Part shown: positions 1-64,000 of the stretch, piece after piece
Position numbering within the stretch: position 1 is the stretch's first letter
Layout: each line of letters begins with the position of its first letter
Assembly (NCBI RefSeq): GCF_016613535.2
Contig: NZ_CP071518.1
Span: 2,294,001 to 2,358,000, forward strand
Direction: 5' to 3'
Source of the DNA: Lysobacter solisilvae
Lineage (GTDB): Bacteria > Pseudomonadota > Gammaproteobacteria > Xanthomonadales > Xanthomonadaceae
DNA length: 64,000 nucleotides
The notes under the pieces: model-generated
Database searches by the model: none
Seen by the model: the letters and a program-made list of their open reading frames with translations, nothing else
What the model was told of the DNA's origin: nothing
Position numbers and translations under genes: made by a program

Positions 1-1
1 A

Positions 2-1771
2 TCCGGCGCAGCGCGCGCGCTGCAGTCCGCCGGGCGACAGCAGGTCCTGACCGGCACCGAGTTCGACCTGGTCATCGGCGAGTCGCCGGCCAACTTCACC
101 GGCCGCACGCGCAGGGCCGTCACCGTCAACGGTTCCATTCCCGCGCCGCTGCTGCGCTGGCGCGAGGGCACGACGGTGAACCTGCGCGTCTCCAACGCGC
201 TGCCCGCCGGTTCCATCCACGGCCACCAGACCTCGATCCACTGGCACGGCATCCTGCTGCCGGCCAACATGGACGGTGTGCCCGGGCTGAGCTTCGCGGG
301 CATCCATCGCGGCGAGACCTACCACTACCGCTTCACCGTGAAGCAGGCGGGCACGTACTGGTACCACAGCCATTCGGCGTTCCAGGAGCAGGCGGGGCTG
401 TACGGCCCGCTGGTGATCGACCCGATCGAGCCGGCGCCCTTCGCCTTCGACCGCGACTACGTGGTGATGCTGAGCGACTGGACCGACCTCGATCCTTCGG
501 CGCTGTTCTCGCGCCTGAAGAAGATGTCGATGTACGACAACCACTACCAGCGCACGGTCGGCGACTTCCTGCGCGACGCGCAGCGCGACGGCCTGGCGGC
601 CACGGTCGAGGACCGGAAGATGTGGGGGCGCATGCGGATGTCGCCGACCGACCTGTCCGACGTCAACGCCAACACCTACACCTACCTGATGAACGGGACG
701 ACCTCGCTGGGCAACTGGACCGGCCTGTTCCGCACGGGCGAGAAGATCCGCCTGCGCTTCATCAACGGCTCGTCCATGACCCATTTCGACGTGCGCATCC
801 CGGGCCTGAAGATGACCGTGGTCTGCGCCGACGGCCTGTACGTGCATCCGGTCACGGTCGACGAGTTCCGCATCGCCGCCGCCGAAACCTACGACGTCAT
901 CGTCGAGCCTTCCGGGCAGGATGCCTTCACCATCTTCGCCCAGGACCTGGGGCGCACCGGCTACGTCAGCGGCACGCTCGCCGTGCGCGAGGGGCTGCGG
1001 GCGCCGGTGCCCGCGGTCGACCCGCGTCCGCTGCTGACCATGGCGGACATGGGGCATGGCGGGATGGCTCACGGCTCAAGCGCGCACGACATGTCCAGCA
1101 TGAAGGGCATGGAAGGCGGCTGCGGCGCCAGCATGGGGATGGGCGAGATGGATCACGGCGCGCACGCGGCGCAGGCGGCGGCTTCGACGGCATCTGCTCC
1201 AGCGCCGTCGAACTCATCCCACGCCGGCCACGACATGGGCGCGGGCATGCAGCAGCACCCGGCGAGCGAAACCGGCAACCCGCTGGTGGACATGCAGACG
1301 ATGGCGCCGACGGCCAGGCTCGACGATCCCGGCATCGGCCTGCGCGACAACGGCCGCACGGTGCTGAGTTATTCGATGCTGCGCAGCACGTTCGAAGACC
1401 CCGACGGCCGCGATCCGGGCCGCGACATCGAACTGCACCTCACCGGGCACATGGAGCGCTTCGCCTGGGGCTTCAACGGCCAGAAGTTCTCCGAGGTGCA
1501 GCCGCTGCGCCTGAACTACGGCGAGCGGCTGCGCATCGTGCTGGTCAACGACACGATGATGACGCACCCGATCCACCTGCACGGGATGTGGAGCGACCTC
1601 GAGGACGAGCAGGGCAACTTCCTCGTCCGCAAGCACACCATCGACATGCCGCCCGGCAGCCGTCGCAGCTACCGCGTGCGTGCGGATGCGCTCGGCAGCT
1701 GGGCCTACCACTGCCACCTGCTGTACCACATGGAAGCGGGGATGATGCGCACCGTGAGGGTCGAGGAATGA
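2..1771 (+). CDS. copA: Copper resistance protein A, multicopper oxidase (5' end outside window)
   Basis: Periplasmic multicopper oxidase of the CopA/PcoA family, which oxidises Cu(I) and detoxifies copper. The reading frame is open from base 2, so the true start and Tat signal lie upstream; the GTG at 176 is internal. About 589 codons are visible. The N-terminal cupredoxin domain carries HWHG (near base 239) and WYHSHS (near 361). The C-terminal domain carries HPIHLHG (near 1567) and YHCHLLYHMEAGM (near 1710), which together supply the type 1, 2 and 3 copper ligands. Between them is a Met/His/Gly-rich stretch (about 1039-1170, with repeated MGH and MDH), typical of copper-binding linkers in this family. 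The stop codon overlaps the copB start (ATGA), indicating one operon. Recognition of the family is secure. Confidence 0.95.
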   Translation, partial: SGAARALQSAGRQQVLTGTEFDLVIGESPANFTGRTRRAVTVNGSIPAPLLRWREGTTVNLRVSNALPAGSIHGHQTSIHWHGILLPANMDGVPGLSFAGIHRGETYHYRFTVKQAGTYWYHSHSAFQEQAGLYGPLVIDPIEPAPFAFDRDYVVMLSDWTDLDPSALFSRLKKMSMYDNHYQRTVGDFLRDAQRDGLAATVEDRKMWGRMRMSPTDLSDVNANTYTYLMNGTTSLGNWTGLFRTGEKIRLRFINGSSMTHFDVRIPGLKMTVVCADGLYVHPVTVDEFRIAAAETYDVIVEPSGQDAFTIFAQDLGRTGYVSGTLAVREGLRAPVPAVDPRPLLTMADMGHGGMAHGSSAHDMSSMKGMEGGCGASMGMGEMDHGAHAAQAAASTASAPAPSNSSHAGHDMGAGMQQHPASETGNPLVDMQTMAPTARLDDPGIGLRDNGRTVLSYSMLRSTFEDPDGRDPGRDIELHLTGHMERFAWGFNGQKFSEVQPLRLNYGERLRIVLVNDTMMTHPIHLHGMWSDLEDEQGNFLVRKHTIDMPPGSRRSYRVRADALGSWAYHCHLLYHMEAGMMRTVRVEE

Positions 1772-3012
1772 CGCGCCGTCCCGCCCACGCCGCGACGCTC
1801 GTCGCCGGCCTGCTGCTGGCGTTCAATGCCGGCGCGCAGACGTCGGCGCCTCCCGATGTCCATGCCGGCCACGTACCGCCGACTGCGCCGGTCCAGCAAG
1901 AGGATCCGGCCGACGCGGCTTCGACCACCCCCACGGACGCGGCGGAAGTCGACCACGCGGCGATGGGCCACGGCACACAGGAAACGACACCCGCGGAAGT
2001 CGACCACGCCGCGATGGGCCACGGCACGCAGGAAACGACACCCGCGGAAGTCGACCACGCCGCGATGGGCCACGGCACGCAGGAAACGACGCCCGCGGAA
2101 GTCGACCACGCCGCGATGGGCCACGGCACGCAGGAAACGTCGCCCGCGGAAGTCGACCACGCCGCGATGGGCCACGGCACGCACGAAGCGGCCCCCGCGG
2201 AAGTCGACCATGCGGCGATGGGACACGGCACGCACGAAGCGGCCCCCGCGGAAGTCGACCACGCGGCGATGGGACACGCCATGCCGGCCGCGCCCGCAGC
2301 ACCGATCACGCCCGTTCCGCCGCTGACGGACGCCGACCGCGCCGCGGCGCGGCGGCCCGCCAGCAGCCACCCCGCGCACGACGACACGGTGCACAGCCGC
2401 GTCCTGTTCAACCGCCTGGAGGGTTTCGACGCCGACGAAGGGCAGGGGCTGGAGTGGGAAGGGCAGGCCTGGTTCGGTACCGACCGCCACAAACTGTGGC
2501 TGCGCAGCGAGGGCGAGCGCGTCGCGGGCCGCACCGGGTCGGCGGACATCGAAGTGCTGTACGCAAACGCCATCGCCACCTGGTGGGATCTCGTCGCGGG
2601 CATCCGCCACGACTTCCAGCCGGGGCCGTCGCAGGATTTCCTGGCGATCGGTGTCGTGGGGCGGGCGCCGTACAAGCTCGAGGTGGAAGCCACGGGCTAC
2701 GTCGGCACCTCCGGCCAGGTCGCGGCGCGCATCGAACTCGAATACGAGACGCTGCTGACCAACCGGTGGATCCTGCAGCCGCTGGTGGAGCTCAACTTCC
2801 ACGGACAGGACGACGAGCGCCGCCGCGTCGGCGCCGGCCTGAGCTCGGCCGAGGCGGGCCTGCGCCTGCGCTACGAGGTGACGCGGCGGTTCGCGCCCTA
2901 CGTCGGCATCGTCGGCGACTGGTCCTTTGGCAGCACCGCCGACTTCCGGCGCGAGGACGGTGAGGCCACCCACGACACCCGCGTCGTCGCCGGCGTGCGG
3001 GTCTGGTTCTGA
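1768..3012 (+). CDS. copB: Copper resistance protein B, outer membrane
   Basis: CopB/PcoB-family outer-membrane protein of the copper resistance operon, 414 aa. It starts at the ATG overlapping the copA stop, followed by a signal peptide (residues 1-23, ending in NAGAQ). Residues 59-177 are seven tandem 17-residue repeats built on EVDHAAMGHGTQE, rich in His and Met and probably copper-binding. From about residue 205 the conserved CopB domain begins (HSRVLFNRLEGFD, then EGQAWFGTDRHKLWLR) and runs as alternating strands to a terminal VWF, the usual C-terminal aromatic of an outer-membrane barrel. The repeats make the N-terminal region longer than in many homologues. No copRS regulator is visible in the window. 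Confidence 0.94.
   Translation: MTRRPAHAATLVAGLLLAFNAGAQTSAPPDVHAGHVPPTAPVQQEDPADAASTTPTDAAEVDHAAMGHGTQETTPAEVDHAAMGHGTQETTPAEVDHAAMGHGTQETTPAEVDHAAMGHGTQETSPAEVDHAAMGHGTHEAAPAEVDHAAMGHGTHEAAPAEVDHAAMGHAMPAAPAAPITPVPPLTDADRAAARRPASSHPAHDDTVHSRVLFNRLEGFDADEGQGLEWEGQAWFGTDRHKLWLRSEGERVAGRTGSADIEVLYANAIATWWDLVAGIRHDFQPGPSQDFLAIGVVGRAPYKLEVEATGYVGTSGQVAARIELEYETLLTNRWILQPLVELNFHGQDDERRRVGAGLSSAEAGLRLRYEVTRRFAPYVGIVGDWSFGSTADFRREDGEATHDTRVVAGVRVWF
1942..2298 (+). repeat. Seven in-frame 51-bp tandem repeats inside copB
   Basis: Seven direct copies of a 51-bp unit encode AEVDHAAMGHGTQETTP and variants. Copies 1-4 are nearly identical (TQETTP or TQETSP ends), copies 5-6 carry THEAAP, and copy 7 diverges into AMPAAPA. 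Low divergence between neighbours points to recent slippage or unequal recombination. Each unit adds two His and one Met. Confidence 0.95.
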
Positions 3013-3093
3013 GCGGCGTTCGGGGCGCGTGCCTGCCGGTGCCGGCGCGGTTGCCACGGTCGGATGGACTGGGGGGGTGGGGCGTCCGGATCC

Positions 3094-3369
3094 GGTACGC
3101 GGGCGTCTGATTCCGGCACGCGAGCGGCCAATTTTTGGCCAACGGCTACCAAAATCGGGACGGCGGCGAGTCTTTTTTTGGACGCTCGCGTCCAAATCCG
3201 GGACGCGCGCGTCCAAATTTCGGTCGTCGCCGGGCAAAAATCAGACGCGCGCGTCCAATTTCGGGACGCCGCCGTCCTGATTCGGGACGCGAGCGTCCAA
3301 AATTTGGACGCGCGCGAGTCTTTTTCGGACGCGAGCGTCCAAAAATCAGTAGCTCGCGAGCAAACTTTG
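3094..3369. repeat. Intergenic repeat array 1, about 13 units of 20-22 bp
   Basis: The 577-bp gap between the copB stop and the tRNA-Phe gene holds no convincing gene. Within it are about 13 imperfect units of 20-22 bp. Each has a GC-rich palindromic core, best form GGACGCGAGCGTCC, followed by 7-9 A/T-rich bases such as AAATTTCG or AAAAATCA. Examples of good units start near 3180, 3202, 3285 and 3327. Unit length varies (20, 21, 22), so it is not a codon-periodic protein repeat. The AT-rich patches contrast with the roughly 70% GC of neighbouring genes. I do not recognise a named repeat family. Bases 3370-3542 hold nothing I can identify. Confidence 0.8.
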
Positions 3370-3542
3370 GTCGGTTGCCGGCCCGTCCGGGCACGCGGAG
3401 AGCGGCGCACGGTTGGCTTCCGGGTGCCTTCCGTGGGGGCCTCGACTGTGCGATTCGACGGCGGCGCATCTACGGATCATCCAGCTCCGCGGCCACCAGT
3501 CAGTGCGGTGACGGTGACATCCCCTGGGGCGGAGCCCGGAAA

Positions 3543-3577
3543 CAAAAAGCCCCGCGAACGAAGATCGTTGCAGGGCT
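3543..3577 (-). terminator. Rho-independent terminator of tRNA-Phe
   Basis: Read on the minus strand, AGCCCTGC and GCGGGGCT form a stem enclosing a second small hairpin (AACGA/TCGTT), followed by TTTTTG. It lies 12 bases past the CCA end of tRNA-Phe, as expected for its terminator. Confidence 0.8.
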
Positions 3578-3589
3578 GATGTTCTTACA

Positions 3590-3665
3590 TGGTGGCCGGG
3601 GAGGGAATCGAACCCCCGACACGGGGATTTTCAATCCCCTGCTCTACCAACTGAGCTACCCGGCC
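3590..3665 (-). tRNA. tRNA-Phe (GAA)
   Basis: A 76-nt cloverleaf on the minus strand. The acceptor stem is GGCCGGG/CCCGGCC and the D-arm contains AGCTCAGTTGGTAGAGC. The anticodon arm is GGGGA-TTGAAAA-TCCCC with anticodon GAA, and the T-arm contains GGTTCGATTCC. The discriminator A and the CCA end are encoded. A sigma70-like promoter lies upstream and a terminator downstream, so it is a single-gene transcription unit. Confidence 0.97.
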
Positions 3666-3701
3666 GATCACAAGCCGTGTGCGGGCCGTGAAAGAAGCGA
3701 G

Positions 3702-3730
3702 ATGATACGGGCGGCCTTTCGGTCTGGCAA
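3702..3730 (-). promoter_or_regulatory. Sigma70-type promoter of tRNA-Phe
   Basis: On the minus strand TTGCCA (3730-3725) is separated by exactly 17 bp from TATCAT (3707-3702), which lies 37 bp before the tRNA 5' end. This is the clearest complete -35/-10 pair I found in the window. Confidence 0.75.
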
Positions 3731-3827
3731 GCCGGATGGTGGCTGAATATGCGGCCGGCCCTATTGCCGTGGCCGGGCGCGGGCGGCGCATCATTGGGCT
3801 ATCCCCTTGTCCGGTAAGGAAAAGCAC

Positions 3828-4274
3828 ATGGAACGCCTACGATTCATGCACCTGCGATTCGTCCTGGCCGCGTGCATCGCGCTGCTCGCCGCCGCCGGAT
3901 GCGCCTCGACCAACACGACCGGCGTGGGCATCGACGCCCAGCGGGCCGCGCTATACCGCGCCCATGCCGGCGAACCCATCGACGGGTTCCTGGGCCGCAT
4001 CAACGGTTGGACTTCGCTGGACGACACCGCGCTGGTGGTCTGGACGGGCGCCAACCGGGGCTACCTGCTCGAGGTGATGGGCCCCTGCCAGGAACTGCCC
4101 TGGGCGCACACGATCACGCTGTCCAACGGGCAGTTCGACCGCGTCAGCCGCTTCGACGAACTTCGCGTGATCGGACGCGGCGTGGCGGCCATCCCGTGCC
4201 AGATCCGCGAGATCCGCCCGATCGACGTCAAGGCGGTGAAGGAAGCCCGCAAGCAGGCGCGCGAAGCGGGCTGA
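3828..4274 (+). CDS. Small DUF6491-like putative lipoprotein
   Basis: Protein of 148 aa with no assigned function. I place the start at ATG 3828 because GGTAAGGA sits 7 bases upstream; a TTG 21 bases earlier is possible but has no such site. Residues 1-25 form a signal peptide ending in a lipobox (LAAAGCAS), so the mature protein is probably lipid-anchored at a Cys near residue 25. The mature part is mixed alpha/beta (DGFLGRINGWTSLDD, LLEVMGPCQELPWA) and resembles the DUF6491 proteins common in Xanthomonadaceae. It stands alone, convergent with yggX. The family assignment is from memory of the motif pattern and is moderately sure. Confidence 0.75.
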   Translation: MERLRFMHLRFVLAACIALLAAAGCASTNTTGVGIDAQRAALYRAHAGEPIDGFLGRINGWTSLDDTALVVWTGANRGYLLEVMGPCQELPWAHTITLSNGQFDRVSRFDELRVIGRGVAAIPCQIREIRPIDVKAVKEARKQAREAG

Positions 4275-4287
4275 TTGCGCGCGTGGC

Positions 4288-4557
4288 TCAAGCCTCGGGG
4301 ACGTATCCCGCGGGTTTCTCGGCGTCGCCGCCGAAAAGGAACTTCTCCATCTCGCCGGCCAGGAACGCCCGGTGCTTGGGGTCCAGCGGCGACAGCCGGT
4401 TCTCGTTGATCAGCATGGTCTGGTGGGCCAGCCACTTCGACCAGGCGGGTTTGCCGACATTGGCGAAGACGCGCTGGCCCAGTTCGCCCGGCCAGGGCAC
4501 GAAATCCAGTCCCTCGGCCTCGCGCTTTTCGTGGACGCAGAAGACGGTGCGGGGCAT
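4288..4557 (-). CDS. yggX: Probable Fe(2+)-trafficking protein YggX
   Basis: Protein of 89 aa matching YggX along its whole length: [19 protein letters not shown] at the N-terminus with the conserved Cys7, then [20 protein letters not shown] and KFLFGG. YggX protects iron-sulfur clusters from oxidative damage and is thought to handle labile iron in the cytoplasm. Its ATG overlaps the mutY stop as TGATG, the same mutY-yggX arrangement found in enterobacteria, which links repair of oxidised DNA to iron control. Translation is probably coupled to mutY, so the mutY frameshifts, if real, could lower its expression. Confidence 0.95.
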
Positions 4558-5686
4558 CAGGCGGATCCTTCGATAAGTGTGCGGATCGGTGCGGGCAGGC
4601 CGAGCGTGGCCAGTTGCGCGCGCGCTACCCAGCGCAGGTCGTCATTGTCGCCCACGCGCGGACGCAGGGCCACGCCGGCCACGTGCAGGGGCTGCAGCTG
4701 CAGGCGGAAATGGCTGAAGGCGTGATCGATCGCGGGCAGCGCACGCGCGCTGTCGAAGGCGCCGGTGGCGTGCGTGTCGAACCATTCGCGCGCACCGGCC
4801 GCATCGTCGGCCTGCGGCAGCGTCCACAGCGACGCCCAGATGCCCTGCGGTGGCCGGCGCTGCAGGAGCACGGCGCCCGCATCGTTTTCCAGCCACAGGA
4901 CGTGGGCCTGCCGGCGCGGTGAAACCTTCGAGGGCTTCGCCGAGGGGAGTTCCCCCGGCCAGGCCTTCGATGCGGGCCACGCAATCGGCTTGCAGCGGGC
5001 ACAGCACGCAGGCTGGCGCGGCGCGCGTGCACAGCGTGGCGCCCAGGGTCCATCTGCGCCTGCGTGTAGTCGGCCATGCGCGTGGCATTCGCACCCGTCG
5101 GCAGGTGCGACTGGGCGAACGCCCAAAGCTTTTTCTCGACGGCAGGCAGGCCGGGCCAGCCGTGGACGCCGTGGAAACGCGCGAGCACGCGTTTGACATT
5201 GCCATCGAGGATCGCGTGCCGGTCGCCCCAGGCCTGGGAGACGATCGCCGCCGCGGTGCTGCGGCCGATGCCGGGCAGGGCGGTCAGCGCATCCATGTCG
5301 CGCGGCAGGTCGCCGCCGTGTTGCTCGACGCAGACCCGCGCGGCCGCGTGCAGATTGCGGGCGCGGGCGTAGTAGCCCATGCCGGACCACAGCGCCAGGA
5401 CGTCGTCCAGTGGCGCCGCGGCCAGTGCCTGCACCGACGGCAACGCCGCCACGAAACGGTCGAAATAGCCGATGACGGTCCGCACCTGCGTCTGCTGCAG
5501 CATGATTTCCGACAGCCACACGCGGTAGGGCGTGCGCGGATGCTGCCAGGGCAGGTCGTGGCGTCCGGCGATGTCGAACCAGGCGAGCAGGCGGGCGGCG
5601 TAGGTGGATGCCGTCGTCGTGGCCTGCTCCGGCGCGGCATGTTCGGCGGCATCGGCGCTGCGCCGGCTTTTCAGGCGTGCGCTCAC
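4557..5686 (-). pseudogene. mutY: A/G-specific adenine glycosylase MutY, interrupted by two +1 frameshifts
   Basis: MutY removes adenine mispaired with 8-oxoguanine. The coding region would give about 375 aa from a GTG at 5686 that overlaps the upstream stop (GTGA). The N-terminal part is intact: SEIMLQQTQVRTVIGYFDRF, the helix-hairpin-helix LPGIGRSTAAAI and the catalytic ILDGNVKRVLARFHG. One extra base in the GGG run at 5046-5048 shifts the frame before the iron-sulfur Cys motif (C-x6-C-x2-C-x5-C, LCTRAAPACVLCPLQADC). An extra base in the CCCCC run at 4952-4956 shifts it again, and the NUDIX-like C-terminal domain (VLLQRRPPQGIWASLWTLP) continues in a third frame to the stop at 4557. As written, the product loses the cluster and the 8-oxoG-reading domain. 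Both changes are single-base insertions in G/C runs, so sequence error is the leading explanation. Confidence 0.85.
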
Positions 5687-6948
5687 GGGCTGCCGGCCTC
5701 GCCGTGGAATTCCACCTCCACGCCTTCCAGTACCGCGCCGGAAATCTCGATGCGCGGCGTGCTCAGCGTGCCGGCGAGCGGCGGCAGCGGATTGCCGGCG
5801 GCCGCGGCGTCGGCCCATTCGAGCATCTGCGCGATCTTGAACCGGCCGTCGAAGCGGGTGGCGTCACGGCTGACGCGCAACGCAACCGGATCGGTTAGAG
5901 AGAAGTCGCCGGCGTAGTCCAGGCGGAAGGGCAGCGCCGAATCCGACTGGCCCAGCGGCGGCGGCAACGCGGGCCAGGCCGGTGGCCACTGCGCGATGTC
6001 GCCCGCGAGTCCGAGCGTGAGGCGCTCGGTCAGCACGACGTCGCCACGTGCATGCAGCAGCGGAATGAGGTCGTCCTTCGGGTCGCCCCTTCCGCGCAGG
6101 AACACGCCGGCCTGCGTCAGGTGCACGCCGTCACGCAGCTGCAAGGGCCCGTGCAGGCCGAGGGCGAATGGCAGCCGGGTATCGCCGGATTCGTAGCGCG
6201 CGGCGAGGCCGACATGCGCCGGCCGCAGCCGCCAGTCTTCATTCCCGCGGCGCAGCGGCCCGGAGAAGGCGAGGGTGCCGGGCATCGCCCATGCCTGTCC
6301 GTTCTGGACGCGCAGCCGGCCATGGGCGGCGAATCCGCTGCCGCCCGGCTTGACCAGGATCTCCGGCCGGCTGAGGGCCACGGCCAGATCCACCGTGGCG
6401 GTCAGCGGCGCGTCGAGATAGCGGGCCCGCACGTGCGCCTGCAGCGGCTGGTCCGCACGCAGTCGCGGAGTGTCGATATCGATATCGGCCAGGCGCCACG
6501 GCGGTCCGACGAGCTCGCCTGCGCGGATGCGGATGCCATCGGTGAAGGTCGGCAGGCGCGGCGCCGAAGGCGGGCGGCTGTCGAGCCAGCGCTGCAGGGC
6601 CGGCAGGTCGATGCGGGGCGCATCCAGTTCCAGCCGGCTGGCGGTGAGATCCCCGCCAGCGGCGCGCAGCGTCGACCAGGGCAGCGAGACCAGGATGCGG
6701 CGCGCGCGCAGCACCGGTGTCTTCGCGTCGGGCTGGCGTGCCTGGACATCGCGCAGCACCAGTACCGGGGTGCCGCGCAAGGTGTACTCGGTCGTGCCGT
6801 GGGCGGTGATCTCCAGGCCAAGTGCGTTTCCCGCGCGATCGAGCAGGATGCCCGCCACCTGCCTGGGCTGTGCCAGCCAGGCCAGCGCCGCGGCCAGCAC
6901 GAGCAGCACCAGGGCCGCGGCGACGAGTAGGCGGGAGCGGCGGCTCAT
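5683..6948 (-). CDS. AsmA-like membrane-anchored protein
   Basis: Protein of 421 aa with an N-terminal signal anchor (SRRSRLLVAAALVLLVLAAALAWLA), followed by a long region rich in short beta strands. VAGILLDRAGNALGLEITAHG resembles the start of AsmA-type domains, and TLSTPRIEISGAVLEGVEVEF the end. AsmA-like proteins act in the cell envelope and are linked to lipid transport or outer-membrane assembly. It lies 8 bases after ftsY and overlaps mutY by GTGA, so it is the second gene of an ftsY-asmA-like-mutY-yggX operon. The domain call is by pattern and moderately sure; the substrate is unknown. Confidence 0.7.
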   Translation of the reverse strand: MSRRSRLLVAAALVLLVLAAALAWLAQPRQVAGILLDRAGNALGLEITAHGTTEYTLRGTPVLVLRDVQARQPDAKTPVLRARRILVSLPWSTLRAAGGDLTASRLELDAPRIDLPALQRWLDSRPPSAPRLPTFTDGIRIRAGELVGPPWRLADIDIDTPRLRADQPLQAHVRARYLDAPLTATVDLAVALSRPEILVKPGGSGFAAHGRLRVQNGQAWAMPGTLAFSGPLRRGNEDWRLRPAHVGLAARYESGDTRLPFALGLHGPLQLRDGVHLTQAGVFLRGRGDPKDDLIPLLHARGDVVLTERLTLGLAGDIAQWPPAWPALPPPLGQSDSALPFRLDYAGDFSLTDPVALRVSRDATRFDGRFKIAQMLEWADAAAAGNPLPPLAGTLSTPRIEISGAVLEGVEVEFHGEAGSP

Positions 6949-6956
6949 CCGGTGGG

Positions 6957-8282
6957 TCAGTTGCCCAGCGACTCGGGGAGCAGCGCGTCCACGAAGGACT
7001 GCGCGTCGAACACGCGCAGGTCCTCCGGACGTTCGCCGATGCCGGCGTACCGGATCGGAATACCGAACTCGCGCGCCAGCGCGAACACGACCCCGCCCTT
7101 GGCGGTGCCGTCGAGCTTGGTCACCACCAGGCCGGTGACGCCCACGGCGGCGTGGAACTGGCGCAGCTGCGAGAGCGCGTTCTGGCCGGTGGTGCCGTCG
7201 ATGACCATCAACACTTCATGCGGCGCGCCGGGGTCGAGCTTCTGCAGGACGCGCTTGATCTTGCCCAGTTCGGCCATCAGACCCTGCTGCGTGTGCAGGC
7301 GCCCGGCGGTGTCGGCGATCAGCACCTGCGTGCCGCGGGCCTTGGCGGCCTGCAGGGCGTCGAAGGCGACCGAGGCCGCGTCGGCGTTCTGCCCCTGCGC
7401 CACCACGGGCACGCCGTTGCGCTCGCCCCAGGCCTGCAGCTGCGCGACGGCGGCGGCGCGGAAGGTGTCGCCGGCGGCGAGCATCAGCGGACGGCCCTCG
7501 TCCTTGAAACGCTTGGCGAGCTTGCCGATGGTGGTGGTCTTGCCGACGCCGTTCACACCCACGGTGAGCAGGACGAACGGCCCGGCCTTCGGGTCGATCT
7601 CCAGCGGGACCGCCACCGGCGCCAGGATCGCCAGCAGATCCTGGCGCAAGGCGCGCAGCAGTCCGCCCGCATCGGCAAACTCGCGCGCCTTCATGCGCTT
7701 GCGCAGGTCCTGGATGAGCTGGGTGGTGGCCGTGACGCCGACGTCGGCAGTGATCAGCGCGGTCTCGATCTCGTCGAGCAGATCGTCGTCCAGGCGCGGA
7801 TTGCGCGAGAACAGCCCGCCCAGGGTGCGTGCGAACGCGCTGCCGCGCAGACGGTCTCGCCAGCCCTTCTTGCCCGGCGCGGCTGCCTCGCCGGCTGGTG
7901 CGGATGCCGGCTCGGCGAAAGCTCCGGGGCCGGGTTCGGCCATGGCAGGCTCGGAAACGGCGGGTTCGGGAACGGCGGGTTCGGAAACGGCGGGTTCGGG
8001 AACGGCGGGTTCGGAAACGACGGGTTCGACCGCTGCGCGGGCATCGACGTCCATCGCCGCGGCGATGATTTCGGCAGGCAGCGGTTCGTCCGGAGCCGAC
8101 GCTGGCGCCGCGACCGCGGCGTCGGCTTGCGGCGCCGGCGCATGCTGGACGGAAACGTCGTGGACGGAAGCATCCGGTGCCGGAGCATCAGGCCCGCCTG
8201 TCGCTCCCGCTGCCGGCGGGGCGTCGGTGGCCGGGACGGCGGGGGGCGTTTCGGGTTTCTTGCGGCGGAAAAATCCGAGCAT
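6957..8282 (-). CDS. ftsY: Signal recognition particle receptor FtsY
   Basis: SRP receptor GTPase, 441 aa, which docks ribosome-SRP complexes at the inner membrane with Ffh/4.5S RNA. The start is the ATG at 8282 (MLGFFRRKK, a basic membrane-binding tip); the longer open frame upstream is a shadow across rsmD. Residues 10-135 are an acidic, Pro/Ala-rich A domain containing a tandem SEPAVPEPAV repeat. The NG domain follows, with P-loop GVNGVGKTTTIGKLAK near residue 240, AGDTFRAAAVAQL, DTAGRLHTQ, TKLDGTAKGG and the closing GIGERPEDLRVFDAQSFVDAL. First gene of the operon with the AsmA-like gene, mutY and yggX, and divergent from rsmD across 63 bases. Confidence 0.97.
   Translation of the reverse strand: MLGFFRRKKPETPPAVPATDAPPAAGATGGPDAPAPDASVHDVSVQHAPAPQADAAVAAPASAPDEPLPAEIIAAAMDVDARAAVEPVVSEPAVPEPAVSEPAVPEPAVSEPAMAEPGPGAFAEPASAPAGEAAAPGKKGWRDRLRGSAFARTLGGLFSRNPRLDDDLLDEIETALITADVGVTATTQLIQDLRKRMKAREFADAGGLLRALRQDLLAILAPVAVPLEIDPKAGPFVLLTVGVNGVGKTTTIGKLAKRFKDEGRPLMLAAGDTFRAAAVAQLQAWGERNGVPVVAQGQNADAASVAFDALQAAKARGTQVLIADTAGRLHTQQGLMAELGKIKRVLQKLDPGAPHEVLMVIDGTTGQNALSQLRQFHAAVGVTGLVVTKLDGTAKGGVVFALAREFGIPIRYAGIGERPEDLRVFDAQSFVDALLPESLGN
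7947..8029 (-). repeat. 15-bp tandem repeats in ftsY A domain
   Basis: About five and a half copies of a 15-bp unit (GGGTTCGGRAACGGC on the plus strand). On the coding strand they give alternating EPAVS and EPAVP pentapeptides at roughly residues 85-112 of FtsY. The two forms alternate regularly, suggesting duplication of a 30-bp unit. Confidence 0.85.
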
Positions 8283-8345
8283 CGAGAATCTGGGGGAGTG
8301 CGCGAGAATGACGCACATGATAGCCCCCGCCCCTGCCCACGCCCG

Positions 8346-8996
8346 ATGAACCGATCCCGAGCTCCATCGGGCGCGACGCCCGGACGCGTGCGCATCATCG
8401 GCGGGCGCTGGCGCGGCACCCGGCTGGATGTCGCCGACGCGCCCGGCCTGCGGCCCACTTCCGACCGCGTGCGCGAGACCCTGTTCAACTGGCTGCAGCC
8501 GGCGCTGCCGGGCGCCCGCGTCCTGGACCTGTTCGCCGGCAGCGGCGCGCTGGGCCTGGAGGCGCTTTCGCGCGGCGCGGCAAGTGCGGTGCTGGTCGAA
8601 CACGATGCCCGCCTGGCCGCCTGCCTGCGCGCGACGGCCGGACGCCTGCAGGGTGGGGACGCGGCGCAGGTGGTGCAGGGCGACGCCCTGGCCTGGCTGC
8701 ACGCGCAGCCCGAACGGTCCTTCGACATCGCCTTCGTCGATCCACCCTTCGACGCCAACCTGTGGGGCGGCGTGTTGCCCGCACTGCTGCCGCGCCTCGC
8801 CGAGCAGGCCTGGCTCTACGTGGAAGCACCCCCGGACGCCGATGCCGCGCCGCCCGAGGGCTGGGTCGCGCATCGCGAGGGACGCACCCGCGAAGTGCGC
8901 TACGTCCTGTACCGGCGGGGTCCCCGTCGGGAAATGGACGCCACTGATACACTCGGCACCGACCCGGCCGGCGACCCCGCAGCGCCCACACCCTGA
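8346..8996 (+). CDS. rsmD: 16S rRNA (guanine(966)-N2)-methyltransferase RsmD
   Basis: RsmD methylates N2 of G966 in 16S rRNA using S-adenosylmethionine; 216 aa. Motifs in order are RVRIIGGRWRGTRL, RPTSDRVRETLFNWL, the SAM-binding LDLFAGSGALGLEALSRGA, VEHD and the catalytic IAFVDPPFDANLW. The last 25 residues are a low-complexity Asp/Pro/Ala tail. ATG 8346 is chosen because homologues begin shortly before this core and the region upstream is the ftsY promoter. It lies 15 bases before coaD, the common rsmD-coaD operon order. Confidence 0.95.
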   Translation: MNRSRAPSGATPGRVRIIGGRWRGTRLDVADAPGLRPTSDRVRETLFNWLQPALPGARVLDLFAGSGALGLEALSRGAASAVLVEHDARLAACLRATAGRLQGGDAAQVVQGDALAWLHAQPERSFDIAFVDPPFDANLWGGVLPALLPRLAEQAWLYVEAPPDADAAPPEGWVAHREGRTREVRYVLYRRGPRREMDATDTLGTDPAGDPAAPTP

Positions 8997-9515
<519 letters not shown>

Positions 9516-9657
9516 TCGGCGGCTGGCTCTGGCGTGCTTGATGCCAGCAGGCCGGTCCGGATCGACCGCACCGATCCAACGTCGCACCTCCAACGCCGCA
9601 CCGATTCCACCACCGCTGTCCAGAAACATACTTACGAAGACGGGGAGAGACCGAACC

Positions 9658-10143
9658 ATGAAGATGATCCGCCTGCTGATGACTGCCTGCCTGCTGCTGC
9701 CGCTCGCGCTGGGCGCCTGCAAGAAGGAAGAGGCCGCCGTCGCCAACGACGTGCCGGTCGCCGTGCCGACCACCAATGACGACAACGCCTGGAGCGCCTA
9801 CCTGACCGACGTGGTCCGTCGCAACATGGAAGGCGCGACCAACACCTACGTCTACGTGCTGCCGGGTCCGGACAACCCCGACTTCCAGGGCTATTACGAC
9901 CGCCAGCTCGAGAAGGCCCAGGCCGACATCGAGCGCGGCATCCTGGAGAACACGCTGATCGCGTTCGGTTCGCCCGATTCCACCCGCACCGCCAATCTCG
10001 CCGTGGCCTCGTTCGAGCGCGCCGAAGCCGGCAAGCTCAAGGGTGTCAAGGTGGTCTTCATCGGCAAGGCCGCCGACAGCGACCGCGTCAAGGCTGCCGT
10101 CGAGCCGTCGGGCGCCACGTACAAGTTCGTCGAAGCCATGTGA
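9658..10143 (+). CDS. Hypothetical lipoprotein
   Basis: Protein of 161 aa of unknown function. The start at ATG 9658 has GGGGAGAG 9 bases upstream. A signal peptide (MKMIRLLMTACLLLPLAL) ends in the lipobox LALGAC, with the acylated Cys at residue 21 followed by KKEE, which favours outer-membrane sorting. The mature protein has YVYVLPGPDNPDFQGYYDRQ and a C-terminal GVKVVFIGKAADSDRVK-type segment, suggesting a compact alpha/beta fold. Similar small lipoproteins occur between coaD and the ferredoxin gene in related genomes as I recall, but no function is assigned. Confidence 0.75.
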   Translation: MKMIRLLMTACLLLPLALGACKKEEAAVANDVPVAVPTTNDDNAWSAYLTDVVRRNMEGATNTYVYVLPGPDNPDFQGYYDRQLEKAQADIERGILENTLIAFGSPDSTRTANLAVASFERAEAGKLKGVKVVFIGKAADSDRVKAAVEPSGATYKFVEAM

Positions 10144-10152
10144 CCTGCCGGG

Positions 10153-10176
10153 CCGCGCGCGCCCCGGCGCGCGCGG
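10153..10176. other. Perfect 11-bp inverted repeat downstream of the lipoprotein gene
   Basis: CCGCGCGCGCC and GGCGCGCGCGG flank two bases, starting 10 bases after the lipoprotein stop. There is no U-run, so it may be an attenuating or 3'-protecting hairpin rather than a canonical terminator. The rest of 10177-10429 shows no gene. Confidence 0.5.
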
Positions 10177-10429
10177 TCCTGCCGCCACCCCGACCGCCGG
10201 GGTGCGCGCAATCGGGCCGCCGGACGCACCCGGCCCGGCCAAACCCTGACCCCGCGCATCTGCACCTGCGCGGGACTGCGTTCCGAGCAGGGACCACCGG
10301 CGCCTGCCTTCGTGCCGTACATTGGCCCGTGTAGCGGACACGGCTGCGATCCGCATCCGGTTCCAGCCACCTGCACCGCGCCAGCTCCGAAATGACCAGG
10401 CCGCCACGGCCGCCAGAAGCCCCACCGCA

Positions 10430-10684
10430 ATGGCCCTGAAGATCAACGACCTGTGCGTCAACTGCGACGTATGCGAGCCAGCCTGCCCCAACCAGGCCAT
10501 CTCCCAGGGCGAAACCATCTACGTGATCGACCCGGCGCGCTGCACGCGATGCGTGGGGCATTTCGACGAACCGCAATGCGTCATGGTCTGCCCGGTCGAA
10601 TGCATCGACCCGGACCCCGATTTCCCTGAAACGAACGAGCAGCTGCTGGCCAAGCTGGCGCGCCTGCAACAGGAGAGCAAGTAA
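10430..10684 (+). CDS. YfhL-type 2[4Fe-4S] ferredoxin
   Basis: Small electron carrier, 84 aa. The first cluster motif is CVNCDVCEPACP (C-x2-C-x2-C-x3-C) at residues 9-20. The second is CTRCVGHFDEPQCVMVCP, with the 8-residue insertion between the second and third Cys that marks the YfhL/Allochromatium-type ferredoxins. The start at ATG 10430 gives MALKIND, the usual N-terminus. Its TAA stop overlaps the ggt start by one base (TAATG). The redox partner is not evident here. Confidence 0.93.
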   Translation: MALKINDLCVNCDVCEPACPNQAISQGETIYVIDPARCTRCVGHFDEPQCVMVCPVECIDPDPDFPETNEQLLAKLARLQQESK

Positions 10685-12468
10685 TGCGGCAGCAGATTGC
10701 GCGGGTGGTGTCCTCCAGGTTGTTCGCCAAAGGTCTCCTTGTCCTGGCGCTGGTCGTCCCCGGGCTGGGTGTCGCGCCGGTACTGGCCGCATCTGCCCTT
10801 GCGCAGGAGCAGGCGCGTCCGGCTGCCACGGGCGACGCGCCGGCGGCAACGCATCCGCCCGGCGCCGCCATCGCCAGCGCCCATGCGCTGGCCACGCAGG
10901 CCGGCATCGACACCCTGCGCGCCGGCGGCAACGCCTTCGATGCCGCGGTGGCTGTATCGGCGATGCTGTCGGTGGTCGAGCCCATCAGTTCCGGCATCGG
11001 CGGCGGCGGCTTCTTCCTGCTGCATGACGCGCGCAGCGGCAAGGACGTGTTCGTCGATGCCCGCGAGACCGCGCCGGAGTCGGCCACGCCGCAGGCCTAT
11101 CTCGACGGGCAGGGCGAGCTCGACCGCGACCGCGCGACCAACGGACCGTGGTCGGCGGGCATCCCCGGGCTTCCGGCCGCGCTGGTGCATGTCTCCTCGA
11201 AGTACGGCCGGCTGCCGCTGGCCACCGCGCTGGCGCCGGCGATCCGGGTCGCGCGCGAAGGCTTCGAGATCTACCCGCGCATGGAGAAGGGCTACGCCAG
11301 CCGTCGCGAGGTGATGGAACGTTATCGCGGGACCCGCGCGGTGTTCCTCGCCGACGGCGACCCGCCCACCACGGGCGAAATCCTGCGGCAGCCGGAGCTT
11401 GCGCGCACGCTGGAACTGCTGGCGCAGAAGGGCTTCGACGGCTTCTATCGCGGCGAGACCGCGAAGAAGCTGCTGGCCGCGGTGAAGCAGGAGGGCGGCC
11501 GCTGGCGTGCCGACGAACTGGCGGGCTATCGGGTCAAGGAACGCGAGCCGCTGAAGTTCGACTACCGCCAATGGCACGTCACCACGGCGCCCCCGCCGTC
11601 GTCGGGCGGCGTGGCGATGGCGCAGATCCTCCAGGTGCTGGAGGGATGGGACCTGGGCAAGCTCGACGACGCGCATCGTCGCCACCTCGTGGTGGAAGCC
11701 ATGCGCCGCGCCTATCGCGACCGCACCATCTACCTGGGTGACCCGGACTTCGTGAAAGTGCCGGTCGCCCGCTTGACGCATCCGGCCTACGCGGCCGGAC
11801 TGCGCGCGACCATCCATCCGGACAAGGCCACGCCCAGCGCGCTGCTGCCCGGCCAGCCCGCGCCGCTGGAGGACGATGAGACGACGCACTTCTCGATCCT
11901 GGACGCGGAAGGCAATCGTGTCTCCACGACGCAGACCGTCAACCTGCTCTACGGATCGGGCATGGTCGCGCCGGGCACCGGCGTGCTGCTCAACAACGAG
12001 ATGGACGATTTCGCGCTGCGCCCAGGTACGCCCAATGCCTTCGGTGTCATGGGTTTCGGCGCAAACGCGCCGGCGGCGGGCAAGCGTATGCTCAGTTCGA
12101 TGACGCCCAGCTTCATCGAGTCCGACGACACCCTGGCCATCCTCGGCGCGCCCGGTGGCAGCCGCATCATCACCCAGGTGCTGCTGGGCATCCTGGGCTA
12201 CGACGCCGGACTGGACGCACAGCAGGTGGCCGCGTTGCCGCGATACCACCACCAGTGGATGCCCGACGCGATTTCCGCCGAACCCGGCGCGCTCCCCGCC
12301 GACACGATCGCGGCGCTGCAGGCGATGGGCCATACGGTGAGCCCGGGCGAGAGCACCTGGGGCAATCTGCAGACGGTCTCGTGGGACAAGCGGACCAACA
12401 CCCTGGAAGGCGGCAGCGATCCGCGCAATCCGGTGGGCCGCGCCGAGGTGCTGCCCGCCGGCAAGTGA
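10684..12468 (+). CDS. ggt: Gamma-glutamyltransferase
   Basis: Periplasmic enzyme that cleaves the gamma-glutamyl bond of glutathione or transfers it to amino acids; 594 aa precursor. The signal peptide runs to about residue 41. The large subunit carries GGNAFDAAVAVSAMLSVVEP and SSGIGGGGFFLL. Autocleavage exposes the nucleophile Thr in DDETTHFSILDAEGN (near residue 400), with the small subunit following (NNEMDDFA, KRMLSSMTPS, GAPGGSRIITQV). All expected catalytic elements are present. It is translationally coupled to the ferredoxin gene. The enzyme would recycle glutathione or scavenge gamma-glutamyl compounds. Confidence 0.96.
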   Translation: MRQQIARVVSSRLFAKGLLVLALVVPGLGVAPVLAASALAQEQARPAATGDAPAATHPPGAAIASAHALATQAGIDTLRAGGNAFDAAVAVSAMLSVVEPISSGIGGGGFFLLHDARSGKDVFVDARETAPESATPQAYLDGQGELDRDRATNGPWSAGIPGLPAALVHVSSKYGRLPLATALAPAIRVAREGFEIYPRMEKGYASRREVMERYRGTRAVFLADGDPPTTGEILRQPELARTLELLAQKGFDGFYRGETAKKLLAAVKQEGGRWRADELAGYRVKEREPLKFDYRQWHVTTAPPPSSGGVAMAQILQVLEGWDLGKLDDAHRRHLVVEAMRRAYRDRTIYLGDPDFVKVPVARLTHPAYAAGLRATIHPDKATPSALLPGQPAPLEDDETTHFSILDAEGNRVSTTQTVNLLYGSGMVAPGTGVLLNNEMDDFALRPGTPNAFGVMGFGANAPAAGKRMLSSMTPSFIESDDTLAILGAPGGSRIITQVLLGILGYDAGLDAQQVAALPRYHHQWMPDAISAEPGALPADTIAALQAMGHTVSPGESTWGNLQTVSWDKRTNTLEGGSDPRNPVGRAEVLPAGK

Positions 12469-12497
12469 CTGCCGGTAGTGACTGCCGGCAAGTGACT
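12457..12497 (+). repeat. Three 13-14-bp tandem repeats spanning the ggt stop
   Basis: GCCGGCAAGTGACT occurs at 12457-12470 and 12484-12497 with a 13-base variant (GCCGGTAGTGACT) between. The first copy includes the last codons and TGA stop of ggt, so the end of the gene has been duplicated twice in tandem. Confidence 0.85.
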
Positions 12498-12629
12498 GCT
12501 GGCCGGCGGCGTGCCGGCGCGGATCCCGGCCATGCCGGTGTAGCGCACCGCCGCTGTCGCCCACGCACGGGGTTCGCGCGATAATCACTCCATGCGATCG
12601 ACGATCGGCGCGTACAGGATGAGACGGCG

Positions 12630-13520
12630 ATGAAACTCTGGTCCCTGATCGGCAACAGCCAGAAGCTCGATGGCGGCGCGATGTTCGGCAACGCGCCGCG
12701 CGCGATGTGGGAGAAGTGGGCGCCGCCGGATGACCAGAACCGCATCGAACTGGCTTGCCGGGCGCTGCTGGCCAGCCCGCTGGCCGGCAAGACCGTGCTG
12801 TTCGAGGCCGGGATCGGCGCCTTCTTCGAGCCGAAGCTGCGCGAACGCTACGGCGTGGTGGAATCGCGCCACGTGCTGCTGGACTCGCTGGCCGCGGCTG
12901 GCTTCAAACCCGAGGACGTCGACGTGGTGGTGCTCTCGCACCTGCACTTCGACCACGCCGGCGGCGTGCTCGCGCCCTGGGCCGAGGGCGAGGCGCCGAA
13001 GCTGGTGTTCCCCAATGCCACCTACGTGGTGGGTCGCGAGCACTGGGAGCGCGCGCTGCAGCCGCACTCGCGTGACCGCGCCAGTTTCATCTCGCAGCTG
13101 CCGGCGTTGCTGGAAGGCACGGGCCGACTGGAGCTCGTCGACGGTGCGCATTGCAGGACCCTGGGCAACGCCGTGCGCTTCCACTACAGCGACGGCCACA
13201 CGCCGGGCCTGATGCTGTCGGAGATCGTCGGGCCGGAGCAGGTCAACGGCGAAAGCCACGGCGGCGTCGTGTTCTGCGCCGACCTCATCCCCGGCCGTCC
13301 GTGGGTCCACGTGCCGATCACCATGGGCTACGACCGCAGCGCGGAACTGCTGATCGACGAGAAGACGGCGTTCCTCGAGGACAAGCTCGCCCGCAACGTG
13401 CACCTGTTCTTTACCCACGATCCGGGCTGCGCGCTGGCGCAGGTCGTGCGCGACGACAAGGGACGTTTCGGCACCGCGCACGAAGTTCCCGAGTTGCACG
13501 CCAGGACCCTGTCGGCGTGA
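12630..13520 (+). CDS. MBL-fold metallo-hydrolase
   Basis: Metallo-beta-lactamase-fold hydrolase of 296 aa, cytoplasmic (no signal). The metal-binding motif [10 protein letters not shown] is at residues 108-117, HYSDGHTPG supplies the next His near 192, CADLIPG carries the bridging Asp, and FFTHDPGC the last His. The long metal-site insertions resemble quorum-quenching lactonase or AidB-like MBL proteins, but the substrate cannot be read from sequence. A -10-like GATAAT lies near 12580. The stop overlaps the next gene start (GTGA), indicating coupling with the TMEM43-family protein. Confidence 0.88.
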
Positions 13521-14242
13521 ACGCCGCCCGCGCAGCCGCCATGTTGTGCGGGCTGCTGCTATGCGCGGCAGCCGCACATGCGCAGGATGCGACCGAACCG
13601 GAGGGCTACCCCGCACCCGGCGAGGTGCTGGTCGACCGCGATTTCGGCGTGGACACGCGCGAGTTCGGGCTGGACCGTCGCGTCGAGATGTACCAGTGGC
13701 GCCAGCACGAGGGCGGCTACGAGCGTGTCTGGAACGCCGCCCCGATCGACTCGGGGGGATTCGCCGCCGGCCACGAGAACCCGCCGGAGCTGCCGCTGGA
13801 GAACCGCCGCTGGTGGGCGGACCACCCGATGCTCGACGGCCACCCGATGGACGCCGACGTCTTGCGTTCGCTGGGCGAATGGCGCGTGCTGCAACCCAAC
13901 TTCTCGCGGCTGCCGGCCAACCTCGCCGCATCGTTCCAGCCCGAGGGCGAGGGGCTGGGCAGCGCGGAGAATCCGCTGGACCCGCAGATCGGCGATGTCC
14001 GCGTGAGCTGGCGCGAACTGGTGCTGCCACCGCTGGCCGGGAAGGTCTCCCTGCGCGAGGGCGTGTGGCGTCGCGTCGCGCAGGCCAACGCGTCGGCCGA
14101 TCCGAATCCCGCCGCCGCCGCCGCGCCAGCGCGGGAAAAGGGGCACGCGCAGCGCATGTGGCCGTTGTTCGGCGGCGGGCTCATCGCGATCATCGCGATA
14201 GTAGTTGCGACGCGCCGGCGCCGCGAGCGGCGCGGACGCTGA
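13517..14242 (+). CDS. TMEM43-family membrane protein
   Basis: Protein of 241 aa from a GTG overlapping the MBL stop. A signal peptide (to about residue 23, AHAQ) precedes a soluble domain. [19 protein letters not shown] closely matches the RRVEMYQW hallmark of TMEM43/LUMA-type proteins, with [18 protein letters not shown] and QIGDVRVSW following. One C-terminal transmembrane helix (residues 213-230) precedes an RRRRERRGR tail. It is shorter than most TMEM43 homologues, with one clear C-terminal helix instead of several. The function of bacterial members is unknown; mutations in the human homologue cause cardiomyopathy. Confidence 0.75.
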
Positions 14243-14326
14243 GCCCTGGCGGCTCCAGCCGCCGCGACGCCGGGATACCAGAGCCGCGTGCAGTCCTCGA
14301 TGGCCGCCCGGCTTGGCGGCGCCCGA

Positions 14327-14959
14327 TCAGTAATGCTTGGTGCCGAAGATCTTGTCGCCGGCGTCGCCCAGCCCGGGCAGGATGTAGCCGACGTCGTTCA
14401 GGCGCTCGTCGACCGAGGCAACGAACACTTCCACGTCCGGGTGCCGGTCCTGCAAGGCGCGCAGGCCTTCGGGCGCCGCCACCAGGAACAGGCCCTTGAT
14501 GCGACGGCAGCCGGCGGCCTTGAGCATGTCGACGGTGGCCACCAGCGTGCCGCCGGTGGCGAGCATCGGGTCGAGGATCAGCGCGATGCGTTCGTCCATG
14601 CGGCCGGTGAGCTTCTCGTAATAACCCATCGGCTGCAGCGTGGCTTCGTCGCGCTGCAGGCCGACGACGCCGACCTTGGCCGCGGGGATCAGCTCCAGCA
14701 CGCCGGGCAGCATGCCCAGGCCTGCGCGCAGGATGGGCACCAGGGTGATCTTGGCGCCCTTGATGCGCTGCGTGGCCACCGGTCCGGCCCAGCCCTGGAT
14801 CACGATTTCCTCGGTCTCCAGGTCCGCCGTGGCCTCGTAGGTCAGCAGCGTCGCGACTTCGGAAGCCAGTTCGCGGAATTCCTTGGTGCTGATGCCGGCC
14901 GCGCGCATCAGGCCGAGCTTGTGGCGGACGAGCGGATGGCGGACTTCGGTGATGGGCAT
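14327..14959 (-). CDS. upp: Uracil phosphoribosyltransferase
   Basis: Pyrimidine salvage enzyme converting uracil and PRPP to UMP; 210 aa, normal length. Motifs are [17 protein letters not shown], the flexible-loop region [11 protein letters not shown], the PRPP-binding [12 protein letters not shown], and the C-terminal uracil-binding [19 protein letters not shown]. Monocistronic or second after the aminotransferase gene, but a terminator separates the two. Confidence 0.97.
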
Positions 14960-15007
14960 GGGATCGGCGCCGGCGGTGGGTGCCGACTATCTAACGCCCG
15001 TACCGCC

Positions 15008-15038
15008 AAAAAGAAAGGCCGGGCGAATGCCCGGCCTT
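15008..15038 (-). terminator. Rho-independent terminator after the aminotransferase gene
   Basis: On the minus strand AAGGCCGGGC-ATTC-GCCCGGCCTT forms a 10-bp perfect stem followed by TCTTTTT. It lies 28 bases after the aminotransferase stop and before upp. Confidence 0.88.
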
Positions 15039-15065
15039 GCTGGATGTCGCGGGGCGGTCGCTGGC

Positions 15066-16562
15066 TTACGCCGCGGCGGCCTGCTGCGCGCGCGGGCCTT
15101 CCTTCAGCGCGCGGGCGACCATGCCCACGACCAGGTCGATTTCCTGGCTGGTGATGGTGAAGGTCGGGGTGAAGCGCAGCGAGTTGACGCCGCCGTGGAT
15201 CACGCCGATGCCATGTTCGCGCAGCCATTCCTCGGTCGAGCCGGCGCCGTAGCACTTGAACTGGCTGGACAGCTCGCAGGAGAACAGCAGGCCGGTGCCC
15301 TGGACCTTGGTGATCAGCCCGCCCAGTTCGCCCTTGAGCTTTTCCAGCTTCTCCAGCGCTTCCTGGCCGCGTGCGCGGATGTTCTCGCGCAGTGCCGGGG
15401 TCACCTGGCCAAGCACCGCCACGGCCACGTCAAGCGCGCGCGGGTTGGTCGTCATCGTGTTGCCGTACAGGCCCTTCTTGTAGATCTCGCCGGCCTGGCG
15501 GGTGACGGCGAGCACCGACAGCGGGTACTGGCCGGCGTTGAGCGCCTTGGAGTAGGTCTCCATGTCCGGCGCCTGCGCGTTCTCGAAGCCGGGGTAGTCG
15601 ATGATCGACAGCACGCCGTTTGCGCGCAGGCCGGCCTGGATCGAATCGACCAGCAGCATGGCGCCGTGCGCCTCGGTAAGGTCGCGGGCGGCGTTGTAGA
15701 AAGCCACCGGCACGCCCCGGCCCGGGTCGCCTTCGCCCATCACCGGCTCCAGGAACATCGCCTCGATGAACCAGCCGTTGGCATCGGCGTCGCTGAAGGC
15801 CTTCTTCAGGGCGTCGATGTCGTAGGGTTCGATCGCGATCACGCTGTCCTCGCCGCGGAAGCTGGCCAGATGCTGCGCGTAGGTCTTGCGGGAGGAGTCC
15901 GAATACAGCGCCGGGCGCTCGGTGCGGCCATGGAAGCTGCCCTTCACCACCAGGCGCTTGATGGCGCGGCCGGCATGGCGGCCGCCGGCGTCGGTCATGG
16001 TCTTGGCGTTGGCGTCGACGATGCGCGAGGCCAGCGACACCGACTCCGAGCCCGAATTCAGGCACAGGAAGCGGTCGTAGGGGCAGCCGCCGCGCGACAC
16101 GCCGATGGCGGCGCGGATGGCCTTTTCAAAGCGCAGCTGCGACAGCGACGCGGTCATGATGTTCGCCATCGCCTGCGGCTTGGCCATGGCCGCGATCACC
16201 GCCTTGGGCGAGTGGCCGAAGCCGAGCATCCCGTAGCCGCCCGAATCGTGCAGCACCGCGCCCTTGAGGGTGACGATCCACGGGCCGCGGGCGGTGAGGG
16301 CGACGTACGGGTTGACGCCGTCGTCCGGATAGAAGTTGACGTAGCCGGCCTGGACCGCACGGATCTGCTCGTCCTCGTCCAGGTCCAGCAGATGGGCGAA
16401 CTCGCCCTTGATGGCCTCGTACTCGACGGCGGCGGCGTCGATCGCTTCGACCAAGTCGGAATGCGAGGCGGCCAGTCCGGCGACGATCGCGTCGTCGAGG
16501 CCGACGGTACGGCGCTTGCCGGCGTGTGCGCGCAGGGGCGCGAGTTTGTCGATCGAAGCCAT
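15066..16562 (-). CDS. Class III PLP-dependent aminotransferase
   Basis: Protein of 498 aa; start at ATG 16562 because AGGAG lies 7 bases upstream (an ATG 24 bases further upstream lacks it). Fold-type I class III signatures include DSGGYGMLGFGH, LNSGSESVSLASRI, VKGSFHGRTERPA, LLVDSIQAGLR and SKALNAGQYPLSVLAV, in which the Lys should bind PLP. The substrate is not certain; ornithine, lysine or another omega-amino acid are candidates for class III. The gene is divergent from an Lrp/AsnC regulator, which probably controls it in response to the amino-acid substrate. A GATAAT -10-like box lies about 30 bases upstream (16597-16592). Confidence 0.9.
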   Translation of the reverse strand: MASIDKLAPLRAHAGKRRTVGLDDAIVAGLAASHSDLVEAIDAAAVEYEAIKGEFAHLLDLDEDEQIRAVQAGYVNFYPDDGVNPYVALTARGPWIVTLKGAVLHDSGGYGMLGFGHSPKAVIAAMAKPQAMANIMTASLSQLRFEKAIRAAIGVSRGGCPYDRFLCLNSGSESVSLASRIVDANAKTMTDAGGRHAGRAIKRLVVKGSFHGRTERPALYSDSSRKTYAQHLASFRGEDSVIAIEPYDIDALKKAFSDADANGWFIEAMFLEPVMGEGDPGRGVPVAFYNAARDLTEAHGAMLLVDSIQAGLRANGVLSIIDYPGFENAQAPDMETYSKALNAGQYPLSVLAVTRQAGEIYKKGLYGNTMTTNPRALDVAVAVLGQVTPALRENIRARGQEALEKLEKLKGELGGLITKVQGTGLLFSCELSSQFKCYGAGSTEEWLREHGIGVIHGGVNSLRFTPTFTITSQEIDLVVGMVARALKEGPRAQQAAAA

Positions 16563-16629
16563 CGGAATCTCCTGGACTGGGGCCATCCGGTCATTATCTG
16601 AATTAAAATCGTCGATCGGTAGTATGGAT

Positions 16630-16659
16630 TTGGACGAAATAGGCTTATATTTCGTCGAA
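16630..16659. promoter_or_regulatory. Palindromic operator between the aminotransferase and lrp-type genes
   Basis: GACGAAAT (16633-16640) and ATTTCGTC (16649-16656) are perfect 8-bp inverted arms separated by 8 A/T-rich bases. With flanks, 10 of 11 positions are symmetric (TTGGACGAAAT / ATTTCGTCGAA). It sits 26 bases before the lrp-type start and 70 bases before the divergent aminotransferase start. The arrangement fits an Lrp/AsnC dimer site controlling both genes. Confidence 0.75.
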
Positions 16660-16681
16660 TCGCCGAACGGGATGGGTTCTT

Positions 16682-17113
16682 GTGAAGGTCACCGCCTCCG
16701 ACCAGCTGCTGCTCAGCCTGCTGCGCGAGAACGCGCGCGCCTCGATCGCGGAAATCTCGCGGCGGCTCAAGCTGTCCCGGACCACCGTCCAGAGCCGCAT
16801 CGAGCGGCTCGAACGGGAGGGCGTGATCGCCGGCTACACGGTGCGGGTCAACGAGGCCGCCGAGCACGGGCACATCCGCGCGCACATCATGATCACCGTG
16901 CTGCCCAAGCAGATGGCGTCGGTCGTGGACGCGCTGCGCGCCATGCCCGAGGTCCGTGCGCTGCATTCGGTCAGCGGCGCCTTCGACCTGGTCGCGATGG
17001 GCGTGGCGCCCAGCGTGGCCGAAATGGACGTGCTGACCGACCGCATCGGCGCCATCGACGGCGTGGAGCGGACCACCTCGTCGATCATCCTGTCGGCGAA
17101 GTTCGAGCGCTAG
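16682..17113 (+). CDS. Lrp/AsnC family transcriptional regulator
   Basis: Protein of 143 aa from GTG 16682. The N-terminal winged HTH has DQLLLSLLRENARASIAEISRRLKLS and the recognition helix RTTVQSRIERLEREGVIAGYT. The C-terminal RAM/AsnC effector domain (HIMITVLPKQMASVVDALRAMPEV, VSGAFDLVAMG) binds an amino acid and mediates oligomerisation. Divergent from the class III aminotransferase with a palindrome in the shared region, so it probably regulates that gene and itself. The ligand is unknown. Confidence 0.93.
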   Translation: MKVTASDQLLLSLLRENARASIAEISRRLKLSRTTVQSRIERLEREGVIAGYTVRVNEAAEHGHIRAHIMITVLPKQMASVVDALRAMPEVRALHSVSGAFDLVAMGVAPSVAEMDVLTDRIGAIDGVERTTSSIILSAKFER

Positions 17114-17222
17114 ACAGGCGGGCGGGGCAGGCGGGCCGTCCCGGGCAAGGCGCCCCGGCCGGTGCGCGGACGCCCAGGCGGCAGGGCCTACAATGGCCGG
17201 CTTTCCCCGGTCCCGCGCGCCC

Positions 17223-19599
<2,377 letters not shown>

Positions 19600-19607
19600 G
19601 GCCGTGG

Positions 19608-19613
19608 CATAAT
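19608..19613 (+). promoter_or_regulatory. -10-like element upstream of yajC
   Basis: CATAAT lies 34 bases before the yajC start, just after the tgt stop. Several genes here have a TAnnnT-type hexamer about 30-40 bases upstream. No good -35 partner is evident. Confidence 0.4.
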
Positions 19614-19646
19614 CCGCCGTTATTTGAATTCCCCGGACCCAAGCCC

Positions 19647-19994
19647 ATGAACCTGCTCGACCTCTTCATCGCCCCCGCATTCGCCCAGGCGGCCGGCCAG
19701 CCTCCGTCGGCTGGCGCGTTCGGCGGAATGAACATCCTGTTCCTGGTGGGCATGGTGGCCATCATGTACTTCCTGATGATCCGCCCGCAGATGAAGCGCC
19801 AGAAGGAGCACCGCGCCATGCTGGACAAGCTGTCCAAGGGCGACGAAGTGCTGACCAACGGTGGCATCGCCGGCGTGGTCACCGACATCGGCGAGAACTT
19901 CATCACCATCGAAGTCGCCGACAACGTGCGCATGCGCTTCCAGAAGGGCGCCATCGCCAACGTCCTGCCCAAGGGCACCTTGAAGTCCGCCTGA
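19647..19994 (+). CDS. yajC: Preprotein translocase subunit YajC
   Basis: Small inner-membrane component of the SecDF-YajC complex, 115 aa. One transmembrane helix (residues 27-47, GGMNILFLVGMVAIMYFLMI) precedes the conserved RPQMKRQKEHRAMLDKLSKGDEVLTNGGIAG and ITIEVADNVRMRFQKGAI. First of the yajC-secD-secF run. Confidence 0.97.
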   Translation: MNLLDLFIAPAFAQAAGQPPSAGAFGGMNILFLVGMVAIMYFLMIRPQMKRQKEHRAMLDKLSKGDEVLTNGGIAGVVTDIGENFITIEVADNVRMRFQKGAIANVLPKGTLKSA

Positions 19995-20073
19995 GCTGTC
20001 GCCACCCCAAGGCTTTGCGGCCACTTCCTTTCATGACGTCGGGCGGCGGGGAGCTGCCCGAAGGAACCCTTCG

Positions 20074-21942
20074 ATGCTGACTTACGCACGCTGGAAATAC
20101 GCAGTCTTCCTGGTCGTCCTGTTGATCAGCGCGTTGTACGCGTTGCCCAATGCCTTTCCGCAGGACCCGTCCATCCAGGTCACCGCCACGCGCGGCGCGC
20201 CCGTGGACGAGGCGCTGCGCAAGCGGGTGACCGACAGCCTCAAGACCGCCGGGGTTCCGCTCAAGCAGGCCGAACTGGTCCCGCAGAAGAACAGCCTGGT
20301 GGTCCGCCTGCCCAACGCCGACGTACAGGTGAAGGCGGCCGACACGCTGCGGGCGCAGCTGGGCAACGACTATGTTGTCGCCCTGTTCCTGTCCACCGAC
20401 GTGCCGGACTGGCTCGAGACGATCCGCGCCAAGCCTATGTTCCTGGGCCTGGACCTGCAGGGTGGCGTGCACTTCCTGATGCAGGTCGACCGCGCCGCGG
20501 CATTGGACAAGCGCGTCGATGGCCTCGCCGACGACATCCGCACCCTGCTGCGCGACAACGAAGTGGTCTACGACTCCGTCGATCGCCGCCCGGACAACAG
20601 CATCGTCGCCAACCTGCGCAATCCGGCCGATGCCGAGAAGGCGCGCCAGCTGATCGCCCGCAGTCAGCCGACGCTGCCGCTGGAAGTGTCCGGCAACACC
20701 ATCGTCGCCCGCATCCCGCAGGTGCAGCTCGATGCGATGGCGGTCGACGCGGTCGAGCAGAACGTCACCACGCTGCGCAACCGCGTCAACCAGCTCGGCG
20801 TGGCCGAGCCGATCGTCCAGCGCCAGGGCTCCGACCGCGTCGTGGTCGAACTGCCCGGCGTGCAGGACCCGGGTGAGGCCAAGCGCATGATCGGCGCCAC
20901 GGCCACGCTCGAATATCGCGCCGTCGTGGAAGGCAACGCCTACGACGCCATCGCCTCGGGCAGCATCCCCGCCCAGGCCCGCGTGTACTACCGCCGCGAA
21001 CTGGGTCCGGACGGCAAGCGCATTCCGGTCCTTCTCAACAAGCGCCTGATCGCCTCGGGCGACCAGGTCGAGGACGCGCAGCCGATCAGCGACCAGCAGA
21101 CCGGCCTGCCGGCCGTGTCGGTGCGCCTGAATTCCGCCGGCGGCCAGCGGATGTTCGATTTCACCAGCGAGAACGTCGACAAGCCGATGGCGGTCGTGTT
21201 CATCGAGCGCCTTCCCGAGACGCGCATCGTCGACGGCAAGGAAGTGCGCAGCTTCCGCGTCGACGAACAGGTGATCTCGGTCGCCAACGTCAATGAGCCC
21301 TTCGGCCGCCAGTTCCAGACCACCGGCCTGTCGCGCCAGGAAGCCAACGACCTGTCCAAGCTGCTCAAGGCCGGCTCGCTGGCCGCGCCGATGGACTTCA
21401 TCGAGGAAAGCGTGGTCGGCCCGAGCCTGGGTGCGGAGAACGTCGAGCGCGGCCTGCGCGCGGTGCTGTACTCGTTCTCCTTCGCGCTGATCTTCTTCCT
21501 GTTCTATTACCGCGTGTTCGGCCTGATCACCTGCATCGCACTGATGCTGAACCTGCTGATGGTGGTGGCCGTGATGTCGATGTTCGGCGCCACGCTGTCG
21601 CTGCCGGGCCTGGCCGGCATCGCGCTGACGGTCGGCATGTCGGTGGACGCCAACGTGCTGATCAACGAACGCATACGCGAGGAGCTCCGGATGGGGCTGC
21701 CGCCGCAGACCGCGATCAGCGAAGGCTACAAGCATGCCGCCGGCACGATCGCCGACGCCAACCTGACCGCCATCCTCGCCGGTGTCGCCCTGTATGCCTT
21801 CGGCACGGGCCCGGTGAAGGGCTTCGCCGTCGCGCTGATCGTCGGCATCCTGACCTCGATGTACACGGCCGTCTCCGTGTCGCGCGGCCTCGCCACGCTG
21901 ATCTACGGCGGCCGTCGCAAAGTACAAACGCTCTGGATCTGA
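20074..21942 (+). CDS. secD: Protein translocase subunit SecD
   Basis: SecD uses the proton gradient to assist late steps of Sec export; 622 aa, normal. TM1 is at residues 8-26. The periplasmic P1 region contains FLGLDLQGGVHFLMQVD, and the base region PGVQDPGEAKRMIGATATLEYR. The C-terminal RND-type bundle (about residues 455-610) carries ALIFFLFYYRVFG, GMSVDANVLINERIREE with the conserved Asp of the proton path, and LTAILAGVALYAFGTGPVKGF. Begins 80 bases after yajC and ends 12 bases before secF. Confidence 0.98.
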   Translation: MLTYARWKYAVFLVVLLISALYALPNAFPQDPSIQVTATRGAPVDEALRKRVTDSLKTAGVPLKQAELVPQKNSLVVRLPNADVQVKAADTLRAQLGNDYVVALFLSTDVPDWLETIRAKPMFLGLDLQGGVHFLMQVDRAAALDKRVDGLADDIRTLLRDNEVVYDSVDRRPDNSIVANLRNPADAEKARQLIARSQPTLPLEVSGNTIVARIPQVQLDAMAVDAVEQNVTTLRNRVNQLGVAEPIVQRQGSDRVVVELPGVQDPGEAKRMIGATATLEYRAVVEGNAYDAIASGSIPAQARVYYRRELGPDGKRIPVLLNKRLIASGDQVEDAQPISDQQTGLPAVSVRLNSAGGQRMFDFTSENVDKPMAVVFIERLPETRIVDGKEVRSFRVDEQVISVANVNEPFGRQFQTTGLSRQEANDLSKLLKAGSLAAPMDFIEESVVGPSLGAENVERGLRAVLYSFSFALIFFLFYYRVFGLITCIALMLNLLMVVAVMSMFGATLSLPGLAGIALTVGMSVDANVLINERIREELRMGLPPQTAISEGYKHAAGTIADANLTAILAGVALYAFGTGPVKGFAVALIVGILTSMYTAVSVSRGLATLIYGGRRKVQTLWI

Positions 21943-21954
21943 GGGAACGCAGAC

Positions 21955-22905
21955 ATGAAACCCTTCAACGTGTTCCCCTACGGCAGCACCATCAACTTCA
22001 TGCGCCTGCGCATGGTTTCGTTGATCGTCGCCGGTGCCCTGATGTTCGCCGCCATCGGTGCGATCGCGATCAACGGCTTCAACTTCGCGCTCGACTTCAC
22101 CGGCGGCATCGGCGTCGAACTGCGAATGGACAAGCCGGTCGACATCGAGGTCGCGCGTGACCGCCTGGCCAAGGCCGGTTACTCCCATGCCCAGGTGCAG
22201 ACCCTGGGCGCCGGTACCGACCTGCTCGTGCGCCTGCAGCACGAAGGCAAGGGCGGCGCCGAGCAGGCCGCCAGCGTCGGTGAGCAGGTCCGCAAGGCCG
22301 TGGCCTCGCCGGACAACCCGGCCACGCTGCGCAGCAGCGCGGAGATCAGCGCCCAGGTCGGCAAGGAGCTGGCGATCAACGGCATCTGGGCACTGGTGTT
22401 CGTGGTCGTGGGATTCCTGATCTACATCTCGTTCCGCTTCCAGGCCAAGTTCGCCGCCGCGGCGATCATCACCACCCTGCACGACGTGGTCGTGGTGGTG
22501 GGCTGGTTCGCGCTGACCGGCCACGAGTTCAACCTGACCGTGCTGGCGGGCGTGCTGTCGGTTATGGGTTACTCGATCAACGACACCATCGTGGTGTTCG
22601 ACCGCGTCCGCGAGAATTTCCGCACGATGCGCGCCGAGCCGACCGCCGTGCTGAACGCCTCCATCAACCAGACGCTGTCGCGCACGGTGATCACCTCGTT
22701 CGTGGCCTTCCTCACCGTGCTGGCGCTGTATCTGTTCGGCGGCGAGTCCCTGCGCGGTATGGCCGAGGCGCAGATCGTCGGCATCGTGCTGGGTACGCTG
22801 TCCTCGATCTTCGTCGCCTGCCCGCTGCTGCTGTGGTTCGGTACGACCAAGCAGGACCTGATGCCCAAGGCCCGCGACGAGGCGGAGCTGGCGCGCCGTC
22901 CGTAA
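21955..22905 (+). CDS. secF: Protein translocase subunit SecF
   Basis: Partner of SecD, 316 aa. Starts MKPFNVFPYGSTINFMRLR with TM1 at residues 19-40. Then come the periplasmic LDFTGGIGVELRM and the RND bundle with GYSINDTIVVFDRVREN and TRTVITSFVAF-type NQTLSRTVITSFVAFLTVL. Complete, and followed by a strong terminator that ends the queA-to-secF transcription direction. Confidence 0.98.
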   Translation: MKPFNVFPYGSTINFMRLRMVSLIVAGALMFAAIGAIAINGFNFALDFTGGIGVELRMDKPVDIEVARDRLAKAGYSHAQVQTLGAGTDLLVRLQHEGKGGAEQAASVGEQVRKAVASPDNPATLRSSAEISAQVGKELAINGIWALVFVVVGFLIYISFRFQAKFAAAAIITTLHDVVVVVGWFALTGHEFNLTVLAGVLSVMGYSINDTIVVFDRVRENFRTMRAEPTAVLNASINQTLSRTVITSFVAFLTVLALYLFGGESLRGMAEAQIVGIVLGTLSSIFVACPLLLWFGTTKQDLMPKARDEAELARRP

Positions 22906-22928
22906 CGGTCGCCAGTCTCCAAAGAAGA

Positions 22929-22957
22929 AGGCCGCGCACTGCGCGGCCTTTTTTTTA
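22929..22957 (+). terminator. Rho-independent terminator after secF
   Basis: AGGCCGCGC-ACT-GCGCGGCCT, a 9-bp perfect stem followed by seven T, 24 bases past the secF stop and before the convergent suhB. Confidence 0.95.
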
Positions 22958-22995
22958 TTGTCCTCCGCTGCCGCAGGGGGCAGGGGAGGCGAGGC

Positions 22996-23814
22996 TCAGT
23001 CCAGCGCGGTCGCGTAGCCGGTCGCCACGATCTTGGCCTGCAGCGCGTCGCAGATCTTCAGGTTGCCCGCCACCACGTGGCGGCCTGCGATGCCGCGCGT
23101 GTCCATCGGCCCGGTGGAACGGCCGCGGTAGTCGACGACCTTGCCGCCCGCCTCGCGCACCAGCAGCACGCCGGCGGCGATGTCCCAGGGCTTCACCCCG
23201 GACTCGAAGTAGGCGTCGGCACGGCCGGCGGCGACATAGGCCAGGTCCAGCGCCGCCGAGCCGGTGCGGCGCACGTCTTCGGCCTCCAGCAGCAGGGCGT
23301 CCAGGCACTTGAGCTGGGCGCTGGCGTTCTTGCGCTCGCGCGGCGGGAAACCGGTGATCAGCAGGGAGCCGTTGAGGTCCTTGCGGTCGGCGACGCGGAT
23401 ACGCTTGTCGTTGAGCATGGCACCGCTGCCGCGGCTGGCGGTGAACAGGTCGTTGCGGAGCGGATCGAAGATGACGCCGTGGGTCGGCTCGCCGTTCTCC
23501 ACCAGCGCGATGGAGACGCAGAAGTGCGGGAAGCCGCGCAGGTAATTGCTGGTGCCGTCGAGGGGGTCGATGACCCAGGTGTAATGGCCCTTGCCGGAGG
23601 CGCCGGTCTCTTCGCCGAGGATGGCGTAGTCGGGCGTGGCGCGGCGCAGTTCCTTGACGATGACGGCTTCGGCCTGCTCATCGACCTCGCTGGCGTAGTC
23701 CATCCGCTCCTTCTGCACGACGTTGAGGGCGTCGAGCTTGTGCATGTGGCGCAACAGCACGTTGCCGGCGGCGCGGGCGGCCTTGACCATGAGGGTGACG
23801 GCGGGTTTCTGCAT
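22996..23814 (-). CDS. suhB: Inositol monophosphatase family protein SuhB
   Basis: Mg2+-dependent phosphatase of 272 aa; in E. coli SuhB also joins the Nus complex in rRNA antitermination. Motifs are GEETG (metal-binding Glu), [19 protein letters not shown], and the C-terminal [18 protein letters not shown]. The start [18 protein letters not shown] matches homologues. Divergent from trmJ across 177 bases of GC-rich inverted repeats (23880-23980), with no clear promoter boxes. Confidence 0.95.
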
Positions 23815-23991
23815 GGCGATACGGCCTCTGGTTCGGGGCTGGGGACGGACTGACGGTGCGAAAGAACAGGCCGGCGCGGCAGGCGCGCGGGCCCCCGGGA
23901 CCTGGGCGCGGGCCGTGCTACGGCTCCGTGCCCGCGGGCGGGGCCAATGGCCCGCCCGTCACCGGGGGCGCGGAGTTTACCATTGACCGGC

Positions 23992-24786
23992 ATGACTACC
24001 GACCCAACCGATCTCCTTCTCCCCGATGCCGCCGCGGCCGCCAGCCGGATCCGCGTCGTCCTGGTGGGCACTCAGCACCCCGGCAACATCGGCTCGGCCG
24101 CCCGGGCGATCAAGACCATGGGCCTGTCGCGCCTGGTGCTGGTCGCCCCCGAGCGGGCGCCCGACAGCGAATCTGCCGCCCTCGCGGCCGGCGCCGACGA
24201 CGTCCTGGCCGGCGCCGCGGTCTACCCGACCCTGGCCGAGGCCGTCGCCGACTGCCGGCTGGTGCTGGGCTGCACCGCGCGCAGCCGCCGGATCGCCCTG
24301 GAGGAGGTCGAGCCCCGGGTGGCCGGCGTCCGCGCCGTCGCCGAGGCGGCGGCGGGCACGGAAGTGGCGCTGGTGTTCGGGCGCGAGCGCACCGGACTGA
24401 CCAACGACGAGTACGAGCTGTGCCACGTGGCCGTCCATATCCCGGCCAACCCCGAATACAGCTCGCTGAACCTGGCCATGGCGGTGCAGGTACTCAGCTA
24501 CGAGATCCGGCTGGCGATGCTGGCGGCCGGGCCCGCCGCCCCCGCCGCGGATGATGAACGCCGCGAGCCGGCCTCGCACGGCCAGATGGAGGGCTTCTTC
24601 GCCCAGCTGGCCGAGACCCTCGACGCGATCGATTTCCACAAGGGGCGGGCCCCGGATTCGGCGATGCGCAAACTGCGCCGGCTGTTCCTGCGCGCCCAGC
24701 CCGACGAGCGCGAGGTGCGGATCCTGCGGGGGGTGCTGGCCGATGCCCAGCGCATGGCCCGGCTGGCGGGCGAGCGGGGCGGTTGA
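23992..24786 (+). CDS. trmJ: tRNA (cytidine/uridine-2'-O-)-methyltransferase TrmJ
   Basis: SPOUT methyltransferase that 2'-O-methylates position 32 of tRNA; 264 aa. The start at ATG 23992 places the core RIRVVLVGTQHPGNIGSAARAIKTMGL near residue 18 as in homologues. The knot motifs are VALVFGRERTGLTNDEYELC and HIPANPEYSSLNLAMAVQVLSYEIR. The C-terminal helical extension (FFAQLAETLDAIDF, MRKLRRLFLRAQPDEREVRILRG) identifies TrmJ over shorter SPOUT relatives. The divergent suhB neighbour is common in gammaproteobacteria. Confidence 0.95.
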   Translation: MTTDPTDLLLPDAAAAASRIRVVLVGTQHPGNIGSAARAIKTMGLSRLVLVAPERAPDSESAALAAGADDVLAGAAVYPTLAEAVADCRLVLGCTARSRRIALEEVEPRVAGVRAVAEAAAGTEVALVFGRERTGLTNDEYELCHVAVHIPANPEYSSLNLAMAVQVLSYEIRLAMLAAGPAAPAADDERREPASHGQMEGFFAQLAETLDAIDFHKGRAPDSAMRKLRRLFLRAQPDEREVRILRGVLADAQRMARLAGERGG

Positions 24787-24904
24787 ACCCCCGTCCGGGG
24801 GATGGCGCGGCAAGCCGTCACGAACCGCGCACCGCGTCCCCGTCGGCCGATTCCCCAGCCGCGCACTTTTGCATTAGTCTGCGGCGTCGTCTTGCCGTGA
24901 GTTC

Positions 24905-25861
24905 ATGTTCTTGAGCTTCAGCCTGGCCGCGTCACCGCGCCGTTTCGCCATCCTCGGGATGGTCACGGCCCTGCTGGCGCTCTTCCTGTCCGTCCTGCCC
25001 ACCCCGGCCCGCGCTGGCGATCCCGGCGTGCTGGTACTGGGCCGGATCAGCGACGACCCCAAGGCGCACTACGAACAGCTCAAGGCCCTGCTGGACTACG
25101 TCGTCCCGCGCATGAAGGACGTCGGGATCCGCGAGGGCAGGATCCTGATGGCCAAGGACGCCCAGCAGATGGCCAGCTACCTGCGCCGTGGCCGGGTGGA
25201 CTGGGTCACTGAAACCGCGGGGACCGGCATGATGCTGCGCCAGCGCGCGGACGCGCAGACGCTGCTGCTGACCGAGCGCGACGGCACCAGTCATTACCGC
25301 GCGGTGTTCTTCGCCCGGGCCGACAGCGGGATCAACTCGCTCGACGACCTGCGCGGCCACAGCGTCGCCTTCCAGCGGCCGACTTCCACCAGCGCCTATT
25401 TCCTGCCCGCCACCGAACTGCTCGGCCGCGGCAACACGCTGGAACTGCTGCTCTCGCCCACCGACGAACTCGATTCCAGCGTGGTGGGCTACGTCTTCGC
25501 GCGCTCGGAGCTGAACATCGCCACCTGGGTGCACAAGAAACTCGTCGACGTCGGCGTGATGAGCAACCTGGACTGGGAAAACCCGCGCCGCGTGCCCACC
25601 GCGTTCCGCCGTGACCTGAAGATCATCGGCCAGACCGGCAACGTGCCGCGCGCGCTGGAACTGGTGCGCAAGGACCTGGATCCGAAAATCGAAGCCCGCC
25701 TGCGCGAGGTCCTGCTGCAGGCGGCGGCCGATCCCGACGCCGAGGAGGCGCTGCTGGGCTTCTTCAAGACCACGCGCTTCCTGGCGATCGACCCCGCTTC
25801 GCAGGAAGCGCTGGATCGCCTCGCCCAGGGCGTGGCACGCGTGCGCAGCGAAGTCGAATAG
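24905..25861 (+). CDS. PhnD/SsuA/transferrin-like periplasmic binding protein
   Basis: Periplasmic substrate-binding protein of 318 aa with a signal peptide (residues 1-37, ending PARAG). The fold is type II binding protein: VLVLGRISDDPKAHYEQLKALLDYV, GRVDWVTETAGTGMML, SHYRAVFFARADSGINSLDDLRGHSVAF with STSAYFLPATEL (the conserved serine-rich ligand loop). No ABC permease or ATPase follows; instead a membrane GGDEF-EAL gene starts 13 bases later. The likely role is ligand sensing for that enzyme. Phosphonate, phosphite or another oxyanion are family ligands, but none is established here. Confidence 0.85.
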   Translation: MFLSFSLAASPRRFAILGMVTALLALFLSVLPTPARAGDPGVLVLGRISDDPKAHYEQLKALLDYVVPRMKDVGIREGRILMAKDAQQMASYLRRGRVDWVTETAGTGMMLRQRADAQTLLLTERDGTSHYRAVFFARADSGINSLDDLRGHSVAFQRPTSTSAYFLPATELLGRGNTLELLLSPTDELDSSVVGYVFARSELNIATWVHKKLVDVGVMSNLDWENPRRVPTAFRRDLKIIGQTGNVPRALELVRKDLDPKIEARLREVLLQAAADPDAEEALLGFFKTTRFLAIDPASQEALDRLAQGVARVRSEVE

Positions 25862-25874
25862 GGCTGGCGCGCGG

Positions 25875-28007
25875 ATGAACCTACGCTACGGCCTTCAGGC
25901 CCGGTTTCTTGCGGTGATGGCGCTTGCCCTGCTGGTCGTCCTGGCGTTGATGACGCTGCTGTGGACCCGCCAGGAGCGCATGCAGGGCGAAGTCGAAGGC
26001 GTCAGCCGCGAGGCCATGGAGCGCGTGGCCGGGACCAGCCTGCGCCGCCAGGGCGAGGGCATGGTCAGCCAGCTGTCCGATTCGCTGGCCAACCCGCTGT
26101 ACTACTTCGACCTGGACGCCATCGGCGTGCTCAGCCGCGCCACGCTCAACCAGCCTGGCATCCGCTACGTGCTGGTGTTCGACGCGCAGGGCAACATCCT
26201 GCACGACGGCAGCGAGGAGATTCCCAGTTACGGCAAGCGCATGGACGATGCGATGGCCTTCGACACCATCGCCGCCGAAAAGCTGATCACGCAGTTCGGC
26301 GAGGACCTGATGGACGTCGCCGCGCCGATCCGCATCGGCAACAAGCGCATCGGCGGCGTGCGGGTGGGCTTCGACCTGCGCGGCATGCGCAACGACCAGG
26401 ACGCCGCGGTCGCCGACCTGCGCGGCCGCCTGGAAGAACTGGGGCGGCGCCAGCTGCTGTGGGTCTTCCTGCTCAGCGCCAGCCTGCTGGCCCTGGGCGT
26501 GGTGATGATCTGGCTGATCCAGCGCTCGCTGGTCCGGCCGATCCGCCAGCTGGCCGATGCCGCGCACGCGATCGAGCTGGGGCACTTCGAAACGGCCCGC
26601 ACCCCGGTCAGCCACCGCAACGACGAAGTCGGCGACCTGCTGCGCGCGTTCTCACGCATGAGCACGTCGGTGGCCCGGCATGATCGCGAGATCCGCCGCA
26701 TGGCCTACACCGACGCGCTGACCAGCTTGGCCAACCGCCTGGCGTTCCGCGAGACGCTGGACGAACGCCTGCTGCAGATGCAGGGCGCCGGGCGCCAGCT
26801 GGCCTTGCTGTTCGCCGACATCGACGACTTCAAGCGCGTCAACGACACCCTGGGCCATGACGCCGGCGACGAAGTGCTGCTGCAGTTCGCCCAGCGCATC
26901 CGCGACACCGTTTCGCGCATCGGCGGCAGCGCCGCGGCGCTGGCCCGCTTCGGCGGCGACGAATTCGTGATCCTCGTGGAGGCCGATGCGCAGGGCAACC
27001 GCGAGGTGCGCGAGGTCGCCAGCCGGCTGGCCGAAGCGCTGGTGCTGGAGCTGGGCCAGCCGATCACCGTGCACGAAAGGCAGGTGTTCCTGGGCACGTC
27101 GATCGGCATCACGCTGTTCCCGCAGGACGCCTCAGGCGCGAACACGCTGATGAAGAATGGCGACATCGCCATGTACCAGGCCAAGGTCGCGGGCAAGAAC
27201 TGCTACCGCTTCTACAGCCGCGCGATGGACCAGGCCGTGGAACGGCGCGTGCACCTTGAGCACGAGCTGCGCGGCGCCTGGGACCGGGGCGAGCTGAGCC
27301 TGGTGTACCAGCCGCTGTTCCGCGTCAGCGACCACACGCTGGTCGGCGCGGAGGCGCTGCTGCGCTGGCAGCATCCCGACCACGGCATGATCGCGCCCTC
27401 GGTGTTCATCGACGTGGCCGAGCAGAGTGGCCTGATCGAGGTGCTCGGCCCGCAGGTACTGCGCGCGGCGTGCGAGGACGCGATGCAGTGGCGCGGAACG
27501 CGCGCCGAGCGCGAACCGCTGTTCGTCTCGGTCAACCTGTCTCCGCGCCAGCTGCGCGGCACCGACCTGCCCAGGCTGGTGGCCGAAGTGCTGCGCGACA
27601 CCGGACTGCCGGCGCAGCAGCTGCACCTGGAGCTGACGGAAACGGCGGTGCTGAGCGATGAGTCCCAGGCCAGCGCGCTGCTGTCGGAGCTGCGCGCCAC
27701 CGGCGTGCAGGTCTGGCTGGACGATTTCGGCACGGGGTTCTCCGGCCTGAGCCATCTGCGCCGCGTGCCCATCGACGGCGTCAAGATCGACCGCAGCTTC
27801 GTCGCCGACATCCTGCGCGACCCCGACGACCTGGCGCTGACCACGGCCATCATCGCCATGGCGCACTCGCTGGGCATCATCGTGATCGCCGAAGGCGTCG
27901 AGAAGGACGGCCAGTACGGCCTGCTGCGCGAACGCGGCTGCGACCTGGCCCAGGGTTACCTGCTGGGCCACCCGCTGCCCATGTCGGAGTTCATGGCGCT
28001 GCTCTAG
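25875..28007 (+). CDS. Membrane GGDEF-EAL (diguanylate cyclase/phosphodiesterase) signalling protein
   Basis: c-di-GMP turnover enzyme, 710 aa. Architecture: TM1 (residues 10-30), a periplasmic sensor (31-190), TM2 (194-215), a HAMP domain (216-270), GGDEF (about 275-435) and EAL (445-705). The cyclase motif RFGGDEFVIL (near 358) is canonical. The EAL part has EALLRWQHP (near 493), NLSPRQ, ELTET, DDFGTGFSGLSHL, DGVKIDRSF and AEGVE, so phosphodiesterase activity is also plausible. The RxxD product-inhibition site is not obvious before GGDEF. It is expected to form a sensory pair with the PhnD-like protein encoded just upstream. Confidence 0.95.
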   Translation: MNLRYGLQARFLAVMALALLVVLALMTLLWTRQERMQGEVEGVSREAMERVAGTSLRRQGEGMVSQLSDSLANPLYYFDLDAIGVLSRATLNQPGIRYVLVFDAQGNILHDGSEEIPSYGKRMDDAMAFDTIAAEKLITQFGEDLMDVAAPIRIGNKRIGGVRVGFDLRGMRNDQDAAVADLRGRLEELGRRQLLWVFLLSASLLALGVVMIWLIQRSLVRPIRQLADAAHAIELGHFETARTPVSHRNDEVGDLLRAFSRMSTSVARHDREIRRMAYTDALTSLANRLAFRETLDERLLQMQGAGRQLALLFADIDDFKRVNDTLGHDAGDEVLLQFAQRIRDTVSRIGGSAAALARFGGDEFVILVEADAQGNREVREVASRLAEALVLELGQPITVHERQVFLGTSIGITLFPQDASGANTLMKNGDIAMYQAKVAGKNCYRFYSRAMDQAVERRVHLEHELRGAWDRGELSLVYQPLFRVSDHTLVGAEALLRWQHPDHGMIAPSVFIDVAEQSGLIEVLGPQVLRAACEDAMQWRGTRAEREPLFVSVNLSPRQLRGTDLPRLVAEVLRDTGLPAQQLHLELTETAVLSDESQASALLSELRATGVQVWLDDFGTGFSGLSHLRRVPIDGVKIDRSFVADILRDPDDLALTTAIIAMAHSLGIIVIAEGVEKDGQYGLLRERGCDLAQGYLLGHPLPMSEFMALL

Positions 28008-28050
28008 GCGGTTGGAGGGCAATCGCCAGCACGCGCCGGCCAAACCGGCG

Positions 28051-28689
28051 TCAGTTCACCATGTCCAGCCAGCGCCCCAGCATCGTCGCCAGGCTGCCGG
28101 ACAACACCCCGAACACTCCGATCGCCACCGCGCTGACCACCCAGGCCAGCACCATCAGGCGGCCGTCGCGTTCCAGCAGCGCCAGCGCGAACACCAGCAG
28201 CACCATCGCGAACAGCACGTTGGTGAACGGGATCGGCAGCGAAAGCAGCAGGCCCTGCAGGATCAGGTGCAGGCCGGTGAATGCGTTGGCCGCGCGATGA
28301 TCCAGCAGCACCTGGGCGCGGGGTTTGACGAAGCGTTCCAGCCGGCCCAGCGACGGACTGATGCGATCGCGGAAGCGGCTCATGGCCCGCCGGTGTGGCC
28401 CGCGCCGGCCCAGCCAGCGTGGCAGCCACGGCCGGTGCAGCCCGAACAGGAGCTGCACCCCCACCAGGATGACCAGCGGTCCGCTGATCACGCCCGCCAC
28501 CCCGGGGATCAGGGCGGTCGGGATCGACAGGAACAGCAGCATGCCGAACGCGCGCTCTTCCAGGTCGGCAAGCACCTCGTCCAGCTGGATGACCTGTTCG
28601 GGATCGCCCTCGGCGAAGTGCTCGAGCAAGGCCCGCGTGCCCGTCTCCTCGGGGCGCGGCGTCCGGCGATGCTCAGAACGCGGTGTCAT
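28051..28689 (-). CDS. ExoD-family exopolysaccharide synthesis protein
   Basis: Inner-membrane protein of 212 aa. After a cytoplasmic head, LEERAFGMLLFLSIPTALIPGVAG matches the ExoD family, followed by ISGPLVILVGVQLLFG, NAFTGLHLILQGLLLSLPIPFTNVL and two further helices (FAMVLLVFALALLERDG, VVSAVAIGVFGVLSG). ExoD was first linked to exopolysaccharide and alkali tolerance in rhizobia; the molecular function is unknown. Its start overlaps the upstream CorC-like gene by 17 bases, so they form an operon. Confidence 0.88.
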   Translation of the reverse strand: MTPRSEHRRTPRPEETGTRALLEHFAEGDPEQVIQLDEVLADLEERAFGMLLFLSIPTALIPGVAGVISGPLVILVGVQLLFGLHRPWLPRWLGRRGPHRRAMSRFRDRISPSLGRLERFVKPRAQVLLDHRAANAFTGLHLILQGLLLSLPIPFTNVLFAMVLLVFALALLERDGRLMVLAWVVSAVAIGVFGVLSGSLATMLGRWLDMVN

Positions 28690-30001
28690 CGCCGGTGCTT
28701 TCCTCTACGTGGTGCTTCTGCAGCAACAGCTTGTCGATGCGCGGCCCGTCCAGGTCCATCACCTCGATCTGCCAGGTGTTCCAGGCGAAATGCTCGCCCA
28801 CGTGGGGGATGCGGCCGTAATGGGCGATGACCATGCCCGCCGCGGTGTGGAAGTCGTGCTCCTCCTCGCCCGGCAGGCGGCCGCCGCCGATCAGCTCGCG
28901 CAGTTCCTCCAGCGGCAGGGCGCCGTCGATCAGGAACGAGCCATCGCTGCGCTCGACCACCGGGGCCTCGAACTCCTCGTCCTCCGGTGGCGGCGTCGAC
29001 AGGAAGCGTCCCATCACCGCGCCCATCAGGTCGTTGATGGTGACCAGGCCGGCCACGTCGCCATACTCGTCCACCACCAGGGCGAGCGAGAGCTGCTCTT
29101 CGCGGAAGATCTCCAGCAGCTTCAGCGCATGCGTGGATTCGGAAACGAACAGCGGCTCGCGCAGGTTCACCAGCAGGTCCGGGGTGGGTTCGCCCAGACG
29201 GTCGAGCAGGGTCTTGACCTCCAGCACGCCCAGTACGTCGCTGTCGCTGCCGCGGTAGACCGGGTAGCGCGAGAAGCCGTGCTCGCGCATCACCGCCAGG
29301 TTCTCCTCCGCGTCGGCTTCGGCATCCAGCCAGGCGATCCGCACGCGCGGCGTCATCAGGCTCTCGGCGGTGCGGTCGCCCAGGTTGAGCACCCGGTTCA
29401 TCATCTTGCGTTCGTCGGCGTCGATGACGCCCTGCTCGTGGCTTTCGGTCACCAGCAGTCGGATTTCCTCTTCCGTGATGTCGGCGCGCGCGTCGTCCTT
29501 GATGCCCAGCAACCGCAGCACGCCGCGGTTGATCGCCCCGAGTGTGGCCACGATGGGCTTGGCGAAGCGGGACAGGTAGTACAGGGGCAGGGCCACGGCC
29601 GCGGCGATGCCCTCGGAATTGGTCAGGGCCAGGCGCTTGGGGATCAGTTCCCCGAAGATGACCGAGGCGGCGGTGATGATCGTGGCCGCGGTGGCGAAGC
29701 CGATCTTCTCGGCGTACTCGGCCGAGGCCGGCCAGGTGTCCAGCAGCCAGCCGGCGATGATCGGGCCAATGGCGTCTCCGCCCAGCATGCCGGCCAGCAC
29801 GCCGATGCCGGTGATGCCGATCTGGACGGTGGACAGCAGGTTGTCGGGGTGCTCGGCCAGTTCCAATGCCTTGCGCGCCCCGCGGCTGGTCTCGGCCATC
29901 TGCTTGAGCCGCAGCTTGCGCGAGGTCATCAGCGCCATCTCCGACAGGGCGAAGAAGCCGTTGATGAGGATCAGGAGCAGCAGGATCAGCAGTTTGAACA
30001 T
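28673..30001 (-). CDS. CNNM/CorC-like (DUF21-CBS) membrane protein
   Basis: Hemolysin-family/CNNM-type transporter of 442 aa. Residues 1-200 form the DUF21 membrane domain (FKLLILLLLILINGFFALSEMALMTSRK, TVQIGITGIGVLAGMLGG, VIFGELIPKRLAL). A CBS pair spans 210-340 (ESLMTPRVRIAWLDAEADAE, GVLEVKTLL), and the C-terminal CorC/HlyC domain ends near 430 (LPLEELRELIGG, VMDLDGPRIDKLLL). Homologues move or sense Mg2+/Co2+. First gene of the pair with exoD. Confidence 0.92.
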   Translation of the reverse strand: MFKLLILLLLILINGFFALSEMALMTSRKLRLKQMAETSRGARKALELAEHPDNLLSTVQIGITGIGVLAGMLGGDAIGPIIAGWLLDTWPASAEYAEKIGFATAATIITAASVIFGELIPKRLALTNSEGIAAAVALPLYYLSRFAKPIVATLGAINRGVLRLLGIKDDARADITEEEIRLLVTESHEQGVIDADERKMMNRVLNLGDRTAESLMTPRVRIAWLDAEADAEENLAVMREHGFSRYPVYRGSDSDVLGVLEVKTLLDRLGEPTPDLLVNLREPLFVSESTHALKLLEIFREEQLSLALVVDEYGDVAGLVTINDLMGAVMGRFLSTPPPEDEEFEAPVVERSDGSFLIDGALPLEELRELIGGGRLPGEEEHDFHTAAGMVIAHYGRIPHVGEHFAWNTWQIEVMDLDGPRIDKLLLQKHHVEESTGDDTAF

Positions 30002-30338
30002 GCGGCGCTCCAGGGCGACGGGTCCAGGCGTTCAAGGCCGGGAGCGGGAGCCGGACGGGTCGGGCAGGGCAGGAGGCGCAGCAGGAGCGCGTGGGCAGGT
30101 TCGTCGTCGTCCATGGATCTTGAGGCCGGGGGAAAAGCGCGGCCGATCTTAACAGGGCCTCCCGGAGGCGCTTGGCAAGATGGGCGCGCCGGGGGTGATG
30201 TCGATCAGCCCCGGCGACCCGCCGGGACCGGCGCTGATCCCGGCGTTGGGCGAATGGCCACGCAGCCGTCATAATCGCGCCGGTTCCAGCGGCCCTGCGG
30301 CCGCCACCCCAGACCGCAGCACTCGACGAGGCTCCCCC
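30002..30338. other. Intergenic region between the CorC-like and DUF47 genes
   Basis: 337 bases divergent between the CorC-like gene (minus) and the DUF47 gene (plus). A CATAAT hexamer at 30270-30275 is a candidate -10 for the phosphate pair. I see no convincing gene, RNA or repeat; long frames crossing it are shadows. Confidence 0.5.
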
Positions 30339-30965
30339 ATGTTCTCCCTGCAAACCATCTTCGGCCAAGGCATGCAGTTCTATACGCTGCTCGAAGCGGC
30401 CGCGACGGCGGCCCACGACAGCACCAAGGCGCTGCATGCGATGTTGAAGGAGACTGCGCGCGCCCCGTCGCTGGATGCATTCAAGCTCGCCCGCCAGCGC
30501 GAACGCGAAGCCTCGGACAAGATCAGCCGGGAGCTGGTGAACAGCTTCATCACGCCGATCGAGCGCGAGGACATCGAGGCCCTGGGCTCGGCCCTGTACA
30601 AGATCCCCAAGCAGGTCGAGAAGTTCGCCGACCGCTACGCGATGGCGCTGAACCACCTGGACGGCATCGACTTCGCCCCGCGCGCGGCCATGCTGGAACA
30701 GGCCGCTTCGGTCGTCGTGGAGATGGTGCACGAGCTGCGCCACATGAAGCTGGAACGCATGAAGTCGCTCAACGACCGACTGCGTTCGATCGAGATGGAA
30801 GCCGATCGCCTCATGCTCGAGCTGTATCGCGACATCTACTCGGGCAAGCTCGACCACCTGCAGATGTTCCTGCTCAAGGAGTTCTTCGAAATACTGGAAA
30901 AGGCCATCGACCGCTGCCGCGAAGCCGGCGTGGTCGCCTACGAAATCGTGCTGAAGAACTCCTGA
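30339..30965 (+). CDS. DUF47 family (PhoU-like) phosphate transport regulator
   Basis: Helical protein of 208 aa of the PhoU-related DUF47 family (COG1392). It starts MFSLQTIFGQGMQFYTLLEAAA. Conserved segments are REREASDKISRELVNSFITPIEREDIEAL, LYKIPKQVEKFADRYA and a C-terminal FLLKEFFEILEKAIDRCREAG. These proteins sit next to low-affinity Pit transporters and are thought to modulate them. The pit gene follows 13 bases later. Confidence 0.93.
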   Translation: MFSLQTIFGQGMQFYTLLEAAATAAHDSTKALHAMLKETARAPSLDAFKLARQREREASDKISRELVNSFITPIEREDIEALGSALYKIPKQVEKFADRYAMALNHLDGIDFAPRAAMLEQAASVVVEMVHELRHMKLERMKSLNDRLRSIEMEADRLMLELYRDIYSGKLDHLQMFLLKEFFEILEKAIDRCREAGVVAYEIVLKNS

Positions 30966-30978
30966 GCGGGGCCGGGCG

Positions 30979-32106
30979 ATGCTCACCCTGGTCCTGATCG
31001 TGGTGTTGACCGCGCTGGTGTTCGAATACATCAACGGGTTCCACGACACCGCCAATTCCATCGCCACCGTCGTGGCCACCAAGGTGCTGACCCCCTTCCA
31101 GGCCGTGTGCCTGGCCGCGGGCATGAACCTGGTCGGCGCGATGTGGGGCACCGCCGTGGCCAAGACGGTGGCATCCGGCATCATCGACTCCGGCGTGGTC
31201 GATGTGTCCTCGCAGCTGATCCTGTGCGCCCTGCTGGGCGGCATCACCTGGAACCTCATCACCTGGGCCCTGGGCCTGCCGTCCTCCTCCTCGCACGCCC
31301 TGATCGGCGGCCTGTGCGGTGCGGCCTTCGCCGCGGCCTCCAACGACTTCGGCGCCATCATCTGGTCCGAAGCCAAGGACCCGATCTGGAAGAGCGGCGG
31401 CGTGCTGTGGAAGGTCGTCGTGCCGATGCTCACCTCGCCGCTGCTGGGCTTCCTGACCGGCCTGGTGGTGATGGGCGTGCTCTTCGCGATCATCTCGGGC
31501 ATGGCCGCCAGCGGCGGCGTGCTGCGCCGGCTCGCGCGGCCCCGCTGGGTGAACTCGTTCTTCGGCAAGGCGCAGATCGTCAGCGCGGCCGGCATGGGCT
31601 TCGCGCACGGTTCCAACGACGCCCAGAAGACGATGGGCATCATCGCCCTGACCCTGGTGGCCGCCCAGGCCGACGGCACGCTGTCGAACCTGCCGGGCTG
31701 GCTGGCCTTCCTGCACCCCTCGCAGCAGGCCATCGACAACAACGACATCGACCTGTGGATCAAGCTCACCTGCGCGGTGGTGATGGCCGCCGGCACCGCC
31801 GCGGGCGGCTGGCGCATCATCAAGACGCTGGGCCACAAGCTGGTCAAGCTGCACCCCATCCACGGGTTCGCCGCCGAGACCAGCGCCGCGTCGGTGATCC
31901 TGCTGGCCTCCAGCCTGGGCATCCCGGTGTCGACCACCCACAACATCTCCTCGGCGATCATGGGCGTGGGCGTGGCCAAGCGCTTCAATTCGATCAAGTG
32001 GACCGTGGTGGAGAAGATGATCTGGGCGTGGATCCTCACCATCCCGGCGGCAGGCGGCTTCGCCTACCTGTTCTTCCGGCTGTTCAAGGCCGCGGGCTGG
32101 GTGTAG
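30979..32106 (+). CDS. pit: Inorganic phosphate transporter, Pit family
   Basis: Low-affinity phosphate:H+ (metal-phosphate) symporter, 375 aa, about 10-11 transmembrane helices. The two inverted PF01384 signatures are FEYINGFHDTANSIATVVATK near the N-terminus and AHGSNDAQKTMGIIALTLV near residue 210. GLPSSSSHALIGGLCGA and SLGIPVSTTHNISSAIMG are also typical. Operon with the DUF47 gene, closed by a terminator. Confidence 0.96.
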   Translation: MLTLVLIVVLTALVFEYINGFHDTANSIATVVATKVLTPFQAVCLAAGMNLVGAMWGTAVAKTVASGIIDSGVVDVSSQLILCALLGGITWNLITWALGLPSSSSHALIGGLCGAAFAAASNDFGAIIWSEAKDPIWKSGGVLWKVVVPMLTSPLLGFLTGLVVMGVLFAIISGMAASGGVLRRLARPRWVNSFFGKAQIVSAAGMGFAHGSNDAQKTMGIIALTLVAAQADGTLSNLPGWLAFLHPSQQAIDNNDIDLWIKLTCAVVMAAGTAAGGWRIIKTLGHKLVKLHPIHGFAAETSAASVILLASSLGIPVSTTHNISSAIMGVGVAKRFNSIKWTVVEKMIWAWILTIPAAGGFAYLFFRLFKAAGWV

Positions 32107-32143
32107 CCCGGCGCAAGCGGGCGCCGGCCCGGAAGCAAAAAGA

Positions 32144-32168
32144 AAAGGCCCGCATCGCGGGCCTTTTT
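32144..32168 (+). terminator. Rho-independent terminator after pit
   Basis: AAAGGCCCGC-ATC-GCGGGCC followed by TTTTT, 38 bases past the pit stop. A-run upstream makes it potentially bidirectional for the convergent gene at 32193. Confidence 0.92.
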
Positions 32169-32192
32169 CATTGCGTGGTGCTGCGCGGGGCG

Positions 32193-32603
32193 TCAGAACA
32201 GATCGCCGCCGGCCGACATCATCCGCTCCATCCGGTCACCCAGTCCGCCGATCTCCAGGATCAGGCGATCGACCTCGGCGGCATCCAGGCCTTCGTACGG
32301 GCGGTTCTCCACCAGCTGCAGGTAGGGCACGCCATCCAGGTCGCCGATGGCCAGGTAGCCGACCACGCTCTGCCAGTTGAAGGCCAGCGCGCGCTTGGCG
32401 TCCATGCCGGTGGTGGGGGCGATCGCGGTGCTCACGCGCAGGTAGGGACGCCCGTCGTCGTCGTCCAGCTCGGAGAGGAACAACGACTGGTGCCGCGTAC
32501 CCTTCTCCAGCGACAGCTCGATGCAGATGACGTCCTCGTCGTGCATCTTGGAGTTGTAGCCGGTCGTGTTGATGTGGCGGCGGATCGATTCGAAATTGCG
32601 CAC
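32193..32603 (-). CDS. Conserved hypothetical protein
   Basis: Protein of 136 aa with no recognised family. I place the start at GTG 32603 because AGGGAG lies 6 bases upstream; an in-frame ATG 36 bases earlier lacks it. It has no signal or membrane helix. Features are VRNFESIRRHINTTGYNSKMHDED, an acidic ELDDDDGRPYLRVSTAI strand pair, and a C-terminal helix ending GGDLF. The strand-helix pattern is loosely like small chaperone-like or YbjN-like folds, but that is a guess. Divergent from the alkyltransferase-like gene. Confidence 0.7.
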   Translation of the reverse strand: MRNFESIRRHINTTGYNSKMHDEDVICIELSLEKGTRHQSLFLSELDDDDGRPYLRVSTAIAPTTGMDAKRALAFNWQSVVGYLAIGDLDGVPYLQLVENRPYEGLDAAEVDRLILEIGGLGDRMERMMSAGGDLF

Positions 32604-32679
32604 CGGGGGCTCCCTGCGTTGCGTCTGGCGGTGATTCACGCGCCCGGCGGGGGCCGGAGCACGCCGCTATGCTACCGCG

Positions 32680-33069
32680 ATGGACGCAGACACGAGCAAA
32701 CGCATCCTCGCCGCGATCCGCGCGATTCCGCGAGGGGAAGTGGCCGGTTATGGCGAAGTCGCCCGCCGCGCGGGGCTGCCGGGACGCGCACGGCTGGTGG
32801 CCCGCCTGCTCAGCCAGAACGAGGATGCCCGCTTGCCCTGGCATCGCGTCCTGCGCTCGGACGGCCGCATCGCGTTTCCGGAAGGCTCCGCGCAATGGCG
32901 CGAACAGGCGGCGCGCCTGCGCAGCGAAGGCGTGCGGGTCGAGAACGGGCGTGTCCGCGGCCAGCGCGCCGCCGCGACGCCCGAGCAGGCGCTGGACGCC
33001 GCCCTCTGGGGCATGCCGCCGCCCGCGCCCGCGCCGGCGGCGCGCCGGCGCGGGCGTGCGGGTTCCTGA
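32680..33069 (+). CDS. Alkyltransferase-like (ATL) MGMT-family protein
   Basis: DNA-repair recognition protein of 129 aa related to the DNA-binding domain of O6-alkylguanine methyltransferase. The HTH region is VAGYGEVARRAGLPGRARLVARLLSQN, with the Arg-finger region conserved. The active-site PCHRV of MGMT is replaced by LPWHRVLRSDGRIAF: Trp occupies the place of the alkyl-accepting Cys. Such ATL proteins bind O6-alkylguanine and pass the lesion to nucleotide-excision repair without removing the alkyl group. The C-terminal 25 residues are a Pro/Ala/Arg-rich tail. Confidence 0.9.
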   Translation: MDADTSKRILAAIRAIPRGEVAGYGEVARRAGLPGRARLVARLLSQNEDARLPWHRVLRSDGRIAFPEGSAQWREQAARLRSEGVRVENGRVRGQRAAATPEQALDAALWGMPPPAPAPAARRRGRAGS

Positions 33070-33129
33070 TGTGGAGGAACGTGCACACCCACAGCCGCTA
33101 AGATGTCGGACCCCCGTCAGGTCGTCGCG

Positions 33130-33786
33130 ATGTTCTCCCGCATCCCCCCGGTCACCCGCTACCTGCTGATCGCCAATCTCGTGGTCTTCGTCCTGCAGCT
33201 GGTGCTGGGCGAGGCGCTGAATGCGCTGATGCTCTGGCCGCTGGGTTCAGCAGACCATGGCGCGCCGGGATTCTGGCCCTGGCAGCTGGTCACCTACGCC
33301 TTCCTGCACGCCCCGGACAATCCGCTGCACCTGGCCTTCAACATGCTGGCCCTGGTGATGTTCGGCGCCCAGGTGGAGCATGTGTGGAAGACGAAGCGCT
33401 ATGCCACGTACTACTTCGTGAGCGTGGTGGGCGCGGCGCTGTGCCAGCTGGCCGTGGCCTGGCTGACGATGTCGCAGGGCGTGCCTGCCTATCCCGTGCT
33501 GGGGGCATCGGGCGGCATTTTCGGGCTGCTGCTCGCCTACGGCGTGCTGTTCCCCAACCAGCGGGTGATGCTGCTGTTCCCGCCGATCCCGATGAAGGCG
33601 CGCACGCTGGTCATCCTGTACGCCGCGGTGGAGCTGCTGCTGGGGCTCAACGGCTGGCAGCCCGGCGTGGCGCATTTCGCCCACCTGGGCGGCATGCTGT
33701 TCGGGTGGCTGCTGATCCTCTACTGGCGCCGTCCGCGCCCGCCCCGCACACCGCCGCGACGCCGCCACCTGCGCAGCGTGAACTGA
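33130..33786 (+). CDS. Rhomboid family intramembrane serine protease
   Basis: Six-helix intramembrane protease of 218 aa. The catalytic Ser is in LGASGGIFGLLLAYG and the His in GVAHFAHLGGMLFGWLL; HLAFNMLALVMFG supplies the conserved HxxxN. The start is taken at ATG 33130 (MFSRIPPVTRYLLIAN), since a TAAGAT -10-like box overlaps the alternative ATG at 33103. The basic tail (RRPRPPRTPPRRRHLR) should be cytoplasmic. The substrate is unknown. Confidence 0.93.
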   Translation: MFSRIPPVTRYLLIANLVVFVLQLVLGEALNALMLWPLGSADHGAPGFWPWQLVTYAFLHAPDNPLHLAFNMLALVMFGAQVEHVWKTKRYATYYFVSVVGAALCQLAVAWLTMSQGVPAYPVLGASGGIFGLLLAYGVLFPNQRVMLLFPPIPMKARTLVILYAAVELLLGLNGWQPGVAHFAHLGGMLFGWLLILYWRRPRPPRTPPRRRHLRSVN

Positions 33787-33913
33787 GGCCACGGGCGTTC
33801 CGCGCGGCTCGATGCCGCGCAGGCGGTAACGCAGATGCTTGAAGCCGCACGCGGCAGGCCGGACGACAGCGCCGACCCTGCCGTCCCGGCTGATGTTCCC
33901 GTCCTGATTGGGC

Positions 33914-35947
33914 TTACATCGAGGTGGCGGGCCCCGGCCACAGCGTCACGCGCTGGTCGGCCTTGGCCTGCATCGCGGCCCCGGCCTTGCACCCGAATGC
34001 TTCGCCGAATCCGGACTGGTTGATCAGCGGCGCGTTGGCGCGCCACTGGCCCGGTGGGTGCACGCCGCTGGCGGCCAGGGTCGTCGCGGCTTCGCGGGTG
34101 AGCAGCTGCGGCCACAGGCGCGCCCAGCCGGTGTAGAAGTTCTGCCGGGCTTCCTGCGCCGGGTTGGACTGGGTTGCGTTGAAGGCGGCCCACGCCAGCT
34201 CCACGCCGGCCTGGTCGGCGATGGCGACATCGCGCACCTGGGTGCCATTGACCTTCGGCCCGCCCGCCATCGGCACCGGGTAGGCGCCGTACTGCGAAGC
34301 CACGCGCCCGGCCAGCGTGTCCCACGCGGCGGTTTCGCTGGGTGTCCACCAGTCGCGGAACTCCGCCTTGGCATCGACGAAGCGGCCCTTGTTGTCGATG
34401 GCATGGTGCAGTTCGCGCCCGACCAGCGCGCCGAAGCTGCCGTACTGCGACGCGGTGTCCTGGGACAGGTCGAACACCGGCGCCTGCAGGACCGCCGCGG
34501 TGACGATCAGCCGGTTCTGCGTGATGTCATAGCTCAGCGCCGGCTGCTGCGGCAGCACGTCCCAGCGCCGGTCCGCGTTGCCACGGCCGATGCGCTTCAT
34601 TTCCTCGCGGTGGTGCCAGGTGGATGCGATGAGCATGTTGCTGCCGAAACTGCCGCGGCCCATCGGCTGCACGGTGTAGTCCAGGTCGCGGCGCGGCGCG
34701 CCGACCTCGATCTTCAGCGCCTCCAGCTTGGCCTTGGCCTCCGTGCGGGCCTGCGGGCCCAGCCGCGGGTCGGTGTCGATCGAATTGGCCAGCGCGGTGC
34801 GCACGTTCGCGGCGATTTCCTGCGCGCGCGCGCGGCTGGTGTCGGGCAGGTAGCGGGCGACGTACTCGCGGGCCAGCATCGGCCCGGCGGCCTGGTTGAT
34901 CGCGTCGAGCACGGCGTACTGGCGCAGGACCGGCAGGCGCTGGCCGCCCAGCAGCCGGCCGCGGAATTCGAAATTCGGTTCGCGCCACGCGCGCGACAGG
35001 TACGGCGCCATTGCATCGCCCACGCGCCAGCGCAGGTAGGTCTTCCACTGCGCCGGCTTGAGCTGGCTCACCAGCACGTTGAGCTGCGCGAACAGTTCGG
35101 GGTTGGCGATCGACACGGCGTCGTCCTTCACGCCCTGGGCCTTGAGGAACTCGGCCAGCTGCAGGTTGCGGTAGGTCTTGCCCAGCGTGTCGACGGGGAC
35201 GGCGGCGTAGTTGCGGCGCGGATCGCGCAGGTCCACCAGCGGACGGCTGAACTGGGCGATGCGCGTTTCCAGTTCGATCGCCTGCTGTGCCTGCGCGGCG
35301 GCCTCGGCCTGGGGCACGCCGGTCAGGACGAGGATCTTCTGCATGTAGCCGTTGTAGCGGCCCACCAGGTCGCGCGTGGGCGCGTCGGTGCGGGTGTAGT
35401 AGGCGGGGTCGGGCAGGCCCAGGCCGCCCTGGCTGAAGTAGCCGATATGGCGGTCCAGGTCATTGAGGTCGACATCGGCGCCGAAGTTGAACGCCACCGG
35501 GATGCCCACCTGGTGCAGGGCGGCGATCGCGGCCGCGACGTCCTTGGGCTTCTTGATCGCATCGATGCGGGCCAGCAGCGGCGCGATCGGCGCGGCGCCG
35601 TCGCGCTCGACCGCCGCTTCGTCCAGGCCGCTGGCCCAGAAGTCGCCCAGCAGCTTCTGCACGTTGCCCTGCGGCGCGCTCATCGAGGCGTTGAGCAGGT
35701 CCAGCTGCTGCTGGCGCGCGCGGTCGTTGAGCTGCTCCATCGCCGAAAGCGCGGGCACGCCCGGCAGCAGCGCGTTGACCTTGAACCAGCCGGCGTTCGC
35801 GTGGGCGTAGAAATCGGTGCAGGCGGCGGAGACGGCAGCCGGCTTGGCCTTGGCGCGCTTCTTCTTCTGGGCCAGGGCGTCGGGCGCGGCCAGGCCGGCA
35901 ACGAGGGCAAGGATGAGGGCGCAGGCAAGCGGCTTGGCGTGGGGCAT
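33914..35947 (-). CDS. M13-family peptidase homologue lacking zinc ligands (pseudoenzyme)
   Basis: Full-length member of the neprilysin/PepO M13 family, 677 aa from ATG 35947 with a signal peptide (MPHAKPLACALILALVAGL...DALA). The family layout is kept: CTDFYAHANAGW near the N-terminus, the helical M13_N domain and the C-terminal catalytic-like domain ending in FGCKAGAAM. The zinc motif HExxH is RELHH: the first His is Arg511, with Glu512 and His515 retained. The downstream ENIAD motif reads VAIAD, so the third ligand Glu is Val574. The NAYY substrate motif is also lost. It should not be a zinc peptidase. An intact paralogue lies upstream. Confidence 0.88.
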   Translation of the reverse strand: MPHAKPLACALILALVAGLAAPDALAQKKKRAKAKPAAVSAACTDFYAHANAGWFKVNALLPGVPALSAMEQLNDRARQQQLDLLNASMSAPQGNVQKLLGDFWASGLDEAAVERDGAAPIAPLLARIDAIKKPKDVAAAIAALHQVGIPVAFNFGADVDLNDLDRHIGYFSQGGLGLPDPAYYTRTDAPTRDLVGRYNGYMQKILVLTGVPQAEAAAQAQQAIELETRIAQFSRPLVDLRDPRRNYAAVPVDTLGKTYRNLQLAEFLKAQGVKDDAVSIANPELFAQLNVLVSQLKPAQWKTYLRWRVGDAMAPYLSRAWREPNFEFRGRLLGGQRLPVLRQYAVLDAINQAAGPMLAREYVARYLPDTSRARAQEIAANVRTALANSIDTDPRLGPQARTEAKAKLEALKIEVGAPRRDLDYTVQPMGRGSFGSNMLIASTWHHREEMKRIGRGNADRRWDVLPQQPALSYDITQNRLIVTAAVLQAPVFDLSQDTASQYGSFGALVGRELHHAIDNKGRFVDAKAEFRDWWTPSETAAWDTLAGRVASQYGAYPVPMAGGPKVNGTQVRDVAIADQAGVELAWAAFNATQSNPAQEARQNFYTGWARLWPQLLTREAATTLAASGVHPPGQWRANAPLINQSGFGEAFGCKAGAAMQAKADQRVTLWPGPATSM

Positions 35948-36078
35948 TCGCAAAATCCCGGTGCGTGCGACCGCGGGGGCGGTCGCCAGGGTCGAGGTGC
36001 GCATGGAGCGCGCCCGAGTGTAACAAGCGTGCTCGCCCGTCCGGCATGAAGGCGCGGGGCGGGGCGGGCGCGGCGCAC

Positions 36079-36118
36079 AAAAAAACGAAGGCCCGGACGA
36101 CGAGGTGCCGGGCCTTCG
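36079..36118 (-). terminator. Rho-independent terminator after the intact M13 gene
   Basis: On the minus strand CGAAGGCCCGG and CCGGGCCTTCG form an 11-bp perfect stem around an 11-base loop, followed by TTTTTTT. It separates the two M13 genes, so each has its own transcript. Confidence 0.93.
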
Positions 36119-36180
36119 GGGCGGCCGCCTTCACGCGGCCATTGCACGGGGTCAGCGCCGGGGCGCTGACGCGTGACGCA

Positions 36181-38298
36181 TTACCAGATCACGACCTGCT
36201 GGTCCTGCGCACGCACCATCGGAGAGCCCGCCTTGCACGAGAACGCGGTGGCGAACGCGGGCAGGTTCGACGGCGCGCCGATCGCGCGCTGCGGCGCGGG
36301 GGCGTGTTCGTCGCTGGCCACGCGCACCTTCAGCGCTTCGGGCGTGTAGCTGGTGCGCCAGATCGTCGCGTAGTTCAGGAAGAATCGCTGGTCGCGGGTG
36401 AAGCCGTCGATCATCGGATCGGGCTTGCCCTCGGTGGCCTTCTTCATCGCGTCGTAGGCCGTCGCCACGCCGCCCAGGTCGGCGATGTTCTCGCCCAGGG
36501 TCAGCTTGCCGTTGACCTTCATGCCAGGCGCGGCTTCGTAGTCGTTGAACTGCTGGATCAGCTTGTCGGTGCGCGACGAGAAGCCCTTGGCGTCGGCGTC
36601 GGTCCACCAGTTGGAGAAGTTGCCCTTGGAATCGAAGCGGCTGCCCTGGTCGTCGTAACCGTGCGTCATCTCGTGGCCGATCACCGCGCCGATGCCGCCG
36701 TAGTTGACCGCGTCGTCGCCCTTGGGATCGAAGAACGGCGGCTGCAGGATCGCGGCCGGGAACACGACCTCGTTGAGCGAGGGGTTGTAGTAGGCATTGA
36801 CCATCTGCGGCGGCATGCCCCATTCGGTTCGGTCGACCGGCTTGCCGATCTTGCCCAGCTGCCACTTGTAGTTGAACTCGTTGGCGGCCAGCACGTTGCC
36901 GATGTAGCTGTCGCGCGAGGTCGACAGGCCGTTCCAGTCACGCCACTTGTCCGGGTAGCCGATCTTCGGCATGAAGGTGGACCACTTTTCCAGCGCCTTC
37001 TTCTTGGTCTCGTCGCTCATCCACGCCAGGTTCTCGATGCGGGTCTTGAGCGAGGCGCTGAGGTTCTTGACCAGTTCCTCCATGCGCGCCTTGGATTCGG
37101 GCGGGAAGGCCACCTTCACGTACAGCTGGCCCATGGCCTCGCCGACGTTGTTCTGGATCGTGTCCAGCGTGCGCTTGCCGCGCTCCTTGAGCTCGCGCTG
37201 GCCGTACAGCTGCTTGCCGTAGAACTCGTAGTTCTGCTGCACGAATGCATCGCTCAGGTACGGCGAGGCGGCGTCGACGAGGCGGAAGCGCAGGTAGGTC
37301 TTCCACTGCTCGGCCGGCACGTCGGCCAGCATCTTGCTGACTTCCGAGTGGAAACCGGGGATGCCCAGCGAGAACATCTTCGGCGCCTCGACACCCTGGG
37401 ACTCGAAGAACTTCGTCCACGGGAAGTTCGGCGAGATCTTGTCGGCATCAGCCAGGCTGACCGGGTTGTAGTACAGCGAGACGTCGCGCGACATGTCTTC
37501 GTTGGACTTGGACGCCTTGGCCAGGCGGGTCTCGAAGGCCATCACGTCCTTGGCCTGCTTGGCCGCGTCGGCCGCCGGCACGCCGGACAGCTCGAGCACC
37601 TTGGCGACGTGGCCCACGAATTGCTTGCGCTTGTCGGCCTTGTCGGCGTCGAAGTAGTACACCTTGTCCGGCAGGCTCAGGCCGCCCTCGAAGGCCGACG
37701 CGATGTTCATCGTCGAGTCCTTGAAGTCGGCCTGCGGGCCGAAGCCGAACAGGTTGTTCTCGCCCTTGAGCGCGGTCTGGCGCAGGTATTCGGCGATGGT
37801 GTCCTTGTCGCTGAGCGCGTCGATCTCCGCCAGGCGGCTCTTCAGCGGTTCGATGCCCTGGGCGTTGATCTTCGCCTCGTCCATGCCGGTGGAATAGAAG
37901 TCACCGACGATCTTCTCCACGCCGGTGGCGCCGGTCCTGGCGGCGACCTGCTCGGCCAGCTGGCGCTGCACGGCCTTGGAGCGCTCGTCGAGCACGGAGA
38001 ACGAACCCCAGGTGCTGCGGTCGCCCGGCACCGGGTTGGCGGCGAGCCACTTGCCGTTGACGTAGCCACCGAAGTCGGTGCAGACGTCCTTGGACGGATC
38101 GAGGTCGTCCTTGGTGAAACGGGTGGCGGCCAGCAGCTTGCTCTCGTCGAGGGTCAGCGCATCGGCGGCGGCAACGGTTGCGGGTTTGGCCGCATCGGCG
38201 GAAGCCTTGCCCTCATCCTTGGAGCAGGCGCCCAGGGCGGCGGTGATGGCGAGGGTCAGCAGCAGCGCGGCCGGCTTGGCGGTCTTGTTGAAGGTCAC
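36181..38298 (-). CDS. M13 family zinc metallopeptidase, lipoprotein
   Basis: Active-looking PepO/neprilysin-type endopeptidase of 705 aa. Signal peptide with lipobox ALGAC (Cys25) indicates a membrane-anchored periplasmic enzyme. Motifs are DVCTDFGGYVNGKW, NAYYNPSLNEVVFPAAILQP, the zinc site VIGHEMTHGYDDQG (His542, Glu543, His546), GENIADLGG (third ligand Glu) and the closing CKAG...VVIW. Xanthomonadaceae carry many such peptidases. Its neighbour at 33914 is a degenerate paralogue. Confidence 0.95.
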   Translation of the reverse strand: MTFNKTAKPAALLLTLAITAALGACSKDEGKASADAAKPATVAAADALTLDESKLLAATRFTKDDLDPSKDVCTDFGGYVNGKWLAANPVPGDRSTWGSFSVLDERSKAVQRQLAEQVAARTGATGVEKIVGDFYSTGMDEAKINAQGIEPLKSRLAEIDALSDKDTIAEYLRQTALKGENNLFGFGPQADFKDSTMNIASAFEGGLSLPDKVYYFDADKADKRKQFVGHVAKVLELSGVPAADAAKQAKDVMAFETRLAKASKSNEDMSRDVSLYYNPVSLADADKISPNFPWTKFFESQGVEAPKMFSLGIPGFHSEVSKMLADVPAEQWKTYLRFRLVDAASPYLSDAFVQQNYEFYGKQLYGQRELKERGKRTLDTIQNNVGEAMGQLYVKVAFPPESKARMEELVKNLSASLKTRIENLAWMSDETKKKALEKWSTFMPKIGYPDKWRDWNGLSTSRDSYIGNVLAANEFNYKWQLGKIGKPVDRTEWGMPPQMVNAYYNPSLNEVVFPAAILQPPFFDPKGDDAVNYGGIGAVIGHEMTHGYDDQGSRFDSKGNFSNWWTDADAKGFSSRTDKLIQQFNDYEAAPGMKVNGKLTLGENIADLGGVATAYDAMKKATEGKPDPMIDGFTRDQRFFLNYATIWRTSYTPEALKVRVASDEHAPAPQRAIGAPSNLPAFATAFSCKAGSPMVRAQDQQVVIW

Positions 38299-38623
38299 TT
38301 CGGGCTCCGGGGCTCGGATGGATAAGAGCGGATGGGTAAGACGGATGAGGGGTGGGACGCGGTCAGGCGAGGAAGGACAGTCCCCGGCCCATGGGGACGA
38401 GCGCCGACCTTAGCCCGGCCGTGGAACCGGCGCGGGTGTAGAAAGTCATCGCCGCCGCGGCCGGGTGGGCACAATGGGCCTGCAGAGCCCGTCACACGGG
38501 GCTTTGATGGGCCTTGGCGTGTTCGCCGGCGGGCAGGACGTCGGCGTTCATCTTTGCCGGGGGGCGGCAGAAGTCGCTGTTCAGGAGCGCTCGGGCCTGG
38601 CGGGGCGCGCGGCGGCTCGTGGC
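38299..38623. other. Intergenic region between M13 gene and truncated hemoglobin gene
   Basis: 325 bases upstream of the M13 lipoprotein gene (which reads away, minus strand) and downstream of the hemoglobin gene. I see no gene, RNA or repeat array. GATGGATAAGAGCGGATGGGTAAGACGGATGAG contains three loose GGATRRG-type repeats at about 38320-38350, just upstream of the M13 start. Confidence 0.4.
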
Positions 38624-39094
38624 TCAGGCCACGTACGGACCCTTCACCTCGCCCCAGCCCCACTGCGGCATCGGGGCGTCCTCGTCCACCGTGGCGCCCG
38701 GCTGCGAATTGATCACGGCCAGGCGGGAACCCCATTCCAGGTAGCCGACCAGCGCCGACCGGAATTCGGGGTCGTCAGGCATGCCCAGATCGTCCGCGGT
38801 CTCCAGCAGGAGGGCGACCCAGCGCCGCCGCCTGGCCTGGTCCAGGTGGCGGTTGAGATGCTGCCGGATCATGTGCGGATGGCCGCCGTGCTGGCTCGAA
38901 TACAGGCTCGGGCCACCCAGCACCTCGGCCAGGAAGGCCGCGACGTGACGCGGGTGCGCGGCGTCCATGTGCGCGAACACCGGCCCGAGCAACGCATCGG
39001 TGCGCACGCGCTCGTAGAACCTGTTCGTCAGCCGTTCCAGTGCATCGATGCCGCCCAGCCATTGGTAGAGCGTGGGAACTTCATTGTCTGGCAT
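38624..39094 (-). CDS. Group II truncated hemoglobin
   Basis: Oxygen/NO-binding 2-on-2 globin of 156 aa. The start at ATG 39094 has AGGGAAG 9 bases upstream. Family features are YQWLGGIDALERLTNRFYERV (B helix with Phe/Tyr distal residues), VFAHMDAAHPRHVAAFLAEVLGG, proximal His in HPHMIRQHLNRHLD, and Trp G8 in RRRRWVALL, which marks group II (trHbO). Stand-alone minus-strand gene. Confidence 0.92.
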   Translation of the reverse strand: MPDNEVPTLYQWLGGIDALERLTNRFYERVRTDALLGPVFAHMDAAHPRHVAAFLAEVLGGPSLYSSQHGGHPHMIRQHLNRHLDQARRRRWVALLLETADDLGMPDDPEFRSALVGYLEWGSRLAVINSQPGATVDEDAPMPQWGWGEVKGPYVA

Positions 39095-39191
39095 GGGGAT
39101 CTTCCCTGGTGGGTTGGTGGCGAGCACCGGCCTGCATCGCTGCGGGGGCGCGAGCGTGGTCCAGTGGATACAGGCCGGGCATGCGCAAGGG

Positions 39192-39584
39192 TCAGTCCGC
39201 CTTCGCTACGGAAGTCGGATCGCCCAGGCGCTGGTTGAGTTCGATCGCGGCCTTTACCAGGCGGCGCGCCCCGGCCGCGCTGATCGTGTCGCCCTCGTTG
39301 AGCGCCAGGGTGGCCATCTCGTACTTGCCGCCGGGCTTGAGCCGCGTTTCCAGTTCCACGAGGCGACGCCCGCGCCAGAAGCCGAACAGCACGCGATGCG
39401 CCTCGGCGCGGATCAGCAGCACGGGGCCATGGCAGAAATAGACCAGGTGTCCCCACTTGATGCGCTCTTCAAGCGGCCCGGCCGCGAGGGTCGATCTGCG
39501 CAGCGCTTCCACCCGCGTCCGCTGCCAGCCGGCGAGCGATTCCACGTAGGCATCAGGCGACGCGGCGGGCGGGGTCTTCTGCAT
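39192..39584 (-). CDS. DUF1801 domain protein
   Basis: Protein of 130 aa matching the DUF1801 family: DAYVESLAGWQRTRVEALRR, EERIKWGHLVYFCHGPVLLIRAEAHRVLFGFWRG and a C-terminal DTISAAGARRLVKAAIELNQ. Structures of relatives show a compact alpha/beta fold, but no reaction is known. Located 97 bases upstream of the truncated hemoglobin gene on the same strand; co-transcription is possible. Confidence 0.82.
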   Translation of the reverse strand: MQKTPPAASPDAYVESLAGWQRTRVEALRRSTLAAGPLEERIKWGHLVYFCHGPVLLIRAEAHRVLFGFWRGRRLVELETRLKPGGKYEMATLALNEGDTISAAGARRLVKAAIELNQRLGDPTSVAKAD

Positions 39585-39676
39585 CGGCGAAGCCTACATC
39601 CCCAGTCCGTCCCGGCGCCTGTGCATCGGGCGACGGAGCCGCGCGCCGGTCCACGGCCCGCAGCGCGCGCGAGGCC

Positions 39677-40039
39677 TCAACCGGCGCCCGAGGGACCGTC
39701 GGCGTCGGCGGTTCCGCTCAACGCATAGACATGGGCATCCACGCGCGAGCCGTCGTGCAACGTGACCGTGATCGGGACACGTTCGTAGCCCTCGCCCTCG
39801 AATTCGTCCAGGCGGATCCAGTGTCCGGCCAGGGCCGGCGAAGTGAAGAGCAGGCCGTCGACCTCAGACCCCTGCTCGTCGGGAATCAGGCCCGGGTAGC
39901 CCGCGGCCGCGCCCCAGCCCTGCGCAAGCAGCGTGCCGCGCGCGGTGGCCGGCTGCCAGCTGCCCGGCAGGTCCGCCAGGACATGCGCGTTCTGCCGTCC
40001 GGGCGCGAGGGTTCCGTAGACGAAGAGCCGATCAGTCAC
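39677..40039 (-). CDS. Gamma-glutamylcyclotransferase family (AIG2-like) protein
   Basis: Protein of 120 aa. GTG 40039 gives (M)TDRLFVYGTLAPGRQNAHVL, the usual family start with the YGTL signature; an in-frame ATG 24 bases earlier is possible. GLLFTSPALAGHWIRLDEFEGEGYERVPI contains the conserved acidic EFEG segment. Relatives cyclise gamma-glutamyl amino acids or amines. Small soluble protein; the substrate here is unknown. Confidence 0.88.
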   Translation of the reverse strand: MTDRLFVYGTLAPGRQNAHVLADLPGSWQPATARGTLLAQGWGAAAGYPGLIPDEQGSEVDGLLFTSPALAGHWIRLDEFEGEGYERVPITVTLHDGSRVDAHVYALSGTADADGPSGAG

Positions 40040-40256
40040 GCGGCCCCCGGTCGTCCGCGCCAAGGTCGACCGGGGCGGACCTCCTGCCAGTGGTGTTCAC
40101 GCTCATGGGCCTGGCACCTCCCTGCCTTCCGTGTTCAGCGAGTCGACGCCGCGCCGGCTGGACACGCGCGCAAGGGCGTCTGCGCTGACTCTACGCCCTG
40201 GACGGCCGCGTTGCGCAAGGCCCGGCAGGCCAAGCCGGCGGCGCGCACCGGGCGCA

Positions 40257-40287
40257 AAAGAAAAGGGCCGGCATGGCCGGCCCTTTT
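40257..40287 (-). terminator. Rho-independent terminator after the DUF885 gene
   Basis: On the minus strand AAAAGGGCCGGC-CAT-GCCGGCCCTTTT followed by CTTTT, 18 bases past the DUF885 stop. Confidence 0.93.
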
Positions 40288-40305
40288 CGAAAAAACACCA
40301 GGCGA

Positions 40306-42126
40306 TCAGCCCTTCTTGCTCGCGATCCAGCGGTCGATCTTGCCTTCCAGCACCGACAGCGGGACGGCGCCGTCCTTCAGCACTTCGGCGTGGAACTCGC
40401 GGACGTCGAACTTGTTGCCCAGTTCGCGTTCGGCGCGGTCGCGCAGTTCCTGGATCTTCAGCTCGCCGATCTTGTAGGCCAGCGCCTGGCCCGGCCAGGC
40501 GATGTAACGCTCGGCTTCGGCGGTGGACTGGGTTTCGCTTTCGGCGGAGTTGTCGAGCATGTACTTGATGACCTGCTCGCGCGACCAGTTCTTGCTGTGC
40601 AGGCCGGTGTCCACGACCAGGCGGATGGCGCGCCACAGCTCGTTCTGCAGGTAGCCGAAGTAGTCGTACGGATCGGTGTAGACGCCCAGGTCGCGGCCCA
40701 GCGACTCGGCGTACAAACCCCAGCCTTCGGCGAACGCGGTCTCGCCGCCGAAACGCCGGAACTTGGGCAGGTTGGTCAGCTCCTGCTGCAGCGCGATCTG
40801 GAAGTGGTGGCCGGGGATGGCCTCGTGCAGGTAGAGGTCCTCGGCATCCCAGGTCTTGCGCGTGGGCAGGTCGAAGGTGTTGACGTAGAAGATGCCGGGG
40901 CGGCTGCCGTCCTCGTTGGGCGGGTAGTACTGGCCGCCGGCCGCGGACTGCGCGCGGTACGGTTCGACCGGGCGGATCTCGAACGGCGACTTGGGAATCA
41001 GCGAGAACTGCTCGGGGATCTTCTTGTTGATCTTCGCTTCCAGCGCGCGGTAGTGCGTGAGCAGCGCCGCCTCGTCCTTGAAGCTGAAGCGCGGGTCGGT
41101 CTGCAGGAACTTGAAGAACTCCTGCATCGTGCCCTTGAAGCCGACCTGCTTCATGACCTTGCCGATCTCGCCATGGATGCGGGCGACCTCGTCCAGGCCG
41201 ATCTGGTGGATTTCCGCCGGCGTCTTGTCGGTGGTGGTGCTCTGCGCGGCGCTGAACGCATACCAGGCCTGGCCGTTGGGCAGCTTGTCCAGGCCGTAGG
41301 TCGCGCGCGTGGCGGGGAGGTATTCGTCGACGAGGTAGCTGCGCAGTTCGCGGTAGGCCGGCAGGATCTCGTCGGCGATCATGGCGCGATACTCGCGCGT
41401 CAGGCGCTCCTTGTCGGCGGCGGAGAACTCGGCCGGCATCTGCGAGATCGGGCCCCAGAACAGCGTGTCCTCGGGCTTGTCCTTGATCAGCGCATCCAGC
41501 TGCGGCGTCACCTTTACCATCAGCGCGCGCGGCTGCACGACGCCCTGCTTGACGCCTTCGCGCATGTTGGCGATGGCGGTGTCGAACAGCTGCGGCAGGC
41601 GGTGGCCGCGCTTGAGCCAGTTGTCGTAGTCCTTGACGGTCTTGAACGGCTGCGGGCCCGTGCCCGAACCCAGCATCACCGCGAAGCTGGCCATCGACTG
41701 CATCTGGTTGACCGGCATCATCCAGTCGGGGAACTGCTCGGCTTCCAGCGCTTCCTTCGCGTCGGTGACGAAGATCTCGTAGCTGAGCAGGTCCTGGCCG
41801 GACAGGCCGGACGGGCCGACGGCCTCGACCTTCTTCAGCCACTTGTCGGTGAAGTCGTGGACCTGCTTGCGGTACTGCGCCGAGCCGAAGTCGGGCAGCT
41901 GGTCGTTGTAGCGCGGGTCGCCCTGGAAGGTGGCGCTGATCGGGTTGAGCTTGAGGTTCTCTTCCCAGAACTCTTCGTACATCGCGTTCAAGCGGGCCGC
42001 CTTGGCCTGGTCGCTCTGGGCGGCCCCACCGTGGTTGGCGTGCGATTCGGCGGCAAGGGCAGGCGCGGCGCCGGCGGCGAGGGTGAGGGCAAGGGCGAGG
42101 GCGAGGGCGAGCGGACGCAAGGTCAT
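40306..42126 (-). CDS. DUF885 family secreted peptidase-like protein
   Basis: Protein of 606 aa; ATG 42126 (AGGA 10 bases upstream) starts a clear signal peptide ending in ALAAES. DUF885 proteins are predicted zinc-dependent peptidases. The HExxH-like segment is DLYLHEAIPGHHFQIALQQE, with GETAFAEGWGLYAESLG supplying the distal Glu. AEAERYIAWPGQALAYKIGELKI is the conserved C-terminal segment. The longer open frame upstream is not supported. Ends at a strong terminator. Confidence 0.92.
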   Translation of the reverse strand: MTLRPLALALALALTLAAGAAPALAAESHANHGGAAQSDQAKAARLNAMYEEFWEENLKLNPISATFQGDPRYNDQLPDFGSAQYRKQVHDFTDKWLKKVEAVGPSGLSGQDLLSYEIFVTDAKEALEAEQFPDWMMPVNQMQSMASFAVMLGSGTGPQPFKTVKDYDNWLKRGHRLPQLFDTAIANMREGVKQGVVQPRALMVKVTPQLDALIKDKPEDTLFWGPISQMPAEFSAADKERLTREYRAMIADEILPAYRELRSYLVDEYLPATRATYGLDKLPNGQAWYAFSAAQSTTTDKTPAEIHQIGLDEVARIHGEIGKVMKQVGFKGTMQEFFKFLQTDPRFSFKDEAALLTHYRALEAKINKKIPEQFSLIPKSPFEIRPVEPYRAQSAAGGQYYPPNEDGSRPGIFYVNTFDLPTRKTWDAEDLYLHEAIPGHHFQIALQQELTNLPKFRRFGGETAFAEGWGLYAESLGRDLGVYTDPYDYFGYLQNELWRAIRLVVDTGLHSKNWSREQVIKYMLDNSAESETQSTAEAERYIAWPGQALAYKIGELKIQELRDRAERELGNKFDVREFHAEVLKDGAVPLSVLEGKIDRWIASKKG

Positions 42127-42324
42127 GGGCGGGTCCTGGACATTCCTGTCGTTGGGGAGCCCGAGCATCGCCGATTGCCGCCGGCCGCGCACCTTGTCGG
42201 AAGTCATGGTCCGCGCGACCGCCTTCACGCCCGCGGCAGGCCACGGGCCCGCGGGCGTGCGGGAGACCGGGATGCGCGTCCTGCGGGAGCGCCTTGCAGG
42301 CGCGTCCTGCGGCGGAAAGTCAGC

Positions 42325-43143
42325 TCAGGCGGCGGCTTCGTCGCGCAGCTGGCGCGCCCGCGCGGCGCCCAGGTAGCCGGTGATGAAGCGGCGCATGAGG
42401 TAGATCAGCGGGATCATCGCCACCGCGGCCAGCATCTTGTAGCCGTAGTTCACCGTGCTCACCGCCAGGAACAGCGAGGTGGGCCAATGCTGCGGGCCCA
42501 GCACGAAGGCGATGTAGAGCACGACGAAGCTGTCGACCAGCTGCGACACGGCGGTCGAGCCGGTGGCGCGCAACCACACGAACCGTTCGCCGGTGGCGCT
42601 GCGGATGCGGTGGAAGACCGCCACGTCGATCAGCTGGCCCAGCATGAAGGCCACCAGCGATCCGGCGATGGTCCACAGGCCCTGGCCGAACACGGCCGCG
42701 AACGCAGCCTGGTAGTCGGGCACGCCCTGCGCCTGTGCGGCCTGCACCCACCAGCCGGCTGGCGCCAGCGCGATGGCGGCGAAGGCGAACAGGAAGCCGT
42801 ACACGATCAGCGCCGCCGCCAGCCAGGAGATCGCGCGCACGCCGCGGCGCCCGTAGAACTCGTTGACCACGTCGGTCATCAGGAACACCACCGGCCACAG
42901 CAGCGTGCCGGCGGTGAAGCTCATCGAGCCCTGCTGCCCGAACAGGTTCCACTGCAGCGGCGCGATGCCCAGCGTGTCCTCCAGCGCGAAGATCTTGACC
43001 CCGATGAACTCGGCCAGCACCGCGTTGCAGCAGAAGAACGCCGCCAGCGCGATGAAGAGGCGGACGGCGCGGTCTTCGAGCAGGCGGGTGGGGGCGGGGG
43101 CGATGGCGATGGCAGGCGTGGGGGGCGGCGTGCTGTCGTTCAC
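42325..43143 (-). CDS. Queuosine precursor transporter (YhhQ/DUF165 family)
   Basis: Inner-membrane protein of 272 aa with about six helices, from GTG 43143. Family segments are NAVLAEFIGVKIFAL, LLWPVVFLMTDVVNEFYGRRGVRA, GSLVAFMLGQLIDVAVFHRIR, STAVSQLVDSFVVLYIAF and NYGYKMLAAVAMIPLIYL. YhhQ imports queuosine precursors (preQ0/preQ1), so it supplies the substrate for the Tgt and QueA encoded 25 kb away. The 197 bases downstream contain a GCGCGTCCTGCGG duplication but no gene. Confidence 0.92.
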   Translation of the reverse strand: MNDSTPPPTPAIAIAPAPTRLLEDRAVRLFIALAAFFCCNAVLAEFIGVKIFALEDTLGIAPLQWNLFGQQGSMSFTAGTLLWPVVFLMTDVVNEFYGRRGVRAISWLAAALIVYGFLFAFAAIALAPAGWWVQAAQAQGVPDYQAAFAAVFGQGLWTIAGSLVAFMLGQLIDVAVFHRIRSATGERFVWLRATGSTAVSQLVDSFVVLYIAFVLGPQHWPTSLFLAVSTVNYGYKMLAAVAMIPLIYLMRRFITGYLGAARARQLRDEAAA

Positions 43144-43256
43144 GGGGCGCGGTCCTGGGTGGCGTTGCTGGATTGAAGCGGCGCAAGTGTAAATGGCGTC
43201 GCTGGCCATGCCGCCTGTGGCTTTGGCGCGATCACCTCTTGCGGGGCGGGGATTTG

Positions 43257-43409
43257 CGTTGAAAAGCCGTCGCAGCTTGATGTCGGCGGCCGCCCGCGCG
43301 GCATTATTTTCTCGGCGCTTCAGTTCAATCGCGGCTGGGTACGTTGGAAAGCCGTCGCAGCTTGATATCGACGGCCGCCCGCGCGGCATCATTTCTTCGG
43401 CGCTTCACT
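43257..43409. repeat. Two imperfect direct copies of about 68 bp, period 85 bp
   Basis: Copy 1 (43257-43324) and copy 2 (43342-43409) both read CGTTG(A/G)AAAGCCGTCGCAGC... through GGCCGCCCGCGCGGCAT and CGGCGCTTCA. Copy 2 contains the last seven codons and stop of the DUF502 gene; copy 1 lies downstream of it in the spacer before the transporter gene. The spacer therefore arose by duplicating the end of DUF502 or the reverse. Confidence 0.85.
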
Positions 43410-44072
43410 TTTTTCGTGGGCGGGAGGGGAGAACGGGATTGAATCGGGGGATACCGCGCCACCGGAAATGATGAAGCTCATCGCCTCGTCCACCGTCCAG
43501 TCGGTCGGCGTGATCAGTTCCACCGGCACGATCTCCAGGTAGCCGGAGGTCGGGTTGGGCGTGGTCGGCACGTAGACGGCCGCCAGCTCGCGTCCGGTGC
43601 CCTGTTCGCGCAGGACACGGGTGACGAAGCCGATCGACTTCATCTGCGTGTGCGGGAAGTCGATCAGCACCACGCGCTGCGTCCCGTCGGGCTTGGTCTG
43701 CAGGATGTCCAGCAACTGGCGTGCGCTGCCGTAGATGGTGTTGGCCAGCGGGATGCGCTTGATCAGGGCCTCGAACCAGCGCAGCAGCTGCTGCCCGATC
43801 ACCGCGCGCGCCATCACGCCGGAAAGCAGGATCACGCCCACCGTCGCCAACAGGGCCAGTGCGGTCTGGACCCACGGCTGGACCAGCCAGCCCAGCGCGG
43901 CGGGCGAGGTGGCCGCCAGGTTCTGCAGCAGCGGGCCGATCACCGGCCGGCTGGTGTCCGAAAGCAGGACGAAGACGAATTTCACCACGACCCAGGTCAG
44001 CCAGATCGGCAGCAGGGTCAGCAGACCGGTGAGGAAGAGCTTCTGGAAACTGGGGCGGGCAGGCGTGAGCAT
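43389..44072 (-). CDS. DUF502 family membrane protein
   Basis: Protein of 227 aa. Two transmembrane helices (KLFLTGLLTLLPIWLTWVVVKFVF and TALALLATVGVILLSGVMA) are followed by the conserved IPLANTIYGSARQLLDIL, VVLIDFPHTQMKSIGFVTR and VYVPTTPNPTSGYLEIVP typical of DUF502. The function is unknown. The C-terminal tail (AHEKSEAPKK) is encoded inside a duplicated DNA segment. Confidence 0.9.
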   Translation of the reverse strand: MLTPARPSFQKLFLTGLLTLLPIWLTWVVVKFVFVLLSDTSRPVIGPLLQNLAATSPAALGWLVQPWVQTALALLATVGVILLSGVMARAVIGQQLLRWFEALIKRIPLANTIYGSARQLLDILQTKPDGTQRVVLIDFPHTQMKSIGFVTRVLREQGTGRELAAVYVPTTPNPTSGYLEIVPVELITPTDWTVDEAMSFIISGGAVSPDSIPFSPPAHEKSEAPKK

Positions 44073-44196
44073 GCGGGCATTGTAGTGGCCCGGGCCCCGG
44101 CTTCATCGCGGTGGGGCTGACGCTGTCCGCGGGAGCATGCGCATTGGGAACGTCCGGGCGGCCCGCAAACCTCTCGATCTCCTGCCGCGACCGCAG

Positions 44197-44248
44197 TCGC
44201 CGCCACGATCGCGGGCAGTGCCCGCAATCGCCATCACGATCGCGGGCA
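44197..44248. repeat. Two 21-bp direct repeats with a hairpin between
   Basis: TCGCCRYCACGATCGCGGGCA occurs at 44197-44217 and 44228-44248 (31-bp period). The 10 bases between complete an inverted repeat GCGGGCA-G-TGCCCGC at 44211-44225. It lies just downstream of the kinase-FGE gene (minus strand), and may act in transcript termination though no U-run is present. Confidence 0.7.
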
Positions 44249-44261
44249 AACGCTCACAGCA

Positions 44262-46259
44262 TCACAGGTCGCGCACCAGGCGGAAGCCCACGTCGTCGTA
44301 GCCGCGATTGGCCAGCAGGCTGCGCTGGGCCTGCTTGCTGCGCCAGGACGCGCCGCTGGTCTTGCGTTTGCTGCAGTCGCCGGCGCAGTCGCGCAGCCAC
44401 AGCGCCACGGCTTTCCCGGACGTGCCGGAAGCCGCGGTCTGCTGCGCCTCGGTGGCGTTGGGCAAGCGCCATTTCTGGCCGGTCTGCTGGCTCAGCCAGT
44501 GGGCGTACGCCTCGGCGTCCTGCAGGGACACGCAGACCACCGGTTCGCCTTCCTTCTGGTCGAAGCCGGGCGAACGCCAGTCGCGCGGCGCGAGCACGCG
44601 CAGCAGCGAAGCGCGTTCCCGGCACAGCGTGGAGGTGCGGCCGCTGGCGTTGGCGAAGCGGGCATATTCGGCGCGCGTCACCGGCTTGCGGTTGATCGCC
44701 ACCGCGCCGCCGCGCGGTCCCTCGCTCAGCACGCCGCCACCGGGCAGCGGCTGGCCGGCGCGCGGGAACGCGTGGGCCTGCTTGTCGAAGGCCTGCCCGA
44801 GTGCGGGCAGCTCGAAGTCGCGGGCCAGTTGCGCCGCGGCCAGGGCGGCGGTGCGGTCGAAGCGCTTGGCGGCCTCGTCGAAGCGGGCCTTCACCGCGGA
44901 CTGCGTGGAGTCGCGCAGCGCCAGGTAGGCCGGTGCGTTGACCGTGCCGGTCTGCTGGGCCAGGGAGGTCGCCATCGCGTTGATCTCGCGGGCGCGGGCA
45001 TCGTTGCCGCTGCGCAGGTTCTCGGCGATCGCCTTGCCAAGCGCCTGGGTGAGTTCACCGATCACCGCCTGCACGTCGGCGTCGGTGGCGTCGGCGTTCC
45101 AGGCCTCCAGCACGCTGGCGTAGGCGTTGCCCTCGACCGGAAGCGTGAGGCGGCCCGCGCCGATATGTTCCCGCGCCGCCGCGACCGGACGGCGTGCGGG
45201 CGACTCGGGAAGCGGCTTGAGCATCTGCGCGGTGACATCGTCGTGCACCTGCGGCGACGCATCGACGGAGACGGGTGAGTCGATGGCGCTGCGCTGGGCG
45301 ATGTACTGCACGCCCAGCGCGACCACGCCGAACACCGCCAGCATCGCGCCGGCCACCCACACCGGGCGGGCGTACTGCTGCAGCGGCGCCAGGCGCGCGA
45401 AGCGGTCGCGCAGCGCCGGCATCATGCTGCGCTGGGTGACCGAATCCATGCTGGCGCGCATCTGCGCCGCATCCTGGAAACGCTGCGCCGGTTGCTTGGC
45501 CAGCGCGCGGTTCATGAAGCCCTGCCAATGCGACAGGTGGGCGGGCAGTTTCGGGATCGGGTCCTGCGCGTGCATCACCGCCATCGACAGCGCGTCCTGC
45601 GCCTCGAAGGGCAGCTTGCCCGTCAGCATTTCCCAGATCAGCACGCCCAGCGCGTACAGGTCCGCGCGGCCATCGACGACCTCGCCGCGCGCCTGCTCGG
45701 GCGCCATGTAGGCGGTGCTGCCGACGGCCAGGCCGGTGGCGGTCATCCGCGCGCCGCCCCAGTCCTTGCGCAGGGCGATGCCGAAGTCGGCCAGCAAGGG
45801 GCGATCGGAATCGTCGAACAGGACGTTCTCGGCCTTGACGTCGCGATGGACGATGTTGCGCGCGTGCGCATAGCCCAGGACGGACAGCAGGATGGCCGCG
45901 ATCTCGACGGCGCGGCGCTCGCTCTTGGCGTAGTTGCGCTGGCCCAGGTGGCCGCGCGACATGTAGGGCATCGCGTAGTACGGCAGGCCCTCGTGGGTGC
46001 GGCCGACTTCGTAGATGCGCACGACATGGGGGTGTTCCAGGCGCGCGATGGTGCGCACCTCGTTCTCGAAGCGGCGACGGCTGACCTCGTCGCCCAGCGC
46101 CTGCGGCGACATGACCTTGATCGCGACGTCGCGTCCCAGCGCGTGCTGGCGGCCCAGGTACACCGTGGACATGCCGCCGTCGTTGAGCTTGCGCAGCAGC
46201 CGGTAGCCGGTGATTTCCGGCAACGGCACACCGTCGTCGTGTAGCGGCTGTTCGACCAT
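44262..46259 (-). CDS. Membrane Ser/Thr protein kinase fused to an FGE/sulfatase-modifying-factor domain
   Basis: Protein of 665 aa from ATG 46259. Residues 18-280 are a Hanks-type kinase with a Gly-rich loop LNDGGMSTVYLG, Lys48 (VAIKVM), Glu67, the catalytic HRDVKAEN (Asp140), DFG (Asp158) and MAPEQARG. One transmembrane helix spans about 300-320. The extracytoplasmic part contains a helical spacer (380-530) and a C-terminal FGE-sulfatase-like domain (about 535-665: INRKPVTRAEYARFANASG, VVCVSLQDAEAYAHWLSQQTGQKWRLP, YDDVGFRLVRDL). Kinases with this tail occur in Xanthomonadaceae; the outer domain is more likely a ligand- or protein-binding sensor than an oxidase, since the active-site Cys pair of true FGE is not evident. 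Confidence 0.9.
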   Translation of the reverse strand: MVEQPLHDDGVPLPEITGYRLLRKLNDGGMSTVYLGRQHALGRDVAIKVMSPQALGDEVSRRRFENEVRTIARLEHPHVVRIYEVGRTHEGLPYYAMPYMSRGHLGQRNYAKSERRAVEIAAILLSVLGYAHARNIVHRDVKAENVLFDDSDRPLLADFGIALRKDWGGARMTATGLAVGSTAYMAPEQARGEVVDGRADLYALGVLIWEMLTGKLPFEAQDALSMAVMHAQDPIPKLPAHLSHWQGFMNRALAKQPAQRFQDAAQMRASMDSVTQRSMMPALRDRFARLAPLQQYARPVWVAGAMLAVFGVVALGVQYIAQRSAIDSPVSVDASPQVHDDVTAQMLKPLPESPARRPVAAAREHIGAGRLTLPVEGNAYASVLEAWNADATDADVQAVIGELTQALGKAIAENLRSGNDARAREINAMATSLAQQTGTVNAPAYLALRDSTQSAVKARFDEAAKRFDRTAALAAAQLARDFELPALGQAFDKQAHAFPRAGQPLPGGGVLSEGPRGGAVAINRKPVTRAEYARFANASGRTSTLCRERASLLRVLAPRDWRSPGFDQKEGEPVVCVSLQDAEAYAHWLSQQTGQKWRLPNATEAQQTAASGTSGKAVALWLRDCAGDCSKRKTSGASWRSKQAQRSLLANRGYDDVGFRLVRDL

Positions 46260-46518
46260 GATTCCGCGCCCCCTGTTGCGGAGCGCCCAATATACCCCGG
46301 TGCGACCGGGCGCATTGCGCATTGCGCGCGCAGCGGGATGTCGGGAACGTGAACTGCGTCGTGTCCTGTTTTTTGCGCGAGGCAAAAGGGTGCGCGCCGC
46401 GTCAGGAACTGACGCTGGAGGGAGGTTTTGGCAGTGCCGTGAAGTATGGTCCGGCCACGCATTGCGCAGTGCAGCGCGGACAGCCGGTGCCCGATGGGAA
46501 GGCCGCTACTCGCTTTGG

Positions 46519-46995
46519 TCAGGCGGTGGCCGGCTGCCGCTCGCGCTTGCGCCGCACGTAGATCTGCTTGCGCACGCGCGCGACGACTTCGCCCGCGGCG
46601 TCCACCACGTCGGTCTCGAACCAGCGCAGGTGCTTGCCGCCATCTGCGGTCTGCGCGCGGATGTCGTCGAGCACGGCGTCGTCCAGCGCGAAGTCCGCGC
46701 GCACCGTGCCGCGGCCGGGCTTGAGGAATTCGATCGAACCGGCCTGGTCCCAGACGATGTAGTCGCGGCCCAGCGACTTGAGGGTGAGGAACATCCAGAA
46801 CGGGTCGGTCATGGCGAACAGGCTGCCGCCGAAGTGGGTGCCGACGTAGTTGCGGTTCCAGGGGCGCATGCGCAGCACGACCCGCGCCCGCCGCCAGTCC
46901 TTCGCGATCGCCTCGACGTGGATGCCGGCGAACAGGAACGGCGGCCACAGGTTGAGGACGCGGCGGATGCCGGTGGCGGAAATCGAGGCTTTCAT
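46519..46995 (-). CDS. DUF4442 hotdog-fold putative thioesterase
   Basis: Protein of 158 aa. LWPPFLFAGIHVEAIAKDWRRARVVL, RNYVGTHFGGSLFAMTDPFWMFLTL and WDQAGSIEFLKPGRGTVRADF match DUF4442 proteins, which share the hotdog fold of acyl-CoA thioesterases. No catalytic assignment is possible. The gene is preceded upstream by repeat array 2. The 259 bases between it and the kinase gene hold nothing I recognise. Confidence 0.88.
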   Translation of the reverse strand: MKASISATGIRRVLNLWPPFLFAGIHVEAIAKDWRRARVVLRMRPWNRNYVGTHFGGSLFAMTDPFWMFLTLKSLGRDYIVWDQAGSIEFLKPGRGTVRADFALDDAVLDDIRAQTADGGKHLRWFETDVVDAAGEVVARVRKQIYVRRKRERQPATA

Positions 46996-47060
46996 CGGGC
47001 GAACCGGGGGTGGGGTGGGGGCGTGCGAAGGATCGCCATACGGGGGCGTATCGTCAAGGC

Positions 47061-47521
47061 CGGAATGGATTTCCGGAACACCTGGGAGGCTTCGGGAAGA
47101 CCTAGGAGGCTTCGGGAAGACCTGGGAGGCTTCCGGAAGGCCTGGGAGGCTTCGGGAAGGCCTGGGAGGCTTCCGGAAGACCCGGGAGGCTTCGGGAAGA
47201 CCAAAAACGGATTCGGGAAGACCAGAAATGGATTCCGGAAGTCCGCAGGGGCTTCGGGAAGACCGGAAATGGATTCCGGAAGACGAAAAACGGATTCGGG
47301 AAGACCAGAAATGGATTCGGGAAGACCAGAAATGGATTCCGGAAGACCGCAGGGGCTTCGGGAAGACCGGAATTGGGATTCGGGAAGACCGGAAACGGCT
47401 TCGGGAAGACCGGACAGCCTTCGGGAAGACCGGAAATGGATTCCGGAAGACCGCAGAGCCTTCCGGAAGACCGCAAATGGATCCGGGAAGACCGCAGGGC
47501 CTTCGGCAAGACCGTCCGGCC
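47061..47521. repeat. Intergenic repeat array 2, about 22 units of 20-22 bp
   Basis: The 618-bp gap between the DUF4442 start and the ybbN stop is mostly filled by 22 consecutive units. Each has a 12-base core TTCSGGAAGACC, whose best form contains the palindrome TTCCGGAA. A variable 8-10-base tail follows, such as TGGGAGGC, AGAAATGGA, GCAGGGGC or GGAAACGGC. Tails recur in blocks: the first six units end in GGGAGGC, and later ones mix about four tail types. Mean period is about 20.5 bp. Unit length is not a multiple of three, so open frames across it (47102-47596, 46992-47930) are not evidence of a protein. Confidence 0.88.
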
Positions 47522-47613
47522 GGATCTCCAGGATCCAGGCCTCGCGGGTCGAAGCCTGGATACCGAAGGCGCGGACGACCCGAAGGTCGCCATCAACGCC
47601 CGATCGTGCGGGA

Positions 47614-48499
47614 TCAGAACAGCAGCGACGACATCCGGCGGCGGTAGGTGCCCACCAGGTCCTGGTCCTCGACGATGCGGAAGGCATCGAGCAATGCCTT
47701 GCGCGGCAGGCCGTCCTCGAAGGCGCGGTCGCGGCGGAGCATTTCCAGGAACTGGTCGAGGCCGGCCGCCGCGTCGCCGGCGACGATGTGGTGCACGCCC
47801 AGCAGGTGGCGCGCGCGCAGGTCGTCGGGGTTGCTGGCCACGGCGGTTTCGAGCACGGCCGCCGGCGGGGCATCGCGCAGCAGCCCGGCGAAGGCCAGGC
47901 GGGAACGGGCGCCGATGGCGCGGTCGTCATGGGCCCAGGTTGGCGGGCAGGCCGTCGAGCAGCTGCTCGGCTTCCGGCGCGGCGCCGGTGCGCAGCAGGG
48001 CCAGCGCCAGGTCGAGCTTGAGTTCATCGTTCTCCGGCGCCGCCGCCGCCTGGCTGCGCAGGCGCATCACCTCGACGTGCGGATCGACCGACTCAGGCTC
48101 CATCTCCTCCGCGTTGGCCGCTTCGGCGGGGGCGGGCTGGATGCCGTGGTGGGTAAGGAATTCGCGCAGCTGGCCCTCGGGCAGGGCGCCGGGGAAGCCG
48201 TCGGCCAGCTGGCCGTCCTTGACCAGGAACACGGTCGGGATCGAGCGCACCTGGAAGGCCGCGCCCAGTTCCTGCTCGGCATCGACGTTGATTTTGGCCA
48301 GGCGGAATGCGCCGTTGTATTCGGCGGCCAGCTTTTCCAGGATCGGGCCCAGCTGCTTGCACGGCCCGCACCACTCGGCCCAGAAGTCGACCAGGATCGG
48401 CGTCTGCTGCGAGGCCTGCAGCACCTGCGCTTCGAAATTGGCGGCGGTGGCGTCGAAGACGTGGGCGTTGGCGCTGGCTTGGGCGGGATCGGGAGTCAT
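47614..48499 (-). pseudogene. ybbN: Thioredoxin/TPR co-chaperone YbbN (CnoX), interrupted by one +1 frameshift
   Basis: YbbN/CnoX has a thioredoxin domain and TPR-like repeats and works with GroEL and DnaK against oxidative damage. The N-terminal part is intact: ILVDFWAEWCGPCKQLGPIL (active CxxC near residue 43), INVDAEQELGAAF and RSIPTVFLVKDGQ. The TPR part begins LALALLRTGAAPEAEQLLDGLPAN. At the GGG run 47931-47933 one extra base makes a TGA (stop 47927). Removing it joins LGHDDRAIGARSRLAFAG and continues to VGTYRRRMSSLLF at 47614, giving 294 aa, the normal length. The remainder is well conserved, so sequence error is likelier than recent decay. Confidence 0.87.
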
Positions 48500-48588
48500 C
48501 GTGCGGCTCGGTGCGGAATGGGGTTCAGATGGGGGCGCATGCGCGCCCGGGCAAGCCGGGCAATGGCGCGCACGCTAGCATGGGGCCC

Positions 48589-49236
48589 ATGTCCCTCCGC
48601 TCCACGCCGGTCTCACGCCACCTGCCGCTGCTGGCCGGCCTGTGCTGCCTGCTGTCCGTGCTGGTCTTCGCCGGCATGCTGCAGGGCTACTCGCACCGCA
48701 TCCATCCGGTCGCGGTGCTCGGCGGGCTGACCATGCCCCACGCGTGGGTCTTCAACACGTTCACCTTCATCGTGCCGGGCCTGCTGATGGCCTGGCATGG
48801 CTGGCTGATCCGCGACGCCCTGGACCACCACGGCGCGCCCGCGCACTGGATCGCGCGCGTGGGCGCGCAGTTGCTGCAGGTGTCCGCGCTGGCCTTCGCC
48901 GCGCAGGGCGTGCTGCCGCTGGACCTGTCGGATCTGGAAAATCCCGTCAGTGCACGCCACGCCGCCGCCTGGATGATCTGGTGGCTGGCCTTCGCCGTGG
49001 GCGGGGTGCTGATGGCGGGCGGCCTGCGCCGGCGCGCGCCGTGGCGCCGGCTGGTCTGGGCCACGGGCTTCGTCGCGCTGGCATTGCCGATATGCGCGCT
49101 GGTGCTGCCGCAGCACATGGCCGCCGGCCTCGCGCAGCGGATCGGCCTGGCGCTGTGGTTCCTGTGGGGCGTGCTCGTCGCCGGCGAGGTCAGCCGAAAC
49201 GCAGCTTCATCCCGAGGATCGTCGCGGAAAGGATGA
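48589..49236 (+). CDS. DUF998 family membrane protein
   Basis: Integral membrane protein of 215 aa with six predicted helices, for example LPLLAGLCCLLSVLVFAGML, VFNTFTFIVPGLLMAWHGWL, AAAWMIWWLAFAVGGVLMAG and IGLALWFLWGVLVAG. The FTFIVPG and GVLP(L)DLSD segments fit DUF998. ATG 48589 is chosen; ATG 48580 is in frame and equally open. The 3' end overlaps the convergent SemiSWEET gene by 47 bp. Function unknown. Confidence 0.8.
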   Translation: MSLRSTPVSRHLPLLAGLCCLLSVLVFAGMLQGYSHRIHPVAVLGGLTMPHAWVFNTFTFIVPGLLMAWHGWLIRDALDHHGAPAHWIARVGAQLLQVSALAFAAQGVLPLDLSDLENPVSARHAAAWMIWWLAFAVGGVLMAGGLRRRAPWRRLVWATGFVALALPICALVLPQHMAAGLAQRIGLALWFLWGVLVAGEVSRNAASSRGSSRKG

Positions 49237-49441
49237 AGGTGATGATGTTGGAGATGATCATCGGCCAGGAATCCAGGTAAAGGCCGTACCCCAGCCACAG
49301 CGCGACGCCGACGGTGAACATCGCGTACATCCCCGCCGAAATTCCGCTCGTGTCCTTGCTGCGGATGGTCTTGATGGCCTGCGGCACGAACGACAGCGTC
49401 GTCAGCGTGGCCGCGGCAAAGCCGATCCACTCGCCGTTCAC
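49190..49441 (-). CDS. SemiSWEET-family sugar transporter
   Basis: Small three-helix transporter of 83 aa (PQ-loop/MtN3 family), from GTG 49441 which overlaps the DUF1176 stop as GTGA. IGFAAATLTTLSFVPQAIKTIRSKDTSGIS is the first helix with the conserved PQ motif. MYAMFTVGVALWLGYGLYL and MIISNIITFILSATILGMKL are the other two. SemiSWEETs dimerise to move sugars across the inner membrane. Last gene of the amidohydrolase-DUF1176-SemiSWEET group. Confidence 0.92.
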   Translation of the reverse strand: MNGEWIGFAAATLTTLSFVPQAIKTIRSKDTSGISAGMYAMFTVGVALWLGYGLYLDSWPMIISNIITFILSATILGMKLRFG

Positions 49442-50502
49442 GGCGTGCCTCCCGCGACCCGGCTGCGCCAGCGCGTGGGCCAGTGGTCGGCGTGCGCGCC
49501 CGCGCAGCGCTCCATCGACGCGTACTGCGCCAGCTGGAACCGCTTGCCATCGAAGATCCACTGCGCGGTCTCCCCGCAGTCGCCCAGGCCACGGCCCTTG
49601 GCGTAGTGGGCCAGTTGGCCGGTGGCGGGGTCGTAGTCGGCAGACGTCAGCATCGTCATCGCCGGTTCGCCCGGCACGGAGGGAAGCTGCAGCCGGCGTG
49701 CGCTCGACGCATCACGCCGCGCCACCTGGAACAGCAGTCCCGATCCCTGGTAGGCGCCCATCAGACAGCCCACCTGCACCAGTGCCTGCGTGTCGGTGAG
49801 TGCCCAGGCCTGGTCCAGCACCGTGGCCTCGTAGCAGTCTTCCTGGGCCAGCGTATCCGCCTGCAGGCGCCTGACGGTGGCAACCAACGCGGTGGCGTCG
49901 GCGTCCGCCAGTGGCGCGGGTGGCGGAGCGGCTTGCAGTACCGGCAGGGCAGGGGCGGCCGGCACGCGCTCGTCGCCGCGCTCGCCGCGTCGAAGCAGCG
50001 CGCCGCGCGTATCCAGGCGGCCCTGCAGCTCGTCGATCAGCAGCAGCGCGGCGCTCAGGCCGCGCAGCGGGATGCCGCCGTCCTGCGCGTCGGCGCCGGG
50101 CCGCAGCCGACGCCCGTTGCGGATCGCATCGATGAAGCGCTGCGTTGCGGCCAGGTCGGAGGTCGTCGGCGACTGGAAATCGCCGGCGTCGTCGGTCGAC
50201 CATGCCGGCGCCGGAAACCGCAGTGGCGTCGCATCCACGAAGCCCCCTGCGGCGCCGATGAGTTCGACCCGCGGCGCCGCGTGCGGTCCGGCATCGCGCT
50301 CGATGGACAGCAGGCGGCCACCGTCTTCCTCCGCGCCCAGGGCGACGCAGCGCAGGCCGTTGTCGCAGGTCACCGTCCAGTCGGCGAACTGGCGATGGAC
50401 CGGTGTCGCGGCGGACGCGGGCAGCCAGGCGGTCAGCGCGATCGCCGCGGCCAGGCGCGCGGCCTGCGTGGACAGGCGACCTGGACGCGCAGGCGCTTTC
50501 AC
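49438..50502 (-). CDS. DUF1176 domain periplasmic protein
   Basis: Protein of 354 aa from GTG 50502, which overlaps the amidohydrolase stop (GTGA). Signal peptide ends near residue 32 (LPASAATP). The DUF1176 pattern is clear: HRQFADWTVTCDNGLRCVA, IPLRGLSAALLLIDELQGR and YDPATGQLAHYAKGRGLGDCG, closing with WPTRWRSRVAG. Four conserved Cys probably form disulfides. The function is unknown. Middle gene of a tightly overlapping operon. Confidence 0.9.
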   Translation of the reverse strand: MKAPARPGRLSTQAARLAAAIALTAWLPASAATPVHRQFADWTVTCDNGLRCVALGAEEDGGRLLSIERDAGPHAAPRVELIGAAGGFVDATPLRFPAPAWSTDDAGDFQSPTTSDLAATQRFIDAIRNGRRLRPGADAQDGGIPLRGLSAALLLIDELQGRLDTRGALLRRGERGDERVPAAPALPVLQAAPPPAPLADADATALVATVRRLQADTLAQEDCYEATVLDQAWALTDTQALVQVGCLMGAYQGSGLLFQVARRDASSARRLQLPSVPGEPAMTMLTSADYDPATGQLAHYAKGRGLGDCGETAQWIFDGKRFQLAQYASMERCAGAHADHWPTRWRSRVAGGTP

Positions 50503-51809
50503 TTCGACGGCTCCGCGTACACCGTGCCGTCCTTCATCACGAAGTCCACGCCCAGCACCGCCTGGATGTCCTCCAGCGGATTGCCCGGCATCGCCACGAT
50601 ATCGGCGCGCAGGCCCGGCTCGATCGCGCCCTGGTCGGTCACTCCCAGCACCTGCGCAGCGTGCACCGTGGCGGTCTGCAGGGCGTAGGCGGCGGGAATG
50701 CCGGCCTCGACCATGTAGATGAACTCCCGCGCGTTGTCGCCATGCGGCCCGACGCCCGAATCGGTGCCGAACCCGATCCTGACGCCGTTGCGGTACGCCT
50801 TCGCCGCGGTGTCCTGGATCTGCGCGCCGACCTGCTGCGCCTTGGGCCGCACGATCGCCGGGAAATAGCCTTCCACTTTGGCCTTGTCGGCGACGAAGCG
50901 GCCGGCCGAGATGGTGGGCACGTACCAGGTGCCCTTCTGCTTCATCAGCGTCATCGTCTCGTCGGAGAGGTAGGTGCCGTGCTCGATGCTGGTCACGCCG
51001 CCCAGCACGGCGCGGCGGATGCCCTCGGCGCCATGCGCGTGGGCGGCGACGCGGTAACCGTAGTCCTTCGCGGTATCGACGATGGAACGGATTTCCTCGA
51101 CGGTGAACTGCGGCGCGTCGGCGGACTTCGCGTACGACAGCACGCCGCCGGTGGCGGTGATCTTGATGACGTCGCTGCCGTCCTTGTACGCCTGGCGCAC
51201 GGCCTGGCGGGCGTCGTCCACGGAATTGATCACGCCCTCGCTCGGGCCGGGCGGGCCGAGCAGGTGGGACAGTTCGGCGTTGTAGCCGTTGGTGGGATCG
51301 CCGTGGCCACCGGTGCTGGCGATCGACTTGCCGGCCGCCCAGATGCGCGGGCCGTCGACCAGGCCCTGGTTGATCGCATCGCGCAGGTGCAGGGACACGC
51401 TGCCGCCCAGGTCGCGCACGCTGGTGAAGCCGGCCCGCAGCGTCTTGCCCGCGTAGGAGCTCGCGCGGAAGGCGTAGTCCGCGTCATCCAGGCGGAAGCC
51501 TTCCTCGTAACTCTTCGGGCTGCTCTGCGAGCCCAGGTGCACGTGCAGGTCGGTCCAGCCGGGGCTGCAGGTGTGCGTGGACAGGTCGATCAGCTTCGCG
51601 CCGGGCACCTGCGCGGCGCCATCCAGGACCTGCGTGATGCGGCCTTCGCCGACCACCACCGTGCGCGCGCCCAGCATCTGGCCGCTGCGCGCATCGAACA
51701 GGCGGCCGCATTGCAGCGCGGTCAGGCCGGCTTCGGACGCCGAAGCATGGCCTGGCGCGCACGCGGCTACGGCCAGGACGAGGAGGGCGGGACGCAGGTG
51801 CACGGGCAT
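50499..51809 (-). CDS. Amidohydrolase family protein (prolidase-like)
   Basis: Exported binuclear-metal hydrolase of 436 aa; ATG 51809 starts a signal peptide (MPVHLRPALLVLAVAAC). The metal motif HxH is in GWTDLHVHLGSQ. DVIKITATGGVL carries the Lys/metal-bridge region, AAHAHGAEGIRRAV and SIEHGTYL the next His residues, and GFGTDSGVGPHGDN the catalytic Asp. It resembles Xaa-Pro dipeptidase-type amidohydrolases (Sgx9260/imidazolonepropionase-like) seen in Xanthomonads. First gene of the operon with DUF1176 and SemiSWEET. Confidence 0.92.
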   Translation of the reverse strand: MPVHLRPALLVLAVAACAPGHASASEAGLTALQCGRLFDARSGQMLGARTVVVGEGRITQVLDGAAQVPGAKLIDLSTHTCSPGWTDLHVHLGSQSSPKSYEEGFRLDDADYAFRASSYAGKTLRAGFTSVRDLGGSVSLHLRDAINQGLVDGPRIWAAGKSIASTGGHGDPTNGYNAELSHLLGPPGPSEGVINSVDDARQAVRQAYKDGSDVIKITATGGVLSYAKSADAPQFTVEEIRSIVDTAKDYGYRVAAHAHGAEGIRRAVLGGVTSIEHGTYLSDETMTLMKQKGTWYVPTISAGRFVADKAKVEGYFPAIVRPKAQQVGAQIQDTAAKAYRNGVRIGFGTDSGVGPHGDNAREFIYMVEAGIPAAYALQTATVHAAQVLGVTDQGAIEPGLRADIVAMPGNPLEDIQAVLGVDFVMKDGTVYAEPSK

Positions 51810-51887
51810 GCGGGTCTTCCGGCGGCAAGGGAGCCGCATTGAACCACGCCCGTTGCGACGCCGGGCGGCGCCGCGGTCGCCGATGGA

Positions 51888-53592
51888 TCAGGCGGGCTGG
51901 CCGTGCCCGATCACGCGGTTGCGGCCGGCGTGCTTGGCCCGGTACAGCGCCGCGTCGGCCAGCTGCAGCAGTTCATCGGCCACCTGCGCATCGTCCGGGA
52001 ACATCGCCAGGCCGAGCGATGCGGTGTTGGGCCCGATGATCTCGCGCGCATGCAGCACCGTGGTCGAGCCGATCGCCGCGCGGATCACCTCGGCGCGCGC
52101 CAGCGCCGTCTCGCGATCGGTCTCCGGCAGGACCAGGGTGAACTCCTCGCCGCCGTAACGGCAGGCGACGTCCTCGTTGCGGACCAGTTCGCGCAGCGTC
52201 TGGCCCACGCGGGCCAGCAGCGCATCGCCGCCGGCGTGGCCGTAGCGGTCGTTGAAGCGCTTGAAGTGGTCCACGTCGAGCATGATCACCGCCAGCGGCT
52301 TCTGCCGCCGCTGGCAGCGCAGGATCTCGCGCTGCAGGTGCTCTTCGAGGTAGCGCCGGTTGTACAGGCCGGTCAGCGGATCGTGCAGCGACTGCAGGCG
52401 CAGGGTCTCGCGCAGTTGCAGGTTGACCAGCGACAGGCTCAGCTGCTCGGCGATGGCCTCCACCAGCGTGGTGGCCTCCTCGTCGCCGCCGTGCAGCCCG
52501 TGCAGGTGCAGCAGGCCCAGCGACGTACCCTGCGCCATCAGCGGCACGCACAGCATCCAGGCGCTGTCGGGCGAGCCTTCGGGATGCACGTGCCGGCAGT
52601 GGACATGCCCGCCATGACCCCCGCTGCGGTGCGGCTGGCCGCGGCGCAAGGCCCAGCAGTCGTCGGGCAGGAGCATCGCGTCGCTGGGAATCACTTCGGT
52701 GCCGAACTGGGCAAAGGTCTCGGCCAGGTTCTGCGAGGCGCGCAGCACGTAGCAGCGGCCGGCGGCATGCGGGAGGAGCTGTTCGATGACGCGGGCGGTG
52801 ACGGCCATCGCCTCATTGCGGTCATGGCAACTCTGCAGCAGGCCCGCGTAGGCCCCGAGCAGGCGGCGCTGCTCGGCCAGCCGGTCGCGCTGTTCGATCG
52901 ATTCGGCCAGGCGCACGACGGTCGCGCGCGCCTCGCGCTCCAGGCCTCGCGCACGGCGGTTCTCGCGGGCCAGGCCCCACAGCAGCACGCCCAGCAGCAC
53001 CAGCGGCACCAGGATGCCGGCGATCACGATCGACGTGGTCAGGCTGGCCCGACGCTCGGCCTCGGCGCGGCGCTGGCGCAGGAGCACGCGCTCCTCGGCC
53101 AGGATCTGCTCGGTGGCGGCATTGATGCGCTGCATCTGGGCGAAGCCGGTGCCGACCGCGCCGGCCCGCTGCGCCGCCGCCATGCCCTGCGCGCCCTGCA
53201 GGTCGATCAGCCCCTGCAGGGTGGCGACGCGTTCGTTGACCTGGGCGCGCAGGGCCCTGGCGCGCTCCAGCTGCGCCGGGTTGTCGCCCACCAGCGTGAC
53301 CAGCTCGGCCAGCGCCCGGCGGTTTTCCCGGGAGGCCACCCAGGTATTCGGCCAGCATCGCGGCCTCCCCGGTCAGGCGATAGCCGCGGGCGTGGGACTC
53401 CAGCGAGCGGGTCGTCGAGCGCGCGGATTCGGCGGCGGCCATCACCTGGTAGGTGTGCTCGACCATGTCGCCGCTGCGGGTGTAGCCCCGGATCGCCAGG
53501 ATCATGGTCAGGCCGACGCCGCCCAGCAGCAGCGCCGCCAGGATGAAGGCGGGCATCCGGAACGCCTGCTGGCGGGTCAGGGGGGCATCCAT
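51888..53592 (-). pseudogene. CHASE3-GAF-GGDEF diguanylate cyclase, interrupted by one +1 frameshift
   Basis: Predicted c-di-GMP synthase of about 567 aa if repaired. The N-terminal segment from ATG 53592 has TM1 ([20 protein letters not shown]) and a CHASE3-like sensor start (YTRSGDMVEHTYQVMAAAESARSTTRSLESHARGYRLTG in the family style). At the CCC run 53339-53341 one extra base shifts the frame after LAEYL. The second frame continues VASRENRRALAELV through TM2 (SIVIAGILVPLVLLGVLLW), a GAF-like domain (LPHAAGRCYVLRASQNLAETF) and a GGDEF domain with DPLTGLYNRRYLEEHL and CRYGGEEFTLVL. The shift removes the first membrane segment from the catalytic part. All parts are well conserved, which favours sequence error. 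Confidence 0.85.
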
Positions 53593-53743
53593 GGGCGGAA
53601 ATGTCCTGCGCCTGTGCAACGCCGCGATCCTAGCGCCTGAATGCGGCCTGCGACGTGAGGGCCGCCGGCCCCGCACGCATGCATGGCAGGGTTTTGTGCG
53701 CTGCGGTAGGCTTTCCGGTCTTTCCTCCCGTCAAGTGCCGACC

Positions 53744-56542
53744 GTGTCGACCCACCCCGTCCAGCCCGATCCGAATGCCTCCGAACCGCGCGGGTACGAC
53801 CCGCAAGCCGTCGAGGCGTCCGCCCAGCGGTTCTGGAATGCCCCGTCGTGGGACGGCCGCCGCGCCTTCGAGGTCGACGAGGCCTCCGGCAAGCCCAAGT
53901 ACTACTGCCTGTCGATGCTGCCGTACCCCTCCGGCGCGCTGCACATGGGCCACGTGCGCAACTACACCATCGGCGACGTCATCAGCCGCTTCAAGCGCAT
54001 GACCGGCCACAACGTCCTGCAGCCCATGGGCTGGGACGCCTTCGGCCTGCCGGCGGAAAACGCCGCGATCAAGAACAACACCGCGCCGGCGAAGTGGACC
54101 TACGCCAACATCGCGCACATGAAGGAGCAACTGCAGCAGATGGGCTACGCGATCGACTGGTCGCGCGAGTTCGCCACCTGCCAGCCGTCGTACTACGTGC
54201 ACGAGCAGCGCATGTTCGTACGCCTGATGAAGATGGGCCTGGCCTACCGCAAGAACTCGGTCGTCAACTGGGACCCGGTCGATCAGACCGTGCTGGCCAA
54301 CGAGCAGGTGATCGACGGCCGCGGCTGGCGCACCGGCGCGCTGGTGGAGAAGCGCGAGATCCCGCAGTGGTTCCTGAAGATCACCGACTACGCCCAGGAG
54401 CTGCTCGACGGCCTGGACGCGCTGCCGGGCTGGCCCGACGCGGTCAAGACGATGCAGCGCAACTGGATCGGCCGCAGCGAGGGCCTGGAGATCGGCTTCG
54501 ATGTCGTCGACGCCGACGGCCAGCCGGTCGCGCCGCTGACGGTGTTCACCACCCGGCCGGACACGCTGATGGGCGCGACCTTCGTGTCGATCGCCGCCGA
54601 GCACCCGCTGGCCCAGCACGCCGCCGCGGGCGACGCCGACCTGGCGGCGTTCATCGCCGAACTGCGCCAGGGCGGGGTGTCCGAGGCCGAACTGGAAACC
54701 CAGGTCAAGCGCGGCCGGGACACCGGCCTGCGCGCGATCCACCCGATCAGTGGCGAACAGCTGCCGGTCTACGTCGCCAACTTCGTGCTGATGAACTACG
54801 GCACCGGCGCGGTGATGGCCGTGCCCGGCCACGACGAGCGCGACTGGGAATTCGCCACCATGTATGGCCTGCCCATCCGCATGGTGATCGTCCCGACCGA
54901 CGTGCGCGACGCGCTGGAGGAGATCGAGCGGCACGTGGCCGCCCACGACGACGCGATGAACAGCGCGCTGGGCGGCGGCGGCGCCATCGACGTCTACGAC
55001 ACCGGCGCGGCAGTGCAGGTGGTGGAGGAATTCCAGCGGCGCATCGCCGAAGAAGTGCCGTACTGCGAGCGCGGCTGGCTGGTGAATTCTGGTGAGCTGG
55101 ACGGCATGGATTACGCGCAGGCGTACGAGGCCCTGGCTACGCGCTTCGAGCAGGCCGGGACCGGCCAGCGCCGCGTCAATTACCGGCTGCGCGACTGGGG
55201 CGTGAGCCGCCAGCGCTACTGGGGTTGCCCGATCCCGGTGATCCTGTGCGCCCATTGCGGTGACGTGCCGGTGCCCGAGGACCAACTGCCGGTGGTGCTG
55301 CCGGAGGACGTGGCCTTCAGCGGCGTCGCCTCGCCGATCAAGAGCGACCCGGAATGGCGCAAGACCACCTGTCCGCAGTGTGGCGCCGCCGCCGAGCGCG
55401 AAACCGACACCTTCGACACCTTCATGGAGTCGAGCTGGTACTACGCGCGCTACACCTCGCCCGGTGCGGCGGGGCAGGTCGACGATCGCGCCAAGTACTG
55501 GACCCCGGTGGACCAGTACATCGGCGGCATCGAGCACGCGATCCTGCACTTGCTGTATTTCCGCTTCTACCACAAGCTCATGCGCGACCAGGGCCTGGTC
55601 GCCTCCGATGAGCCGGCCATCAACCTGCTCACGCAGGGCATGGTGATCGCCGAGACCTTCTATCGCGAGCGCGCGGACGGCTCGAAGGACTGGTTCAACC
55701 CGGCCGATGTCGAGGCCGTGCGCGACGAACGCGGCCGCATCATCGGCGCGACGCTGAAGTCCGACGGCGCGGCCGTGCATATCGGCGGCATCGAGAAGAT
55801 GTCCAAGTCGAAGAACAACGGCGTCGACCCGCAACTGATGGTCAGCAAGTTCGGCGCCGACACGGTGCGGCTGTTCTCCATGTTCGCCGCGCCGCCGGAG
55901 CAGTCGCTGGAATGGAACGAAGCCGGCGTGGAAGGCATGGCGCGGTTCCTGCGCCGCTTCTGGCGCGAGGTGACCACGCATGTGTCGCAGCCGGACCATC
56001 CGGACGTCGCCACGCTGCTGGCCTCTGGCGCCGCCCTGACGCCGGCGCAGAAGACCCTGCGTCGCCAGCTGCACGAGGCCATCCAGAAGGTCGGCGACGA
56101 CTACGGGCGTCGCCACAGCTTCAACACCGCCATCGCGGCGCTGATGGAACTGCTCAACCACCTGTCGAAGTTCGACGACATGAGCGATGCCGGTCGCGCC
56201 GTGCGCCACGAGGCGCTGCAGGCCATGGTGCTGCTGCTCAATCCGGTCACCCCCCATGTCAGCCACGCACTGTGGCAGGCCCTAGGGCACCCGGAAACGC
56301 TGCTGGAGGACGTGCCGTTCCCGGTCGCCGATCCCGGCGCGCTGGCGCGCGACAGCGTCACCCTGGCGGTGCAGGTCAACGGCAAGCTGCGCGGCACGAT
56401 CGAGGTCCCGGTCAATGTGGCCAGGGAAGAAGCCGAACGGCTGGCGCTGGCCGAACCGGCGGTGGCGCCCTTCGTCGCCGGCCAGACGGTGAAGAAGGTG
56501 ATCGTGGTGCCGGGCAAGATCGTCAACATCGTGGTGGGTTGA
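53744..56542 (+). CDS. leuS: Leucyl-tRNA synthetase
   Basis: Class Ia synthetase of 932 aa charging tRNA-Leu. Start is GTG 53744, (M)[20 protein letters not shown]; upstream open frame crosses the divergent cyclase promoter and is not supported. The HIGH motif is [19 protein letters not shown] near residue 72. The CP1 editing domain contains [20 protein letters not shown] and the [18 protein letters not shown] editing-site segment, and the KMSKS loop is [15 protein letters not shown] near 690. The C-terminal anticodon-binding domain is complete ([16 protein letters not shown]). Confidence 0.98.
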
Positions 56543-56682
56543 GGCCCACCGGCACGACCGGCCGGCAGGAGCCGGCCGCGCCGTGCATGGCGGCCCTGGC
56601 GGCCCGCCGCCGCTACCGCCGGCTATGATCGGCGCGCCGGCAAGGGGCCGGCGTCATGCCGGCCGGACCGGGGGAAGTGGAC

Positions 56683-57240
56683 ATGCGCGTCGTGATGGCA
56701 GGAGTGCTGGGAGGCGTGCTGCTGTTCCTCTGGGGCATGGTGGCGCACATGATGCTGCCGTTCTCCGAGAACGCGATGCTGCAGATTCCCGACGAGGAAC
56801 GCGTGATCGCCGCGGCGCAGGGCAACATCACCCAGAGCGGCGTCTACTTCTTCCCCTACGTCAATTACATGCAGGCCTCGCCGCAGGAGCAGGACGCCTA
56901 CGCGGCCAAGCTTGCGCGCGGCCCCAGCGGCCTGCTGGTGGTGCGGGCGGGCGGCTACGACATGGACATGATCCCGGAGCTGCCGATCGAGGCGATCAGC
57001 AACATCCTGGCCGCGCTGCTGGCCGCGATGGTGGTGTGGGGCCTGCGCGTGGCGACGTACGGCAGGCGGGTGGCCTCGATCTTCGCCTTCGGCGTGGTCG
57101 CCTGGCTGTCGGTGTGCGTGTCGCAGTGGACCTGGTACGGCTTCAGCACGCCCTTCCTGATCAGCGACCTCGTCGACCAGTGGGGCGGGTGGCTGGTGGC
57201 GGGCCTGGGCATGGCGGCGGTACTGAGGCCGCGGGCCTGA
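56683..57240 (+). CDS. Hypothetical membrane protein
   Basis: Protein of 185 aa of unknown family. The start at ATG 56683 has GGGGAAG 6 bases upstream. Predicted helices are VVMAGVLGGVLLFLWGMVAHMML, AISNILAALLAAMVVWGL, SIFAFGVVAWLSVCVSQWTWYG and WGGWLVAGLGMAAVL. A soluble loop (residues 28-95) has PDEERVIAAAQGNITQSGVYFFPYVN. The pattern recalls small conserved membrane proteins in Xanthomonads near leuS, but I cannot name a family. Confidence 0.78.
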   Translation: MRVVMAGVLGGVLLFLWGMVAHMMLPFSENAMLQIPDEERVIAAAQGNITQSGVYFFPYVNYMQASPQEQDAYAAKLARGPSGLLVVRAGGYDMDMIPELPIEAISNILAALLAAMVVWGLRVATYGRRVASIFAFGVVAWLSVCVSQWTWYGFSTPFLISDLVDQWGGWLVAGLGMAAVLRPRA

Positions 57241-57377
57241 TCGTTGCGCGGCATCGCGCGGGGACGGCGTGTCCACGCGGGGTGAAAGGCCCGGCCAGCG
57301 GACCTTTCACCCGCCGCCGGCCGAGGGCTGAACGTCCCGGCTTGCCGCATCCGTCCGCGTCGTCCAGACTTCAGCGC

Positions 57378-58061
57378 ATGATTCGTCAAGCCCTGATCGT
57401 CTCCCTCGCGCTGGCCCTGACGGCCTGCGGCTTCCACCTCCGCAACGACCTCACCCTGCCGCCCGACCTCGGTCCGGTGCAGGTGAAGTCCGTCGATCGC
57501 TACAGTCCGCTGGCCGACTCGCTGCGTTCCTCGATCCAGCGCGCCGGCGTCGCCACCGGCACCGGTGGCCAGAACACCGTGGTGCTGGACCTGTTGTCCG
57601 AGCGCTGGGGCGACACGCCGATCAGCGTGGACCAGTTCGGCCGTTCGCAGGAATACAGCCTGCGCCATGCGGTGATCTTCGAACTGCGCCTGGCCGACGG
57701 CACCGACCTGATGCCGCGGCAGACGATCGAACTGTCGCGCGACTACATTTCCAACCCGGTGAACACCATCGGCACGGAAGGCGAACGCGAGATGCTCGTG
57801 CGCGAACTGCGGCGCGAGATGTCCGCGTCCATCCTGCGCCGCATCGGCGCCGTCGCACGCACCACGGGCCTGACGGCACCGTCGGGCTCGCTGCTCGACG
57901 AGCCGGTGGCCGAGGATGCCGCCAAGGCGGCGCTGGAAGCGGCCGATGCCAATCCGCCGCCCGAGGACACGGCGCCGACCGAGCCCGCGCCTGCCCAGCC
58001 TGCGCCGACCGAGCCCGCTCCGATCGAGCCCGCGCCCGACGTGCCGCCCAAGACGCCCTGA
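57378..58061 (+). CDS. lptE: LPS assembly lipoprotein LptE
   Basis: Outer-membrane lipoprotein that plugs LptD during LPS export; 227 aa. Lipobox LALTACGFHLR gives Cys17 and the characteristic CGFHLRND start. Core segments are LPPDLGPVQVKS, SLRSSIQRAGV and QEYSLRHAVIFELRLADG with RDYISNP. The last 40 residues are a Pro/Glu/Ala tail with repeated PTEPAP units, an extension beyond the usual core. The stop overlaps the holA start (TGATG). Confidence 0.95.
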   Translation: MIRQALIVSLALALTACGFHLRNDLTLPPDLGPVQVKSVDRYSPLADSLRSSIQRAGVATGTGGQNTVVLDLLSERWGDTPISVDQFGRSQEYSLRHAVIFELRLADGTDLMPRQTIELSRDYISNPVNTIGTEGEREMLVRELRREMSASILRRIGAVARTTGLTAPSGSLLDEPVAEDAAKAALEAADANPPPEDTAPTEPAPAQPAPTEPAPIEPAPDVPPKTP

Positions 58062-59107
58062 TGGAACTCAAGCCGGAACAGCTGGCCGCTCAGCTGGGCT
58101 CCGGACCGCTGCGCACGGCCTACCTCATCGCGGGGCCCGAACCGCTGCGGGTGCTCGAAGCCGCCGATGCGATCCGCGCCGCCGCGCGGGCGCAGGGCAT
58201 CGGCGAACGCGAGATCTTCGAAGCCGAAGGCAACCAGCGCGAGCCCGACTGGAGCGCGATGGAGGCCAGCTTCCGTTCCCCCAGCCTGTTTTCCAGCAAG
58301 CGGCTGATGGAAGTGCGCTTGCCCAGCGGCAAGCCGGGCACCGAGGGCGGCCGGCTCATCGCGGAGTTCTGCGCGCAACCTCCGTCCGACATCACCCTGC
58401 TGGTCACCTGCGGCGACTGGAGTCGCCAGCACGGGGGCAAATGGAGCGAGGCGATTGCCCGCGTCGGCCAGGTCGCGATCGCCTGGCCGATCAAGCCGCA
58501 TGAACTGCCCGGCTGGATCGAACAGCGCCTGCGTTCGCGCGGGCTGAAGGCCGAGCGCGACGCCGTCCAGCGGCTGGCCGATCGCGTCGAGGGCAACCTG
58601 CTGGCCGCCGCGCAGGAAATCGAGAAACTCAAGCTGCTGGCCGATGGCGAAGTCATCACCGCCGCGCGCATGGACGACCTGGTCGCCGACGCGGCGCGAT
58701 TCGACGTGTTCCGGCTGATGGACGCGGCCATGAACGGCCAGGCGGCGCAGGTCGCCCGCGTGCTGCGTGGCCTGCGCGGCGAGGGCGAAGCCGTGCCGGC
58801 ATTGCTGGGCATGGTGATCCGCGAGCTGCAGACGGTGGCGTCGCTGGCCCGCGCCGGCAACCTCGCCACGGCGTTCAAGTCGCTGCGCGTGTGGGATTCC
58901 AAGCAGCCCATGTATCGCCGGGCGCTGCAGCGGCACGAGCCCGCGCGCTGGGATGGATTCCTCGCCCAGGCAGGCCGCGTCGATGCGATCGCCAAGGGCC
59001 GTCCGCGTCGCGGTGTCGAGCCCGACGATGCCTGGGTGGCGCTGGAGCGCCTGCTGCTGGCCGTCGCCGAGCCGCGCGCGGCGCGCCTGCTCGCCGCCGC
59101 TACGTGA
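58061..59107 (+). CDS. holA: DNA polymerase III subunit delta
   Basis: Clamp-loader delta subunit that opens the beta clamp; 348 aa. Segments MELKPEQLAAQLGSGPLRTAYLIAGPEPLRVLEAADAIR, SLFSSKRLMEVRLPSGKPG, VEGNLLAAAQEIEKLKLL and ARFDVFRLMDAAMNG follow the HolA pattern through domains I-III. Coupled at both ends: TGATG with lptE and GTGA with nadD. This lptE-holA-nadD order is conserved in gammaproteobacteria. Confidence 0.96.
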   Translation: MELKPEQLAAQLGSGPLRTAYLIAGPEPLRVLEAADAIRAAARAQGIGEREIFEAEGNQREPDWSAMEASFRSPSLFSSKRLMEVRLPSGKPGTEGGRLIAEFCAQPPSDITLLVTCGDWSRQHGGKWSEAIARVGQVAIAWPIKPHELPGWIEQRLRSRGLKAERDAVQRLADRVEGNLLAAAQEIEKLKLLADGEVITAARMDDLVADAARFDVFRLMDAAMNGQAAQVARVLRGLRGEGEAVPALLGMVIRELQTVASLARAGNLATAFKSLRVWDSKQPMYRRALQRHEPARWDGFLAQAGRVDAIAKGRPRRGVEPDDAWVALERLLLAVAEPRAARLLAAAT

Positions 59108-59766
59108 GCCTGGCCGTCTACTACGGCGGCACGTTCGATCCGGTGCACCAGGGACACCTCGCGGTGGCGTGCGCGGCGCGCGACGCGCTGTCGGCCACGG
59201 TCTTCCTCCTGCCCGCGGCCGACCCGCCGCACAAGGGGCCCACGCATGCCGACGCCGACCAGCGCGCGCGCATGCTCGACGTGGCCATCGCCGGCGAGCG
59301 TGGCCTGCGCGTGGATCGCCGCGAACTGCGTCGCGGCGGGCCTTCCTACACGATCGACACGCTGCTCGAACTGCGCGCGCAGTTCGGTCCGCAGGCGCCC
59401 CTGGCCTGGCTGGTCGGCGGCGATTCTCTCAATACGCTGCACACCTGGCACCGCTGGACCGAGCTGTTCGAGCAGGCGCACATCGTGGCCGTGCAGCGGC
59501 CGGGCGCGCGCATCGACGACGAAGCGCTGGCCCGGCAGGCGCCGGAAGTCCACCAGGCCGCCCGCGGCCGGTGGCGGCGGCTGGACGAACTGTCCGCCAC
59601 CCCGGCCGGGGGCTTGGCGGTGCTGCCCTTGCGCGAGCTGCGGCCCGAATCGTCCAGCGAGCTGCGCCGCCGCATCCAGGCCGGCGCGCCCTGGCGCGAC
59701 TGGGTGCCCGCGCCGGTGGCGGGCTACATCGAGCATCAGGGCCTGTATGGCGTGGCGACACCGTAG
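59104..59766 (+). CDS. nadD: Nicotinate-nucleotide adenylyltransferase
   Basis: NAD biosynthesis enzyme converting nicotinate mononucleotide to deamido-NAD; 220 aa. GTG 59104 overlaps the holA stop. The nucleotidyltransferase signature LAVYYGGTFDPVHQGHLAVA is at residues 3-22. ADPPHKGP, WLVGGDSLNTLHTWHRWTEL and the ISSTxIR equivalent PESSSELRRRIQAG follow. Complete. Confidence 0.97.
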   Translation: MSLAVYYGGTFDPVHQGHLAVACAARDALSATVFLLPAADPPHKGPTHADADQRARMLDVAIAGERGLRVDRRELRRGGPSYTIDTLLELRAQFGPQAPLAWLVGGDSLNTLHTWHRWTELFEQAHIVAVQRPGARIDDEALARQAPEVHQAARGRWRRLDELSATPAGGLAVLPLRELRPESSSELRRRIQAGAPWRDWVPAPVAGYIEHQGLYGVATP

Positions 59767-59897
59767 GCGGGCCGTTCGTCGGCCGGTGCGGCCGCAGACG
59801 GCCGTGGGCCCGGCGCTGTCCATGGAAACGATGGGGTCCAGCCCGTCCGTGAAGCCGGTCCAGCGCCCCCGCACACCCGCGTCCACACCGGCTTCCC

Positions 59898-59903
59898 TAT
59901 AAT
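59898..59903 (+). promoter_or_regulatory. -10 element TATAAT upstream of rsfS
   Basis: Exact TATAAT 31 bases before the rsfS start. No recognisable -35 at 16-18 bp upstream (ACCCGC), so strength is uncertain. Confidence 0.5.
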
Positions 59904-59934
59904 CGACCCGCATCCCGCCGAGACCGAGTTCGCC

Positions 59935-60369
59935 TTGACCAGCCAAGCCCAAGTCATCAAGACCCGCCTTCCCAATCCCCCGCCGTCGGCCGATGCGCTG
60001 CTCAGGACGGTGCACGCGGCGGTCGAGGAGCTCAAAGCCCGGGACGTGGTCGAGATCGACGTGCGTGGCAAGAGCAGCGTCACCGACTTCATGGTGATCG
60101 CGTCGGGCACCTCCACCCGCCACGTCAAGTCGATAGCCGACGAAGTGGTGAAGTTCGCCAAGAAGCTCGACATCCAGCCGCTGGGCGTGGAAGGCGAGCG
60201 CGAGGCCGAATGGGTGCTCGTCGACCTGGGCGATGTCGTGGTGCACGTCATGCTGCCGCGCGTGCGCGAGTTCTACGCGCTCGAGCGCCTGTGGACCGTC
60301 GGCGACCAGCCGCCCACGCAGGATGAAGAAGACCGCGAAGGCCACGCCGGGCCGCGCAGCCGGTTCTGA
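59935..60369 (+). CDS. rsfS: Ribosomal silencing factor RsfS
   Basis: RsfS binds ribosomal protein uL14 and blocks subunit joining in starvation; 144 aa. TTG 59935 is the most upstream sensible start, after TATAAT. Core motifs are VVEIDVRGKSSVTDFMVIASGTSTRHVKS, GVEGEREAEWVLVDLGDVVVHVM and REFYALERLW, with a short charged tail. Follows nadD and precedes rlmH, the conserved order. Confidence 0.96.
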   Translation: MTSQAQVIKTRLPNPPPSADALLRTVHAAVEELKARDVVEIDVRGKSSVTDFMVIASGTSTRHVKSIADEVVKFAKKLDIQPLGVEGEREAEWVLVDLGDVVVHVMLPRVREFYALERLWTVGDQPPTQDEEDREGHAGPRSRF

Positions 60370-60602
60370 ATGATGTCGACCGGCGCCGCGCGATCGCGGC
60401 GGCCGGTGGAATGGAAACGGCGCCCCGCGGCGCCGTTTTCCTTTGTGGGGTTTGCCGGTCGGGTCGTGGAATGCGGCGTGGTAGCGGGTCCTGCCGTCGC
60501 CGCACGTCGAACTCACGTGGACTGTCGCCCGCCCAGCGGTCCAACGCGCCGACCCTGCACCGTCCGGCGCGTGAGCCCTGGCGCGTTCGCTACCATGCGT
60601 GC

Positions 60603-61073
60603 ATGAAAGCCAGACTGATCGCCGTGGGCGAGCGCGCGCCGCGCTGGGTCGCCGAAGGCTTCAGCGAATACCAGAAGCGCCTGTCGCACTGGCTGCCGCT
60701 GGAACTGACCGAGGTCGAACCCGGCCTGCGCGGCAAGGGACGCGATGCCGCGCGCGCGATGCAGGACGAGGGCGCGCGGGTGCTCGCCGCACTGCCCCGG
60801 CAGGCGACCGTGGTCGCGTTGGACGGGCGCGGAAAGATGTGGTCGTCCGAACAGCTCGCCCAGCGCCTGGAGCACTGGCGCGGGCAGGGCCGCGACCTGG
60901 CGTTCCTGATCGGTGGTCCGGAGGGACATGCGGGAGAGGTGCTCGCCCGTGCCGACGAGCAGTGGTCGCTGGGGCCGCTGACCCTGCCGCACATGCTTGT
61001 GCGGCTGGTGCTGGCCGAGCAGATCTACCGCGCGGCGGCGCTGCTGGCCAATCATCCCTACCACCGCGCGTAA
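60603..61073 (+). CDS. rlmH: 23S rRNA (pseudouridine(1915)-N3)-methyltransferase RlmH
   Basis: SPOUT methyltransferase of 156 aa acting on pseudouridine 1915 of 70S ribosomes. MKARLIAVGERAPRWVAEGFSEYQKRL is the family start. LDGRGKMWSSEQLAQRLE, FLIGGPEGHAGEVL (SAM-binding knot) and LTLPHMLVRLVLAEQIYRA and NHPYHRA complete it. Between rsfS and rlmH lie 233 bases with no gene. It is followed by repeat array 3. Confidence 0.97.
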   Translation: MKARLIAVGERAPRWVAEGFSEYQKRLSHWLPLELTEVEPGLRGKGRDAARAMQDEGARVLAALPRQATVVALDGRGKMWSSEQLAQRLEHWRGQGRDLAFLIGGPEGHAGEVLARADEQWSLGPLTLPHMLVRLVLAEQIYRAAALLANHPYHRA

Positions 61074-61128
61074 CCGCGGCTGCGGCAAAGCCGGGTGCGG
61101 GGGGCGAAAGGCCGACCCGCGGGCTCCG

Positions 61129-61473
61129 AAAGCCCAATGCTGGGCATTGAAAGCCGCATGCTGGGCTCCGAAAGCCAAACGCTGAGGTCTCAAAGCCAAA
61201 CGCTGGGCTCCCAAAGCCAAACGCTGGGGTCTCAAAGCCAAACGCTGGGCTTTCAAAGCCAAACGCTGGGCTTTCAAAGCCAAACGTTGGGCACTGAAAG
61301 CCAAACGCTGGGCTCCCAAAGCCAAACGCTGGGCTCCCAAAGCCAAACGCTGGGCTTCCAAAGCCAAACGCTGGGCTTCCAAAGCCAAACGCTGGGCTCC
61401 CAAAGCCAAACGCCGGGCATTGAAAGCCAAACGTTGGGCTGAAAGCCAAGCGCTGGGCAATGAAAGCCAAAAC
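61129..61473. repeat. Intergenic repeat array 3, about 16.5 units of 21 bp
   Basis: Sixteen and a half consecutive units AAAGCCAAACGCTGGGCTYYC fill the 514-bp gap between convergent rlmH and tonB-like genes. Fifteen units are exactly 21 bp, one is 19. Positions 1-18 are nearly invariant; the last three vary (CCC, TTC, TCC, CTC, TTG). Each unit can pair AAAGCC with GGCTTT or close variants into a small hairpin. The first two and last three units are the most diverged, as expected for an array growing from the middle. All three plus-strand frames and some minus frames stay open, including repeating heptapeptides, but there is no start-site or codon evidence for translation. Confidence 0.92.
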
Positions 61474-61587
61474 CCTGCGGGGCGGCGCGGGCGACGTCCG
61501 CGCAAGCCGGCAGGATCGCGGCGTACCGCAGGCATCACGTGCCATGCGGCCTTCCCCGGCACGCGGGGAAGGCCATTCCGGAGGGCG

Positions 61588-62292
61588 CTACCGGTTGAGC
61601 GTGAAATCCACCGGCACCAGGCCGATGGCCTGCACGGCGCGGCCGTCCTGCATGGCGGCCCGGAAGCGCCACTTCGACAACACCTGGCGCCTGGCGGCCT
61701 GGTCGAGCGAACGATTGCCGCTGCTGCGTTCGATGCTCACCTCCAGCGGTTTGCCGTCGATGCCGACCAGCACCCGCAGGACGACGGTGCCTTCCGCGCC
61801 CGCGCGGGCGGCATCGCCCGGGTAGCGCGGCGGCGGCGCGATCTCGTATTCCAGGTGGGCGCCGGTGAGCGGTTCGCTGATCGTCGTGGAGCGGACGGGG
61901 GTGACATCGGCGACGACCTGCGCCGGGGGCGGGTCGATTGGCGTCACGTCGGTGAACTCGACCGGGGGCGGCGGCACTGCGATGGGCTGCGTGACCGGCG
62001 TGGTCACCCGCTGGGCCGGGCGTTCGACCGGCACCGTTTCCGGCGGCGGCGGGGGCGGGGGCGGCGGGACCTTGATGGACTCGTAGATCGTGGTCTCCTC
62101 GTCGGCGGCGGGCGCCGGCGGCGCCGCCATCGGCGCCAGCAACAACAGCAGCGCGGCCACGTGGACCGCGATGGCCCCGGATTCGGCGGCGATGCGCGCC
62201 ACGTCGAGTTTTCCCATCGCCTCGCGCAGCACCGAGCCGCGGACGGCCCCGGCCTGCAGGCGGGCGGTTGTCAGATCGAGGGTTTGCGCCAT
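61588..62292 (-). CDS. tonB: TonB-like energy transducer
   Basis: Protein of 234 aa. ATG 62292 (MAQTLDLTT) has GGAGG 7 bases upstream. One transmembrane helix (AESGAIAVHVAALLLLLAPM) follows a 38-residue cytoplasmic head. Then come a Pro-rich periplasmic linker (KVPPPPPPPPPETV) and a C-terminal TonB domain (PRYPGDAARAGAEGTVVLRVLVGIDG, RSLDQAARRQVLSKWRF). The helix sits deeper than in canonical TonB, but the C-terminal fold is standard. It powers TonB-dependent outer-membrane receptors; no exbBD or receptor is adjacent. Confidence 0.88.
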   Translation of the reverse strand: MAQTLDLTTARLQAGAVRGSVLREAMGKLDVARIAAESGAIAVHVAALLLLLAPMAAPPAPAADEETTIYESIKVPPPPPPPPPETVPVERPAQRVTTPVTQPIAVPPPPVEFTDVTPIDPPPAQVVADVTPVRSTTISEPLTGAHLEYEIAPPPRYPGDAARAGAEGTVVLRVLVGIDGKPLEVSIERSSGNRSLDQAARRQVLSKWRFRAAMQDGRAVQAIGLVPVDFTLNR

Positions 62293-62404
62293 TTGCCACC
62301 TCCACATGTTGTCGGCACCTCTCTCAACGGGCCGGAACAGGGGACGGGGTTGGCAATGGCGAAGTTTTTTTCAGCGGGCACACCCGGACGGACTTCCAGA
62401 ACGA

Positions 62405-62430
62405 ACGAGGCCCGCCGGAGCGGGCCTCGT
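62405..62430. terminator. Hairpin between the SIMPL and tonB-like genes
   Basis: ACGAGGCCCGC-CGGA-GCGGGCCTCGT, 11-bp perfect stem, 18 bases after the SIMPL-gene stop (minus strand). It lacks a long U-run, so it is a weak or Rho-assisted terminator. Confidence 0.6.
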
Positions 62431-62448
62431 AAGACATTGCGGGCGGGG

Positions 62449-63192
62449 TCAGCGGCCCAGTTCGAACACCACGTCCAGGTTGACCGAGAGCGTGTTCTCG
62501 CCGGGCGAGACCGACGTGTCGGCGCCCTTGGCCATTTCCATCGCCTGCATGCGCATCATCGGCATCGGCGGGCCAAAGCTGCCGCCTTCGTTGATGCTCA
62601 CGATGCGGCGCACGCGCATGTTCAGGGTCTTGGCGTACATCTCGGCGCGGGCCTGCGCCTTCTCGATCGCCTGGCGGCGCGCCTCGTCCATCGCCTCGTC
62701 CTTCTTGTCGACGTCGAAGGTCGGGCCGTTGATCTGGTTGGCGCCGACGGCGGCGAGCGTGTCGAGGATCTTGCCGAGTTTGGCGATGTCGCGGACCACG
62801 ACATTCACCGTGTTGTGCGCTTCATACCCGGTGATCTTCGGCGGCTGGTTCTCGCCGTACTGGTAGGTGGGATTGAGGCTGATGCCGCTGGTCTGCACGT
62901 CCTTGGCGGGAATGCCCGCCGCCTTGATCGCATCGACGACCCGGGCCATCTGCTCGGCGTTGGCGCGCATGGCCGAATTGGAATCGACCGCGCGGGTCAC
63001 CACGCCGGTGGAGATGGTCGCGATGTCGGGGACGCGCTTGGCCTCGCCCTGCGCCGAGACGTTGAGCAGGGTGCCATCGGTGGCGACGTATGGCGTGGTC
63101 TGGGCGGTGGAGGACATGGGCGAGCAGGCTCCGAGGACGAGGGCGGCGGCCAGCGCCAGCGGGCGCAGGGCGGGATGGGACAGTTGCAGCAT
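62449..63192 (-). CDS. SIMPL (DUF541) domain lipoprotein
   Basis: Periplasmic protein of 247 aa of the BP26/OMP28/SIMPL family. Signal peptide with lipobox LVLGACSPM. The core shows [58 protein letters not shown] and [20 protein letters not shown], all typical. BP26 forms channel-like oligomers in Brucella; the role here is unknown. Single gene ending at a hairpin. Confidence 0.92.
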
Positions 63193-63350
63193 CAGTCAAC
63201 TCCTTGTGGACGTGCGGGGGCGCGGGATATGTCGCGGGTACGGTAAACGATCCGCATGGCGCATCAGGGTTACGTGACGGCAGCCGGGTCGGGCTTCAGT
63301 CAGCGCGGGTTATCCTTTCGCCCATCCCGCACCGGCCCCCTCAGGACCTG

Positions 63351-63947
63351 ATGCTCTATCTCGCTTCCCAATCCCCCCGCCGGCGCGAACTGCTCGGCCG
63401 GCTCGGCTTGCCTTTCGGTCTGCTCGAACTCGACGTGCCCGAACACCGCCAGCCGGGCGAACCGGCGGAGGAGTACGTCCGCCGGGTCGCGCGGGAGAAG
63501 GCGGGCGCGGGCCTGCTGCAGGTGATGGGCAACCCGGCGGCGATCGTGCTGGGCAGCGATACCGAGGTCGTGCTCGACGACGAGGTGTTCGGCAAACCCG
63601 GCGATCCGGACGACGCGGCCGCCATGCTGCGACGCCTCTCCGGGCGGACCCACCAGGTGATCAGCGCGGTGTCGCTGGTCTCGCCCTCGCGCGAGGCGCA
63701 GACGGTGTCCGTGTCGGAAGTCGCCTTCGCCGCGCTGAGCCCGGCGCAGATCGACGCCTACGTCGCCGCCGAGGCCGAATGGCGCGGCAAGGCGGGCGCC
63801 TACGGCATCCAGGGATTCGCGGAAACCTTCATCACCCGCCTCAGCGGCTCGTACTCGGGCGTGATGGGCCTGCCGTTGCACGAGACGGTGGAACTGCTGC
63901 GCCAGTTCGGCCTGGATCCCATGCCTGCCGCGGAGGCGCGCGCATGA
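63351..63947 (+). CDS. maf: Maf-like nucleoside triphosphate pyrophosphatase
   Basis: House-cleaning pyrophosphatase of 198 aa. The start [20 protein letters not shown] has TCAGGA upstream. Motifs are [23 protein letters not shown], the active-site [27 protein letters not shown] and [31 protein letters not shown]. YhdE/Maf enzymes hydrolyse dTTP and UTP or modified pyrimidines. The stop overlaps the rng start (ATGA), the usual maf-rng pair. Confidence 0.96.
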
Positions 63948-64000
63948 GCGAGGAGATCCTGGTCAACGTCACCCCGCGCGAGACGCGCGTGGCGGTGGTC
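63944..64000 (+). CDS. rng: Ribonuclease G, N-terminal fragment at window edge
   Basis: Nineteen codons from the ATG overlapping the maf stop: [19 protein letters not shown], the characteristic start of RNase G (the E. coli protein begins in the same style). RNase G matures 16S rRNA 5' ends and degrades mRNA. The rest lies outside the window. The call rests on this short match plus the maf-rng gene order. Confidence 0.85.

Follow-up and report, generated by a model that had tools for sequence, protein, structure and literature searches.

Tandem arrays of about 21 bp lie scattered between the genes of this genome, and we tentatively read them as species-specific, dispersed, non-coding minisatellites with a unit length kept close to two helical turns, probably through candidate DNA-binding proteins that act between neighbours, a reading to which we give somewhat less than even confidence. 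Three of the arrays fall in the window, the stretch of 64,000 nucleotides analysed here (Table 1); a first-pass annotation had remarked on their unlike units and common period near 21 bp, and TRF, spacings and lag profiles bear this out. The core of array 1 is CGCNNGCG, with linkers of TCC and A/T runs in the unit profile; its period is 21 by TRF, and lag 21 was found in all 161 scored local windows of its family, A1. Spacings in array 2 (core TTCNNGAA) average 20.5 bp over 19 steps (20, 21 and a single 22), and those in array 3 average 20.9 bp (21 bp fifteen times, 19 bp once).

Table 1. Features of the window discussed in the text, with positions counted from its first letter.
Feature	Position	Strand	Description	Evidence
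Array 1 (family A1)	3080..3380	.	21-bp period, ~14 unit lengths, diverged	TRF, own-genome search, lag profile, unit profile
21-bp element, lone pair	44197..44248	.	outside array class	sequence, pattern count in 864-kb sample
Array 2 (family A2)	47056..47514	.	20/21-bp period, ~21 units	TRF, spacings, own-genome and family search, blastn
rlmH-like gene	60411..61073	+	5' of array 3	ORF, related loci
Array 3 (family A3)	61121..61471	.	21-bp period, ~17 units, type AAAGCCAAACGCTGGGCNNNN	TRF, spacings, own-genome search
Gene convergent to rlmH	61588..62292	-	array 3 in between	home-made gene call

All three arrays are intergenic, as annotated, with a coding overlap of 0 by home-made gene calls, which also supply the orientations given below and do not include tRNAs. 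Array 1 comes after a + strand gene and faces a - strand tRNA at about 3593-3665; array 2 has - strand genes on both sides, and is ~60 bp upstream of where one of them starts; and array 3 occupies the convergent spacer between a - strand gene and what we take, from its sequence, to be an rlmH-like gene. Gene orientation at 30 loci carrying 21-bp arrays is convergent in 11 (compared with 95 among 563 spacers), codirectional in 12, array 1 being counted here since the gene calls lack tRNAs, and divergent in 7. The proposal that arrays follow the 3' ends of genes fits array 1 (its + gene) and array 3 (rlmH) but not the divergent loci, which follow no 3' end. A 21-bp element noted as duplicated at 44197-44248 is a real pair, 19/21 identical with copies 31 bp apart, but it does not belong to the array class, since its 12-bp core has no further occurrence in the 864-kb sample described below.

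To ask how general the period is, we draw on a scan for non-coding arrays in 864 kb, or 22% of the 3.93-Mb genome (G000). It gave 48 arrays, against 1, 0 and 1 in three shuffles, and the commonest period was 21 bp (14 of 48), followed by 14 bp (7 arrays), 15 bp (7) and 43 bp (5). Both the genome-scan peak and the enrichment over shuffled sequence that the first-pass annotation had asked for are present in the part of the genome scanned. With the count limited to periods of 18-42 bp and ~3 or more copies (arrays below ~2.9 copies, including periods of 22, 24, 27 and 32, being left out), 6 of 7 unrelated families lie at 20-22 bp; the chance of this is ~2e-5 if periods are uniform over 18-42, a range picked after seeing the data. 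The units of the three window arrays had been called unrelated in sequence, and blastn joins none of the six families at 20-22 bp, except for one 16-bp match between A1 and A3 (E 0.003); F7 (L159) is related to A2 (blastn, E 3e-9) and hence not counted as a separate family.

Most families recur. Searches of the own genome place A1 at 9 sites, A2 at 10 and A3 at 5, the 43-bp family at 9, F6 at 2 and F5 at at least 2; F4 was seen at one place. With units within 10-200 bp in 4 or more copies, a position outside genes and several places per family, these count as dispersed non-coding minisatellites. Beyond the species, A1 and A3 are confined to their own genome among 149 genomes (own included) and A2 occurs in one other. 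G138, a genome of another genus, has six non-coding arrays, four of them with a 21-bp period: two (L250, L246) are related to A2 by blastn, and the other two form one family, found at 4 places in G138 and matching no G000 array, so that only one G138 family is a new case. No 20-22-bp arrays were found in 400 kb each of three relatives, and the trait is therefore patchy. Around rlmH in 80 relatives, retrieved with the product of the rlmH-like gene, 655 kb hold one 21-bp array (3 x 7 heptamer) and one 20-bp array, and the 600 bp following the gene lack the array 3 word AAAGCCAAA. The annotated suspicion of a genome-wide system rather than three accidents is supported for the own genome, by its 21-bp peak, its six families and the recurrence of 21-bp arrays in a second genus, but it is not family-wide.

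Outside A2, the period is largely kept from step to step. Single steps of 21 bp make up 217 of 223 in A3, A1, F5, F6, G138a and G138b, A1 having in addition ten longer steps (42 bp eight times, 43 and 64), and lag 21 holds in all scored windows of A1, A3, F4 and F5 and in 79 of 84 for F6. Family A2 mixes 86 single steps of 20 bp with 62 of 21 bp, plus others, and both it and the 43-bp family shift by as much as one base per step. These two are out of strict whole-array helical phase, and we reject strict phasing as a general rule; the weaker form of the phasing first suggested, a tolerance of ~1 bp between neighbours, fits. Nor is A-tract curvature general, the consensus units of L140, L147, L162 and L237 having no A-tract. 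The pattern suggests that something measures spacing rather than letters.

Length is also conserved relative to letters. An ungapped unit walk, one method for all array classes (excluding three sample arrays, one each of 21 bp, 43 bp and a longer period), counted 576 substitutions and 4 off-steps in 21-bp arrays without A2 when loci found by similarity were included, and 306 and 4 in the unbiased sample alone. The 43-bp arrays gave 104 to 1, the 10-18-bp arrays 156 to 12 and arrays of at least 44 bp 116 to 7, a ratio of 13-17 to 1 in these last two classes. Off-steps per substitution are thus ~6 to 11 times rarer in 21-bp arrays without A2 than in the genome's own 10-18-bp arrays (Fisher p 9e-6 with similarity-found loci, 0.002 in the unbiased sample). 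A2, with 381 substitutions and 31 off-steps, shows no length constancy. TRF indel percentages gave no clear contrast among classes (substitutions per indel 7.4 for 21 bp including A2, 5.3 for 10-18 bp, 4.3 for 44-110 bp and 29.4 for 43 bp), and the unit walk, which sets A2 apart, was used instead.

Within units, conservation is uneven. Mismatch variance over the 21 columns exceeds all 500 randomisations in 6 of 7 families, and conserved blocks (CGC..GCG, TTC..GAA, CTCGG...CCGAG) alternate with variable linkers. One palindromic core per unit had been described; units of A1 and A3 are self-complementary, but the feature is not general. Of the 24 consensus units at 20-21 bp, several per family, just 6 are more self-complementary than shuffles (p<0.05), whereas all five tested for the 43-bp family are, and none of the 20 at 13-17 bp. 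Conservation is only weakly mirror-symmetric, with p 0.044 and 0.054 for two of the 7 families and at least 0.2 for the other five, and we do not take this as proof of dimer sites, given two of seven values near 0.05 and a test of A2 on one of two tied dyads. Paired cells show no excess over 500 shuffles in five of six families (shuffles reaching the observed pairing: A3 470, A1 67, F5 480, A2 289, G138a 472); in F6 they lie beyond all 500, its best dyad pairing just 42% of cells. The missing covariation in five families suggests half-sites kept as letters, as in operators.

We propose that each unit may be a site of ~14-16 bp at which a protein, in many cases a dimer, binds the DNA. Spacing by about two helical turns would place neighbouring proteins on one face of the helix and allow joint binding, and units of the wrong length would be lost; arrays would grow by local duplication and swap segments with other arrays by recombination. 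Six unrelated families at 20-22 bp, the 21-bp arrays of a second genus and length constancy outside A2 support such held spacing, and conserved cores with variable linkers in non-coding DNA favour binding sites. Against it count the mixed 20/21-bp A2 without length constancy, the few self-complementary units and weak mirror symmetry, the excess of paired cells in F6, and the single new family in G138. Many unrelated operators would moreover require many proteins or an unspecific one, and uneven column conservation can also come from amplified unit variants. G000 has a single ParB_N protein, and an expansion of ParB is rejected.

Nearly as likely as a binding protein, and likewise somewhat short of an even chance, is that the arrays are satellites, neutral or selfish, that arise when DNA is copied with a preferred step of ~21 bp (for example slippage or strand transfer favouring two helical turns), spread by ectopic recombination and tolerated only between genes. 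Their families are unrelated, nearly all species-specific, patchy and found in all gene orientations, and L030 and L031 share a near-identical centre between different outer units and flanks, as segment exchange would leave. Arrays of 13-17 bp form a second, locus-specific class, 10 of 19 lying within 16 bp of a stop codon (L162:9341, a 14-bp array adjoining a 21-bp one, is left out of the 20), which indicates that this genome readily makes tandem duplications. Such copying, including the fixed-step polymerase slippage suggested earlier, is a possible source of arrays, but alone it explains neither the rarity of length change beside many substitutions, relative to 10-18-bp arrays, nor conserved cores beside free linkers.

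A more ambitious form of the binding-protein reading seems unlikely: a chromosome-wide set of phased operator arrays, in which several proteins of changing specificity would bind dispersed arrays of 14-16-bp sites two helical turns apart, and some Lysobacteraceae would evolve new families, with new letters but unchanged spacing, to serve as a nucleoid or segregation landmark of fast turnover.

Mobile palindromes of REP/BIME or MITE type, moved by a RAYT (Y1) transposase, are an improbable origin. The arrays are short, intergenic, dispersed and in some families palindromic; Y1_Tnp has one match in G000 and five in G138 (four above cut-off), and ~1 kb from the G000 gene there is a 21-bp tandem of 2.2 copies (L259:2751-2796), albeit unrelated to the seven arrays tested. 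However, Y1_Tnp also occurs in G074, G016, G006 and G013, and the last two have few arrays in the 400 kb scanned of each; the 3.3 kb surrounding the G000 gene contain nothing that matches those seven arrays at E 0.01; and the edges of 19 arrays show no common ends or target duplications by eye. Arrays of RNA hairpins, acting as terminators or RNA-level regulators, we consider just as improbable and set aside, because covariation is missing in five of six families (A3, A1, F5, A2 and G138a). Self-complementary units in A1, A3, L166 and the 43-bp family, the share of convergent loci and the pairing in F6 speak for hairpins; the seven divergent loci speak against, as does a scan of three array loci whose sole Rfam match at gathering score was a tRNA. 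That the arrays are coding repeats of seven codons overlooked by gene calling is very improbable and was rejected: the 21-bp period is divisible by three, a stop-free frame exists in 33 of 34 arrays tested, as high G+C allows, and in G138a variation peaks at one codon phase (0.13, 0.16, 0.33), but every 20-bp A2 unit shifts the frame, 43 bp is not divisible by three, no common open frame emerges, and A1-A3 show no third-position excess.

Three further routes were discarded. RVT_1 has no match in G000 or G138, which dismisses reverse transcriptase; viral transfer is rejected, as an A3 17-mer was seen in 5 viral contigs, none of which has an 18-24-bp array within the DNA examined, and an A2 21-mer in no viral contig searched; and for plasmids, A3 gives two weak Priestia matches under a hypothetical protein, taken as chance.

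Bacterial minisatellites are mostly ascribed to local duplication errors. That unrelated families, joined by one or more from another genus, have a single unit length in common sets spacing apart from sequence and opens two questions to testing: whether tandem arrays in bacteria are under selection for how proteins are spaced along the helix, and whether a fixed step is built into the way some genomes are copied.

Among known systems, REP, BIME and REPIN elements are short dispersed intergenic palindromes; here we found no link to a Y1 transposase and saw no common ends, and mutually unrelated families share one period. Plasmid iterons are tandem protein sites about two helical turns apart, and sopC of F has 43-bp repeat units with inverted repeats. 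Iteron-like direct-repeat spacing is seen here in the 217 of 223 steps outside A2, whereas our arrays, unlike iterons and sopC, are dispersed over the chromosome, and their scatter over 2-10 places speaks against iterons next to a rep gene at an origin of replication. They are not CRISPR arrays, their units running head to tail with variable stretches of ~4-9 bp. Xanthomonas, of the same bacterial family, has GGGAATC heptamer repeats that are likewise intergenic and tandem, mostly nearer the upstream ORF, but their unit is 7 bp and of G-quadruplex type (PMC4692102), whereas lag 7 is flat here in A1 (0.24, base 0.23) and slightly raised in A3 and A2 (0.34, base 0.25). Cyanobacterial small dispersed repeats (Elhai et al. 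2008, cited in PMC2884548), described there as ~20 bp, variable in tandem copies, dispersed and possibly mobile, resemble ours in being ~20-bp, tandem and dispersed. The broadest comparison is with prokaryotic satellites, tandem repeats of 10-200 bp that are often species-specific (Subirana and Messeguer 2019, PMC6749651). The same survey gives scattered short-repeat families in Chloroflexus aurantiacus (heptamer-derived) and Burkholderia (12, 14 and 16 nt, from 6-8-nt units), terms transposed non-coding long-repeat families rare (Leptospira interrogans, Methanocella conradii) and finds more than 4 satellites per Mb in 18 of 119 bacteria; by looser criteria, we count 48 non-coding arrays in 0.86 Mb. 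Our arrays resemble these satellites in unit size range, frequent species specificity and scatter through one genome, and differ in having one unit length common to unrelated families and not built from 7-mers, a shared non-coding period beyond what the parts of that survey cited here describe.

All three arrays of the window (array 1, 2 and 3, of families A1, A2 and A3) were detected by TRF, and TRF together with the unit spacings bore out the periods near 21 bp that the first-pass annotation had assigned to these unrelated sequences. Array 1 has a period of 21, with neighbouring copies 68-80% alike; the units of array 2 step by 20, by 21 and once by 22 bases (mean 20.5 over 19 steps), and those of array 3 by 21 in fifteen steps and by 19 in one. 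The first lies downstream of a plus-strand gene and faces a tRNA, the second has one minus-strand gene on each side, and the third occupies the spacer that separates rlmH from a convergent gene. The copies of a paired 21-bp element elsewhere in the window are 19/21 identical and were found nowhere else in an 864-kb sample of the genome. TRF also reported a coding repeat (51 bp x 6.6 copies, 95% likeness) within a predicted gene.

That sample, the window together with 40 systematically chosen 20-kb stretches (22% of the genome in all), demonstrates a period lock. With genes called by a rough, home-made codon-usage method and a threshold of at least 2.9 copies, it held 48 non-coding arrays, 14 at period 21 and one at 20, the other common periods being 14 (seven arrays), 15 (seven) and 43 bp (five); against these 48, Markov shuffling of that DNA yielded 1, 0 and 1 arrays. 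Under other gene calls there were 14 arrays at 21, 9 at 14 and 7 at 15 bp. Shorter arrays below the copy limit included periods of 22, 24, 27 and 32. By blastn, the 20-22-bp arrays formed six groups, A1 to A3 and the further families F4, F5 and F6, the sole match between groups being one of 16 bp (A1-A3, E 0.003). Among families with periods of 18-42 bp, 6/7 lie at 20-22 bp, the exception being a G+C-rich repeat of 18 bp; under a uniform spread the probability is ~2e-5, for a range picked afterwards.

Dispersal is likewise demonstrated. Across the own genome, one contig of 3,933,292 bases (window, 2294001-2358000), array 3 has 5 places, array 2 has 10 and array 1 has 9, overlapping matches being taken once; the lags of family members are 21 and multiples, and for A2 20 and 21. 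Because some matches occur on both strands, the arrays are partly self-complementary. A composite stretch is common to L014, L015 and L016; two other loci, L030 and L031, are nearly identical at the centre and unlike in outer units and flanks, a pattern that fits exchange between arrays. Inspection by eye revealed no common ends at 19 array edges.

We applied one ungapped unit walk to all period classes. The 21-bp arrays without A2 (21 arrays, 193 units, some arrays found by similarity) carried 576 substitutions and 4 off-register steps, and the unbiased sample alone (12 arrays of 21 bp) 306 and 4; the counts were 104 and 1 for 43-bp arrays, 156 and 12 for 10-18-bp arrays, 116 and 7 for arrays of at least 44 bp, and 381 and 31 for A2. 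The Fisher p values for 21 versus 10-18 bp (9e-6; 0.002 on the unbiased sample alone) and versus at least 44 bp (8e-4) are all optimistic, because substitutions within one array are non-independent. The best local lag was 21 in every scored window of A3 (172/172), A1 (161/161), F4 (23/23) and F5 (50/50), in 79/84 of F6, and in 106/109 of G138, a genome of another genus. Outside A2, length constancy is demonstrated, unit length being guarded more than the letters. A2, with 191 windows at 20, 181 at 21 and 3 at 22 (and, in addition, 12 at 22 and 4 at 21 at L159), violates the single-length rule, yet keeps to within ~1 base of that length.

Locations of the repeats and associated features
Feature	Location	Remark
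Array 1 (A1)	window 3080..3380	
Array 2 (A2)	window 47056..47514	family includes L159 (blastn)
Array 3 (A3)	window 61121..61471	
F4	L140	blastn
F5	L151, L166	blastn
F6	L147, L162	blastn
Paired 21-bp element	window 44197-44248	
Coding repeat	window 1942-2278	
A2-related arrays of G138	L250:19515-19786; L246:664-839	
13-17-bp arrays	window 12457-12503; L135:3205-3325; L146:2489-2561; L148:6422-6462; L153:12315-12366	examples, among others
43-bp family	L276-L281 = G000 (own genome) at 120173, 2962447, 3734048, 1701731, 3768930, 2479779	six loci examined; three more places
REP-like repeats, both kinds	L148:5483-5883; L159:18643-18851; L017:1957-2177; L140:4977-5171	
Single Y1 transposase gene	L259 = G000:C1:1786141-1786467	
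21-bp tandem near Y1 gene	L259:2751-2796	2.2 copies

The 43-bp family occupies 9 places in the own genome. Its six examined loci have side lags near 10, 12, 21-22, 31-33 and 53, as if the units were assembled from modules of ~10.75 or 21.5 bp, possibly four to a unit; steps of ~65 bp occur at two places. A2 matches this family via L146 (E 0.008) and L159 (E 1e-7), and the two may therefore be distantly related. The 13-17-bp arrays, singletons in clustering, form a second class, in which each sequence is unique and most arrays have 3-6 copies; a stop codon lies at most 16 bp away for 10/19 (19 of 20 inspected). At window 12457 the TGA stop is part of the unit, so the end of the gene seems itself to have been copied downstream. 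Tandem clusters of GGCGGGTCTCGACCCGCC-type palindromes and a separate 47-62-bp CCCCCGC...GCGGGGG family are both REP-like and intergenic, at several places.

Within the unit, mismatch is very uneven across the 21 columns, a contrast that amplified unit variants could inflate: its variance exceeded all 500 randomisations in A3, A1, F5, F6, A2 and G138a, and did not exceed all 500 in G138b (both 21-bp families of G138). Conserved blocks are CGC..GCG with a free centre in A1, TTC..GAA in A2, GCC and GGG in A3, and CTCGG...CCGAG in F5; this looks like half-sites with free centres and fixed-length linkers, but mirror symmetry of conservation was no more than marginal, in 2/7 families.

A spacing constraint at the level of the DNA seems to us slightly more probable than its main rival, copying with a preferred step. 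Under such a constraint, neighbouring sites would be separated by two turns, give or take ~1 base; a protein at the sites, its cooperativity and selection are parts that we infer. Copying with a preferred step would account for the unrelated sequences at least equally well, but leaves the rarity of length variants unexplained. RVT_1 had no match in the own genome or G138, ParB_N showed no expansion, and the seven arrays tested had no match to the single Y1 gene of the own genome. That gene is flanked on both sides by GGGGTCAGAGACCGTTATC-type inverted repeats, dissimilar to the 21-bp arrays, and has a short 21-bp tandem nearby. As to the spacing constraint itself, a ~1-base tolerance between neighbours fits 20, 21 and 21.5 bp together, whereas a strict whole-array phase fails to accommodate all three. 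Paired columns showed no covariation in A3, A1, F5, A2 and G138a and a small excess in F6 (126 paired cells versus 115 expected, reached by no shuffle), a result that argues mostly against selection for an RNA or cruciform stem.

Among 149 family genomes including the own, searched with few candidates scored per genome and at lower sensitivity, A3 and A1 match the own genome alone and A2 one further genome, G138. In 400 kb each, G038 (same genus), G006 and G013 held 1, 1 and 4 non-coding arrays, none of 20-22 bp; 400 kb of one G138 contig held 6, of which 4/6 were at 21 bp. G138's 21-bp arrays are partly of new sequence and partly of A2's: L237 and L249 form one family without match to the tested arrays of the own genome, with 4 places in G138 and none found in the congener G016, while two others are A2-related (E down to 1e-14), with shared descent, transfer and convergence alike as candidates. 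The 600 bp after rlmH carry unrelated arrays of 21, 147, 15 and 17 bp in four other species (L056, L058, L062 and L071). Across 80 named relatives, the 655 kb around rlmH contained 9 non-coding arrays; the period was 21 bp in one of them (a GGGATTC-like heptamer taken three times) and 20 bp in another. Of these relatives, 4/80 had some array in the 600 bp after the gene, and the A3 word was absent there in all 80. It is as if this stretch were a tolerant site. Given the patchy occurrence among relatives, only certain genomes give rise to 21-bp arrays or retain them.

Among open-licence papers on Lysobacter/Xanthomonadaceae intergenic tandem repeats, 21-bp palindromic repeats and helical periodicity, no title or abstract opening retrieved describes such arrays, which argues only weakly that no description exists. 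Of the descriptions found, the nearest concerns prokaryotic satellites (PMC6749651), which include species-specific, scattered short-repeat families, transposed long-repeat families being termed rare among them.
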